From: Panopea generosa
Lineage: Eukaryota > Mollusca > Bivalvia > Adapedonta > Hiatellidae
Assembly: GCA_029582155.1 (NCBI GenBank)
Contig: CM055899.1
Location: 78,155,719 to 78,219,718 of the forward strand
DNA: 64,000 bases
Direction of reading: 5' to 3'
The notes under the pieces are model-generated. The model had not been told where the DNA came from. It searched no databases and saw only the letters and a program-made list of their open reading frames with translations. Positions 1 to 64,000 of this stretch are shown here, in pieces. Every line of letters begins with the position of its first letter. The stretch's first letter is position 1. Made by a program: the position numbers and the translations under genes.

Positions 1-843
1 CTCAGTACATACTGCATTATACATATCGTTGGTCACCATTAAAAATGACGAACTAATAAAAAATGACGAACTAACAAAATACAAACTTTTGTCGAATATT
101 TTATTTAAACATAATAATTCATTCAAATACATGTATACAAACAAACCAGTATAATCATAACCATGGACTATAACGGATGATAAAACCTTATTAAGTTCTT
201 CTCCATCAATAGTTTGAAAATTATAAATTATAAACTTGTATTAAGGTATTCCAATATTTCATTGTATTTCGAGTGGTGAAAGCGAAAAAGGTCCAAGTGC
301 ATATACATAAAGAAACACTAAGACATTTTTCGCTTTCATCCCTCGATTTATATTCATTATATTGCTACAGCTGAGTAATCGTTTGTAGTAGAATTTGTTG
401 CTTCGGCATTTTCAGATGCTTTTGTTTTATGATAAATGTCGTCTTAGTTCTAATATTACTTTGGCATTTCAGCCTAAAAAGTTTATGTTGGACATTTAAA
501 TATTGCAGCTCGTCATTTTTTTACATTTTGCATATATTTACCTTGTTCTGATTGTATGCAGATTCAGTATGAACTTCCGCATATTTTAATGTAAAACATC
601 GAAATTACCCAATATAGTAAGTTTGACATTTTGAATGGAGACCTACGATATTATGTAGTACACGGTTATTCATAGTATGTGTATTGGGGGTAATTACCAA
701 GATATATAGAAATGCCACTATAGACTAAATGAAGAGTGTTATGTGTTCATGAATTGAAACTTAAATTGTGTTGACATCCACGTGATTCATACCGACTTAT
801 TATTCCAAACGATTGGCTGTGAAAACCGGAAGTATATACTTAC
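1..843. other. Intron 9 of the TRP gene (partial), no gene seen
   Basis: AT-rich sequence left of exon 9. I found no supported exon with the phase exon 9 needs. The only structure seen is a small inverted repeat at about 252-365, listed separately. Confidence 0.5.
252..365. repeat. Small inverted-repeat element (mini-MITE)
   Basis: Arms of about 35 bp face each other: CGAGTGGTGAAAGCGAAAAA at about 270-289 and its imperfect complement TTTTTCGCTTTCATCCCTCG at about 328-347, with AT-rich outer ends that also pair. About 115 bp in all. No coding content and no clear target duplication. Confidence 0.45.
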
Positions 844-1023
844 ATCACGAGTTGCACCACATTAAGAAATAGTCTTGCGCATATGTAGATATACGCAACA
901 ACCTCGAACATTGCACGTGCCGTGTCTGTGGAACCATATTCTATGACGTCACGGGAACTGACAGAGGTTACGACGGAAACGGTGAGGCAAAACAGGCTCA
1001 GGAGATATATTATTGCATAACAC
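844..1023 (-). CDS. TRP gene exon 9 (transmembrane segments S1 and S2)
   Basis: 180 nt. Acceptor TTCTGTTGCATTGCAG, donor CGTGAT|GTAAGTAT. It takes CT from exon 8 and leaves AT. It encodes S1 (YAIIYLLSLFCLTVSVVT), an extracellular loop with RDVIEYGSTDTAR, and S2 (MFEVVAYIYICARLFLNVVQ). The same frame runs on upstream into an ATA microsatellite, giving a spurious poly-leucine extension. The acceptor fixes the real border. The next exon lies outside the window. Confidence 0.88.
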
Positions 1024-4000
1024 CTGCAATGCAACAGAAATGCATTTAGATTAACATGTGTTTTATCATTCGACAATAATAATTGAAATAATAATAATAA
1101 TAAAAAGAATAATAAGAATAATAATAATAATAATAATAAAAATAATAATAAAACAATAAAATAAATAATAACAATGACTTTGTTTAACAATAAAAACCAA
1201 TTATATTAAGTCCAATTTTCTTTGAAGTCCTAATTATATACAAATCATGAACATGAAAATGTGAATATAAACCGACTAAGATATTTTGAAAAGCAGTGAA
1301 TAATCTATACACAAATATAAAGGCAATACATAATTTGTACACAAATGTAAAGGCAATATATAATTTGTACACAAATATAAAGGCAATAAACAATTTATAC
1401 ACAAATATAAACTTAAGGTAATTTACAATTTGTACACAAATATAAAGGCAATATACAATTTATACACAAATATAAAGGCAATATATAACTTGTACACAAA
1501 TATAAAGGCAATATATAATTTTTACACAAATATAAAGGCAATGGATAATTTGTACACAAATATAAAGGCAATATATAATTTGTACACAAATATAAAGGCA
1601 ATATACACTTTGTACACAAATATAAAGGCAATATACAATTTGTACACAAATATAAAGGCAATGGATAATGTGTACACACATATAAAGGCAATATAAAATT
1701 TATACACAAATATAAAGGTAATATACAATTTGTACACAAATATAAAGGCAATATACAATTTGCACACAAATTTAAAGGCAATATACAATTTATACACACA
1801 TATAAAGGCAATGGATAATTTATAAACTAATATAAAAACAATGGGTAACTTATGAACTAATATAAAGGGAATTGAAAACTTCTAAACTAATTTAAGACAA
1901 TGGATATATTTAATACTAATATAAACATTTGCATATTATCTGGTGCATTATACATACATACTTTATTTTAAGCTATTAAAACTACTACATTGTTTGATGA
2001 AGAACTTCAATAATGGAATTCAATGGCTCCTGATAATGGTAATGATTTTTTTGAATGTTTTTCAATATGTGTTTTGGAGCTAACATAGATCATAGGTTAA
2101 TAAAACGATTTTTGTATACATATCTAAACGTGTTGCAAAGATAAGATGGTAGATCTTCATTTACTATTGTCAATATTAAAACCGATTTTTGTGTTTATCT
2201 CTTGCAGGAAAATCCATCTATTTAAATGCAGACAATGAAATCTAATAGTAGCCACCTGTTTCTAAGCTTTCACTCGTGCTCTTTCGTAATATTTTAGGTT
2301 TTATAATTATATTCTATATTCATTCATTCTCTTTTGCGTTCGTTTAATAAATTCTTTTTGAGACAAAATTAAAATTCATTTACAAGGGTTTCTTTGAAAA
2401 GCTCGACCAAAAAATAGTGAATAAAGTCTAAATATAGTAAAAAAACTGGGTGCCAAGCGAGGAAGCTTCTAGTATCATTGTTGCAAATCTTTGCCATACT
2501 CCAGCCGAGAATGGAACCTACGATCTTCCACAAGTGACGTGGACGCTCTACGAATAAATCAGCACTGCGGTTGCTTAAAGACAAAGAAAAAACTATGACA
2601 GGAGAAGAGAGAAGACTATTGCTTCGTTATCTATTTTTGAAGCTTCATGTGGCACGGTTTTGCTGTTATGTCATACTTACAGAAACCTCGTCCCTGCAAA
2701 TGAACTCCACTTCTTGTCAATCAGCAGCCGGACAACGTCATGATTGATTAAATTCTAAAGTAAGACAGGAGATGAAAATACAGCATTGCAATATGATGTA
2801 ATTAAATAAGTGATTTTATATTGGCGCATTTATTGGTCCAAGGATTATAGAGTGGCTGACTTTATGACAGTGTTACGTTATCAATATTTATGATATTGTC
2901 ATAATATTTTCACACAATATACGCAACGAATTGATGTAATTGGTATATACTGATATTTGATATAGTTACTTTATCCGTTTTTGATCAATGCTAATACGTC
3001 GCAGGTGACCAATTAGAAATTTGGCCCAGTGTATATTTAATCTGTAGTACGGACCCAGCTTTCCCGATTGGGTCCATTAAAAAGCAATGCTCGGAAAGCC
3101 GCATTTAAGCACGTTGACGGGTCAATAGCATCAGCTTAAAGTTTGAATGACGTCACAGTTCAATTATTATGAAATGTGTGGGTCAGGCATATAATTCCTT
3201 CTTTTTCATTGGTGGTTAGTAGACCTGATGCGGGAGATATCAGGTTCTGGGAAATATTGTATGATAAGTTTTATTGCATTATTTTTTTTTCACTTAATAC
3301 CATTGATTATAACGTCAATACGCTACTGTTGTGCTAAGGGTTTACCATATTGCCTTCTTAAAACCATTGGTTATAACGTCAATACATTACTGTTGTGCTA
3401 AGGTTTTACCATATTGCCTTCTAAAACCATTGGTTATGACGTCAATACGCTACTGTTGTGCTAAGGTTTTACCATATTGCCTTCTGAATACCATTGATTA
3501 TAACGTCAGTATGCTACTGTTGTGCTAAGAGTTTACCAATACGCTACTGTTGTGCTAAGGTTTTACCATATTGCCTTCTGAATACCACTGGTTATAACGT
3601 CAATACGCTACTGTTGTGCTAAGGTTTTACCACATTGCCTTCAGAATACCATTGTTTATAACGTCAATACGCTACTGTTGTGCTAAGGGTTTTCCATATT
3701 GCCTTCTGAATACCACTGGTTATAACGTCAATACGCTACTGTTGTGCTAAGGTTTTACCATATTGCCTTCTGAATACCATTGGTTATAACGTCAATACGC
3801 TACTGTTGTGCTAAGGTTTTACCATAATGCCTTCTGAATACCATTGGATATAACGTCAATACGCTACTGTTGTGCTAATATTTTACCATATTGCCTTCTG
3901 AATACCATTGGTTATAACGTCAATACGCTACTGTTGTGCTAAGGGTTTTCCATATTGCCTTCTGAATACCATTGGATATAACGTCAATACGCTACTGTTG

Positions 4001-7000
4001 TGCTAATATTTTACCATATTGCCTCCTGAATACCATTGATTATAACGTCAATACGCTACTGCTGTGCTAATATTTTACCATATTGCCTTCTTTTACTAGC
4101 ATTTGAAAGGCAGACATCAGGTTCGGGTCGAATTCTTTCTTGGTTGGTTCATACCCACATTCATCGGCTTCCAGAATGTCGTAGTGTACTTCGTGTGTTC
4201 CATCCACGCTCTTCTCTAAACAGCAATCGAGGATTGCTGATGCCGCTTTCTGAAATGTTTATATGAAAAGTTTCATAGAAGAACAATGACGTATCGAACA
4301 TAAGAATATATATCACCGACAGGAGACATGGCATACACAGGATACAACCAGTAAAGCAGCGTACAACATACTGGTTGGGGTTCAACGTCACTTTGAACAG
4401 TTCAACTTATGTTCCAACATCACACACAAACTAACAGAAAGGGCAATTCCTTTTCAATATGTATTTATTCTACATTATTACCTATTTCGTTCAAACTTTA
4501 ATAAAATCGAATAACACATATGTACGTTTCTAAACATAGTTCAAAGAAGTCCACCATCTTAGTGTAACTGTTCTGCCTCTCCCATCTAAAACTGTTCCTA
4601 CTAAAAAACCTGCTCTAGCTTTCATCCCAGCTCCTCACAGCTAGACTCTTAGATCTACTTTATCTCCATCCCAGCCTTAACAGCTAGACTCCCACTTAAC
4701 AGCTTGACACCACTCGGCCACGGAGGACCCTCTACATTGTACAGACTAATTATAGTAACACGTTTATAGCCTACACAAATACATGAGAATACAGGTTCAT
4801 TTGCTCTGAAAGCATACACATAAAGGGAGATAACTAAATTCACAACAACGGAATTTACGATATTTTTGTTGTATATCATATCGTGTATATTTACTATGAC
4901 AACATTGTATTTGTGTATTTGATGTCACATGTATGTTAAGAGGGCCCCAAAGAGGTTTAATTTTGTCACCGTCTATGAATAAAGACTTTTCTTATTTACT
5001 CGCTATATTTACTTATTCTTACCTCAAAGTCATTGTTAAGGTAATCCTGTATGTTTAATCTAGCCTTTGATGAAGCTCGTTTGAATAAAAGCCGCACGCT
5101 ACAATAGAACAGACTGGCTGTACAAGGTTGTTAATAAAAATCACCATGAACCTGCTTAATTGATATAAATAAAACTGGTTTATCATCGATATACATTTCA
5201 CTAAATAGGTTCCCCCGCAGCTGAGTATGCGGTTCTACATTTTGAGTAATTATTTTAAAAAACGTACAGATATGCAATTAATGATTACTTTGAAATGCAT
5301 TCATACTTGATGTTAGTTCTTCATCTAATCATACGTAATGATTGATTGAACATTTAGCGTCATTTTTATGTCATCGAGGGCTAACAGACTATCAGTTAAG
5401 CTAACAACTTTTTTCTCTTAAATCAGAGATGAAAGATAAATGACAAGACACACGAGTGTGGCCGTGGGCGTGTATTCGAACTCTCTATTGATAGTCAGAC
5501 GCGTTACCGACTGAGCTAATCGGGCACGGCTCATGCGTTATTAATAACTGTGGTTTATTTCCATGAGCCATAATGGTTCTTAATTAACCATAAGGTATAA
5601 AATAATGTATCATAACTGTTTAAATATTTATATTGTTCTATCATTTAGAGTAAATAAAATGAAAGACAACATAGTTTTGTAATAATAAAAGACAGTTTAT
5701 CTCCTGCCTATAGAATATGTAAGTATAATACATAGGCGAGTAGGATTCTCATATGCAATCATATGAATATGTTTCTATGTATCATACGAGTATTATATGA
5801 GAATTATATGAGATAATTGCCATAATTTTTATGATTCTTATATGAGATGTGCATCTGTTCATATGATTTTTATATCAGATGAGAATCTGTTCATATGATT
5901 CGTATATGAGATGAAAAAATGTTAATATGATTCAGTCTGTTAATATGAATCTTATACAAGATGAGAACTGTTCTGCCCATATGAGTCTTATACAATATAC
6001 TAGTATGAAGTGAAAAAATGTTCATATGAATCATTTGAACATTTTATGATTCTTATCTATACACCCTAGTCTGAAGTTTATATCATTCTCATATGAGAAT
6101 CCACTCATTACGGTGGCGAACCCACGTAACATTATGGTATTGGGTGGTGTAAAATTGGTGGAAGAAAAAAAGACGAAACAAAGACGAATGTCGTCTCTGT
6201 GTAGAGATGAACCATCGGGGCAATCAAGTGGTCATGCAAAAAGTGCAACGGCGTTACTATGTAAATTGCACCATTCATTGCCATATTTTAACTGAATAAA
6301 ATACGCCCTTTGCACTTTTTGCAAAAAATACGAATTTTGCATATGCAAGACTACTCATTACTGTACAGAGACGGCGTTCAACTTTGTTTCGTGTATTTTC
6401 GTGAAATGATAAGAAAGAACTGTTATTTTCAATAATGTTACCTGAAGCGGGCAGTTTTGCTCCGGTATTTACACACCTCCATTCCGTTAAGTGGTTTTGC
6501 CACCGTGTTTATACGACACATTTCAAGTTGAAATCATATACGCCTATTTTTATGATTATCACATGAAGTATCTATTGCCTGTATAGTATCCTCAAATGAG
6601 ATTTTCAATTTATCTCATATACCCATAGTCTACACACTTCCATGAACGCCAAAATTATTTCGCGTCATGTAGTTCCACTACCATATTCCGATATAAATGG
6701 GTGGGGGGTGGGGGGGGGGGGGGGTGGACACAAAACATAATAGTAACATGAGTTGTCAGATGACAACAAAGCTCGGGATAAAATTCACCATCCATGTAAA
6801 GATTGAGATTGGAGGTAAACACCAAAACTTAAACGCAACTGAATGCAAAAGTTTAACCTGGTTGTCTACATCCGAAAAAATAAGTCTAAAAAGGGCCATA
6901 ACTTTGCCAACATGCAATCCAGAGTTATGGTTCGTGTGTCCCATCGATGATGGTGAAGACACATGTGAAGTTTCATTCATATCCAATGAGTGGTTGCACA

Positions 7001-10000
7001 GAAATATTACCTGATAAAAAAACTTTAACCTGAAACATGTAGCTCAAAAAAGGCCATAACTCTGCCAAAATGCAACCACGAGTTATGGTTCTTATCTCTG
7101 TGTTTCATCGAAGATGGTAAACACAATGTAAAGTTTCATTCATATCCAATGAGTGGTTGCATAGATATTTTACCTGATAAAAAAACTTTAACCTGAAAAA
7201 TTAAGTCCAAAAAGGGCCATAACTCTGCCAAAACACATCCCGAGTTATGGTTCTTGTCTGTGAGTGTTCCATCAATGATAGTAAACACACATGTTGAGTT
7301 TCATTTATATCCAATGAGTGGTTATGGAAGCAGATTTACACAAGCTTCAAAAGCTTTTTACTGTATCCTTTCCACATAATTCGTTAAACGTATGCCTTTA
7401 TTGTTAAATGTATGCTAAATATATGTACTTATGTGAATAAAATATTGTTTAAACTAACTAAACGCAAAAGTTTGACCTGGGTGTCTAAGTGCAAAAAGGG
7501 CCATAACTGTGCCAAAATGCAATCCAGAGTTATGTGTCTTGTCTCTGTGTATTCCATTGATGATGCTGAACACACATGCAAAGTTTCATTTATATCCAAT
7601 GAGTGGTTGAATAGATATATTAAAGTTAAACTCAACTAAACGCAAAAGTTTAGCCTGGGTATCTAAGTCCAAAAAGGGTCATAACTGTGCAAAAATGCAA
7701 TCCATAGTAACAGTTATGGTTCGTATCTGTGTGCGTTCCATTGATGATGGTGAATACACATGCAAAGTTTCAGTTATATCCAAAGAGTGGTTGCATAGAT
7801 ATCTTAAACTTTAACGCAAAAGTTTGACCTGAGTGTCTACAGAAGACGCCGACGACGACGACGACGACGCGGGGGTCATGGCAATAGCTCTCCTTGGACT
7901 TCGTCCCGGCGAGCTAAACAAATGGAATTATAAAGATTACATTTTTCAAGGAGATAATGCATGCCTTAAATTTGCCGAATAACGCTCTAGTGTAAAAGTT
8001 ATTCGTAGACTTTCTGAAATAACGGTGAAATATAAGTATTTCATAGATTTTTACGAATAAGGTATTAAAATATTAAGTCATGCAAAGACCATGCCGAGTA
8101 ACGGTCAACTATCAAGTCATGCATTGACCTTGCCGAATAATGGTCAACAATAAAAGCATGCATAGAACTTGCCGAATAACGGTCAAATATGAAGTACTTA
8201 ACAAACCTTACCGAATAACGGTCAACAATAAAGCCATGCACAGAACTTGACGAATAGCTGTTAAATATGAATTATTGCACAGACCTTGTCGAATAATGGT
8301 CAAATATGAAGTATTCCATAGACCTTGCCGATTAACGGTCAACAATCAAGTCATGCATAGACCTTTAGAATAATGATCAAGTATGAAGTACTGCATAGAC
8401 CTTGCTAAGTAACGGCCAACGATAAAGTCAGGCATAGACCTTGCCGAATTACGGTCAAATATGAAGTCATGAACAGACATTGCCGAATAACGGCCAACAA
8501 TTAAACCATGCATAAACTTGCCGAAATTAGTAACTGGCAAATATGAAGTTTTTCATAGACCTTGCCGAATAACGGTCAAAACTTAAGTCATGCATAGACC
8601 TTGTGAATAACGATCAAATATGAAGTGTTGCATAGACCTTATTGAGTTACGGTCAATGATAAAGTCATGCATAGACCTTGCCGAATAATGGTCAAATATG
8701 AAGTCATGCATAGACCTTGGCGAATAACGGTCAACAATAAAATCATGCATAGAACTTGCCGAATAACGGTGAAATATGATGTGTTTAACAGACCTTACGG
8801 AATAACGGTCATAAATAAAGTCATGCATAGACATTGCCGAATAACGATCAAATATGAAGTCATGCACGGACCTTACCGAAAAACGGTCAACAATCAAATC
8901 ATGCATAGACCTTACCGAATAACGGTCAATAATAAAATCATGCATATAACTTGTCGAATAACGGTCAAATATGAAGTACTGCATAGACCTTGTCGAATAA
9001 CGGTCAACAATAAAACCGTGCATAGACCTTACCGAATAACGGTCAACAATAAAATCATGCATAGAACTTGTCGAATAACGGTCAAATATAAAGTACTGCA
9101 TAGACCTTGGCGAATAACGGTCAACAATAAAATCATGAATAGGCCCTGCCGAATAATGGTCAACAATAAAGTCAAGCGCAGAACTTGCCGAATAATGGTC
9201 AAATATTAAGTCCTTTATAGACTTTGCTGAGCAACGCTAAAATACATTAAAGATTTCAAACTTTCTATTTGTGTTGTTTAGACTGATTCTTTCACATGCA
9301 GTATTACCCTGAGCATTGATTTTAAACCTAAAATAAACCAACCTTGCGTTATCCATATAACGAACGATGAAAGCGGCAACATCATCGTTTCGCTCCTTCA
9401 AAGCAACCTCCAGCGGCGTTTCTCCCGCGTCATTCTTTGCCAGCGCAGTAAAATCGTGATCAAGCAGTTTTTCCGTCACGTAGAAAAGGTTGTTTTTAGC
9501 AGCAAGATGCAGCGGTGTATTTCCATCCTCGTCTACAAGTTTATTGAAATTAATTTCTCCGTCAGCATACGCTAAGAATGATGTCACTGCTTGCATCACC
9601 TACACAAATAATACGGACGAATCATATAGTAATATAAACATTGGGCTAAACAATCAACGTTATGTGGAGCGCATGGTCCAGTGGTAGAGCATCAAAGCTA
9701 TGATCGGAGGGTCGGGGTTTCGATCCTCCCCAAGGCTATGTGCTGTGTCCTGGAGCAAGACGACTTTTCTGCATATGTATAGTACTGGTTCTACACAGTA
9801 ACACTTCGAGCGTGATTTGAATCAGTTGTAAAACTTGTTTCAAAATTGAAGTAACGTTAATTAGTTTACTAAACAGTTAACGGTACAAGAAAATCAAATC
9901 AATAGTTAAATGCTAATGTGGAAATTTTAAGTTCTGGAATTTCTCAGTTCCGAGTGTGACTTCCTTGTGTATTCATTACAGCGGTGCATCGTCTGTGCAT

Positions 10001-13000
10001 CTAACTGATGAGTTTCTGAGCTGCATTACGTCTCAGCATATTAACAGCCTAGAAATGTTTATTGTGACCTCCTTGTAGATTCATTACAGCGGTGCATCGT
10101 CTGTGAATCGAATTGATGAACTTCAGAGGTGCATTAAGTCTCGGCTTAATAACGGCCTAGAAATGTTTACTGTGACATCATTCTGCATTCATTACAGCGA
10201 TGCATCGTCTTAACATCGAATTGATGAGGTTCTCAGCTGCATTAAGTCTCGGCATAAAAACAGCCTAGAAATGTTATTGTGACATCCTTGTGCATTCATT
10301 ACAGCGGTGCATCGTCTGTGCATCGAATTAATGAGGTTCTGAGCTGTATTAAGTCTCGGCATAATTACAACCTAGAAATGTTTATTATGACGTACTTGTG
10401 TATTCATTACAGCGGTGCATCGATTGTGCATCGAACTGATGAGGTTCTGAGCTGCATTCAGTCTCGGCATAATAGCAGCCTAGAAATGTTTATTGTGACC
10501 TCCTTGTGCATTCATTACAGCGGTGCATCGTCTGTGCATTGAATTTATGAGGTTCTGAGCTGCATTAAGTCTCGGCATAATAACAGCCTAGAAATGTTTA
10601 TTGTGACACCCTTCTGCATTCATTACAGCGGTACATCGTCTATGCATTAAATAGATGAGGTTTTGAGCTGCATTAAGTCTCGGCATAATAACAGCCTAGA
10701 AATGTTTATTGTCACCGCATTGTGCATTCATTACAGTGGTGTATCGTCTGTGCATCAAATTGATGAGATTCTGAGCTGCATTTAGTTTCGGCATAATAAC
10801 AACCTAGAAATGTTTATTGTGACCTCCTTATGCATTCATTACAGCGGTGCATCGTCTGTGCATCGAATGAATGAGGTTCTGAGCTGCATTAAGTCTCGGC
10901 ATAATAACAACCTAGACATGTTTATTGTGACCTCCTTGTGCATTCATTACAGCGGTGCATCGTTTGTGCATCGAATTGATGAGGTTCTGAACTGCATTTA
11001 GTTTCGGCATAATAACAGACTAGAAATGTTTATTGTGACCTCCTTGTGCATTCATTACAGCGGTACATCGTCTGTGCATCGAATTGATGAGGTTCTGAAC
11101 TGCATTTAGTTTCGGCATAATAACAGCTAGAAATGTTTATTGTGACCTCCTTGTGCATTCATTACAGCGGTACATCGTATGTGCATCGAATTGATGTGGT
11201 TCTGAGCTGCATTAAGTCTCGGCATAATAACAGCCTAGAAATGTTTATTATGACCGCATTGTGCATTCATTACAGCAGTGTATCGTCTGTGCATCGAATT
11301 GCTGAGGTTCTGAGCTGAATTAAGTCTCGCATTAATAACAGCCTAGGAATGTTTATTGTGACCGCATTGTGCATTCATTACAGCAGTGTATCGTCTGTGC
11401 ATCGAATTGATGAGGTTCTGAGCTGCATTAAGTCTCGGCATAATAACGGCCTAGAAATGTTTATTGTGACCTCCGTGTGCATTCATTATAGCGGTGCATC
11501 GTCTGTGCATCGAATTGATGAAGTTTTAAGCTGCATTAAGTTTCGGCATAATAACAGCCTAGAAATGTTTATTGTGACCTCCTTGTGCATTCATTACAGC
11601 GGTACATCGTCTGTGCATCGAATTGATGAGTTTCTAAGCTGCATTAAGACTCGGCATAATAACAGCCTAGAATGTTTATTGTCACCTCCTTGTGTATTCA
11701 TTACAGCAGTACATCGTCTGTGCATCGAATGAATGAGGTTCTGAGCTGCATTAAGTCTCGGCATAATAACAACCTAGAAATGATTATTGTGACCTCCTTG
11801 TGCATTCATTACAGAGGTGCATCGTCTGTGCATCGAATTGATGAGGTTCTAAGCTGCATTAAGTCTCGGCATAATAACAACCTAGAAATGTTTATTGTGA
11901 CCTCCTTGTGCATTCATTATAGCGGTGCATCGTCTTTGCATCGAATTGATGAGGTTCGGAGCTGTCTTAAGTCTCGGCATAATTATAACCTAGAAATGTT
12001 TATTGTGACCGCATTGTGCATTCATTACAGCGGTGCATCGTCTGTGCATCGAATTGAAGAGTTTCTTAGCTGTATTAAGTCTCGGCATAATAACAGCCTA
12101 TAAATGTTTATTGTGATCTCCTTCTGCATTCATTGCAGCGGTACATCGTATGTGCATCGAATTGATGAGGTTCTGAGCTGCATTAAGTCTCGGCATAATA
12201 ACAGCCTAGAATGTTTATTGTCACCTCCTTGTGTATTCATTACAGCGGTGCATCGTCTGTGCATCGAATGATGAGGTTCTGAGCTGCATTAAGTCTCGCC
12301 AAAATAACAACCTAGAAATGTTTATTGTGACCTCCTTGTGCATTCATTACAGCGGTGCATCGTCTGTGCATCGAATTGATGAGGTTCTGAACTGTATTAA
12401 GTCTCGGCATAACAACAGCCTAGAAATGTCTATTGTGACTGCATTGTGCATTCATTACAGCGGTGCATCGTGTGTGCATCGAATTGATGTGGTTCCAAGC
12501 TGCATTAAGTCTCGGCATAATAACAGCCTAGAAATGTTTATTGTGACCTCGTTGTGCATTCATTACAGCGGTGTATCGTCTGTGCATCGAATTGATGAGT
12601 TTCTTAGCTGCGTAAAGTCTCGGCATAATAACAGCCTAGAAATGTTTATTGTGACCTCCTTGTGTATTCATTACAGCGGTGCATCGTCTGTTCATCGAAT
12701 TGATGAGGTTCTGAGCTGCATTTAGTTTCGGCATAATAACAGCCTAGAAATATGTATTGTGACCTCCTTGTGCATTCATTACAGCGGTGCATCGTCTCTG
12801 CATCGAATTGATGAGGTTCTGAGCTGCATTAAGTCTCGGCATAATAACAGCCTAGAATCTGCATCGTCTGTGCATCGAATTGATAAGGTTCGGAGCTGTC
12901 TTAAGTCTCGACATAATAATAACCTAGCAATGTTTTTTGTGTGACCTCTTTGTGCATTCATTACAGCAGTGGATCGTCTGTGTATCGAATTGATGAGGTT

Positions 13001-16000
13001 CTGAGCTGTATTAAGTCTCGGCATAATAACAACTAGAAATGTTTATAGTGACCTTTTAGTGCATTCATTACAACGGTGCATCGTCTGTGCATATATTTGT
13101 TGAGGTTCTGAGCTGCATTTAGTCTCGGCCTAATAACAGCCAAGAAATGTGTTTTGTGACTTCCTTGTGCATTCATTACAGCGGTGCATCGTCTGTGCAT
13201 CGAATTGATGAAGTTCTGAGCTGCATTAAGTTGGCATAATAACAACCTAGAAATGTTTATTGTGACCTCCTTGTGCATTAATTACAGCGGTACATCGTCT
13301 ATGCATCGATTTGTTGAGGTTCTGTGCTGCATTTAGTCTTGGCATAATAACAGCTTAGAAATGTTTTTTGTGTGACCTCCTTGTGCATTCATTACAGCAC
13401 TGCATCGTCTGTGCATCGAATTGATGAGGTTTTGAGCTGCATTAAGTCTCGGCATAATAACAACCTAGAAGTGTTTACTGTGACCTCTTTGTGCATTCAT
13501 TACAGCGGTGCATCGTCTGTGCATCGAATTGATGAAGTTCTAAGCTGCATTAAGTGTCGGCATAATAACAGCCTAAAAATGTTTATCGTGACCTCCTTGT
13601 GCATTCATTACAGCGGTGCATCGTCTGTGCATCGAATTGATAAGTTTCTTAGCTGTATTAAGTCTCGGCATAATAACAGCCTAGAATGTTTATTGTCACC
13701 TCCTTGTGTATTCATTACAGCGTTGCATCGTCTGTGCATCGAATGAATGAGGTTCTGAGCTGCATTAAGTCTCGGCATAATAACAACCTAAAAATGTTTA
13801 TCGTGACCTCCTTGTGCATTCATTACAGCGGTGCATCGTCTGTGCATCGAATTGATAAGTTTCTTAGCTGTATTAAGTCTCGGCATAATAACAGCCTAGA
13901 ATGTTTATTGTCACCTCCTTGTGTATTCATTACAGCGGTGCATCGTCTGTGCATCGAATTGATGTGGTTCTGAGCTGCATTAAGTCTCGGCATAATAACA
14001 GCCTAGAAATGTTTATTATGACCGCATTGTGCATTCATTACAGCAGTGTATCGTCTGTGCATCGAATTGCTGAGGTTCTGAGCTGAATTAAGTCTCGCAT
14101 TAATAACAGCCTAGGAATGTTTATTGTGACCGCATTGTGCATTCATTACAGCAGTGTATCGTCTGTGCATCGAATTGATGAGGTTCTGAGCTGCATTAAG
14201 TCTCGGCATAATAACGGCCTAGAAATGTTTATTGTGACCTCCGTGTGCATTCATTATAGCGGTGCATCGTCTGTGCATCGAATTGATGAAGTTTTAAGCT
14301 GCATTAAGTTTCGGCATAATAACAGCCTAGAAATGTTTATTGTGACCTCCTTGTGCATTCATTACAGCGGTACATCGTCTGTGCATCGAATTGATGAGTT
14401 TCTAAGCTGCATTAAGACTCGGCATAATAACAGCCTAGAATGTTTATTGTCACCTCCTTGTGTATTCATTACAGCAGTACATCGTCTGTGCATCGAATGA
14501 ATGAGGTTCTGAGCTGCATTAAGTCTCGGCATAATAACAACCTAGAAATGATTATTGTGACCTCCTTGTGCATTCATTACAGAGGTGCATCGTCTGTGCA
14601 TCGAATTGATGAGGTTCTAAGCTGCATTAAGTCTCGGCATAATAACAACCTAGAAATGTTTATTGTGACCTCCTTGTGCATTCATTATAGCGGTGCATCG
14701 TCTTTGCATCGAATTGATGAGGTTCGGAGCTGTCTTAAGTCTCGGCATAATTATAACCTAGAAATGTTTATTGTGACCGCATTGTGCATTCATTACAGCG
14801 GTGCATCGTCTGTGCATCGAATTGAAGAGTTTCTTAGCTGTATTAAGTCTCGGCATAATAACAGCCTATAAATGTTTATTGTGATCTCCTTCTGCATTCA
14901 TTGCAGCGGTACATCGTATGTGCATCGAATTGATGAGGTTCTGAGCTGCATTAAGTCTCGGCATAATAACAGCCTAGAATGTTTATTGTCACCTCCTTGT
15001 GTATTCATTACAGCGGTGCATCGTCTGTGCATCGAATGATGAGGTTCTGAGCTGCATTAAGTCTCGCCAAAATAACAACCTAGAAATGTTTATTGTGACC
15101 TCCTTGTGCATTCATTACAGCGGTGCATCGTCTGTGCATCGAATTGATGAGGTTCTGAACTGCATTAAGTCTCGGCATAACAACAGCCTAGAAATGTCTA
15201 TTGTGACTGCATTGTGCATTCATTACAGCGGTGCATCGTGTGTGCATCGAATTGATGTGGTTCCAAGCTGCATTAAGTCTCGGCATAATAACAGCCTAGA
15301 AATGTTTATTGTGACCTCGTTGTGCATTCATTACAGCGGTGTATCGTCTGTGCATCGAATTGATGAGTTTCTTAGCTGCGTAAAGTCTCGGCATAATAAC
15401 AGCCTAGAAATGTTTATTGTGACCTCCTTGTGTATTCATTACAGCGGTGCATCGTCTGTTCATCGAATTGATGAGGTTCTGAGCTGCATTTAGTTTCGGC
15501 ATAATAACAGCCTAGAAATATGTATTGTGACCTCCTTGTGCATTCATTACAGCGGTGCATCGTCTCTGCATCGAATTGATGAGGTTCTGAGCTGCATTAA
15601 GTCTCGGCATAATAACAGCCTAGAATCTGCATCGTCTGTGCATCGAATTGATAAGGTTCGGAGCTGTCTTAAGTCTCGACATAATAATAACCTAGCAATG
15701 TTTTTTGTGTGACCTCTTTGTGCATTCATTACAGCAGTGGATCGTCTGTGTATCGAATTGATGAGGTTCTGAGCTGTATTAAGTCTCGGCATAATAACAA
15801 CTAGAAATGTTTATAGTGACCTTTTAGTGCATTCATTACAACGGTGCATCGTCTGTGCATATATTTGTTGAGGTTCTGAGCTGCATTTAGTCTCGGCCTA
15901 ATAACAGCCAAGAAATGTGTTTTGTGACTTCCTTGTGCATTCATTACAGCGGTGCATCGTCTGTGCATCGAATTGATGAAGTTCTGAGCTGCATTAAGTT

Positions 16001-19000
16001 GGCATAATAACAACCTAGAAATGTTTATTGTGACCTCCTTGTGCATTAATTACAGCGGTACATCGTCTATGCATCGATTTGTTGAGGTTCTGTGCTGCAT
16101 TTAGTCTTGGCATAATAACAGCTTAGAAATGTTTTTTGTGTGACCTCCTTGTGCATTCATTACAGCACTGCATCGTCTGTGCATCGAATTGATGAGGTTT
16201 TGAGCTGCATTAAGTCTCGGCATAATAACAACCTAGAAGTGTTTACTGTGACCTCTTTGTGCATTCATTACAGCGGTGCATCGTCTGTGCATCGAATTGA
16301 TGAAGTTCTAAGCTGCATTAAGTGTCGGCATAATAACAGCCTAAAAATGTTTATCGTGACCTCCTTGTGCATTCATTACAGCGGTGCATCGTCTGTGCAT
16401 CGAATTGATAAGTTTCTTAGCTGTATTAAGTCTCGGCATAATAACAGCCTAGAATGTTTATTGTCACCTCCTTGTGTATTCATTACAGCGTTGCATCGTC
16501 TGTGCATCGAATGAATGAGGTTCTGAGCTGCATTAAGTCTCGGCATAATAACAACCTAGAAATGTTTATTGTGACCTCCTTGTGCATTCATTACAGCGGT
16601 GCATCGTCTGTGCATCGAATTGATGAGGTTCTGAACTGCATTATGTCTCGGCATAACAACAGCCTAGAAATGTTTATGACTGCATTGTGCATTCATTACA
16701 GCGGTGCATCGTGTGTGCATCGAATTGATGTGGTTCTAAGCTGCATTAAGTCTCGGCATAATAACAGCATAGAAATGTTTATTGTGACCTCCTTGTGCAT
16801 TCATTACAGCGGTACATCGTCTGTGCATCGAATTGATGAGTTTCTTAGCTGCATTAAGACTCGGCATAATAACAGCCTAGAATGTTTATTGTCACCTCCT
16901 TGTGTATTCATTACAGCGGTACATCGTCTTTGCATCGAATGAATGAGGTTCTGAGCTGCATTAAGTCTCGGCATAATAACAACCTAGAAATGTTTATTGT
17001 GACCTCCTTGTGCATTCATTACAGCGGTGCATCGACTGTGCATCGGATTGATGAGGTTCTGAGCTGCATTAAGTATCGGCATAATAACAGCCATGAAATG
17101 TTTATTGTGACCTCCTTGTGTATTCATTACAGCGGTGCATCGTCTGTGCATCGAATGAATGAGGTTCTGAGCTGCATTCAGTCTCGGCATAATAACAGCT
17201 TTGAAAAGTTTATTGTACCTTATGTTTTCAGGCTACAGGTACAATAACTGTGTAATGCATCTACTGTTTTGCCGATAGCACGTGCAAATCGATTAAACAT
17301 CCTACCACGAGCGCAGAGATAAACAAACAGAAATTCGGAAAAGCGGAGATAAAATCAGACATATTTCTCCATAATACTCACGACTAATATCAATCTTCAT
17401 GTATATGTTTATTCAGGAATTAATCAGAGCTTTAAATTTACCAACGAAAGCATTGATTTAGAATGTAAATATGGACAGATAAAATTACCTCACCGTGCTC
17501 TCCACTAGCTAAGGTTGCAAGCAACTCTGTATACTGCAAAATAGAATAGTAAATCGTTTATTATCATCTGGAAATTATATTTATATATTAAGCTGATTTG
17601 TGAATACGCAATTTAAAGGAACAGTTCTTAAATCATATTCAAGCTAAACTGTGCCTGTATGTTCATAATCAACCCAGCTCTTTGTTTGTCTTTAACCTAC
17701 AACTGTGCCTGGGTGTTCATGTTCAACTCAGATCTTGTTTGTCTTGAAGCTACAACTGTGCCTGAATGTTCATAATAAATTCAGATCTTTGTTTGTTCTG
17801 AAGCTACAACTGTGCCTGCAGGTTCATACTAAACTCAAATCTTTGTTTGTCCTGAAGCTACAACTGTCTTTGTATGTTCATAATAAACCCAGTTCTTTGT
17901 TTGTCCTGAAGCTACAACTGTCACTGTATGTTCATAATAAACCCAGTTCTTTGTTTGTCCTGAAGCTACAACAGTCACTGTATGTTCATACTTAACTCAG
18001 AGTTTTGTTTGTCCTGAAGCTACAACTGTGCCTGTATGTTCATACTAAACCCATTTCTTTGTTTGTCCTGAAGCTACAACTGTCACTGTAAGTTCATAAT
18101 AAAACCCAGATCTTTGTTTGTCTTTAAGCTACAACTGTCACTGTATGTTCATGATAAACCCAGTTCTTTGTTTGTCCTGAAGCTACAGCTGTGCCTGTAT
18201 GTTCATACTAAACTCAGATCTTTGTTTGTCCTTAAGCTACAACTGTGTCTGTTTGTTCATAATAAACCCAGTTCTTTGTTTGTCCTTAAGCTACAACTGT
18301 GCCTGTATTATCATACTAAACTCAGATCTTTGTTTGTCCTTAAGCTACAACTGTCTCTGTATGTTCATAATAACCCAAGTTCTTTGTTTGTCCTGAAGCT
18401 ACAACTGTGCCTGTATGATCATACTTAACTCAGAGTTTTGTTTGTCCTGAAGCTACAACTGTGACTGCATGATCATACTAAACTCAGATCTTTGTTTGTC
18501 ATTACGCTTCAACTGTGCCTGCAGTTTCATACTCAACTCAGATCTTTGTTTGTCCTGAAGCTACAACTGTGCCTGCATGTTCATACTAAACCAAGATCTT
18601 TGTTTGTCCTGAAGCTACAACTGTCACTGTATGTTCATACTAAACTCAGATCATTGTTTGTCCTGAAGCTACAACTGTGCCTGTATGATCATACTAAACT
18701 CAGATCTTTGTTTGTCCTGAAGCTACAACTGTCACTGTATGTTCATACTAAACTCAGATCATTGTTTGTCCTGAAGCTACAACAGTGCCTGCATGTTCAT
18801 ACTTAACCCAGATCTTTGTTTGTCCTGAAGCTACAACTGTCACTGTATGTTCATACTAAACTCAGATCATTGTTTGTCCTGAAGCTACAACTGTGCCTGT
18901 ATGATCATACTAAACTCAGATCATTGTTTGTCCTGAAGCTACAACTGTGCCTGTATGATCATACTAAACCCAGTTTTTTGTTTGTCCTGAAGCTACAACT

Positions 19001-22000
19001 GTGCCTGTATGTTCATAATAAACTCAGTTCTTTGTTTGTCCTGAAGCTACATCTGTCACTGTATGTTCATAATAAACCCAGTTCTTTGTTTGTCCTGAAG
19101 CTACAACTGTCACTGTATGTTCATAATAAACACAGTTCTTTATTTGTCCTGAAGCTACAACTGTGCCTGTATGATCATACTAAACCCAGTTCTTTGTTTG
19201 TCCTGAAGTTACAACTGTCACTGTATGGTCATAATAAACCCAGTTCTTTGTTTGTACTGAAGCTACAACTGTCACTGTATGTTCATAATAAACACAGTTC
19301 TTTGTTTGTCATGAAGCTACAACTGTCACTGTATGTTCATGATAAACCCAGTTCTTTGTTTTTCCTGAAGCTACAACTGTGTCTGTATGTTCATACTAAA
19401 CTCAGATCTTTGTTTGTCCTTAAGCTACAACTGTGTCTGTATGTTTATAATAAACCCATTTCTTTGTTTGTCCTGAAGCTACAACTGTGCCTGTATGTTC
19501 ATACTAAACTCAGATATTTGTTTGTCCTTAAGCTACAACTGTGTCTGTATGTTCATAATAAACTCAGTTCTTTGTTTGTCCTGAAGCTACAACTGTGTCA
19601 GTATTATCATACTAAACTCAGATCTTTGTTTGTCCTGAAGCTACAACTGTCACTGTATGTTCATAATAAACCCAGATCTTTGTTTGTCCTGAAGCTACAA
19701 CTGTGCCTGTATGATCATACTAAACTCAGAATTTTGTTTGTCCTGAAGCTACAACTGTGACTGCATGATCATACTAAACTCAGATCTTTGTTTGTCCTTA
19801 AGCTTCAACTGTGCCTGCAGTTTCGTACTAAACTCAGATCTTTTTTTGTCATGAAGCTTCAACTGTGCCTGCAGTTTCATACTAAACTCAGATCTTTGTT
19901 TGTTCTGAAGCTACAACTGTGCATGTATGTTCATACTAAACTCAGATCTTTGTTTGTCCTGAAACTACAACTGTGCCTGCAGTTTCATACTAAACTCAGA
20001 TCTTTGTTTGTCCTGAAGCTTTAACTGTGCCTGCATGTTCATACTAAACTCAGATCTTTGTTTGTCCTGAAGCTTCAACTCTGCCTGCAGTTTCATACTA
20101 AACTCAGATCTTTGTTTGTCCTGAAGCTACAACTGTGCATGTATGTTCATACTAAACTCAGATCTTTGTTTGTCCTTAAGCTACAACTGTGCCTGCATGT
20201 TCATACTAAACTCAGATCTTTGTTTGTCCTGAAGCTTCAACTGTGCCTGCATGTTCATACTAAACTCAGATCTTTGTTTGTCCTTAAGCTACAACTGTGC
20301 ATGTATGTTCATAATCAACTCCGATTTTTGATTGTCCTGAAGCTACAACTGTGCATGTACGTTCATAATCAACTCAGTTCCTTATTTCTCCTAAAGCTAC
20401 AACTGTACGTTCATAATCAACTTTGTTCCTTATTTCCCCTAAAGCTACAACCGTACCTGTATGTTCATAATCAACTCAGTTCCTTATTTATCCTAAAGCT
20501 ACAAATGTGCCTGTACGTTCATAGTCAACTCAGTTCCTTATTTCTCCTAAAGCTAAAACTGTGCCTGTATGTTCATAATAAACCCAGTTCTTTGTTTGTC
20601 CTGAAGCTACAACTGTCACCGTATGTTCATAATAAATCCAGATCTTTGTTTGTCCTGAAGCTACAACTGTGCCTGCATGTTTATACTAAACCCAGATCTT
20701 TGTTTGTCCTGAAGCTACAACTGTGCCTGTATGTTCATAATAAACCCAGTTCTTTGTTTGTCCTGAATCTACAACTGTCACTGTATGTTCGTAGTAAACC
20801 CAGTTCTTTGTTTGTCCTGAAGCTACAACTGTCACTGTATGTTCATAATAAACCCAGTTCTTTGTTTGTCCTGAAGCTACAACTGTCACTGTATGTTCAT
20901 ACTTAACTCAGAGTTTTGTTTGTCCTGAAGCTACAACTGTGCCTGTATGATCATACTAAACTCATATCTTTGTTTGTCCTTAAGCTACAAATGTCACTGT
21001 ATGTTCATAATAAACCCAGTTCTTTGTTTGTCCTGAAGCTACAACTGTGCCTGTATGTTCATAATAATCCCATTTCTTTGTTTGTCCTGAAGCTACAACT
21101 GTCACTGTATGTTCATACTTAACTCACAGTTTTGTTTGTCCTGAAGCTACAACTGTGCATGTATGATCATACTAAACCCAGTTCTTTGTTTGTCCTGAAA
21201 CTACAACTGTCATTGTATGTTCATAATAAACCCAGATCTTTGTTTGTCCTGAAGCTACAACTGTGCCTGTATGTTCATACTTAACTCAGAGTTTTGTTTG
21301 TCCTGAAGCTACAACTGTCACTGTATGTTCATACTAAACTCAGATCTTTGTTTATCCTTAAGCTACAACTGTGTCTGTATGTTCATAATAAACCCAGTTC
21401 TTTCTTTGTCCTGAAGCTACAACTGTGCCAGTATTATCATGCTAAACTCAGATCTTTGTTTGTCCTTAAGCTACAACTGTCACTGTAAGTTCATAATAAA
21501 CCCAGTTCTTTGTTTGTCCTGAAGCTACAACTGTGACTGCATGATCATACTAAACTCAGATCTTTGTTTGTCCTTAAGCTTCAACTGTGCCTGCAGTTTC
21601 GTACTAAACTCAAATCTTTGTTTGTCCTGAAGCTGTAACTGTGCATGTATGTTCATATTAAACTCAGATCTTTGTTTGTCCTGAAGCTACAACTGTGCCT
21701 GCATGTTCATACTAAACTCAGATCTTTGTTTGTCCTGAAGCTTCAACTCTGCCTGCAGTTTCATACTAAACTCAGATCTTTGTTTGTCCTGAAGCTACAA
21801 CTGTGCATGTATGTTCATACTAAACTCAGATCTTTGTTTGTCCTGAAGCTACAACTGTGCCTGCATGTTCATACTAAACTCAGATCTTTGTTTGTCCTGA
21901 AGGTACAACTGTGCCTGCATGTTCATACTAAACTCAGATCTTTGTTTGTCCTTAAGCTACAACTGTGCATGTATGTTCATAATCAACTCCGATTTTTGTT

Positions 22001-25000
22001 TGTCCTGAAGCTATAACTGTGCATTACGTTCATAATCAACTCAGTTCCTTATTTCTCCTAAAGCTGCAACTGTACGTTCATAATCAACTTTGTTCCTTAT
22101 TTCCCCTAAAGCTACAACCGTACCTGTATGTTCATAATCAATTCAGTTCCTTATTTATCCTAAAGCTACAACTGTGCCTGTACGTTCATAGTCAACTCAG
22201 TTCCTTATTTCTCCTAAAGCTAAAACTGTGCCTGTATGTTCATAATCAACTCAGTTTCTTTTTTCTCCTTAAGCGAAACTGAGCCTGTACGTTCATAATC
22301 AAGTCAGTTCCTTATATCTCCTTAAGCTACAACTGTGCCTGTATGTTCATAATCAATTCAGTTCCTTATTTCTACTTAAGCTATAACTGTGCCTGTACGT
22401 TCATAATCAACTCAGTTCCTTACTATGTTTCCTTAATCTACACTTGTGCCTGAATGTTCATAATTAACTCAGTTCCTTATTTCTCTTTAATCTGCACTTG
22501 TGCCTGTATGTTCTAGATCAACTCAGATCTTTGTTTCTCCTGAAGCTACAACTGTGTCTGGATGTTTATAGCCAACTCAGTTCCTTATCACTGCTTAAGT
22601 TACAACTATGACTTATGTTCATATTCAACTCAGTTCCTTATTTCTCTTAAAGCTACAACTGTGCATGTTTGTTCATAATCAACTCAGTTCCTTAAATCTC
22701 CTTAAACTACAACTATCACTGTATGTTCATACTAAACTCAGATCATTGTTTGTCCTGAAGCTACAACAGTGCCTGCATGTTCATACTTAACCCAGATCTT
22801 TGTTTGTCCTGAAGCTACAACTGTCACTGTATGTTCATACTAAACTCAGATCATTGTTTGTCCTGAAGCTACAACTGTGCCTGTATGATCATACTAAACT
22901 CAGATCATTGTTTGTCCTGAAGCTACAACTGTGCCTGTATGATCATACTAAACCCAGTTTTTTGTTTGTCCTGAAGCTACAACTGTGCCTGTATGTTCAT
23001 AATAAACTCAGTTCTTTGTTTGTCCTGAAGCTACATCTGTCACTGTATGTTCATAATAAACCCAGTTCTTTGTTTGTCCTGAAGCTACAACTGTCACTGT
23101 ATGTTCATAATAAACACAGTTCTTTATTTGTCCTGAAGCTACAACTGTGCCTGTATGATCATACTAAACCCAGTTCTTTGTTTGTCCTGAAGTTACAACT
23201 GTCACTGTATGGTCATAATAAACCCAGTTCTTTGTTTGTCCTGAAGCTACAACTGTCACTGTATGTTCATAATAAACACAGTTCTTTGTTTGTCATGAAG
23301 CTACAACTGTCACTGTATGTTCATGATAAACCCAGTTCTTTGTTTTTCCTGAAGCTACAACTGTGTCTGTATGTTCATACTAAACTCAGATCTTTGTTTG
23401 TCCTTAAGCTACAACTGTGTCTGTATGTTTATAATAAACCCATTTCTTTGTTTGTCCTGAAGCTACAACTGTGCCTGTATGTTCATACTAAACTCAGATA
23501 TTTGTTTGTCCTTAAGCTACAACTGTGTCTGTATGTTCATAATAAACCCAGTTCTTTGTTTGTCCTGAAGCTACAACTGTGTCAGTATTATCATACTAAA
23601 CTCAGATCTTTGTTTGTCCTGAAGCTACAACTGTCACTGTATGTTCATAATAAACCCAGATCTTTGTTTGTCCTGAAGCTACAACTGTGCCTGTATGATC
23701 ATACTAAACTCAGAATTTTGTTTGTCCTGAAGCTACAACTGTGACTGCATGATCATACTAAACTCAGATCTTTGTTTGTCCTTAAGCTTCAACTGTGCCT
23801 GCAGTTTCGTACTAAACTCAGATCTTTTTTTGTCATGAAGCTTCAACTGTGCCTGCAGTTTCATACTAAACTCAGATCTTTGTTTGTTCTGAAGCTACAA
23901 CTGTGCATGTATGTTCATACTAAACTCAGATCTTTGTTTGTCCTGAAACTACAACTGTGCCTGCAGTTTCATACTAAACTCAGATCTTTGTTTGTCCTTA
24001 AGCTTTAACTGTGCCTGCATGTTCATACTAAACTCAGATCTTTGTTTGTCCTGAAGCTTCAACTCTGCCTGCAGTTTCATACTAAACTCAGATCTTTGTT
24101 TGTCCTGAAGCTACAACTGTGCATGTATGTTCATACTAAACTCAGATCTTTGTTTGTCCTTAAGCTACAACTGTGCCTGCATGTTCATACTAAACTCAGA
24201 TCTTTGTTTGTCCTGAAGCTTCAACTGTGCCTGCATGTTCATACTAAACTCAGATCTTTGTTTGTCCTTAAGCTACAACTGTGCATGTATGTTCATAATC
24301 AACTCCGATTTTTGATTGTCCTGAAGCTACAACTGTGCATGTACGTTCATAATCAACTCAGTTCCTTATTTCTCCTAAAGCTACAACTGTACGTTCATAA
24401 TCAACTTTGTTCCTTATTTCCCCTAAAGCTACAACCGTACCTGTATGTTCATAATCAACTCAGTTCCTTATTTATCCTAAAGCTACAAATGTGCCTGTAC
24501 GTTCATAGTCAACTCAGTTCCTTATTTCTCCTAAAGCTAAAACTGTGCCTGTATGTTCATAATAAACCCAGTTCTTTGTTTGTCCTGAAGCTACAACTGT
24601 CACCGTATGTTCATAATAAATCCAGATCTTTGTTTGTCCTGAAGCTACAACTGTGCCTGCATGTTTATACTAAACCCAGATCTTTGTTTGTCCTGAAGCT
24701 ACAACTGTGCCTGTATGTTCATAATAAACCCAGTTCTTTGTTTGTCCTGAATCTACAACTGTCACTGTATGTTCGTAGTAAACCCAGTTCTTTGTTTGTC
24801 CTGAAGCTACAACTGTCACTGTATGTTCATAATAAACCCAGTTCTTTGTTTGTCCTGAAGCTACAACTGTCACTGTATGTTCATACTTAACTCAGAGTTT
24901 TGTTTGTCCTGAAGCTACAACTGTGCCTGTATGATCATACTAAACTCATATCTTTGTTTGTCCTTAAGCTACAAATGTCACTGTATGTTCATAATAAACC

Positions 25001-28000
25001 CAGTTCTTTGTTTGTCCTGAAGCTACAACTGTGCCTGTATGTTCATAATAATCCCATTTCTTTGTTTGTCCTGAAGCTACAACTGTCACTGTATGTTCAT
25101 ACTTAACTCACAGTTTTGTTTGTCCTGAAGCTACAACTGTGCATGTATGATCATACTAAACCCAGTTCTTTGTTTGTCCTGAAACTACAACTGTCATTGT
25201 ATGTTCATAATAAACCCAGATCTTTGTTTGTCCTGAAGCTACAACTGTGCCTGTATGTTCATACTTAACTCAGAGTTTTGTTTGTCCTGAAGCTACAACT
25301 GTCACTGTATGTTCATACTAAACTCAGATCTTTGTTTATCCTTAAGCTACAACTGTGTCTGTATGTTCATAATAAACCCAGTTCTTTCTTTGTCCTGAAG
25401 CTACAACTGTGCCAGTATTATCATGCTAAACTCAGATCTTTGTTTGTCCTTAAGCTACAACTGTCACTGTAAGTTCATAATAAACCCAGTTCTTTGTTTG
25501 TCCTGAAGCTACAACTGTGACTGCATGATCATACTAAACTCAGATCTTTGTTTGTCCTTAAGCTTCAACTGTGCCTGCAGTTTCGTACTAAACTCAAATC
25601 TTTGTTTGTCCTGAAGCTGTAACTGTGCATGTATGTTCATATTAAACTCAGATCTTTGTTTGTCCTGAAGTTACAACTGTGCCTGCATGTTCATACTAAA
25701 CTCAGATCTTTGTTTGTCCTGAAGCTTCAACTCTGCCTGCAGTTTCATACTAAACTCAGATCTTTGTTTGTCCTGAAGCTACAACTGTGCATGTATGTTC
25801 ATACTAAACTCAGATCTTTGTTTGTCCTGAAGCTACAACTGTGCCTGCATGTTCATACTAAACTCAGATCTTTGTTTGTCCTGAAGGTACAACTGTGCCT
25901 GCATGTTCATACTAAACTCAGATCTTTGTTTGTCCTTAAGCTACAACTGTGCATGTATGTTCATAATCAACTCCGATTTTTGTTTGTCCTGAAGCTATAA
26001 CTGTGCATTACGTTCATAATCAACTCAGTTCCTTATTTCTCCTAAAGCTGCAACTGTACGTTCATAATCAACTTTGTTCCTTATTTCCCCTAAAGCTACA
26101 ACCGTACCTGTATGTTCATAATCAATTCAGTTCCTTATTTATCCTAAAGCTACAACTGTGCCTGTACGTTCATAGTCAACTCAGTTCCTTATTTCTCCTA
26201 AAGCTAAAACTGTGCCTGTATGTTCATAATCAACTCAGTTTCTTTTTTCTCCTTAAGCGAAACTGAGCCTGTACGTTCATAATCAAGTCAGTTCCTTATA
26301 TCTCCTTAAGCTACAACTGTGCCTGTATGTTCATAATCAATTCAGTTCCTTATTTCTACTTAAGCTATAACTGTGCCTGTACGTTCATAATCAACTCAGT
26401 TCCTTACTATGTTTCCTTAATCTACACTTGTGCCTGAATGTTCATAATTAACTCAGTTCCTTATTTCTCTTTAATCTGCACTTGTGCCTGTATGTTCTAG
26501 ATCAACTCAGATCTTTGTTTCTCCTGAAGCTACAACTGTGTCTGGATGTTTATAGCCAACTCAGTTCCTTATCACTGCTTAAGTTACAACTATGACTTAT
26601 GTTCATATTCAACTCAGTTCCTTATTTCTCTTAAAGCTACAACTGTGCATGTTTGTTCATAATCAACTCAGTTCCTTAAATCTCCTTAAACTACAACTGT
26701 GCCTGTATGTTCATAATCAACTCAGTTCCTTATTTCTCCTAAAGCTACACTTGTGCCTATCTGTTCATAATCAACTCAGATCTTTATTTCTCCTTAAGCC
26801 ACAACTCTGCCAGAATGTTCAAAGTCAACTCAGATCTTTGTTTGTTCTAAACATACAACTGTGCCGGAATGTTCGTAAGTTTTTATCTCCTCTTAAGTTA
26901 CTACTGTACCTGATTGTTTGTAACGAACTCAGTTATTTGTCTTTAAACTACATCTGTGCCTGAATGTTCATAAACAACTCAGCTCTTTGTTTCTGCTTAA
27001 ACTACAACTGTACCTGAATGTTTGTAACCAATTCAGTTATTTGTCTTTAAACTATAATTGTACTTGGATGTTCATAAAAAACTCAGCTTTTTGTTTCTGC
27101 TTAAGCTACAACTGTGCCTGAATGTTCATAAACAATTCAGCACTTTGTTTCTGCTTAAGCTACAACTGTACCTGAATGTTTGTAACCAAATGCGATATTT
27201 GTCTTTAAACTACATCTGTGCTTGAATGTTCATTAACAACTCAGCTCTTAGTTTCTGCTTAAGCTACAACTGTGCCTGAATATTTTTAACTAGTTCAGTT
27301 ATTTGTCTTTAAAATACAACTGTGCCTGAGTGTTTGTAACCAATTCAGTTATTTGTCTTTAAACTACAACTGTACCTGAATGTTCATAAACAACTCAGCT
27401 CTTTGTTTCTGCTTAAATTACAACTGTACTTGAATGTCTGTAACCGATTCAGTTATGTGTCTTTAAACTGTAATTGTACCTTAATGTTCATAAATCTCTC
27501 AGCTCTTTGTTTCTGCTTAAGCTACAACTGTACCTGAATGTTTGTAACCAATTCAGTTATTTGTCTTTAAACTACAACTGTGCCCGAATGTTCATAAACA
27601 ACTCAGCTCTTTGATTCTGCTTAAGTTACAACTGTACCTGAATGTTTGTAACATATTCAGTTATTTGTCTTTAAACTACAACTGTGCCTGAATGTTCATA
27701 TACAACTTAGCTCTTTGTTTCTGATTAAGTTACAACTGTACCTGAATGTTTGTAACCGATTTAGTTATTTGTCTTTAAACTATAATTGTCCCTGAATGTT
27801 CATAACTATCTAAGCTCTTTGTTTCTGCTTAAACTACAACTGTACCTGAATGTTTGTAACCAATTCAATTATTTGTCTTTAAACTACATCTGTGCTTGAT
27901 TGTTCATAAACAACTCAGCTCTTTGTTTCTGCTTAAGCTTCAACAGTACCTGAATGTTTGTAACCAATTCAGTTAATTGTCTTTCAACTACAACTGTGCC

Positions 28001-31000
28001 TGAATGTTTGTAACCAAGTCAGTTGTCTGTCTTTAAACAACAACTGTTGCTGGATGTTTATAATCGAAGTAGTTCTTTGTTTCTGCTTAAACTACAACTG
28101 TGCCTGAATGTTTATAACCAATTCAGTTGTTTATCTTTAAACTACAACTGTGCCTGAATGTTCATAAACAACTCAGCTCTTTGTTTCTGCTTAAGTTACA
28201 ACTGTACCTGAATGTTTGTAACCAATTCAGTTATTTGTCTTTAAACAACAACTATGCCTGAATGTTCGAAAACAACTCAGCACTTTGTTTCTACTTAAGC
28301 TAAAACTGTACCTGAATGTTTGTAACAATTCATTATTTGTCTTTAAATAACAACTGTGCCCCGAATGTTCATAAACATCTCAGCTCTTTGTTTCTGCTTA
28401 AGTTACAACTGTACCTGAATTTTTGTAACCAATTCAGTTATTTGTTTTTAAACAACAACTATGCCTGAATGTTCAAAAACAACTCAGCACTTAATATAAC
28501 TGTACCTGAATGTTTGTAACTAATTCATTATTTGTCTTTAAATAACAACTGTGCCTGAATGTTCATGAACAACTCAGCTCTTTGTTTCTGCTTAATCTAC
28601 AACTGTGCCTGAATGTTTGTAACCAATTCAGTTATTTGTCTTTAAACTACTACTGTACCTGAATGTTCATGAACAACTCAGCTCTTTGTTTCTGCTTAAG
28701 CTACAACTGTACCTGAATGTTTGTAACCAATTCATTATTTGTCTTTAAACTACAACTGTGCATGAATGTTCATAAACAACTCGGCTCTTTGTTTCTGCTT
28801 AAGCTACAACTGTGCCTGAATGTTTGTAACCAATTCAGTTATTTGTCTTTAAACTACAACTGTACCTGAATGTTCATAAACAACTCAGCTCTTTGTTTCT
28901 GCTTAAGTAACAACTGTACCTGAATGTCTGTAACCGATTCAGTTATGTGTCTTTGAACTATATTTGTACCTTAATGTTCATAAATCTCTCAGCTCTTAGT
29001 TTCTGCTTAAGCTACAACTGTACCTGAATGTTTGTAACCAATTCAGTTATTTGTCTTTAAACTACAACTGTGCCTGAATGTTCATAAACAACTCAGCACT
29101 TTGTTTCTACTTAAGCTACAACTGTGCCTGAATGTTTGTAACCAATTCAGTTATTTGTCTTTAAACTACAACTGTGCCCGAATGTTCATAAACAACTCAG
29201 CTCTTTGTTTCTGCTTAAGTTACAACTGTACCTGAATGTTTGTAACATATTCAGTTATTTGTCTTTAAACTACAACTGTGCTTGAATGTTCATATACAAC
29301 TTAGCTCTTTGTTTCTGCTTAAGTTACAACTGTACCTGAATGTTTCTAACCGATTTAGTTATTTGTCTTTAAACTATAATTGTGCCTGAATGTTCATAAC
29401 TATCTAAGCTCTTTGTTTCTGCTGAAACTACAACTGTACCTGAATGTTTGTAACCAATTCAATTATTTGTCTTTAAACTACATCTGTGCTTGATTGTTCA
29501 TAAACGTCTCAGCTCTTTGTTTCTGCTTAAGCTACAACTGTACCTGAATGTTTGTAACCAATTCAGTTAATTGTCTTTCAACTACAACTGTGCCTGAATG
29601 TTTGTAACCAAGTCAGTTGTTTATCTTTAAACTACAACTGTTGCTGGATGTTTATAATCAACGTAGTTCTTTGTACTTAAGAAACTAAAGATGTTTTACT
29701 TCTCTTGGAAGTTGTCCGTCTTTCAATGCTGGTTCCCCTGACCTTGGTGCTGCTGATCCTCCTGGCCATGTTGTTGCTGGTCCCCCTTGCCTTGTTGGTG
29801 CTGGTTCCCCTGGTATTTGAAAGAAGAGATATAAAATCATATCCGTCTTACAAACTGTCTAAACTATCATACTGGCCAAGTCTAACAGCGAATTTTGCCT
29901 TAACATGATTCGTTAGGCAAATACAACACTATTCTACTCAATTAATGGTTTTAATTTAGACCAAAATGAGCTCTTCGTCCACAAATAAAACTAGACGCCA
30001 TATCAACTATAATTTTAAAAACGCCATAAAAGTAGCATTGAATGTAGGTAATAAACTTTGTTACTGACTATCTTTAGCAAAGTCTGTATCTTTTCATTTT
30101 ACCACACAGTCAGTCTTATGTATGTAAGGAATCAATTACATTCGGACCACCCTGCCGATTATCCTAATACCGATGAATGACGGAATTGCCCGAGTATGCA
30201 CGATTCGAATCATTTGTACTCGTACACACCAAAACTGCACATCAGTTGATGATAGGAACCAAAATAAAATTCCATAGAATTAAATGGCTAGCCTATATTA
30301 CTTTACTTTATTACAAAGTGAGTCTATGAGAAAGGCTGCCCATTGCACAACTATGAATAAACATTGGAGACTTTTATGCCAACAGTTTCCAAGAAATGGA
30401 GTTGAACACAAAAACGCAAGCTTTTGTAGGTTAAGTTATGTATAAAGGGCAATGTCATCCAAACAAAGTGGCATGTTTTGGGGTAGCACTACCAATAAGA
30501 CAATTACGGCCCAAGTGTTTTGGCTATTGGCCAAATAGTTTAAAAGAAATACGATATTAATCCGCAGGTGTCAAGGTCACCAAATTTAATGCTTCATGGT
30601 TTTGATAAGTACTACCCAGAACTATAGGTAAAAGTTTGTAACGCAAGTATAAACTCTGAGAAACGGAGTTAAACGAAAAAAAACTTAAACTTTTTTTAGG
30701 CTACGCTAATTAATTATTCGTAGAGGTCGCGGCCATCTGAAAAAAATAATCTGCATGGTTACTACCCGTACACAGCTATGAACCATTTGGTGACTCAGAG
30801 AAACGCAAAATATGACTTCTTGTAAGCTAAGTTAATACTTCGTAGAGGTGAAGGTTACATGTATCCCAAAAATGCTGCATGGTACTATCATAGTACTGTT
30901 ATGGACCATGTGTGTTGGCTCATGGCCAACTTGTTTTTAAGAAAAGGGGCTATTTTAAACGCAAGCCCTAATATCGTAAAGGCTAAGTTATTCATCAGTA

Positions 31001-34000
31001 GACATACATGTAAATGTTATCTGAGACAATACATAGTTTCGTGCAGTATTGCCCATAAAAATAGATCGAATTTTGGTTAACTAGACTAAAACGTTTTTGA
31101 GAAAGGGCGCTAACGATAAACGCAGAATATTAACATTGTGTAGGCCAAAGTTAGTCATGCTTTCAGGGCATAGCTTACCAAATAAAAATGCTGCATGGTT
31201 TTGAGCAAAAGCAAAAGTATTCATTAAACAACTATGGGCCAAAATTGATGACTATGTTAAACAGTTTCTGAAATACAGCTCAACGCAAAACGAACACTTA
31301 ACGTTAACGCAGCCGCATACCTATATATTTTTCTTTGCAAATGCAAGAAAAAAAATGTACAAGCAAAACTTTTATTTTAGAAGTTTAGAATGTGAAATTC
31401 GCGCAGGACAACACACATTGATCGATTAACTATCTAATATTATATAATAATTGATGGAGGGCAGTCTAAAATTATTGTCAACGTACATGTAACTGCACAC
31501 GAGTTACGGCTATCGCCGCGGCTTTAAAAAGAAGGGTCGTTTATCGTCGTGACCTTTTGGCAGTACTGCTTTTTTCAAGAGAACACAGAAAAATGCATAA
31601 TGTATAAATCACATATGTATATGTATGAATGAAAACTGAGTAAGTCTTAAAGAATGTGGGTGATGGGTGGGGTATTAGTGTGGAATCCAACAGATTTGTA
31701 AATAGTGTGATTCTAAATACAACATGATACACTTTAACGGACAATTCCATGAACAGTTTACAGCTTTCTCTCATACAACATCTACACCTTATATATGGCA
31801 TGGAACGTGATATACTGTTGTTACTGTATGGTGTATAACGTTGCTTTCAACAGTGCTTTCCGTCATATCGCGATAGATTCTACTTGAGACAATACTATAT
31901 TAAGCGCTGGGGTGTCATACTGCAGACACATGGTGTGATACTTTACCCAGTCATATTATACTGACACCTGGCCGACCAGATATAGAACTAACCACTTTAT
32001 GGTGAGAGCCAAGCGAGGAAGCTTCTTGTAACATTTTATCAAGAATTTGGTAGGACCCGATCGGGTATCGAACCCACGACCTACCGCATACGAAGCAGTC
32101 TTTCTACCACTACACCACCACTGCGGTAGCGTGATATAAGCATGTTATGAAAAACAGATTTTAGATATCTTATATTGTATACCATTTCTATAAAATACAC
32201 GGGGTTGTTGGTACATTGTAGGTGGACTGGAAAACGATTGCATCTGGTACATCGAATTGTTCTGTAATTAAAACGAGTAAAAAAATGTTATACATAGAAA
32301 TGGTTTCACAGCTCTTCTTCATACGTCTTGTTTCTTCTATAAATAGTATTTCTTTTACATTAAAGTGTGTTTTTATTGATATTTCATATAAATTTTAAAG
32401 TTTATAGTTGGTACCCAAATATACGCACTTCAAAACGTATATTAAAGTTCTGTGAAGATTTAGAAGTAAAGCTTTTACAACTTGATTAGTGTGAACTGTT
32501 TATAATATAGTCAATATTCTTTGTCCAATATAACATATATTTATTCTAAGTAATTAAAATGAAACGTATTTTGAAATAAACAATGAAGGGAGGCAAAAAA
32601 ATAACGAACACAGTACATTCATTCATTTCTAACCATCTATCGCATTTCATGGTAGTTTAATCAGTATATAATAACAGTACATTCATTCATTTCTTACCAT
32701 CTATCACATTTCATGGTAGTTTAACCAGTATATAATAACAGTGCATTCATTAGTTAGCATCGTCTATTAAATCTCGTGGTAGCAAATACAACTCTAAATA
32801 GTTCCACGTTTTACAATATAGATATCGACGGACACATTTACTTTGCAAAAACACAGAATACATTAAACACAATTTAATTACATACGTTACACTTAAAAAT
32901 ACCGATTTCCAATACTTCGTCATAAACACAATAAAAAACTCTCATAATACGTTCCCAGATTCCTTAGCCTTTATCCTAATAAACAACTCTGAATATTGCT
33001 GATATGAAATTAAATTCGCCACCTTCTAGTCTGAATATATATCAACACTTTATACAAAATTTTACTACTGTCGAAATATAGCTATCGGACATTCAAAAAA
33101 CTTCTAGCAAACCTAATATAAAATCTGCTTACTCAGAATGCCACATGTAATGTCAGTTTATGCAGAGGTCTCTGCCACATCGATCTTGCAATGATCGTAT
33201 TTGCTAACAGACCCAGATTTAAGCTTATACTTGTTTATTTGTGAAAGAAATCTACATAACACAGATTTATCTCAAGGAAATCATGCAATTAAATTATAAT
33301 CCGAAGTCGTAAGACTATAAATGTGCAACAACTATGATTAGTTTTACAATAATAAATCCCTTTATTTTTTCCTAAAATACTCATTACTTAACAGATTTTT
33401 ATGAAAAACGTCAAAATGAGTTTTTCTTTAATTTAAAAATGAATATATAAAATATATTAAAAATGTGTTATCCGGGCCTCTCTAATTGGCAATAAGTTTA
33501 ACAAACCTACTCTTCGTTACCGATATACGCCTATACAATATACAATGGCACTGATATTCGGGCCACGTCAACAAACCTACTCTTCTTTACCGATATACGC
33601 CTGTACAATATACAACGGCACTGATATTTGGGCCACGTCAACAAACCTACTCTTCGTTACCGATATACACCTATACAATAAATAACGGCACTGATATTCA
33701 GGCCACGTCAACAAACCTACTCTTCGTTACCGATATACGCCTATACAATATACAATGGCACTGATATTCGGGCCACGTCAACAAACCTACTCTTCGTTAC
33801 CGATATACGCCTATACAATATACAATGGCACTGATATTCGGGCCACGTCAACAAACCTACTCTTCTTTACCGATATACGCCTATACAATATACAACGGCA
33901 CTGATATTCGGGCCACGTCAACAAACCTACTCTTCTTTACCGATATACGCCTGTACAATATACAACGGCACTGATATTCCGGCCACGTCAACAAACCTAC

Positions 34001-37000
34001 TCTTCGTTACCGATATACGCCTATACAATATACAACAGCACTGATATTCAGGCCACGTCAACAAACCTACTCTTCGTTACCGATATACGCCTATACAATA
34101 TACAACGGCACTGATATTCGGACCACGTCAACAATCCTACTCTTCTTTACCGATATACGCCTGAACAATATACAACGGCACTGATATTCGGGCCCAGTCA
34201 ACAAACCTACTCTTCTTTAGCGATATACGCCTGTACAATATACAACGTCACTGATATTCGGGTCACGTTAACAAACCTACTCTTCTTTACCGATTTACGC
34301 CTGTACAATATACAACGTCACTGATATTCAGGCCACGTCAACAAACCTACTCTTCGTTACCGATATACACCTATACAATATACAAAGTCACTGATATTCA
34401 GGCCACGTCAACAAACCTACTCTTCTTTACCGATATACTCCTATACAATATACAACGGCACTGATATTCAGGCCACGTCAACAAACCTACTCTTCATTAC
34501 CGATATACGCCTATGCAATATACAACGGCACTGATATTCGAGCCACGTCAACAAACCTACTCTTCTTTACCGATATACGCCTATACAATATACAACGGCA
34601 CTGATATTCAGGCCACATCAACAAACCTACTCTTCATTACCGATAAACGCATATACAATATACAACGGCACTGATATTCAGGCCACGTCAACAAACCTTC
34701 TCTTCATTACCGATATACGCCTATACAATTTACTTTGGTACTGATATTCAAGCCAAGTCAACAAACTTAATCTGTTACACTCTTCTAGCTAATGGCATTA
34801 AGAACAATATTTAGCTTACCTCGGATATCCCAGTTTCCATTGTCATACTTCTTACTGCTTTTCTGTGTTTGCCCAAAAGTCTAAAATATTTTTTTTAAAA
34901 AGTTATATACATGAAAGTCAACATCATGCATGATAGGAGTAATGCCAGTGTTTTCTCCTGGTATGTGAAATTGACACAAGTGTCTAACTTAACACCTCAG
35001 CCGGAGATTTTCTTTTTCATTTCGAATGTTTCACTTTCTCTAAATGGTTATTTGAACTCTCATTACATATAGTCTCTTTTTCTGACTCAAAATGTTCTCA
35101 GCGTTGCCTTCGCATCTCATTTCCTTTACTGAAAAATCTCAAGTTCTCCAAATGATATACTTACTCATTAGTAAACATGCAGAATTACCAGCGTAATTAA
35201 CATTTAAGAAGTTCAAAAATTTGAGTTGAGGAAAATCTCAAGTTTTGATGTTGAGTGAACTGAGTGCCTGATTTTCTGACAGTTATGACTGTTCGAAGAT
35301 CACGTGATATTATAATTACATATACAGAAGTGTTATTTTCATGATTTTTCACTAGGCAACAACATAATGTACCTTTTCACATCTTCTAGATATTATTTGA
35401 ACAAACGCAAGTTTACGCTGCTTAAACGTTTAATGAATTAACCAGGTTTTGTCGTTCCCTCAGATATATATGTACTACACGTAAGAATTTTGAATGAATT
35501 TAGTAAAGTTGTACATTTCCACAGACATAATTTTTTATACGTTTTATAAATTTCAGGATGAAAACACACGGTTCTTGCGGCACCTGCGCCTAGCACATTC
35601 CACTAACCGCGCTACAACAACGTTGCGAAAAAACGTACATAATGACGTCGTCATTAATGCACACATTACATAGAGGTATTGTTATTATGTTTTCAATGTA
35701 TTTTCCTATTTTTATGCGTTTTTGGAGCGGAGTAACCTTACAACAGACAACTGGAATATCTTTGGCCCTTTTTGATTCAGACACACGGTCTATGTAGTGT
35801 CAGCACCAATAACATTAATGACGACGTATTTACCACAACAACAAAAAAAACGCTGCGCAAATTAAGAGTGGTACAAGTCAGTTATTAGGTCCGAAAAGTT
35901 TTTATCAAACTCACTTTTAATTGGTTGACCGATCGACTCTTTTTGCTACGGATTTCGGAAGTAGTCCCTGTGGTGACGTATATAGGGAGCAGTAATTTTT
36001 ACGAATCAGATTATCCATGTTAGTATGATTTACGTTTTATATAATAATTCCGAAAATAACAGTGGTATTGGTGATTGGAAATTTATTAAAAAAAAATAAA
36101 GTGTGTTTATTGATTCAAAATTGGAAAAAAATATAAATAGAAATATTGACAGAAACAGTATTGTTACAAATTAAAAATACAATTACAAATAAAAAAATAA
36201 ATACATAAGTAAAAGGTAATTTTATAATTATCAACCATATTACATAAAAGCAATAACGTATTGCAACTTATTAATTATAAAATATCACAGAATGCAATTT
36301 AATACTACTGTTTTGGCAAAATCCAGTGTGAAAAAGTAAATCGATCACAATAAAATATTCTATAAAAACCATGGTAACTTAAATGAAATGTATGGCAAAT
36401 CTCAAAGAAGTATTAAATTAATGCAACATTGGACATACATGATAGTGTGTAATAACCTTGGATTGCCCATAAAGCCCGAAGGCTTATTTCCAATGAGGTC
36501 TTGTTGGTTTTACAAGGCAGGCATAATCTATCAAGTCTGCTTAAATATTTTTTTTCATTCATACAACGGTGTGTAATATATTCTGGTTGACATTGGTGCT
36601 TTGAATCATCATTTTTTTGTTTGAATCAATGTTTTAGACTTACCCATCTTCGCTGCTATCGCTGTTATACTCGGTCGTTGTTATATCGTCATCTTTGTTG
36701 GCGGAACCATCTCCAGCTGCAAAATACGAATATATTTATAGGGACAGTTGAAAATGCCGTTGTTTATAGAGTGTATGGCTAAACATCAAGTTTGCTTGGA
36801 ATATATTTGTTCTAATGTATGTTCCAATTGCAATCCTGATTTAATTTGTTGTCATTGTTTTATTGAAATCATATACATCTATCTCTGTCTCACTTTAAAG
36901 ATGCACCTTTACCTTCGTTTAAGAGATGTGTTGTCAATCCAGAAAACTATTTGTTTCTTTTGATTATTTGTGTATAAACTGGTAAAAGTCAGCTTATTAG

Positions 37001-40000
37001 TATTTTATCGTTTTTTTCAGTACTGATGTACACATGTGGTTAAACTCTTCGATATTGAAGGTTCTTTAGCGTAGGTTAGAGTTAGTCTTGATCATCTGCG
37101 ACGCTTGCGTTTCTATACAGACAAACGTCTTGACAAAGTGTATCAAAAAGAAAAAAACTTTGGATCTGTAAGTACATGTAAGCTATGACTGGCCGAAACG
37201 ACACCTCTGCAACGGTTATGTTTTAACAAAATTTCAACATATTTATTCCGATGGAAGTCATTGCAGTTATCTTGTAAAAGATGTTTATCAAATAGAGAAT
37301 ATCTAATAAATGTATATAGAAATAAACAACTTAACAATAGTCATTTGAAATACTATGAAAATCTACAAGGAAATCCGATTTTTTGAACAACCAATCAAAA
37401 ACTTTATTAGGTTTCCGTTATATTTTTATTCCCGGTCGGACGTTTTGAGACGTTTGTCTTTTAAAAAGGGAAGCGTCGCAGATGGTAAAGACTAGTTTTT
37501 TGTTGGTTATTATAATTGTGGCTATGGACCATTTTAAAACGTATGGCTATGTTATTTAATAAAAAAGATCATGAAAACGTTCGCGAAAGAGTCTGTCTGG
37601 ATCGGTCGTCTTCGCATAAGTGTAAAGTGTGACAATTATATCCGATGGTTTTTTATAGATTATTAAATAAAATTACATCTATTTTGTGCGTATATTGTGA
37701 CGCTGTACTATCTATTACAGGTTTTAATTATGTTTCGTTAGTTAAAACAGGATGTGAATGATTTACAGTTTCCGCATAATACATCACACGTATATAATAT
37801 GCTGTGACGAGTGTTAAGTTAGACTTGAGAACCTGCGGTGTATATCTTTATTTTTTTTCAAATAACTTGGAAAACCATACAAACAAATTATGTTTGATTA
37901 TGTATTTCATTCTCTATATGAAATTCGTATAATTTAATATTTTAATTAAACACGGTGGTCTTATTGTGCACTTTTTGTTCACATTTATTATTTGTATCCG
38001 CACGTTGGTCTCATATTTAGTTTCACTGTTGTATCCACGCGTTGACTATTCACCATTTGTATCCATGCGGTGCTCTCGTATTACACTTCCATGTTAACTA
38101 TTCACAATTTGTATCCACACGATGATCTCGTGTTACACTTCCCTGTTGACTATTAATTACCCACGCGGTGGTCATGTATAACACTTCCCTGTTGACTGTT
38201 TACTATCTGTATCCACGCGGTGGTTTCGTATTACACTTCCCTGTTAATTATTCACAATCTGTATCCACGTGGTGGTCTCGTATTACACTTTCCTGTTGAC
38301 TAGTCACTATTTGTATCCACGCGGAGGTGTAGTATTACACTTCCATGTTAACTATTCACAATCTGTATCTACGCGTTGGTCTCGTATTACACTTCCATGT
38401 TAACTATTCACAATCTGTATCTACGCGTTGGTCTCGTATTACACTTCCATGTTTACTGTTAACTATTTGTATCCACGCGGTGGTCTCGTATTACACTTCC
38501 ATTTTTACTATTCACTATCCGTATCCACACGGTGATCTCAAATTACGCTTACCTGTTAACTATTCTCTATTTGTATCCTCGCGATGGTCTCGTATTACAC
38601 TTCCCTGTTGTCTATTCACTATATATATCCACGCGGTGGTCTAATATTACGATTCCCTGTAACTATTCACTATATGTATCCACGTGTGGTGTCGTAATAT
38701 TCTTCCGTGTTAACTATTCACTATCTGTATCCAAGCAGTGATCTCGTATTACATTTCCCTGTTTACTATTCACTATCCACGTGGTGGTCTCGTATTGCGC
38801 TTTCCTGTTGACTATTCACTATCAACGCGGTGGTCTCGTATTACGCTTCACTGTTGACTTTTCACTATCCACGTGGTGGTCTCGTATTGCGCTTTCCTGT
38901 TGGCTATTCACTATCCACGCGGTGGTCTCGTATTACGCTTCACTGTTGCCTATTCACTATTTGTATCCACTTGGTGGTCTCGTATTACACTTCTGTGTTA
39001 CCAATTTACAATGTGTGTCTATGCGGTGATCTAGAATTACGATTCCGTTTTGACTATTCACTATCTGTATCCACGCGGTGGTGTAGTATTACACTTTCCT
39101 GTTGACTTTTCATTGTTTTCCCTCATTCTTTGAAACTTTGGGTCATTTGTCCCCTATGTGATGAGACACATCCCGAGCGACTAACTAAAGCTGGTGTTCA
39201 TTAAATGAATATGTTACTTTTTACAATTTCTAGTTAAATAAACAGTTCATGCATAATTCACAAATCACCATTCGGTAGCAACTATATATTAAATGATAAC
39301 TAGGTAAAATAGCATCCACGAGGCGATCAATGAATGTATGACATTTCCAAAAAAACTGTGTTAAGACATGTATACGAACGCGTAGCACTGTATAGTACAC
39401 TATCAGAGTAAAGTGTGTGCGATATTATGTTATATTGATCCGGTCCATCAGCAGACAGACACTATGACTAACCGATAACCTTGGTCATATTCGATACTTG
39501 CTTTTCCGTTAATACAGGAAAAAATAGTCTTGCTCGTATTCTATACTTGCTTTTCTAAATGACAAACGTCTTGACAATTTCTTATTTAAAAACTATTGTA
39601 ACGGAATTCTAATAAAGTTTCTGATTGGTAAATACATTCATACTACTATGGTGAGTTTCATAGTATTTTAAAACAATTTGGATTTTTTTATTTTAGAATC
39701 ATGTTAAGATATGTTTATTATGCTCATTTTTATTTATCTAAGCCAATATATCAGCAATGTCTTTCTTCGGAATTAAATAGATCTTATTTTTATTAACCGT
39801 TACAGCGGTGTGTTTGCCTCGGCAACTTAAATATTACTTCTTGTTCCATTTATTCTGTCAAGACGCTTGTTTTTAAGAAAAGTAAGCGTCGAGGATGATC
39901 AAAATCACACAAAAAAGTTTAAAACCGAAAGTAATTATAAAATGCGGATGGCTAAGACAAACACGCCACCAGTATGGCTAATGTTTTAAATGTAAAGAAA

Positions 40001-40509
40001 ATATTTCATTTTTATAAGGCATTGAATATATTATCTTATACGTTAGACATATGTCACCTAAAACGATCACTGGTCTCGTATTTTAAGCTTAGTGTTTCAT
40101 TAAAAGCACACCTATTTTGCCCTGTTTTCAGTATCCTTTTGCCAGTCACAAAATACCATTTTCAGGAGGAAGAAGTGATGTGAATTCAGGTTTTCAGGAT
40201 GTTCTCAAGTCGACAATTCACAGTGGAGCGCGTGGTCCAGTGATAGAGTACTGAACCCATGATTGAAGGGTTGCGTGTTCGACACTCGGCAACTGCTATG
40301 TGTGGTGTCCTTGAGCAAGACACCTTTTCCGCATGTGCTTAGTACTGATTCTAACCAGGAAGACTTCAATCGTGATTTGCCTAAGTCGAAGTAAGATGAA
40401 TACGTTTAAACTAAACTAACAAATCTTTTTATTTACACAAACATTTAAGAAACTGTTCACTGCCAAGTCAATACTACTTACCAGCGTTCGCCTGGTCGCC
40501 CCTATCCAT
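844..40509 (-). CDS. TRP-family cation channel, ankyrin-bearing (TRPA/TRPV-like), N-terminal part, nine exons, 3' end outside window
   Basis: Spliced from minus-strand exons 40482-40509, 36644-36716, 34820-34880, 17489-17533, 9343-9599, 5023-5098, 4097-4249, 2681-2754 and 844-1023 (947 nt, 315 codons plus 2 nt). All eight junctions have AG/GT borders and matching phases, with no stop. The predicted protein has an acidic Ser/Asp-rich N-terminus (residues 10-33), ankyrin motifs TPLHLAA (97-103) and TPLEVAL (130-136) with a probable degenerate repeat before them (55-92), a linker with AASAILDCC (182-190), the pre-S1 motif LLIDKKWSSFAG (241-252), S1 (about 258-275) and S2 (about 293-315). A K-W-x-x-F motif just before S1, after ankyrin repeats, is typical of TRPV and invertebrate TRPA channels, which pass cations across the plasma membrane in sensory signalling. 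Only two or three ankyrin repeats are seen, fewer than in TRPV (six) or TRPA1 (over a dozen). Further phase-0 exons in introns 3 or 4 cannot be excluded. The pore (S5-S6) lies beyond the left edge, so subfamily and ion selectivity cannot be judged. Confidence 0.85.
1080..1172. repeat. AAT/ATA microsatellite
   Basis: Imperfect trinucleotide run of ATA/AAT units, just upstream of the exon 9 acceptor. It accounts for the poly-leucine open frame on the minus strand. Confidence 0.85.
1290..1930. repeat. 30-bp minisatellite, about 21 copies
   Basis: The unit resembles TTTGTACACAAATATAAAGG plus CAATATACAA. Two copies fit each 60-base line, so the period is exactly 30. It decays at the right end, with added indels after about 1810. 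Because 30 is a multiple of three, several frames stay open on both strands. These are not genes. It lies in intron 8. Confidence 0.92.
2446..2573 (-). mobile_element. SINE-1 fragment (tRNA-derived head, degenerate)
   Basis: Head and start of body of the same SINE as at 31817-32133 and 42568-42880. The reverse strand shows GTAGAGCGTCC, AGATCGTAGGTTCC (B-box region) and TAGAAGCTTCCTCGCTTG. It lacks the 3' half. It is more diverged than the other copies, so older. Confidence 0.7.
2681..2754 (-). CDS. TRP gene exon 8 (pre-S1 motif)
   Basis: 74 nt with a strong acceptor (TCTTACTTTAG) and a consensus donor (TTTCT|GTAAGTAT). It encodes INHDVVRLLIDKKWSSFAG and TRF, leaving CT for exon 9. The pattern LLxxKWxxF next to a membrane segment is the most diagnostic piece for a TRP channel in this window. 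Confidence 0.9.
3295..4089. repeat. 64-bp minisatellite, about 12 copies
   Basis: Unit of 62-64 bp containing TTATAACGTCAATACGCTAC, TGTTGTGCTAAGGTTTTACC and ATATTGCCTTCTGAATACC. One truncated unit occurs at about 3530. The array stops at the donor site of TRP exon 7. Confidence 0.9.
4097..4249 (-). CDS. TRP gene exon 7 (pre-S1 linker)
   Basis: 153 nt, 51 codons, phase 0 on both sides. Acceptor TAAACATTTCAG, donor ATGCTA|GTAAAAG. It encodes KAASAILDCCLEKS, EVHYDILEAD and PNLMSAFQML. A conserved Cys-bearing ILDCC helix, an acidic strand and a hydrophobic LMSAFQML segment fit the ankyrin-to-S1 linker of TRPA/TRPV channels. The 64-bp tandem array begins only a few bases inside the intron, right after the donor. 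Confidence 0.85.
4640..4735 (-). repeat. tRNA-like A-box segment, possible SINE fragment
   Basis: On the minus strand, GTGGCCGAGTGG resembles the D-arm of a Leu/Ser-type tRNA. It is followed by internally repeated AGCTGTTAAG and CTAGCTGT motifs. There is no foldable full tRNA, so this is only a possible tRNA-derived repeat. Confidence 0.3.
5023..5098 (-). CDS. TRP gene exon 6 (linker after ankyrin repeats)
   Basis: 76 nt between acceptor TCTGTTCTATTGTAG and donor TTTGAG|GTAAGA. With 2 nt from exon 5 it encodes SVRLLFKR and NIQDYLNNDFE, ending at a codon boundary. The length (1 mod 3) is exactly what is needed to join exons 5 and 7. An M-D-N-x-x-V-R-x-L-F type motif after the last ankyrin repeat is common in invertebrate TRPA-like channels (from memory, not searched). 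Confidence 0.85.
5340..5530 (-). mobile_element. SINE-2 copy a
   Basis: On the minus strand: tRNA-like head (GATTAGCTCAGTCGG, then AGAGTTCGAAT), a shortened body (CATTTATCTTTCATCTCTGA) and tail (AAAATGACGCTAAATGTTCA). Tail and head match the copies at 43750, 47010 and 61509. Part of the body is deleted. Confidence 0.75.
5735..6107. repeat. Irregular CATATG-rich repeat
   Basis: About nine units of roughly 40 bp built on TGTTCATATGATTC and TTATATGAGATGAGAATC. Many short palindromes, including ATTCTCATATGAGAAT at about 6093-6108. The right edge touches the inverted-repeat element at 6108. Confidence 0.7.
6108..6497. mobile_element. MITE-like foldback element, about 390 bp
   Basis: The two halves are imperfect reverse complements. 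ATTACGGTGGCGAA at the left end pairs with TTTTGCCACCGTG at the right end, and ACGAAACAAAGACGAATG with the region around 6370-6395. In the middle, TGCAAAAAGTGCAA pairs with TTGCACTTTTTGCA. No coding capacity. It splits or borders the CATATG-rich repeat, which resumes in weaker form after 6540. Confidence 0.7.
6690..7920 (+). mobile_element. Pearl-like non-autonomous element: core tandem repeats, GAC microsatellite, conserved tail
   Basis: Five or six degenerate core repeats of about 160-190 bp contain GGGCCATAACTCTGCCAAAA, CAATCCAGAGTTATGGTTC and TTCATTCATATCCAATGAGT. They are followed by a (GAC)n run at 7846-7868 and a tail ending TCCCGGCGAGCTAAA, which can form a TAGCTC/GAGCTA hairpin. That order matches the published bivalve pearl family. 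A G-run opens it at 6703-6724. The short open frames over it are repeat artefacts. Confidence 0.6.
8055..9236. repeat. 39-bp minisatellite, about 30 copies
   Basis: Unit of 39 bp with CATGCATAGACCTTGCCGAA and TAACGGTCAACAATAAA. Two variants (GGTCAACAATAAA and GGTCAAATATGAAGT) often alternate. 39 is a multiple of three, so frames of 170-180 codons stay open on both strands without being genes. It lies in intron 5, ending about 100 bp from exon 5. Confidence 0.92.
9343..9599 (-). CDS. TRP gene exon 5 (ankyrin repeats)
   Basis: 257 nt after acceptor TTATTTGTGTAG, starting in phase 0 with VMQAVTSF. It carries two ankyrin repeats: NTPLHLAAKNN followed by VTEKLLDHD, and ETPLEVALKERNDDVAAFIV, closing with RYMDNA. 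Donor GCAAG|GTTGGT leaves 2 nt, which are completed by exon 6. The frame runs on without a stop past the donor to 9237, but that part is not ankyrin-like and is read as intron. It lies between the 39-bp array and SINE-3. GC is higher than in the flanks. Confidence 0.9.
9663..9874 (+). mobile_element. SINE-3 copy a
   Basis: tRNA-like head GGAGCGCATGGTCCAGTGGT, a B-box-like GGGTTTCGATCC, then a body with TGTGTCCTGGAGCAAGAC and TTCGAGCGTGATTTGAA. It matches the copy at 40221-40418 throughout. It lies in intron 4 just upstream (minus sense) of exon 5. Confidence 0.75.
9955..17225. repeat. 108-bp satellite array, about 67 copies
   Basis: Each 108-bp unit contains GTGACCTCCTTGTGCATTCA, TTACAGCGGTGCATCGTCTG, GAATTGATGAGGTTCTGAGC and TTAAGTCTCGGCATAATAAC. 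Units are about 85-95% alike by eye. Frames of up to 164 codons stay open because 108 is a multiple of three. It fills intron 4 of the TRP gene. A 2.6-kb stretch is repeated at an offset of 2768 bp (listed separately). Confidence 0.95.
11179..16557 (+). repeat. Recent 2768-bp duplication inside the 108-bp array
   Basis: Positions 11179-13789 and 13947-16557 match almost base for base at a constant offset of 2768. I noticed one difference (T at 12394 against C at 15162). Rare variants such as the 'CTGCATCGTC' junction at 12857 recur at exactly +2768, so the block was copied as a unit. Confidence 0.9.
17489..17533 (-). CDS. TRP gene exon 4 (start of ankyrin region)
   Basis: 45 nt, 15 codons, phase 0 on both sides: YTELLATLASGEHGE. 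Acceptor TCTATTTTGCAG, donor GGTGAG|GTAATT. An alternative donor 5 bases earlier (CACG|GTGAGG) puts exon 5 out of frame. The exon sits in a 400-bp island of unique sequence between the 108-bp and 54-bp arrays, which supports selection on it. The sequence reads as helix A of a degenerate ankyrin repeat that continues into exon 5. Confidence 0.75.
17640..26900. repeat. 54-bp satellite array, about 170 copies
   Basis: The unit contains TTTGTTTGTCCTGAAGCTAC, AACTGTGCCTGTATGTTCAT and ACTAAACTCAGATC. Subtypes differ at a few sites (ACTAAACTCAGATC, AATAAACCCAGTTC, AATCAACTCAGTTC with CTTATTTCTCC). Frames up to 314 codons are open only because 54 is a multiple of three. It lies in intron 3 and grades into the dimeric array at 26900. 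Confidence 0.95.
18731..26698 (+). repeat. Recent 3984-bp tandem duplication inside the 54-bp array
   Basis: Copy 1 (18731-22714) and copy 2 (22715-26698) are head to tail and abut. About four or five differences were noticed in 3984 bases (for example 19254, 19558, 20014 and 21668 against +3984), so about 99.9% identity. The older, diverged CTTATTTCTCC-type units at 22300-22700 are copied as well. Confidence 0.92.
26900..29690. repeat. 104-bp dimeric higher-order array, about 27 copies
   Basis: Two related monomers alternate: about 54 bp (TTTGTTTCTGCTTAAGCTAC, ACCTGAATGTTTGTAACCAA) and about 50 bp (TTTGTCTTTAAACTACAACT, TGAATGTTCATAAACAACTC). Both share CTACAACTGTGCCTG with the neighbouring 54-bp array, so they have a common origin. 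An internal block is repeated at an offset of 1490-1594 (for example 27436 and 28926, 27801 and 29395). Confidence 0.9.
29715..29825. repeat. Short G/C-richer low-complexity repeat (about 27-30 bp unit)
   Basis: Three or four imperfect copies of GCTGGTTCCCCTG / GCTGGTCCCCCTTG. Minus-strand frames read as Gly/Pro or Gly/Gln/His-rich stretches, and an acceptor-like CAG lies at about 29820. No length compatible with phase-0 insertion between TRP exons 3 and 4 was found, so it is not called as an exon. Confidence 0.6.
29826..30289. other. Intron 3 sequence, nothing coding seen
   Basis: AT-rich. It contains a short dispersed motif (TAATACCGATGAATGACGGA at about 30167) that recurs in similar form at about 43519. 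Confidence 0.5.
30290..31310. repeat. Degenerate tandem repeat of about 190-240 bp units
   Basis: Recurring motifs: AACGCAAGC / AACGCAAAATATGAC, TAGGCTAAGTTA / TAAGCTAAGTTA, CGTAGAGGT, and AATGCTGCATGGTTTT. About five diverged units. The short frame at 30859-31080 falls inside and is not a gene. Confidence 0.6.
31817..32133 (-). mobile_element. SINE-1 copy, full length, about 315 bp
   Basis: On the minus strand: a tRNA-Ala-like head (GGTGGTGTAGTGGTAGAAAG, GTGGGTTCGATACCC), body with AGAAGCTTCCTCGCTTGG and GTGTCAGTATAATATGACTG, and end with TATCGCGATATGAC and a CAGTAACAAC tail. It matches 42568-42880 along its whole length. It lies in intron 3. Confidence 0.9.
32134..32604. other. Intron 3 sequence, nothing seen
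   Basis: AT-rich; no repeat structure, exon or element recognised. Confidence 0.5.
32605..32790. repeat. Three-copy 64-bp tandem repeat
   Basis: ACAGTACATTCATTCATTTC and CATTTCATGGTAGTTTAA recur at a spacing of 64-65 bp. The third copy is diverged. Confidence 0.85.
32791..33490. other. Intron 3 sequence, nothing seen
   Basis: AT-rich unique-looking sequence with no recognisable exon or element. Confidence 0.5.
33495..34770. repeat. 70-bp minisatellite, about 18 copies
   Basis: Unit of 70 bp with ACAAACCTACTCTTCTTTAC, CGATATACGCCTATACAATA and CACTGATATTCGGGCCACGT. Units are highly alike (mostly 1-4 changes each), so it was homogenised recently. It lies in intron 3 about 50 bp from exon 3. 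Confidence 0.95.
34820..34880 (-). CDS. TRP gene exon 3
   Basis: 61 nt, with acceptor ATATTTTAG (weak pyrimidine tract) and strong donor CCGAG|GTAAGC. Together with 2 nt from exon 2 it gives 21 codons, including GKHRKAVRSM and ending ISE at a codon boundary. It is basic, has no domain signature, and leads into the ankyrin part. The 70-bp array starts about 50 bp downstream, in intron 3. Confidence 0.65.
34881..36643. other. Intron 2, nothing coding supported
   Basis: AT-rich. A 64-codon minus-strand frame at 35590-35784 has no recognised domain and no splice context. A hairpin-forming GCCCGAAGGCTTATT at about 36475-36489 resembles short dispersed mollusc motifs. Confidence 0.5.
36644..36716 (-). 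CDS. TRP gene exon 2 (acidic N-terminal segment)
   Basis: 73 nt between acceptor TATTTTGCAG and donor GATGG|GTAAGT. It takes 1 nt from exon 1 and leaves 2 nt. It encodes a Ser/Asp/Glu-rich stretch with KDDDITTTEYNSDSSEDG at its end, likely disordered cytosolic sequence. The borders and phase agree with exons 1 and 3. There is no domain signature of its own. Confidence 0.7.
36717..37082. other. Intron 1 sequence, nothing seen
   Basis: AT-rich. The plus-strand frame 36748-36963 is Cys-rich but has no recognised domain or splice context. Confidence 0.45.
37083..37490. mobile_element. MITE family A, copy 1
   Basis: Terminal inverted repeats of about 45 bp: left ATCATCTGCGACGCTTGCGT and ACAAACGTCTTGAC, right AGACGTTTGTC and GGAAGCGTCGCAGATGGT. 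The interior matches the copy at 39530-39905 in inverse orientation (for example AACCAATCAAAAACTTTATTA). It lies in intron 1. Confidence 0.75.
37975..39115. repeat. 52-bp minisatellite, about 22 copies
   Basis: Unit with GTATCCACGCGGTGGTCTCG, TATTACACTTCCCTGTTGAC and TATTCACTATCT. Some units lack about 9 bp (the TGTATC part). Overlapping short plus-strand frames are repeat artefacts. It lies in intron 1. Confidence 0.92.
39116..39529. other. Intron 1 sequence, nothing seen
   Basis: Unique-looking AT-rich sequence between the 52-bp array and the second MITE copy. No exon or element recognised. Confidence 0.5.
39530..39905. mobile_element. MITE family A, copy 2 (opposite orientation)
   Basis: TIRs with ATGACAAACGTCTTGACA at the left and TGTCAAGACGCTTG...AAGCGTCGAGGATGATCA at the right. 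Interior motifs ATTCTAATAAAGTTTCTGAT and AACCGTTACAGCGGTGTG match copy 1 reversed. Confidence 0.7.
40221..40418 (+). mobile_element. SINE-3 copy b
   Basis: Head GGAGCGCGTGGTCCAGTGAT and GTGTTCGACACTC, body TGTCCTTGAGCAAGACACCT and CAATCGTGATTTGCC. It matches 9663-9874. It lies in intron 1 close to exon 1. Confidence 0.75.
40482..40509 (-). CDS. TRP gene exon 1 (start codon exon)
   Basis: The exon encodes MDRGDQANA and ends in phase 1 at a strong donor (CTG|GTAAGT). The ATG at 40509 is the start I prefer. The frame stays open upstream to an acceptor-like TTTTTCAG whose exon side begins at about 40562, so this exon may carry 5' untranslated sequence or a longer N-terminus (in-frame stretch ending HFAYM). 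A further upstream exon may lie to the right, but I did not find one. Confidence 0.6.
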
Positions 40510-41340
40510 GTAAGCGAAATGTGTTCTATAGATAGTAATGCAATTAATGGTTGTCTGGTGTTTCTGAAAAATGTTATAAACAGTCGATTGGGGTAGGAAA
40601 ATTAGCAACCTTTGAAATAAAACTGCTAGAAAAAACATTTCCATAGATGTTTGGGTAGTAGTTACTGATAAACACTTTAAACAGAATTTTCTTAGTAAAG
40701 AAATGGCCATAATTCAACCTAATATATCTTCTTTCATCCGACCACTAAACACTCCCTGTGTATGTTTACGTCTCACATACCAATTAATTTTGTACTGTTC
40801 TACAAATAAAGACATGCACTTCTGGAACACTGGATACATTACCAATGGTTCTAAAGTGCCTTATTCCCATAGATAGCCCTCTGTTGGTCCAACTATGCAG
40901 AAAAAACATAGGGTTGACCAGGCTGCTTTTTCGCAATTTCGATGGTTTGATAACACTCCTTCATTTTTGTCAATTCTGCCCATTTGTTGCAGTGTATCAC
41001 TACGCATCTTTAAACTGTTATAGCATCATCAAACAGTTCTCAATGTCATCCAAACTTCGCAACAATCATGAAAATGTTCCAATGTTCCCATATGCACAAA
41101 GAAATATGACATTTTATGCATTTTTAACAAAAAAAAAGCCCAGCCGCTTTACACAGCTCTTATTTCTTTGGCGTAATAATCTTGCTACCGTCATGTAAGG
41201 GAGGTAATTCTTCAGTGAGACCTTTATTACTTATTTCACGGGTTAATTGTCAAGTTTACATATCAAGAATAATATATAAGCCTGGGCTGTACGTTTATTA
41301 CGTGTTGCAATTATGTTATGATAAAATAGAATATTGAGAC
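40510..41340. other. Region upstream of TRP exon 1; no promoter resolved
   Basis: It contains the possible 5' part of exon 1 (to about 40562). A plus-strand open frame of 117 codons (40845-41198) has no recognised domain and no splice support, so it is not called as a gene. No clear TATA or initiator was picked out. Confidence 0.4.
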
Positions 41341-41351
41341 CGGCAGATAGG

Positions 41352-41942
41352 ATGATCTTAGGTTAGAAGATAGAAAATGCCAATTTTGTAATACAGTGGG
41401 GGATGAAAGTCATGTAATTTTAGAATTTCATCTTTGAAATGATCTTAGAAATGCTTTATCTAAAAAAGCAGCTGCAATTGATGATATTTTTTATAATCTT
41501 TCATGTTTATTTTCCCACTCATCTTTGATTAGTGTCTGTGCCAAAACCTGTTTTAATATATTACAAAGACGTGCATCTTACCTTTGTAAATAATGCATTT
41601 GTTTGTTTTATATGTATAATGTTACCTTTTTATCAACTCCTTTGTGTTTGCTGCAAATTAGTTCTTTTCTGATTTGATCAGAGGTGATACTCGCTACTTT
41701 AAGATATTTTTTTATATGGAGCAACTGTGGTTTTTCTTGTGAGAGTTTTAAAATTGTGTTCATCACACTTTAAAGAAATATATTTGCAGCACTACACATA
41801 GTCTTATTATGTGAATAGTTAATTGTCTTTTACATTGTGAGATAGTCTCTTGTAATTGCTATGTTGAATGGCTATGTACTTATATTGTATAATATTAGTG
41901 TTATTGCGTTGTATATAGATGAGACTGAAATAAATAAAGATT
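41352..41942 (+). mobile_element. LINE 3' fragment (end of reverse transcriptase ORF plus 3' UTR)
   Basis: A frame at 41352-41591 reads LEDRKCQFCNTVGDESH, then ILQRRASYLCK and a stop. That is the C-terminal C-x2-C-x(n)-H type zinc motif seen at the end of many non-LTR reverse transcriptases. The last cysteine of the motif is replaced and one stop interrupts the frame. The following AT-rich 3' part ends near ATGAGACTGAAATAAATAAAG (41921-41941), typical of a LINE 3' end. It is truncated at its 5' end; the class is not resolved. Confidence 0.6.
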
Positions 41943-42554
41943 ACTTGTACGTTGATGCTTATGATGTTCATATGAACCAAAGTGCATATAAAAGAATTTG
42001 AAGATTTGAAGATTTTAATGCATGAATTAATCATTGAAGGAAAACATGAGATATAAACAAATAAGCAAACAGGATATACTTGATAATACATTATAAACAT
42101 GTTAAGTACACACAAATCTATTAGTTTTTACACATTTAATTGCTATAATCAATTAGGTTTCTAGAGTTTATACATAAAACAAAAGTTTAAACTATTTTCA
42201 CGTAATACTTGATAAATAATTTATTGGGCGAATAAACTGATACAATAGTAATTTAAATTTACTAACTTGGCGTTTAGCATATGTGACAGCCGGTTTTACT
42301 AAAAATTGACATGTTGTATTTGAAGATAAAAAAGTAATAAAACATCAATAAATAAACTTGATGTTTTCAATATTTATTTCGTAAAAAGCTTACTAAACCA
42401 TAAACATAAATATAATGAAACAAAATAAAAACAAAAATTAAAAGTACACCATATTTGCACTATATATGAATATAATTGTATTGTTATTATTCATGTAATT
42501 GTGTATAATAGATGCAATAAAATATCATTCAAATAAACTACGTAGATATATACT
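41943..42554. other. AT-rich intergenic sequence, nothing seen
   Basis: No exon, element or tandem repeat recognised. The minus-strand frame 41819-42115 overlaps the LINE tail and has no known domain. Confidence 0.45.
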
Positions 42555-42893
42555 CTTCATCAGTAGAAACCACAGCGGTGGTCTAGTGGTAGAGCGTCCG
42601 CCTCGCATGCGGAAGGTCGTAGGTTCGACCCCCGGCCAGGTCATGCCAAATACTTTAAAAATGGTACTAGAAGCTTCCTCGCTTGACGCACAGCATTTAG
42701 AGGAAAGTTCTAGGTCTGGTCGACCCGGTGTCAGTATAATATGACTGGGTGGGGTATCATACCATGTGTCTGCGGCATGATACTCCAGTGTGACAGCGCT
42801 CAGAATACTGTCTCAAGTAGTCACCGTCGCGATATGACTGAAAATTGTTGAAAGCGACGCTAAACACCATACAACAACAACTTCATCAGTAGA
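42555..42893 (+). mobile_element. SINE-1 copy with 13-bp target-site duplication
   Basis: The element 42568-42880 is flanked by CTTCATCAGTAGA at 42555-42567 and 42881-42893. The head folds like tRNA-Ala with anticodon CGC (A-box GTGGTCTAGTGGT, anticodon loop CTCGCAT, B-box GGTTCGACCC). The body has AGAAGCTTCCTCGCTTGACG, GTGTCAGTATAATATGACTG, GTCTGCGGCATGATACTCC and a CAACAACAA tail. The intact head and perfect duplication suggest this is the youngest copy here. The tRNA-like head is part of the SINE, not a tRNA gene. Confidence 0.93.
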
Positions 42894-43745
42894 GTGAAGT
42901 TAGAATTATTCCAAAGAGTCCCTTTAAGAAACACAGCGAGCATTCCCAACTCTGTTTCTATTAGTAACACGTTACATCAATACAGCCAAATTCATACTAT
43001 ACGCGATCTTAATCTTCGACAGAGATGTTTTGCTTATTGTTTCAAAATAACTAAGGGGCTTTTGTCACCTGATTCAAAATCCAACTGTAATACAAGCACA
43101 CAACTTACTTCCTACTGACATGGCGATTCAATGCATGGTAAACAGCGTTAGTATCCTGCCACGGCTACCTCACACTCTACACAGTGTATGTCTGAATGTA
43201 GATATTTAATTGATTTTGCAGTCTCGTGACCAGAAGTAGATATGATCGGTATACTTTGTAAGTTTTGATTGACTTGTTGATTAAAATATAACGGATTTCT
43301 GAGTGTAATACCAATTTTTACTGTGAGTTTGATAAATTTAATAACAAATGAACACGAATGCGAGTCTTATTTGTGCACGTGTGTGAGCGTGCGTGTGATT
43401 GTTTTTCTTATTACAAATACAATTACAAATCGATTTATTTCGATAATTGCCGTATAAAAGTTTATAAAGGGATATCACAAATTTATAATGTTCCAATTGG
43501 ACAACATCGGCGAAACATAATACCGACGGAAGACGGAATTTGCCGAGTATAAACGATTGCTATTGTTAAATACATGTAACTTATTTAAATTGGGTTTTGT
43601 ATTTTTATAGCTTTGTAAGATGCAAAACTGTCTCTCAAAAAAAACATGATATTATTTTATAGTGTAAAAAATGTTTATATCGTTATGAACATGAATATAT
43701 TACTCTTGAATATTTTAGATGACAGCGTATAACTGAGTCTTTGAC
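42894..43745. other. Intergenic, nothing coding supported
   Basis: It contains the dispersed motif TAATACCGACGGAAGACGGA at about 43519, shared with about 30167. The short plus-strand frames here have no recognised domains. Confidence 0.45.
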
Positions 43746-43749
43746 TTCT

Positions 43750-44010
43750 TATTATCTCAGTCGGTTACGCGTTCGAATCCCCGCCCGGCCACAGTCTCTG
43801 TAATGATTGATATACGACATTGTGTCTCATTATCATTCGTCTCTCACCGCTGATTCAAGTGGGGGGAAGTTATCAGTTACTTGTGGAGATGAGGTGTGCT
43901 CGAGTACTGGTTAACCTTTCAGGATCCCAGGAAACAGTGGTTAGGTTAACTTATCGTCTGTGAGTCTCCGATGGCATAAAAATGACGCTAAATATTCAAT
44001 AAATCAATGA
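43750..44010 (+). mobile_element. SINE-2 copy b
   Basis: The head is internally deleted (ATCTCAGTCGGTTACGCG joins directly to TTCGAATCCCC). The body has ACCGCTGATTCAAGTGG, CAGTTACTTGTGGAGATGAG and CAGGATCCCAGG, with tail AAATGACGCTAAATATTCAA. It matches the copies at 5340, 47010 and 61509. Confidence 0.8.
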
Positions 44011-44313
44011 TATCAAAATTATCAGATTGAATGGTAAAATAATACATATTCTCATTTATTCATTAATCGAATACTCAAATGGTATGGTCACGAGTAGCGA
44101 AGTAACCATCGAGTATGACAGTTGTAGTGTGTATGAGTGAAAATAAAATTGATTTTTTACTGTGTGTTTTGTAGGAAAAATAATTTTTCAAATATAATTC
44201 ACTGATATTTTTTGTTATCAAAAACTATTAAAAAAGATATATCGTTGCAAAATTAAATGTACAAGAGTGTATTATATATAAACATGCACTAATTATCGCA
44301 ACTGATATGGAAG

Positions 44314-45353
44314 TCATTTTAAAAATGTTTGGGTTACAGTGAGGCAGGGTAAACTGCGTAAAGTGAATCACGGGGTAAGTAGGAACAAGGACAGTAACTG
44401 ATATATAGTGATATTCCTATTTAATCCATTTGACGAAGAAAAGATAGGCACCATCATTATAAGTGATCAACAAATATTGGAATAATGGCAGATGAAGCGT
44501 GCTAACGATATTTATTAAGAAAAAATAATTTTCATTTCGTCAATAGTGTTTTCACCGTTTTAGCTGTACAAGCTTTTAGTATCAATTATATGGAATACAA
44601 TTATTTTTAATTTTAGTTTACAAGAACTAAATCTGCATATCTGCAAGATAATATATATTTTGTTCAATCTAATGTCACAGATAATTTGTGGTCGAGGCAA
44701 GTTAAAGCAAAGTGGTGGAGGCATGTTGTAACAGTATTTCAACTCAGTAAATATACTCCTTTTATTTTTTTCATATTCATGTAATGACTTAAACAGTTGT
44801 AGATGTATTTTAATCGTAAACACGTTATATACATGTTTTTGCATGTTCTAAGCGCATGTTGATCTACAGAAATCTAGACCATGGTGACACAACTATCCAG
44901 TTCAAGCGACCGATAGTGAATGCATTTTTTATTTAAAACATTTTGAATGGAAGATGTTCATATTAAAGCATATTTCAAAAGAGATCGTGATTTTATTATA
45001 GCAATTTTACGGCTGTTAAAGGTGATTGTAAATGTAAAATTGAAAATACAAGCAGTTTGAAGTTAGTTTGATATTTGTTTTTCTATCTTTTGATATTTAA
45101 AGAAGAAACTCTTAAAATTGGAGGTTAGGGTTAGGGCTAGAATTAGGGTAAGGGTTAGCGTTAGGTTCATGATGAATATCGAATATCAAAGATGAATATC
45201 AAACTAACTTAACTCTACCGAAAGAAAAAAACACTATATTACCTGCAGATCGTCAGTTTCTGGATGACCATGGGATTTATTCACAAAATAAAAGGGTTAT
45301 AAGTATATGAAAAAGGTATAGTTATTCTGTTTTAACTTGGATATGTCAACCAA
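44314..45353 (+). repeat. Left arm of a 1.04-kb inverted repeat
   Basis: It is the reverse complement, at roughly 85-90% by eye, of 57127-58174. The outer end reads GTTACAGTGAGGCAGGGTAA and CACGGGGTAAGTAGGAACAA, and the inner end GGTATAGTTATTCTG. It holds a telomere-like block at 45122-45165 (GGTTAGGGTTAGGG and variants) and a minus-strand frame of 94 codons (44560-44844) that is conserved in the other arm. Confidence 0.88.
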
Positions 45354-45714
45354 AAATATAAACACTATTCCCCTCAATAACGTTATTGTCTCCATAGTAA
45401 CTAGCTTCCTTTAAGAATTGCCAGACTTTTTAGTTCATTATTCCCTTTGCACTGACTCGTATTATATTTCTGACTGACTTGATATGGACGTAAATTGACT
45501 GCTTTGTGGTCCTTATTTTGATTTTTCATGAGCTATGTTTGCTCAATTTAAACAAAATTATATTTCCATTAAGTGTTTGTTTAATAATTTGAAGAAATGT
45601 TCTTTTCAAATTCTGAATGCTAGATGCACACTTGTTTTTAAATATTTAAGAATAATCGAGAGCGCTGTCCTTCCGACAGCTTCTTTTACATTTTCCTCGG
45701 TTTCGTTTATTTAT
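45354..45714. other. Sequence inside the inverted repeat, nothing seen
   Basis: No domain or repeat recognised. The plus-strand frame 45535-45720 has no known domain. Confidence 0.4.
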
Positions 45715-46600
45715 GTATAACAGATAATTTGGTATTTTTTCTATTTGTTTCCATGGTGAGATCACGGGGGTTTACATGTGTACAAAGATTCGTGAAGTTA
45801 CCTTAATCGGTTTTGGAGTTATGACCCGGAAGCTGCAAATCTTATAACTGTGGCTATTTGTTTCCATGGCAACAGAAAAAAAGAGAACTCCCTCAAGTTA
45901 CTTTGAATGATTTTGTAGTTGTGCTCCGAAACCGGAAAAATTTGTAACTATGCAAATTGTAATTTTATCAGACATGGATGGATTTCAAAACTATTTGATC
46001 AGATGTCAAGGTTACACAAAGGTCAAGTTCGCGCTTTAATGTAAAAAAACATGAAATTGTGTGTCTAGTCTGAAAAGTCAGTCTATTACTCTTGATATTC
46101 ATGAATACATCGCTACCAATCATAACATATATTGTTATTTTCGCAGACCATTTGGGGGCATGCGACTCTTACCAGCGACATTTCTTGTTTTTACTATGTT
46201 TTGATGGTAACATAAAAAATATGTTGAAAATGAAAACTCCCTCATAGCAAAATGCACTACTACAACTCATCGTTGACATGTATACAAAGTTTCGTGATGT
46301 TACCTTGAACAATTTTTGAGTTGTGCTCCGGAAACGGTGAATTTTGTCATTTTGGCCATTTTCTTCATGGTAACAGAAAAAAAATGTTGACAATAAAAAC
46401 TCACTCATAGCAAAAACGCATTACTAGGCCTCCAGGTTGACATGTGTACAAAGTTTCGTGAAGTTACCTTGAATGGCTTTGTAGTTGTACTCCGGAAACG
46501 TAAACTTTTGTAATTTGGCAATTTGTTTTCATAGCAACAGAAAACATATTGAAAATTAACTCCCTCATAGCAATTTTATCTTAAGCCAAATTCTGAAATG
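45715..46600. repeat. Degenerate tandem repeat of about 165-180 bp, about five copies
   Basis: Recurring motifs: GTGTACAAAGTTTCGTGAAG, TTACCTTGAATG, TTGTAGTTGTGCTCCGGAAA, TTTGTTTCCATGGCAACAGA and AACTCCCTCATAGCAAAA. It resembles the repeat type common in bivalve genomes (family inferred from memory). Confidence 0.75.
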
Positions 46601-46759
46601 TTTCGTCATTCGTTTGCTTATTAAGACTCTTGTTTGTGGAACTTTATTCCATCATATATTGAAAATGCAAATTATATCAATTAGTTTATATTAATATTTT
46701 GAGGGCTTCAAGGAAGATTGATTTTAAATGCGATCTCTCGTTTATAAAAGTCATATCAT

Positions 46760-46900
46760 TATTACTGTTATTATTATTGTTGTTGTTGTTTTTATTACAA
46801 AATGCACTTCTAGACCCGCTGGCTGACATATGTACGCGCGCTCGCGCGCGTGAATGCGTGTGTGCGTGTGTGCGTGCGTGCGCGTGTGTGTGTACTGAAG
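46760..46900. repeat. ATT/GTT microsatellite and GCGC/GTGC alternating tract
   Basis: An ATT/GTT run at about 46760-46795 is followed by an alternating purine-pyrimidine tract at about 46833-46893 (GCGCGCTCGCGCGCG then GTGC/GTGT units). The frames over it are low-complexity artefacts. A piece resembling a MITE family A end follows at about 46905-46965 (TTCGACGCTTGTTAAAGACA). Confidence 0.75.
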
Positions 46901-47009
46901 TATTACACGATCTTCGACGCTTGTTAAAGACAAACGACGTTTGGAATATGATCAAGACTACGAAAATCTAAAATATAATTACACAGCTTATGTCGTTACT
47001 AACGTACAC

Positions 47010-47250
47010 CAACGGGCAAGGTCGATAGCGCGTCTGTCTATAAATCAAGGGGTCGTGAGTTCGAATTCCCGCCCGGCAATAGTTTCCGCAAGGATTGATA
47101 TTCAACATTACGTCTCAGTATCGTTTGTCTCTCGCCGCTGATTCAAGTGGGAATGTTATCAGTCACTTTCAGAGATGGGTATTTTTACGTAATGATCGTC
47201 TGTTAGCCATGAATGACGTACAATTGCACTTAATACTCAAACAAACAAAT
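47010..47250 (+). mobile_element. SINE-2 copy c
   Basis: Head with GGTCGATAGCGCGTCTGTCT and GAGTTCGAATTCCCGCCCGG, body TCTCGCCGCTGATTCAAGTG and CAGTCACTTTCAGAGATGG. The tail is diverged (CACTTAATACTCAAACAAAC). Confidence 0.8.
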
Positions 47251-47337
47251 TACAGTGCACCGATGGCGATCCACTTTAAAAATATTTTAAAACGGTTATT
47301 TTAAGTCAAACGGAAGGATATGAAAATTTTCTTCAAA

Positions 47338-47748
47338 GACATATGCCAATATTATTCTAAGTTCAATGATACGCTGCAATACTATTTCGTAAAATTAATT
47401 GTTTAACTTTAGACACCGTGTGCGATTTACTGTAGAGGAAACCGGGGCAAGTCGGAATGAAATTTGCATTAATCACAATTATGCTTATTTGTTTTACATA
47501 CATCTACGTATTATATGCACATCATAAGTATCTGGCTTCTCTTGTCATTTAAGTTTAACGATTTTATGCTAATATAATTGGTTGTTTCACAAAATGACAC
47601 AAATGGCGAACTGAAATGTTTCAATTTGCCCAAGCATTTGGGTTAGTTGGAACATTGGAACAAACTTGTTTTATAGTAAATTATAACCCAAATTAAATTT
47701 AAAAAAAGATCTGAGACTATTAAACATTAAATTATTCAAACAGATTTT
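47338..47748 (+). repeat. Left copy of the 411-bp direct repeat (LINE target-site duplication)
   Basis: It starts GACATATGCCAATATTATTC and ends CAAACAGATTTT exactly where the poly-T (poly-A of the minus-strand LINE) begins. It matches 55806-56217 with three differences noticed (one single-base indel, two substitutions). Confidence 0.93.
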
Positions 47749-48058
47749 TTTTTTTTTTTTTATAATTAAGTTTATTTTTTTTTACAATACACAAACATAA
47801 TACATACATTCAATAAATGATCAAATGATATCTAAGTAACATAATAATATAATACATGTTTATAATACATTTATGCATCCCAAAAAAAAGTTTTTGATCA
47901 TAGAGATGAGTGTAAATATAGAATGAAAGGAGGATAGAAAGGAAAAGAAGAAAAAAAAAAAGAAAAGAATTAGAGACAGAATCTATCCTACTATTTGAAT
48001 ACATGCGCTGTTGTGTATATTTTTTTCCCTTTTGTCTATGAACCATTAACACAGTGGG

Positions 48059-51000
48059 TCAATGGACAAAAATGGATTCAGAATTATCAAAATCATTCCA
48101 TTTTTCGTTGTGGACATCTAATTTATCCTTTTTAAGAGCTATAATTTTTTCTATCTCTATTCTTTTTTGTAGATATTGTAAAAAGCATTTGTAGTTTGGG
48201 ATGGTTTTGTTATATTTATTATAGAATATGAAATATTTTGCTATAATTAATATAAAGTTAACAATTTTATAATCTTTTTTTTTTAGTTTTGTGATACCAA
48301 GCGAAACGCGTTTGTAATCCAGAGTTAACGGAAGGCCTTTTGCTCTCAAAAGATTTTCGATTCTATTCCAGAAGTTTCGACTTACTGGACATTCCCAAAA
48401 TAAATGAATAATTGTTTCCTCGTGCATATTACAGAAATCACATAAACAAGAATTTACTATTTTACATTTTAATAAGAAACGGTTTGAAGGTAGAATTTTC
48501 ATTAAATATTTATACTGAAAATACCTTAACTGTGTATCAATTGTGCAATTTATTGCTATATTATACGTTTTCTTCCAATTTATTTCGGAGAATATAGCTT
48601 CCCATTTTTTCTGAGGTTTTATTTCTATACTTATCCCTTCTTTTTTAATTTGCTTCGAATACAAAATGTTATTTTTTGTTTTATTGTCATTAATTGTATT
48701 TATGAGATATTGTGGATTATTATTTGCATTTATATTTTCATCCTTAAGCTTATTTTTCCACTGCGCAGGTAAACTATTAATTAGAATGTGATATTTAAAG
48801 AAGTCAGTATTTTCAATATTGAAATACAATTTAAAATCATGAAACGATAGAAAAGATTTTTTTCTATAGTCATAAATGTGTTCTATAAATGTTACACCTT
48901 TATCAAACCAATTTTTATAAAACAACATTTTCCCGTGATTTTTAATGCAGGAATTATTCCATATTATCTGTTTTGAAATAGTTTCAGTTTTGTGATCAAT
49001 TTCCGAATAATTTAATTTTGTCCATGATTGTAATATTTCTCGCAAAAAATTAGATTTAATATGCATGTTTTTAACATCCGAATGTTTTATATTCATTTTA
49101 AAGACTAATTCCCCTCCTAAATCTTCCAATTCTTTTATGTATACTTCTTTCCATTGTCCTTTATTTTCTTTATCTAAAATTCTTTTTATCCATTTCATTT
49201 TTAAAGAATTTATGTAAGCATCTATTTCTATCATCTTTAACCCTCCTTTTGAATAGTCTTGTATTATGATTTTTCTATTTATTTTCTCTGGTTTCCCATC
49301 CCATAGAAATTTAAACATGGTATCTTTAATTGTTTTGATAATATCTTTTGGGGGAAATTCAAGTCTTGTTAAGGGATAAATGAGTTTTGGCAGTGCAAAT
49401 GTTTTTAATACTGAAATTTTTCCAATAAGGGTTAAATCATGCCTTTTCCAATTATTCATACATTTATAAAATTGTTCAAGTTTTGGAATTAAGTTATTTT
49501 TTAAAATATCGTGTTTGTTATTTGTAAAAACCATCCCTAACGTAGAAGCTTTATCAGAAGTCCAGTTAAAATTCTTTTCTTTATTACAAGAGAAATCGGT
49601 ATTTTTAAGTGATCCACAACGTAATATAGTAGATTTTTTCTTGTTTAGTTTTAGACCAGATAATATGCCAAAATGTTCAATATTTCTTATTAATGATTCC
49701 ATTGATGTTCTTGACCCATCTGTAATAAATGTAGCGTCGTCTGCAAACATAGTGTTTTTTTATTTCATTTGTTTCCATTTTAATACCTTTTATTTCTTTA
49801 TCTTTGTTTATAATATAGGATAAAATTTCGATTGCCGTGATAAATAAATAGGGTGAAAGTGGGCATCCTTGACGTACACCTCTTTCTATCTTGAAGAATT
49901 CCGACATATGTCCATTGTTATAAATGCAACTTTGACAATCATTATAGAATAATGTTATCCACTGTATAAAAGAATTACCAAAATTAAAAGCTGCTAAAGT
50001 TTTTTTCATAAAATCATGATCTAAGCTATCAAACGCTTTTTCAAAATCTGCAAAAACCAGACATGCCGGAATATTTGTTTCATTAGTAAAATCTATTACA
50101 TCAAAGAGTAAACGAATATTTTCTCCAATATACCTATTTTTTAGGAAACCTGTTTGACAATTACTTATAATAGTTGGTAGTACATTTTTCATTCTATTAG
50201 CTATCGCTTTTGTCGCTATTTTATAGTCAATATTCAACAGTGTAATAGGTCTCCAGTTGTTTAGATTTGTTAGTTCTTTATCTTTCTTTGGTAAAAGAGA
50301 AATTAGCCCTTGTTTTTGGAGTTGTGTTAGATGACTTGTTTCAAATGATAAATTTATTGAGTCTTAGAAAAATGATTTAATATCATTCCAAAATATTTTA
50401 TAAAACTCTGTGGTAAGTCCATCAGATCCCGGGCTTTTATTATTGTTCATTTCTGTTAAGGCTGCAGTGCATTCATATGACGTTAATTTTCCTTCACATG
50501 TATATTTTTGATTATCTGTTAACTTTTTAAAATCCCCATTATTAAAAAAATCATTGCTATCTATTACATTTTGATTTTTCTTTTAAATCTTTTCATAAAA
50601 AGATTTTGTTTCTGATAAAATTTCTGGTGTTTTGGTAATTTCTATGTCGTTCTTGATAAGCTTGGATATATTTTTATTTTCAGCATTCTTTTTTTCTAGA
50701 TTTGAGAAGTACTTTGTATTTTTTTCTGCTCCTTCAATCCATTCTGCTTTTGCTCTGATTAAAATGCCATTTGTTCGTTTTTTATTAATGTTTGGTAACT
50801 CTTGTTTACATTCATTTATTTTTTCTAAAAGTTCGTTATTGTTTGTATCATTTAATAAATCCATTTCCAATTTGTCGATTTCTTTTGTAAGATTATTTTC
50901 TATCTCAATACTATCTTTCTTTAATTTAGTGGAGTATTTTATTGTTTCGTTTCTTATTGATCCTTTTATAATTTCCCATTTTGTATTTGCATTTGCTTCT

Positions 51001-51832
51001 TTATTTATTTCAGCTATATATTTAATACTATCTCGGATTTTTTTTGGTAGTTGTTATCTAAAAGAATGCTATTATTGATTTTGAAATAACCCGGACCTCT
51101 TTGTTCATTTAAAGGACTAAACGTGAAATATACTAGTGAGTGGTCTGATCTGATTCCTGAGGAAATTTTACATTTTGTTGTTTTGTTTATTATGTTTGAT
51201 GACGTTAAAAAATAATCAAGCCTACAAAATATTGGCGGTTTATGATTTGAATGCCATGTATAATGATTCGAGTTTGTATTAAAAACTCTCCAAATATCAT
51301 TTAAATCATATTCATTTATTAAAGCATTTATTTTTTCTCTGTTTTTTTTGTTAGTGTTTGTTCGTCCATTTTTCTTATCTTTTTCATTATCAATTATGGT
51401 ATTGAAATCGCCCCCTATTATAAGTGTCTGATTATCATATTGTTTAATTATATCTTCTAAACTTAAAAAAAATTCTGTGTCGTCATTATTTGGTCCGTAA
51501 ATATTAATTAAAACTATTTCCATTTCATTAATGTGAATTTTTAAAACTTGCATTCGCCCAGAAATAACTTCCTTGTATTCTAAAACAGTGAAAACTATCT
51601 TAGAACTAAATACGATACCTATACCAGTACTGTTTGAACTATTGCCACTAAAGTAAGCATTGCTTCCCCATTCTTGTTTCCATTTATCCATAAATTCTTC
51701 TTTATAATGTAGTTCTTGCAAAAAACATATGTCATATTTATTATGCTTTAACCATTCGAAAATCTGACGTCTTTTCCTATATTCACCTGCACCATTCACG
51801 TTAAAGGTGCAAACTTTTATTTTCATAGCCAT
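48059..51832 (-). pseudogene. LINE ORF2: endonuclease, reverse transcriptase, C-terminal zinc motif (broken)
   Basis: Total span about 1258 codons, usual for L1/Tx1 ORF2. An AP-type endonuclease at about 51832-51100 shows TFNVNG, LQELH, GGDFNT and RSDHS. Reverse transcriptase runs from about 50450 (NNKSPGSDGLTTEFY, RPITLLN, ADFEKAFDSLDHDF, GVRQGCPLSPYLF, FADDATF at 49750). The tail motif CDFCNMHEETIIHLFWEC is at about 48395-48450. Breaks: a frameshift in an A-run near 51048, stops at 50583-50585 and 50364-50366, and a frameshift in an A-run near 49757. In a working copy the product nicks target DNA and primes reverse transcription of the LINE RNA. Confidence 0.9.
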
Positions 51833-53443
51833 TTATACATGAGCAGGAAGAGAAAGCGGTTCACAACAGCACTATGTGCATTTCTGCAGCATTCAAACAG
51901 TAGGAACAGATAAGTCGAGTAAAGGAGTAGGTCACATGTAAAGAGAATAGCGTCATATATAGTTTTAGTGTGAATAAGATTAACATATTTTTACAGAGAT
52001 AAAACTATAGCTACAGTTAAGCCTTTTCCATAACAGTTACTTTTTTTTAACCACGTATAATTTTAGTCCGACATTTGCAATAATGTTTTTAAAATAATTT
52101 ATTACTTTTTTTTTTTTAAATCCTTTAAAATTATTTTCATATTGTATAATTATTTAATTGTGTATATAACACCTTTTCCCACTTTAGATAATCATTTAGG
52201 TTCCAACTCCATGTTTGTATTAATACGTATACAAATAAATATGTAAACATTTTAAAGAACAACGTACAACAAAGTTGTTTTACTAACAAAAATCCCTCTA
52301 CATTCGTATAGAGTCTTGGACTAAAACATTTTAAAAGACTTCATACTTTTTTCAGTAACAAAATTTTATCAAAAGAACCCAGCATATGTCATATGTTTTT
52401 TCCACATAACAAAAGGTACATCAAAAAGTTATTCTGTTTAGAAACCGTAGTATATAAACCATATCATATTTTACATATGTTTATACTGTCACATAACATC
52501 AAAAAGTATACCCACATAACAAAATGTTTGTACATATGTGAATATACATTATTATATTGATATTCACATTTTACCTTGCCTACATTTACCAATATTTTCT
52601 CCTTTGTTATTTTAAATGTCTAATAGTTAAACAGAATCATATAATTACTTATGTTTGTATTGTATAGTAGCTCCATCTTCTTTTATGGTAAAGTCATGTG
52701 CTTATACATTTTAAAAGCTGTATCAATAACCTGTTTCATATTTTTACACATACCAAAAAAAAATTCTCCTTTTTTTGAATACATGTATAAGCACATACAT
52801 GTATACCCACTTAACAAATTATTTTCTACACATAGGGTATTATATTAATAATCATATTTAATCTTTGCTTACACATATTAACAAAATTGTCCCCTTTCAT
52901 TTTTTAAATGTCTAATAGATACACCTTATCCTATTTTTACTTATGTTTATATTGTCACATACCTGTTTTAAAACCCTAACAGATGAAACCGTACCATATT
53001 TTACATATGTTTTCATTGTCATATATTATCAACACATATAACTACATAACTAAAGTCTTATTACACATGTGTGACTATACATTATTGTATTGATAGTCAT
53101 ACTTTATCTTGCTAACACTCATATACACACGTAATTATATTTTAATATTTTGATAGTCACATTCCATTTTTGCTGATACATAACAAAATAATTTTTATTT
53201 CAAAGAACCATTGTAAATCTGTATTACATAATATAAAACCATGTACACATGTAACCATAATTTTACCACGCACCCGTAAATGTACATTAATTACCTGGTC
53301 GTCATATCATTACGTTACAAAATCATAATTATTCTGTTTTTTGTAATTATTATGTTACAAAATCATAATTATTTTGTTTTTTTTTGTACTTACTCAGTAG
53401 TTAGGCCGTACCTGTGTATTTCAATCACATAATCGGCTAAAAC

Positions 53444-53447
<4 letters not shown>

Positions 53448-53496
<49 letters not shown>

Positions 53497-53680
53497 TATA
53501 CATACACATACACATACATACATACATACACACATATACACATACATATATACACACATATATATATATATATATACATATACACATATACATATACATA
53601 CATGTACACTTATACATACACATACATATACATACACTTATACACGTACACATACATATACACATACACACATACATATA
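53448..53680. repeat. TA / CATA / CACA microsatellite
   Basis: (TA)n at about 53450-53488, then mixed CATA, CACA and TATA units. It generates Tyr/Cys/Met-rich pseudo-frames on the minus strand. Confidence 0.95.
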
Positions 53681-53976
53681 CTAATATGATATCACCCATA
53701 TTACAAGCACAGAAATAAAGTATCAACCTATTGACTTAATTATTGGTTTAGTCCTCCTTAATCTTCCCCGTTTTTTTTCTCTTAGCGAAACGAAATAAAA
53801 AGAGTTGCAAGAGGGAAATTAATTACATATATCGTACACACATTCTAACGTGTATTCATCTTTACAAATCTTGCAGAAAACGAAACGCAAGATTTATATT
53901 TGTGAATATTACGTTTATACTTTTAATAACGTTGTTTAAATAAGCAAACGGATTTTTAAAGTTGTTTATCATAAAA

Positions 53977-53985
<9 letters not shown>

Positions 53986-54031
<46 letters not shown>
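53986..54031. repeat. (AT)n microsatellite
   Basis: About 23 AT dinucleotides following an A-run at 53971-53985. Confidence 0.95.
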
Positions 54032-54032
<1 letters not shown>

Positions 54033-54394
54033 AAGCGTATACAAACATCGCTTACATTTATTTTATAAGCCACGTAAAATTTTGTCTATTATGGTATGTT
54101 TTTGTTTTTTTTATATTTATTATGATAGTGCTGTTTTTATACCATTTAAAATAATGGTTGCTTCATATGTATTTAAACCACACTCATACACGATTTATGT
54201 CCCTTTTCTTTGTAAAATGTATCTGACCGTAATAACTTTTCTATCAATATTTTTAACACAGGTGGTCCATCGAGATTGTGACAACACCGTTTGAAGTGTT
54301 TAAATGTTACCGAATCGGTATTTTCCTCCGATATTTTGCCTAAAGCGTGACACATTAAAATAATCATATCACATACTACACTGTATCGAAAAGT

Positions 54395-55419
54395 TTACTT
54401 TTGCTTCTTTTGTAATACTTCGGCTGAGGTCTTCTTTGCCGGCCATGGGAGATTTAACCACGTGGCATACTGACTGTATGAAACGATTTCTGGTTTGTTT
54501 CCTTCTTTTGTTTTTTTGTATAGTTTGCCCTCAAAAGACCATGCTCTTTCTATCTTATCGTTACATTTTAATCGCATTGATGACAACACTTCTTGGTTAA
54601 GACGCGTCAGGTCTTCATTTATGTAAACTCCTGAATTTTTTAGGAGTTTTGCATGTGAGAAGATGTTACTTTTTACTTGACGCGACACAAACTTTACAAT
54701 TATCGGTCTATTTTTACCTGGAGTGTGTTTTCCAAGCCGGTGAGCTATATGTATTCGGTGCACAGATATCCCAAGTTGCATTTTCTCATTTAGAAAATTG
54801 GTTACGTGCCATGCTGTTTCTTGTGAACTTTGATATGACCCGTCGTTCTGAAGGCCCGTTATACGCATGTTGTTTCTTCGTCCGTATTGCTCAATGTCGT
54901 TTAGCCTTTCTTTACTTTTTTCTGACTCTACTTTCACTTCTTCTTTAACCTTCTGTATTTCTTCATTTTTACTGTTTATTTCATTTTTCATCTTATCTAG
55001 TTCGACTTTTAACTTTTTATTTTCCACAACTTTATCATGTAGGTCACCTTCTAGAACCTCTACTCTTTTGGTGATTGACTCGAGAAATTGATCTTTCATT
55101 TCTCTAAAGATGTCTTTTATTATTTCTCTAAAAATGGCTTTATCGTCTTTTGTCAGCATTTTAATTAATTTTTCGTTCATTTCATCGAGTTTTTTTTCAA
55201 TAGACATACTTTCATGTCGTTCTGCCATTTTGTCTTCTTGAGTTTCTATCTGTTCAATTTTTTCTGCTTTTTATTCTTGTTTTTGTTTTTAGTTTTTTTA
55301 TTAAGCTTCTTCCCACCTTCGTTTATGTTTTCTACTATTGTTTCCAGACTATTGTCCCAATCACTAATGCTACTAATGCTGGAATCATCTAATCTCTTAC
55401 GCTTGTCTTTAGTAGACAT
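54395..55419 (-). pseudogene. LINE ORF1 (coiled coil plus RNA-binding domain), one frameshift
   Basis: The main frame 55228-54395 encodes 277 residues: a Lys/Glu-rich coiled coil (about residues 50-110), then an RRM-like part with IEQYGRRNNMRITGL, HIAHRLGK, RPIIVKFVSRQV and SGVYINEDLT, typical of ORF1 proteins that bind LINE RNA. Upstream, another frame (55419-55246) starts with MSTKDKRKRLDDSS and is Lys/Asn-rich at its end. It joins the main frame only across a single-base shift in the A-rich stretch at about 55255-55290. I therefore read one ORF1 of about 340 codons with one break rather than two genes. Confidence 0.8.
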
Positions 55420-55805
55420 TTTTTCACATTGCTTTTATAAATACCTGTGCGTATCTTTTGCCTCACAGTATACATTTGAATTGTCCGTGCATGGGTCGTT
55501 TACTATTGTACTTTATCGTTTTTTTACTGTTAGTCATTCATGCACACAATTTCATGTTTATAACAATGGCGGCTCCCTGCGCTATATATTAGTGTTGATT
55601 TATATTTTATGCCGTCGACTTACAGCCATAGTTGCTGTGTCTGTTTGAATTTTGAATTTGAAATAGAGTCTATACACATTCACAAACAAGCGTATCTACT
55701 TAAAAAAGTTCTACCTCATGGTTTTTGCCTTAAATCCTCAAAATTATCCGACCGAATATAAACACCACCGTTCTATTTACTTGACCTTGACCTCCCCATA
55801 TGATT
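55420..55805 (-). other. LINE 5' UTR
   Basis: Between ORF1 and the second 411-bp repeat. The minus strand contains GAGCCGCCATTGTT at about 55564-55577, a YY1-like core that could aid transcription; this is a resemblance only. Confidence 0.5.
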
Positions 55806-56217
55806 GACATATGCCAATATTATTCTAAGTTCAATGATACGCTGCAATACTATTTCGTAAAATTAATTGTTTAACTTTAGACACCGTGTGCGATTTACTG
55901 TAGAGGAAACCGGGGCAAGTCGGAATGAAATTTGCATTAATCACAATGTATGCTTATTTGTTTTACATACATCTACGTATTATATGCACATCATAAGTAT
56001 CTGACTTCTCTTGTCATTTAAGTTTAACGATTTTATGCTAATATAATTGGTTGTTTCACAAAATGACACAAATGGCGAACTGAAATGTTTCAATTTGCCC
56101 AAGCATTTGGGTTAGTTGGAACATTTGAACAAACTTGTTTTATAGTAAATTATAACCCAAATTAAATTTAAAAAAAGATCTGAGACTATTAAACATTAAA
56201 TTATTCAAACAGATTTT
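55806..56217 (+). repeat. Right copy of the 411-bp direct repeat (LINE target-site duplication)
   Basis: It matches 47338-47748 from GACATATGCC to CAGATTTT, then continues into TACACAAAACA, which is absent at the left copy where the LINE starts. One extra base (AATGTATG against AATTATG) and two substitutions were noticed. Confidence 0.93.
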
Positions 56218-57126
56218 ACACAAAACATTTTAAGATTGAGATCAGTGTGTTACATTCTAACATATACCTTAAGTAAATTTTATTTTATCCACGAAAATGT
56301 TATACACTTTACAGCAGATAAATAAGGTTCATTCGTGTTTGCTCGTTAGCTCCCACGTGACTGGAAGGGTTTTATATAGCGAGGCACAATTGTTCTAATA
56401 AGGCGGGTTTTTTTTTACAAATATCCGAACTATTACGGTATGTGTTAGTTTGGGACAAATATCGAATTATACATGTTGGTGTAAGAGTCCACACAAGATG
56501 AAAAAAGCTATTATGGTTGTTTAACTACTGTTAATGTTTGGTTAAGGTCAAGTGAAAAAAAATGCGAGTATAAGGGTGCACATAATGTCAGATAATACTT
56601 TGAATACCAATATATTATTCATACAAGGCCAATAGACCGTTCGGTCAGTTGAAGAATTTGTCTAAGATCAGCGCCTGTTTAGTAAATATCCAGTGAAAAA
56701 TACGGTTGCTGGAGCTGCACATAAGGTCAGATAGGGCAATATGTGACAATCAAAGGGCCGTAAACCATACATAAATGATTTAATTTGGCAAATTCAAGAA
56801 TGTGTATGAGATATAATTATTATCAAATAAATATTGTGTAGCTTTGGTGAAGATCAACTGAAAACTACGGTTGCTAGAGTATACATTCTAATGAAATTAT
56901 TGACAATTCAAGGGCCATAATTCAGAAAAATAATAGCTGATTGCACCTGTTAAAAATTCATGCACGTTACATTTCGTCTCGGTCACGTCTCTGTGGTTCA
57001 TCAGACACAAACATATTATTTGGTGTTCTTAGGTCGGATAGCTTTTAAATCAAGAAATAGCTTGTTTAACGCTATATTCTAACTATGGATATTTTCGATA
57101 ATGGAAACAGTGATCGGCCTACTTAA
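56218..57126. repeat. Degenerate GGGCCATAA-type repeat, about three to four units
   Basis: Recurring motifs: GTGAAAAATACGGTTGCTGG / CTGAAAACTACGGTTGCTAG, CACATAAGGTCAGATA, and CAAAGGGCCGTAAACC / CAAGGGCCATAATTC at roughly 170-200 bp spacing. No coding signal. Confidence 0.6.
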
Positions 57127-58174
57127 TTAACATATCCTAGTTAAAACAATATAACTATACCTTTTTCATATACTTTTAATCCTTTTATTTTGTAAATAAA
57201 TCCCATGGTCATCCGGAAACTGACGATCTGAAGATAATATAGTGTTGTTTTTTACGGTAGAGTTAAGTTAGCTAGATATTCGTCTTTGATATTCGATAAT
57301 CATCATGAATCTAACGCTAACCCTTACCCTAATTCTAGCCCTAACCCTAACCCTAACCTTCAATTTGAAGAGTTTCTCCTTTAAATATCAAAATATAGAA
57401 AAAACGAATATCAAACTAACTTCTAACTGTTTTTGTATTTTCAGTTTTACATTCACAACCATCAATAAAAGCCGTAAAATTGCTATAATAAAAGCACGAT
57501 CTTTTAGATATGCCTTTATATGAACATCTTCCATCTGTCCATCACAATGTTTTAAAGAAAATGTATTCACTATTGGTCGCTTGAACTGAATAGTTGTGTC
57601 ACCATGGTCTAGATTTCTGTAGATCAACATGCGCTTAGACCATGCATATACATGCATATAACGTGCTTACGATTGAAATACATCTACAAATGTTTAAGTT
57701 TATTACATGAATATGAAAAAAATAAATGGAGTATATTTACTGAGTTGAAATATTGTTACAACATGCCTCCGCCACTTTGCTCTAACTTCCCTCGACCACA
57801 AATTATCTGTGACATAAGATTGAACAAAACATATATTATCTTGAAGATATGCAGATTTGATTCGAGTAAACTAAAATTAAAGATAATTGTATTCCATATA
57901 ATTGATACTAAAAGCTTGTACCCCTAAAACAGTGAAAACACTATTGACGAAACGAAAAATATTTTTTCTTAATAAATATCGCTAGCACTCTTCATCTGCC
58001 ACCATTCCAATATTTTTTTATTATTAATAATGATGGCGCCTATATATACTTCGTCAAATGGATTAAATAGGAATATTACTATATATCATTTCCTGTCCTT
58101 GTTCCTACTTACCCCGTGTTTCACATTACGCGATCTACCCTGCCTCAGTGTATCCCAAACATTTTTAAAAATGA
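57127..58174 (-). repeat. Right arm of the 1.04-kb inverted repeat
   Basis: Reverse complement of 44314-45353. It contains the telomere-like CCCTAACCCTAACCCTAACC block at about 57339-57358 and a plus-strand frame of 91 codons (57652-57927) that matches the left arm's 44560-44844 frame. The outer end reads CTACCCTGCCTCAGTG. Confidence 0.88.
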
Positions 58175-58204
58175 AACTGTACTACAACAATCGGATAGAA
58201 GGCG

Positions 58205-58622
58205 CCATGCGTGCAAAAGTTGACGTTTTCTGATTTTTCTGCGGACAAAATACGTCATGCGGACAAAATACGTCATGCGGACAAAAGGCGTCATTTTTCT
58301 TAATTTTCTGCGGACAAAAGGCGTCATGCGGACAAAAGGCGTCATTTTTCTAAATTTTCTGCGGATAAAAGGCGTCATGTAGACAAAAGTCGACGTTTTT
58401 CTAATTTTTTCTGCGGATAAAAAGCGTCATGCGGACGAAAGGCATCATTTTTCTTTTTTTTTCTGCGGACAAAAGGCCTTATGCGGACAAAAGGCGTCAT
58501 TTTTCTAAATTTTCTGCGGATAAAAGGCGTCATGTGGACAAAAGTCGACGTTTTTCTAATTTTTTCTGCGGATAAAAAGCGTTGTGGACAAAAAGCGTCA
58601 AGCGGACAAAAAGCGCCTGCAC
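58205..58622. repeat. Minisatellite built on an 18-bp motif, about 52-bp period
   Basis: TGCGGACAAAAGGCGTCA occurs about 16 times, mostly in pairs separated by T-rich ATTTTTCTAAATTTTC spacers, giving a period of about 51-53 bp. Frames on both strands (for example 58375-58683 minus) are artefacts. Confidence 0.88.
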
Positions 58623-58736
58623 AGCTGGCAACACGATCAGTAAGTGTCACTGAGTATTTCGTATATTGCTGAAAATGGCCCATATTGAATTGTTTATGGC
58701 AACATAATCAGTGATTATATGGCTGTAATAAGGGAA

Positions 58737-59670
<934 letters not shown>

Positions 59671-59679
59671 CAACCTATT

Positions 59680-60375
59680 TAGCGGTCAATGGTTAAAATT
59701 AATTATCCAAGGAAAATGACTATTGACCAAAAGCAGAAAACTATTGACCAAGACGCAATCGAAGTTTATAGGTCACTGCTTTGGGTCAATAGTCATTTTC
59801 CAAGAATAAATAATTTTAATCATTATATATCATTATGAATGCTTCAATCTGATTGGTTGAATCCCGAACTAAACAAGTCAAGTAAAATTAACTATTGACC
59901 ACTTTTTCCTTCAAAAATGAACTATTGACCATTTATTATGTCGAAACCGGTTCTGTCAGGTTACCGAGTCAATAGCACAAATGAAACCTTCTCCCGTTTT
60001 CATGCTGATAGTTATTCAAACTCCATTAAATTTTGCTCTACGCATTAAAACAACAGTTAAACTGAACTGTTTATAATATTCCGTAGATTAAAACTGATTC
60101 TGAAGTCGCACTTTTTTAACGCTAAAATATAATTAAACCATTTTCCACAACTGACATGTTTTTATAGTGACGTTAGGCTGTATACGTATTGACGTTGATG
60201 ACGTTATTTTGATCAAGAGCGGATTCAGAATGTAGCTCAATACCGGTTTCGACAGAATAAGTGGTGAATAGTTCATTTTTGAAGGAATAAGTGGTCAATA
60301 GTTCATTTTATTTGGCCTGATTAGTTCGGGTTTCAACCATTCAGACTGAAGCATTCATTTTTATATATGACAATA
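59680..60375. mobile_element. Nested foldback element with ACTATTGACC motifs
   Basis: The outer arm at about 59815-59965 (GAATGCTTCAATCTGATTGG, GAACTATTGACCA, TCGAAACCGG) pairs with 60240-60370. A second pair, 59680-59730 and 59775-59830 (GGAAAATGACTATTGACC / GGTCAATAGTCATTTTCC), lies at its left. No coding content. It looks like a non-autonomous DNA element. Confidence 0.7.
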
Positions 60376-60408
60376 CGTTTCACATACATATGTATACACC
60401 ACTAAGGC

Positions 60409-60548
60409 CATAATGAACTAATTACTAGATTATCATCCAAGTCAACCCCCTAGTTTGCATGCAAGACGGCATATATATAAATTCCATTCTGCCCCTTTTT
60501 ATGAAAACAATGGATGGGAATCTAGTAATTAATTTATAATGGCATAAT
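60409..60548. mobile_element. Mini-MITE, about 140 bp
   Basis: TIRs of about 35 bp: GAACTAATTACTAGATTATC at the left and GGGAATCTAGTAATTAATTT at the right, continuing into GCCATAA / TTATAATGGC at the ends. Confidence 0.6.
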
Positions 60549-60852
60549 CATGAAATGACTTTAGTACACGTAAATGTAAATGAAGTTGTTGTTCAACTGA
60601 TATTATATTACGAAACCTGGACAACATTGTATATCCATAGACAACATCTTACATCATTATAACAAAGTAAACCATGTGATTCTAAGGTTTTCTATTTATT
60701 CTTAATTAGCCGCATTTAACATAGGTGATTGCGTATACCTCCTGAGTGGACACTAATATTGCACGAGACGTCTCAGTACTAAGCTATTTTATTATATCAT
60801 AAGTACAAAAATGTCGATGACCTAAACAAATCTTATCTTTTCGTTCACATAC

Positions 60853-61095
60853 AGCTATCAACAGTGCAGAGGTGTGGTTTTCCTCTTGCCCGGAACACTA
60901 CATTTAAAAATTTGTATGCTTTGACAACGCACTTCTTAAACACTGCCCCTTGCACCAAGCTGTTGTAATTCTGATGGTGCCTAATGTCGATGACAAGTCT
61001 GAAGCAGACGAATTACCTTTGATGGAAATAGCAAATACGGGATTGACAATCGGAGGTCATCTTAACGTGCAGACTTACAATACCCACGTAAAGAA
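60853..61095 (+). pseudogene. Possible exon or gene fragment, function unknown
   Basis: A GC-richer stretch with an acceptor-like CACATACAG at about 60846-60854 and a consensus donor at 61096 (GAACA|GTAAGTTA). One frame reads VQRCGFPLARNTTFKNLYAL and stops at about 60965. Another is open across the overlap and beyond, with HCPLHQAVVILMVPNVDD and LTIGGHLNVQTYNTHVKN. Codon use looks protein-like, but the switch of frame suggests either a broken copy or a real start inside at the Met of VILMVPN. I do not recognise the family. No partner exon was found nearby. Confidence 0.35.
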
Positions 61096-61508
61096 CAGTA
61101 AGTTATTTTTACGTTTGACGATCACGAATACAAATGCATGGCTGTGTGAGCATTTTACTTTGTCCAAAAACAATCCAATCAATAATGTAAGCAATATAAA
61201 TCAAATTAGGAATGCATATTTATTAAAGACCGCAAGTACTTTGATTTGTGTTCAATATTTACTGGCTTAAACGATATGTCAACTAATTTCAGAAATGACT
61301 TAACATTACTATCGAATACCAAGCAATCTTATCTTAGATGAATATAAAGTTTATTGTTTTATTCTAAACATGCTGTTTTAGTTATAATTTGTTATATTGA
61401 TTTCTATTATACTATTGTGGTATATGCTTCGTCTACAAGCTCTCGACGTTGTTTTTTTTGCAAACGGCCGTTCCAATATGCATCCCCGTTGTGGCGTTTT
61501 CTGCATCC
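61096..61508. other. Intergenic or intron, nothing seen
   Basis: AT-rich sequence between the possible exon and SINE-2 copy d. No matching acceptor exon recognised. Confidence 0.45.
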
Positions 61509-61760
61509 TGGTCCGGATAGCTTAGTCGGTAGCGCGTCCGACTATCAATCCAAAGAGTCATGAGTATGAATCCTTGTCCGGCCACAGTCTTCGTGATGAG
61601 AACATTACGTCTCATTGTCATTCATCTTTCATAGCTGATTCAAGTGAGAAAATTAGCAATCACTTGCGAAGGTGGATGTGCTCGAATACTGGTCCAGGAT
61701 CCCAGGTTCGGAACTTTAACGGCATACACTGAGGCTAAACATTTAAACATTCAATCAAAA
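61509..61760 (+). mobile_element. SINE-2 copy d
   Basis: Most complete head of the family: GGTCCGGATAGCTTAGTCGG, TAGCGCGTCCGACTATC, GAGTATGAATCC (B-box decayed), then ATAGCTGATTCAAGTGAG, CAATCACTTGCGAAGGTGG, CCAGGATCCCAGGTTCGG and the tail GAGGCTAAACATTTAAACAT. Confidence 0.85.
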
Positions 61761-62680
61761 TATTCTGCTGTATATGTGCAGCGGCCTGACATTATTCGTT
61801 CGATGCATTATTTGTGACAGTATTATCTTGTCATTTTAATACCTCGTCTCCTGTTTACATAAACAAGGTGTAAAGAAAGTTCGTAGACATCAGGAAAATA
61901 TGTTTTACTACTTTAAGTAACTCCCCAAGTTTGTCCATTACATATACTTAAGATTCAGTATACCGCAGCGGTGAAAATGAACTCAACAATCAATTCGTTA
62001 CCCCACCCTGTTTTTTCACCATATACTCGATGTAAATCTAAATATGATCAATATTTGCACTTTTACAAAAAAAGCATTACATACATTCAGTTCCAAATAG
62101 TGTTACTATATAAAATATTTATAAAGATACCAAAAATTAACGCTGGCATTCTACATTAATCGATATATCTTGAATTCTTTACAGACATATATTCGGATGG
62201 TCCAAATCGGTACCATCTTGATCAAGGGGAGATAACAATGTTACTTCCTTAAGGGGTAGAGTTCCAGGCTATTTCCTAAAATGTATATTTTAAAACATTT
62301 GGGGATTCCACAGTGGTTGATAGATAAAAAGAAAGAACACGGATTGCCTCACCTATACTTTTGTGACGATCCCCGATATTATGTGTTTCTTTCTTCAACA
62401 CTTCCGCAAATATCGAACAAGTGTTAAAAAATTCAATATTTGGTATGTTTTATTATCGTTATAGATAATACTTTAAAGTGTTGGGCATACTAGAAGTTCT
62501 GATTGTACAGCACATTTATTTTGAAACTGTTTGGAACTATTTTATCGGTCGGAGGAAACAGTATAACAAAGGTTATAGAACAAAATTATAAATGCGCCTC
62601 ACGATGACTACAGAAGGCATCGTTACGCTCGCTCGCGTTCCAAAATGAAAGTGACACTAAACACTTTAGTAGTTTACTAC
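61761..62680. other. Intergenic, nothing coding seen
   Basis: It contains AAGGGGAGATAAC at about 62223, a short motif very common in bivalve non-coding DNA (from memory). No exon recognised. Confidence 0.45.
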
Positions 62681-62684
62681 TACA

Positions 62685-64000
62685 GTAGACATAGTACCAC
62701 TACATATGTATTACACTCTATGGTGGTTATCACAGGGTCTCCTAGCGGTGTCTCTATACAAATACAGATACAAACATAAGTAAAAGACCTACAGTGGACA
62801 AAGTACCACTACATATGTATGACACTCTATGGTGGTTATCACAGGGTCTCCCTGCGGTGTCTCTATAAAAATACAGATACAAACATAAGTAAAATACCTA
62901 CAGTGGACATAGTACCACTACATATGTATGACACTCTATGGTGGTTATCACAGGGTCTCCCCGCGGTGTCTCTATAAAAATACAGATACAAACATAAGTA
63001 AAATACCTACAGTAGACATAGTACCACTACATATGTATTACACTCTATGGTGGTTATCACAGGGTCTCCTAGCGGTGTCTCTATACAAATACAGATACAA
63101 ACATAAGTAAAATACCTACAGTGGACATAGTACCACTACATATGTATGACACTCTATGGTGGTTATCACAGGGTCTCCCCGCGGTGTCTCTATAAAAATA
63201 CAGATACACATATAAGTAAAATACCTACAGTGGACATAGTACCACTTCATATGTATGACACTCTATGGTGGTTATCACAGGGTCTCCCCGCGGTGTCTCT
63301 ATAAAAATACAGATACAAACATAAGTAAAATACCTACAGTAGACATAGTACCACTACATATGTATTACACTCTACGGTGGTTATCACAGCGTCTCCTAGC
63401 GGTGTCTCTACACAAATACAGATACAAACATAAGTAAAAGACCTACAGTGGACATAGTACCACTACATATGTATGCAACTCTATGGTGGTTATCACCGGG
63501 TCTCCTCACGGTGTCTCTATACAAATACAGATACAAACATAAGTAAAATACCTACAGTGGACAAAGTGCCACTAGATATGTATTACACACTATGGTGGTT
63601 ATCACCGGGTCGCCCTGCGCTGTCTCTATAAAAATACAGATACAAACATAAGTAAAATACCTACAGTGGACAAAGAACCACTAGATATGTATTACACTCT
63701 ATGGTGGTTATCAACGGGTCTCCCCGCGGTGTCTCTATAAAAATACAGATACAAACATAAGTAAAATACCTACAGTGGACATAGTACCACTAGATATGTA
63801 TTACACACTAGGGTGGTTATTACTGGGTCTCCCCGCGGTGTATCTATAAAAATACAGATACAAACATAAGTAAAATACCTACAGTGGACAAAGTGCCACT
63901 AGATATGTATGACACTCTATGGTGGTTATTACAGGGTCTCCCCGCGGTGTCTCTACAAAAATACAGATACAAACATAAGTAAAATACCTACAGTGGACAT
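62685..64000. repeat. 109-bp satellite array, at least 12 copies, runs off the right edge
   Basis: The unit contains AGTACCACTACATATGTATG, ACACTCTATGGTGGTTATCA, GGGTCTCCCCGCGGTGTCTC and AAATACAGATACAAACATAA. Two sub-variants (CTAGCGG with TACAAATAC, and CCCGCGG with AAAAATAC) tend to alternate in groups at the left end. 109 is not a multiple of three, so frames stay short. Confidence 0.95.

Follow-up and report, generated by a model that had tools for sequence, protein, structure and literature searches.

The DNA analysed here, a window of 64,000 nucleotides from Panopea generosa, carries with high confidence the 5' portion of a divergent gene, intact and conserved, that is predicted to encode a TRP cation channel. 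Judged from its sequence, the gene is real and the protein it would encode is a TRP channel; it belongs to an ordinary type of animal gene, as a divergent member with many relatives in the genome. The channel reading is based on exons 5–9 joining in frame, a second copy of the locus read in one frame, a match to the Pfam family Ion_trans (3.1e-13) and matches to solved structures in the PDB, and also on paralogues that keep the exon plan and on exons that differ less than introns between the two copies.

Five exons within the window form the supported chain:

844–1023, minus strand: exon 9, S1 and S2, 180 nt, two bases passed on (borders, frame, paralogue matches).
2681–2754, minus strand: exon 8, pre-S1 motif LLIDKKWSSFAG, 74 nt, counterparts of equal length in gene 2 and the C8 gene.
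4079–4249, minus strand: exon 7, linker, 171 nt, gene 2 counterpart of equal length (borders, frame, paralogue matches).
5023–5098, minus strand: exon 6, linker, 76 nt (borders, frame, match to the C6:32.38 paralogue).
9343–9599, minus strand: exon 5, ankyrin repeats, 257 nt, entered in phase 0 with two bases passed on (borders, frame, Pfam, homologues).

All five have AG and GT borders and matching phases on the minus strand and share a single stop-free frame. Across them the ankyrin part, the pre-S1 motif and S1–S2 follow in the order described in the earlier note, and exon 6, predicted there to have a length of 1 mod 3, measures 76 nt at 5098–5023. In Pfam searches exon 5 alone matched ankyrin families (Ank_2, 9.8e-10) and exon 9 alone matched no family; exon 5 is the only exon recognised on its own. 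A splice-site listing was empty at a high threshold and included the exons at a lower threshold (20 candidates). Exon 9 matches its equivalent in the second copy at 98% at the residue level.

Homologues of exon 5 are found in gene 2 (a tandem paralogue lying downstream on the same strand, with the exon order of gene 1, the gene of the window), in a gene on contig C8 and at C6:32.39. To gauge chance matches, we ran 13 exon peptides, taken from three paralogues (gene 2, the C8 gene and C6:32.38), against the window and, for comparison, against 10 Markov-random windows. Nine of the 13 recovered their own window exon at E < 1e-5 (gene 2 exons 5, 7, 8 and 9; C8 exons 5, 8 and 9; C6:32.38 exons 5 and 7), and the C6:32.38 exon 6 peptide matched window exon 6 at 7.9e-4. 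The other three (gene 2 exon 6, C8 exon 6 and C8 exon 7) gave no match to the window exon. With the same 13 queries, the best E-values in the random windows (n = 10) ranged from 0.005 to 0.15.

The locus has a second, near-identical copy on the same strand, ~720 kb away near C6:77.43–77.44 Mb. Directly left of the window the DNA reads N, and for this reason S3–S6 of the window's own copy are not visible. In the second copy, exons 5–9 continue into five further exons with fitting phases, 174, 156, 87, 190 and 417 nt long (the last including the stop), which encode S3–S4, S5, the pore, S6 and the C-terminal part. From exon 5 to the stop, the second copy has 10 exons that share a single reading frame (593 residues), and two bases are carried into its exon 10, as had been foreseen for the first pore-side exon. 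For the window's own copy the last exon can be read too, stop included and free of frameshifts. The S3–S6 exons predicted to lie to the left are present in both the second copy and the tandem paralogue; the window's own copy reads N there. The nine-exon extent given earlier was too short at this end, the second copy having five more exons.

The two copies are collinear over at least ~80 kb, at offsets of 719.9, 720.6 and 727.7 kb. Between them we counted 7 mismatches in 1171 exon bases (six exons) and 100 in 4594 bases of introns and flanks (~2%; nine stretches hand-picked to avoid long satellites), with indels uncounted in both; the exons change less (Fisher p 1.3e-4). An uncollapsed allele and a recent duplication both fit the two copies. 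The chances appear even that the assembly failed to collapse two alleles and that the second copy is one of them rather than a duplicate gene: the extended collinearity at those three offsets, the intron mismatch of ~2% and the occurrence of more near-identical pairs elsewhere in the genome favour the allele, but one contig carries both copies.

Ion_trans matches were also observed on C13, C14, C3 and C6, several of them in same-contig pairs of equal or near-equal score; such pairs on one contig may be uncollapsed alleles in the assembly. Separately, window positions 60700–61400 have copies at the second copy and, at 92–94%, on the small contigs C20 (two) and C26, with relatives at 70–71% on C15.

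For the TRP assignment we used the protein of the second copy, in which a six-helix ion-transport domain and pore loop are present; the window's own copy is seen to S2. The Ion_trans match covers residues 197–429, across S1–S6, and the NCBIfam model TIGR00870 ('trp') matched at 1.9e-11 with 42.8 bits, far under its cut-off of 498.75. Plain ankyrins rank first in a PDB search with exon 5 included in the query, and with the ankyrin exon removed the best solved structures are TRPV and TRPA1 channels. Together with Ion_trans, these structures bear out the TRP identity that the earlier note had taken from family architecture.

It is very improbable that the exons are relics of a dead channel, a decayed TRP pseudogene. 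Long, satellite-filled introns and the unseen S3–S6 of the window's own copy would suit such a history, but exons 5–9 and the last exon of that copy are without stop or frameshift, as are all 10 exons in the second copy, and exon sequence has diverged less than intron sequence between the two. A gene for a soluble ankyrin protein, with the membrane exons belonging elsewhere, is scarcely credible: exon 5 alone has a Pfam match of its own and ankyrins top the PDB list when it is included, but in the second copy, as in the two paralogues that were modelled, membrane and pore exons continue the frame in an unchanged order, and Ion_trans covers S1–S6.

The paralogues bear on the intact channel gene through their exon plan. 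Gene 2 has exons of 260, 79, 171, 74, 183, 174, 156, 87 and 208 nt plus a stop-bearing last exon, all in one frame, and both it and the C8 gene have exon lengths and phases near-identical to those of gene 1. Amino-acid identity is 49% over 451 codons between gene 1 (second copy) and gene 2 (dN 0.43), 44% over 443 between gene 1 and the C8 gene (dN 0.50), and 50% over 447 between gene 2 and the C8 gene (dN 0.44), with synonymous sites saturated in all three pairs. Identities of 44–50% and dN of 0.43–0.50 at saturated synonymous sites therefore indicate that the protein is conserved. In the C8 gene (stretch L038) two partial S6-exon starts, at ~4717–4770 and 4824–4871, precede the whole S6 exon at 5038–5214.

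A search of the genome with the gene 2 protein (464 aa) gave at least 79 exon matches, a lower bound with 91 of 149 candidates scored. Sorted by position, 78 of the 79 group into 14 loci, spread over five contigs:

C6: 78.14–78.17 (two genes), 77.42–77.44 (two genes), 32.342–32.351 and 32.368–32.389.
C8: 69.68.
C10: 12.50.
C5: 73.58, 48.38 and 48.54.
C4: 64.14–64.16, 64.30–64.33 and 64.36–64.37.

A few of the 78 matches are weak and contain several stops. The 79th belongs to a gene that, among PDB entries, matches NOMPC best (1.7e-92). Because alleles or recent copies may account for some of the loci, we infer a family of perhaps 10–14 genes.

The nine-exon model in the earlier note holds for exons 5–9, with their borders, phases and paralogue homologues; for exons 1–4 no homologue was found. 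Two of the upstream candidates, both unconfirmed, are:

36644–36716, minus strand: candidate exon 2, 73 nt (open frame and good borders only).
40482–40509, minus strand: candidate exon 1 with ATG, 28 nt (open frame and good donor only).

Further short open candidates, several of which fit the phases, lie between these two (40509–36644) and exon 5. Two candidate exons of the tandem paralogue gave nothing significant when searched upstream of exon 5, a pattern search of five regions for an ankyrin-like exon before exon 5 turned up only the paralogue's own candidate, and candidate first exons in the paralogues followed no consistent pattern. A genome search with region 36500–37000 returned a 99% copy at C6:77471647, and the 38 other listed matches fall in a dispersed repeat outside candidate exon 2. 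With phases met by several short candidates and the paralogue candidates matching nothing there, exons 1–4 are unsupported.

Satellites make up much of the DNA between the outermost claimed exons: arrays found by TRF total 25,396 of the 39,666 bases from 844 to 40509 (~25.4 of 39.7 kb). These arrays include:

1300–1925, no strand: 30-bp tandem array, intron 8 (TRF).
3293–4091, no strand: 64-bp minisatellite, starting inside exon 7 and running into intron 7 (TRF, unit listing, donor scores).
7972–9227, no strand: 39-bp tandem array, intron 5 (TRF).
9955–17220, no strand: 108-bp satellite upstream of exon 5 (TRF).
17641–29678, no strand: 54-bp satellite upstream of exon 5 (TRF to 29674, blastn self-similarity to 29678).
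33500–34773, no strand: 70-bp tandem array (TRF).
38041–39112, no strand: 52-bp tandem array (TRF).

Elsewhere in the window, minus-strand ORFs at 48059–55270 resemble those of a LINE-1-type element (endonuclease, reverse transcriptase and a coiled-coil first ORF, judged by eye), and 58700–59045 is a long 4-base repeat run with several frames open.

In the 64-bp units of the minisatellite, the final 12 bases of exon 7, GAAGGCAATATG, recur, followed mostly by GTAAAA. Donor-like sites with pattern scores of 1.4–1.57 number nine in the window, including the real donor, and 19 in the second copy (one weak match excluded per copy), and the array copy number is unequal in the two locus copies. The real exon 7 donor scores 1.57, not above most of the array copies, and read-through past it meets a stop after three codons. 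Exon 7 ends in the residues KEGNM, where the C6:32.38 paralogue has KDGN; for this reason the array probably grew out of the end of the exon. A minisatellite arising from a splice donor is not described in the portions of the literature examined, an absence that is not proven.

Compared with solved structures by phmmer, the linker and membrane part matched Drosophila Inactive at 1.5e-18, TRPV4 at 1.2e-8 and TRPA1 at 6.8e-6 (among the best 60 of 125 matches), and a profile of three members matched Inactive at 5.9e-21, TRPV1 at 2.9e-13, TRPV4 at 1.8e-12 and TRPA1 at 1.3e-6 (among the best 60 of 141). Exons 6–9 alone matched Inactive at 3.8e-4 and the rest above 0.1, and the linker profile alone matched no TRP channel up to E = 5. 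An assignment to TRPA had been considered from a presumed likeness of the linker; we rejected it because the linker profile matched no TRP channel and TRPV outscored TRPA1. TRPA1 as the nearest relative was thus not borne out among solved structures, in which TRPA1 is the only TRPA channel compared. In a 10-row tree, which contained no TRPA1 row and carried a long-branch warning, the three members grouped apart (99/99) and their place was left open.

The pore segments of the three members are RTITDGSPIVSYTG, RTMVESGPVVEYTG and RTMIEAQPVVEYTG. The filter of TRPV1–4 is GMGD; this type is absent from all three members, which have TITDG, MVESG and MIEAQ where TRPV4 has GMGD, and TRPV5 and Inactive likewise depart from it. 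TRPV channels have six ankyrin repeats and TRPA channels a long series of 14 or more, and a C-terminal coiled coil is a trait of TRPA1. One ankyrin exon has been found here so far, and the last exon gave only sub-threshold Pfam matches, such as DUF7365 (coiled-coil region) and Laminin_II.

The family resembles TRPV (Drosophila Inactive, vertebrate TRPV1 and TRPV4) in that these are its top solved structures across S1–S6, in the ankyrin repeats ahead of the membrane part and in a hydrophobic S6 with LLN.LIA, but differs in its filters, in the one ankyrin exon found so far and in its long C-terminal tail. The likeness to TRPA1 extends from linker to S5 in the profile match and, with the ankyrin exon, over query residues 14–212 at 2e-13; TRPA1 nevertheless scores below TRPV, is missed by the linker alone and has a long ankyrin series not found here. 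NOMPC (TRPN) shares the TRP pore and ankyrin repeats and is present in the ankyrin-driven PDB list, but the genome's own NOMPC-like gene is separate and branches apart in the tree. Within the superfamily, the sequence would place the family on the TRPV/TRPA side, closest to TRPV by score. The structure scores and the tree do not fix its subfamily, which the earlier note had put forward as inference.

Among published accounts, seen in part, the Pacific oyster has 66 TRP genes with tandem duplication (PMC8004665) and a scallop 17 (PMC8539334), and a cephalopod study describes two clades: gammaTRPA, whose cephalopod sequences lie on the TRPA side and mostly lack annotation, and gammaTRPV, on the TRPV side and restricted to molluscs (PMC13402157). 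TRP expansion in bivalves is known, and the present family may be one of these two clades; on the clade descriptions alone, either could hold it. The portions of these sources examined do not describe the family as such, an absence that is not proven. Possible, though doubtful, is that the family forms a TRP subfamily of its own, outside both TRPA and TRPV, characterised by a short ankyrin part, the filter RT-[IM]-x-[DE]-x-x-P-[IV]-V-x-YTG, multiplication to 14 loci (perhaps 10–14 genes) and one member with a minisatellite born from the exon 7 splice junction, which would now present a series of donor copies of nearly equal strength.

The predicted protein has a short ankyrin segment, a linker of ~100 residues, six helices with a pore loop and a tail that may be a coiled coil. 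By analogy with TRPV and TRPA channels, four subunits would build a cation pore, probably calcium-permeable, and the cytoplasmic ankyrin and linker parts would relay a stimulus and open it; the C-terminal tail may, again by analogy, keep the subunits together. The filter carries an acidic residue in all three members, which would suit cation passage.

Genes with exons of 74–257 nt and satellite-filled introns are easily overlooked. The exon 7 array provides a natural test of donor choice among many alike sites and also bears on how minisatellites begin at exon ends. If the family is a separate subfamily, its members would be new candidate sensors with an unusual filter.
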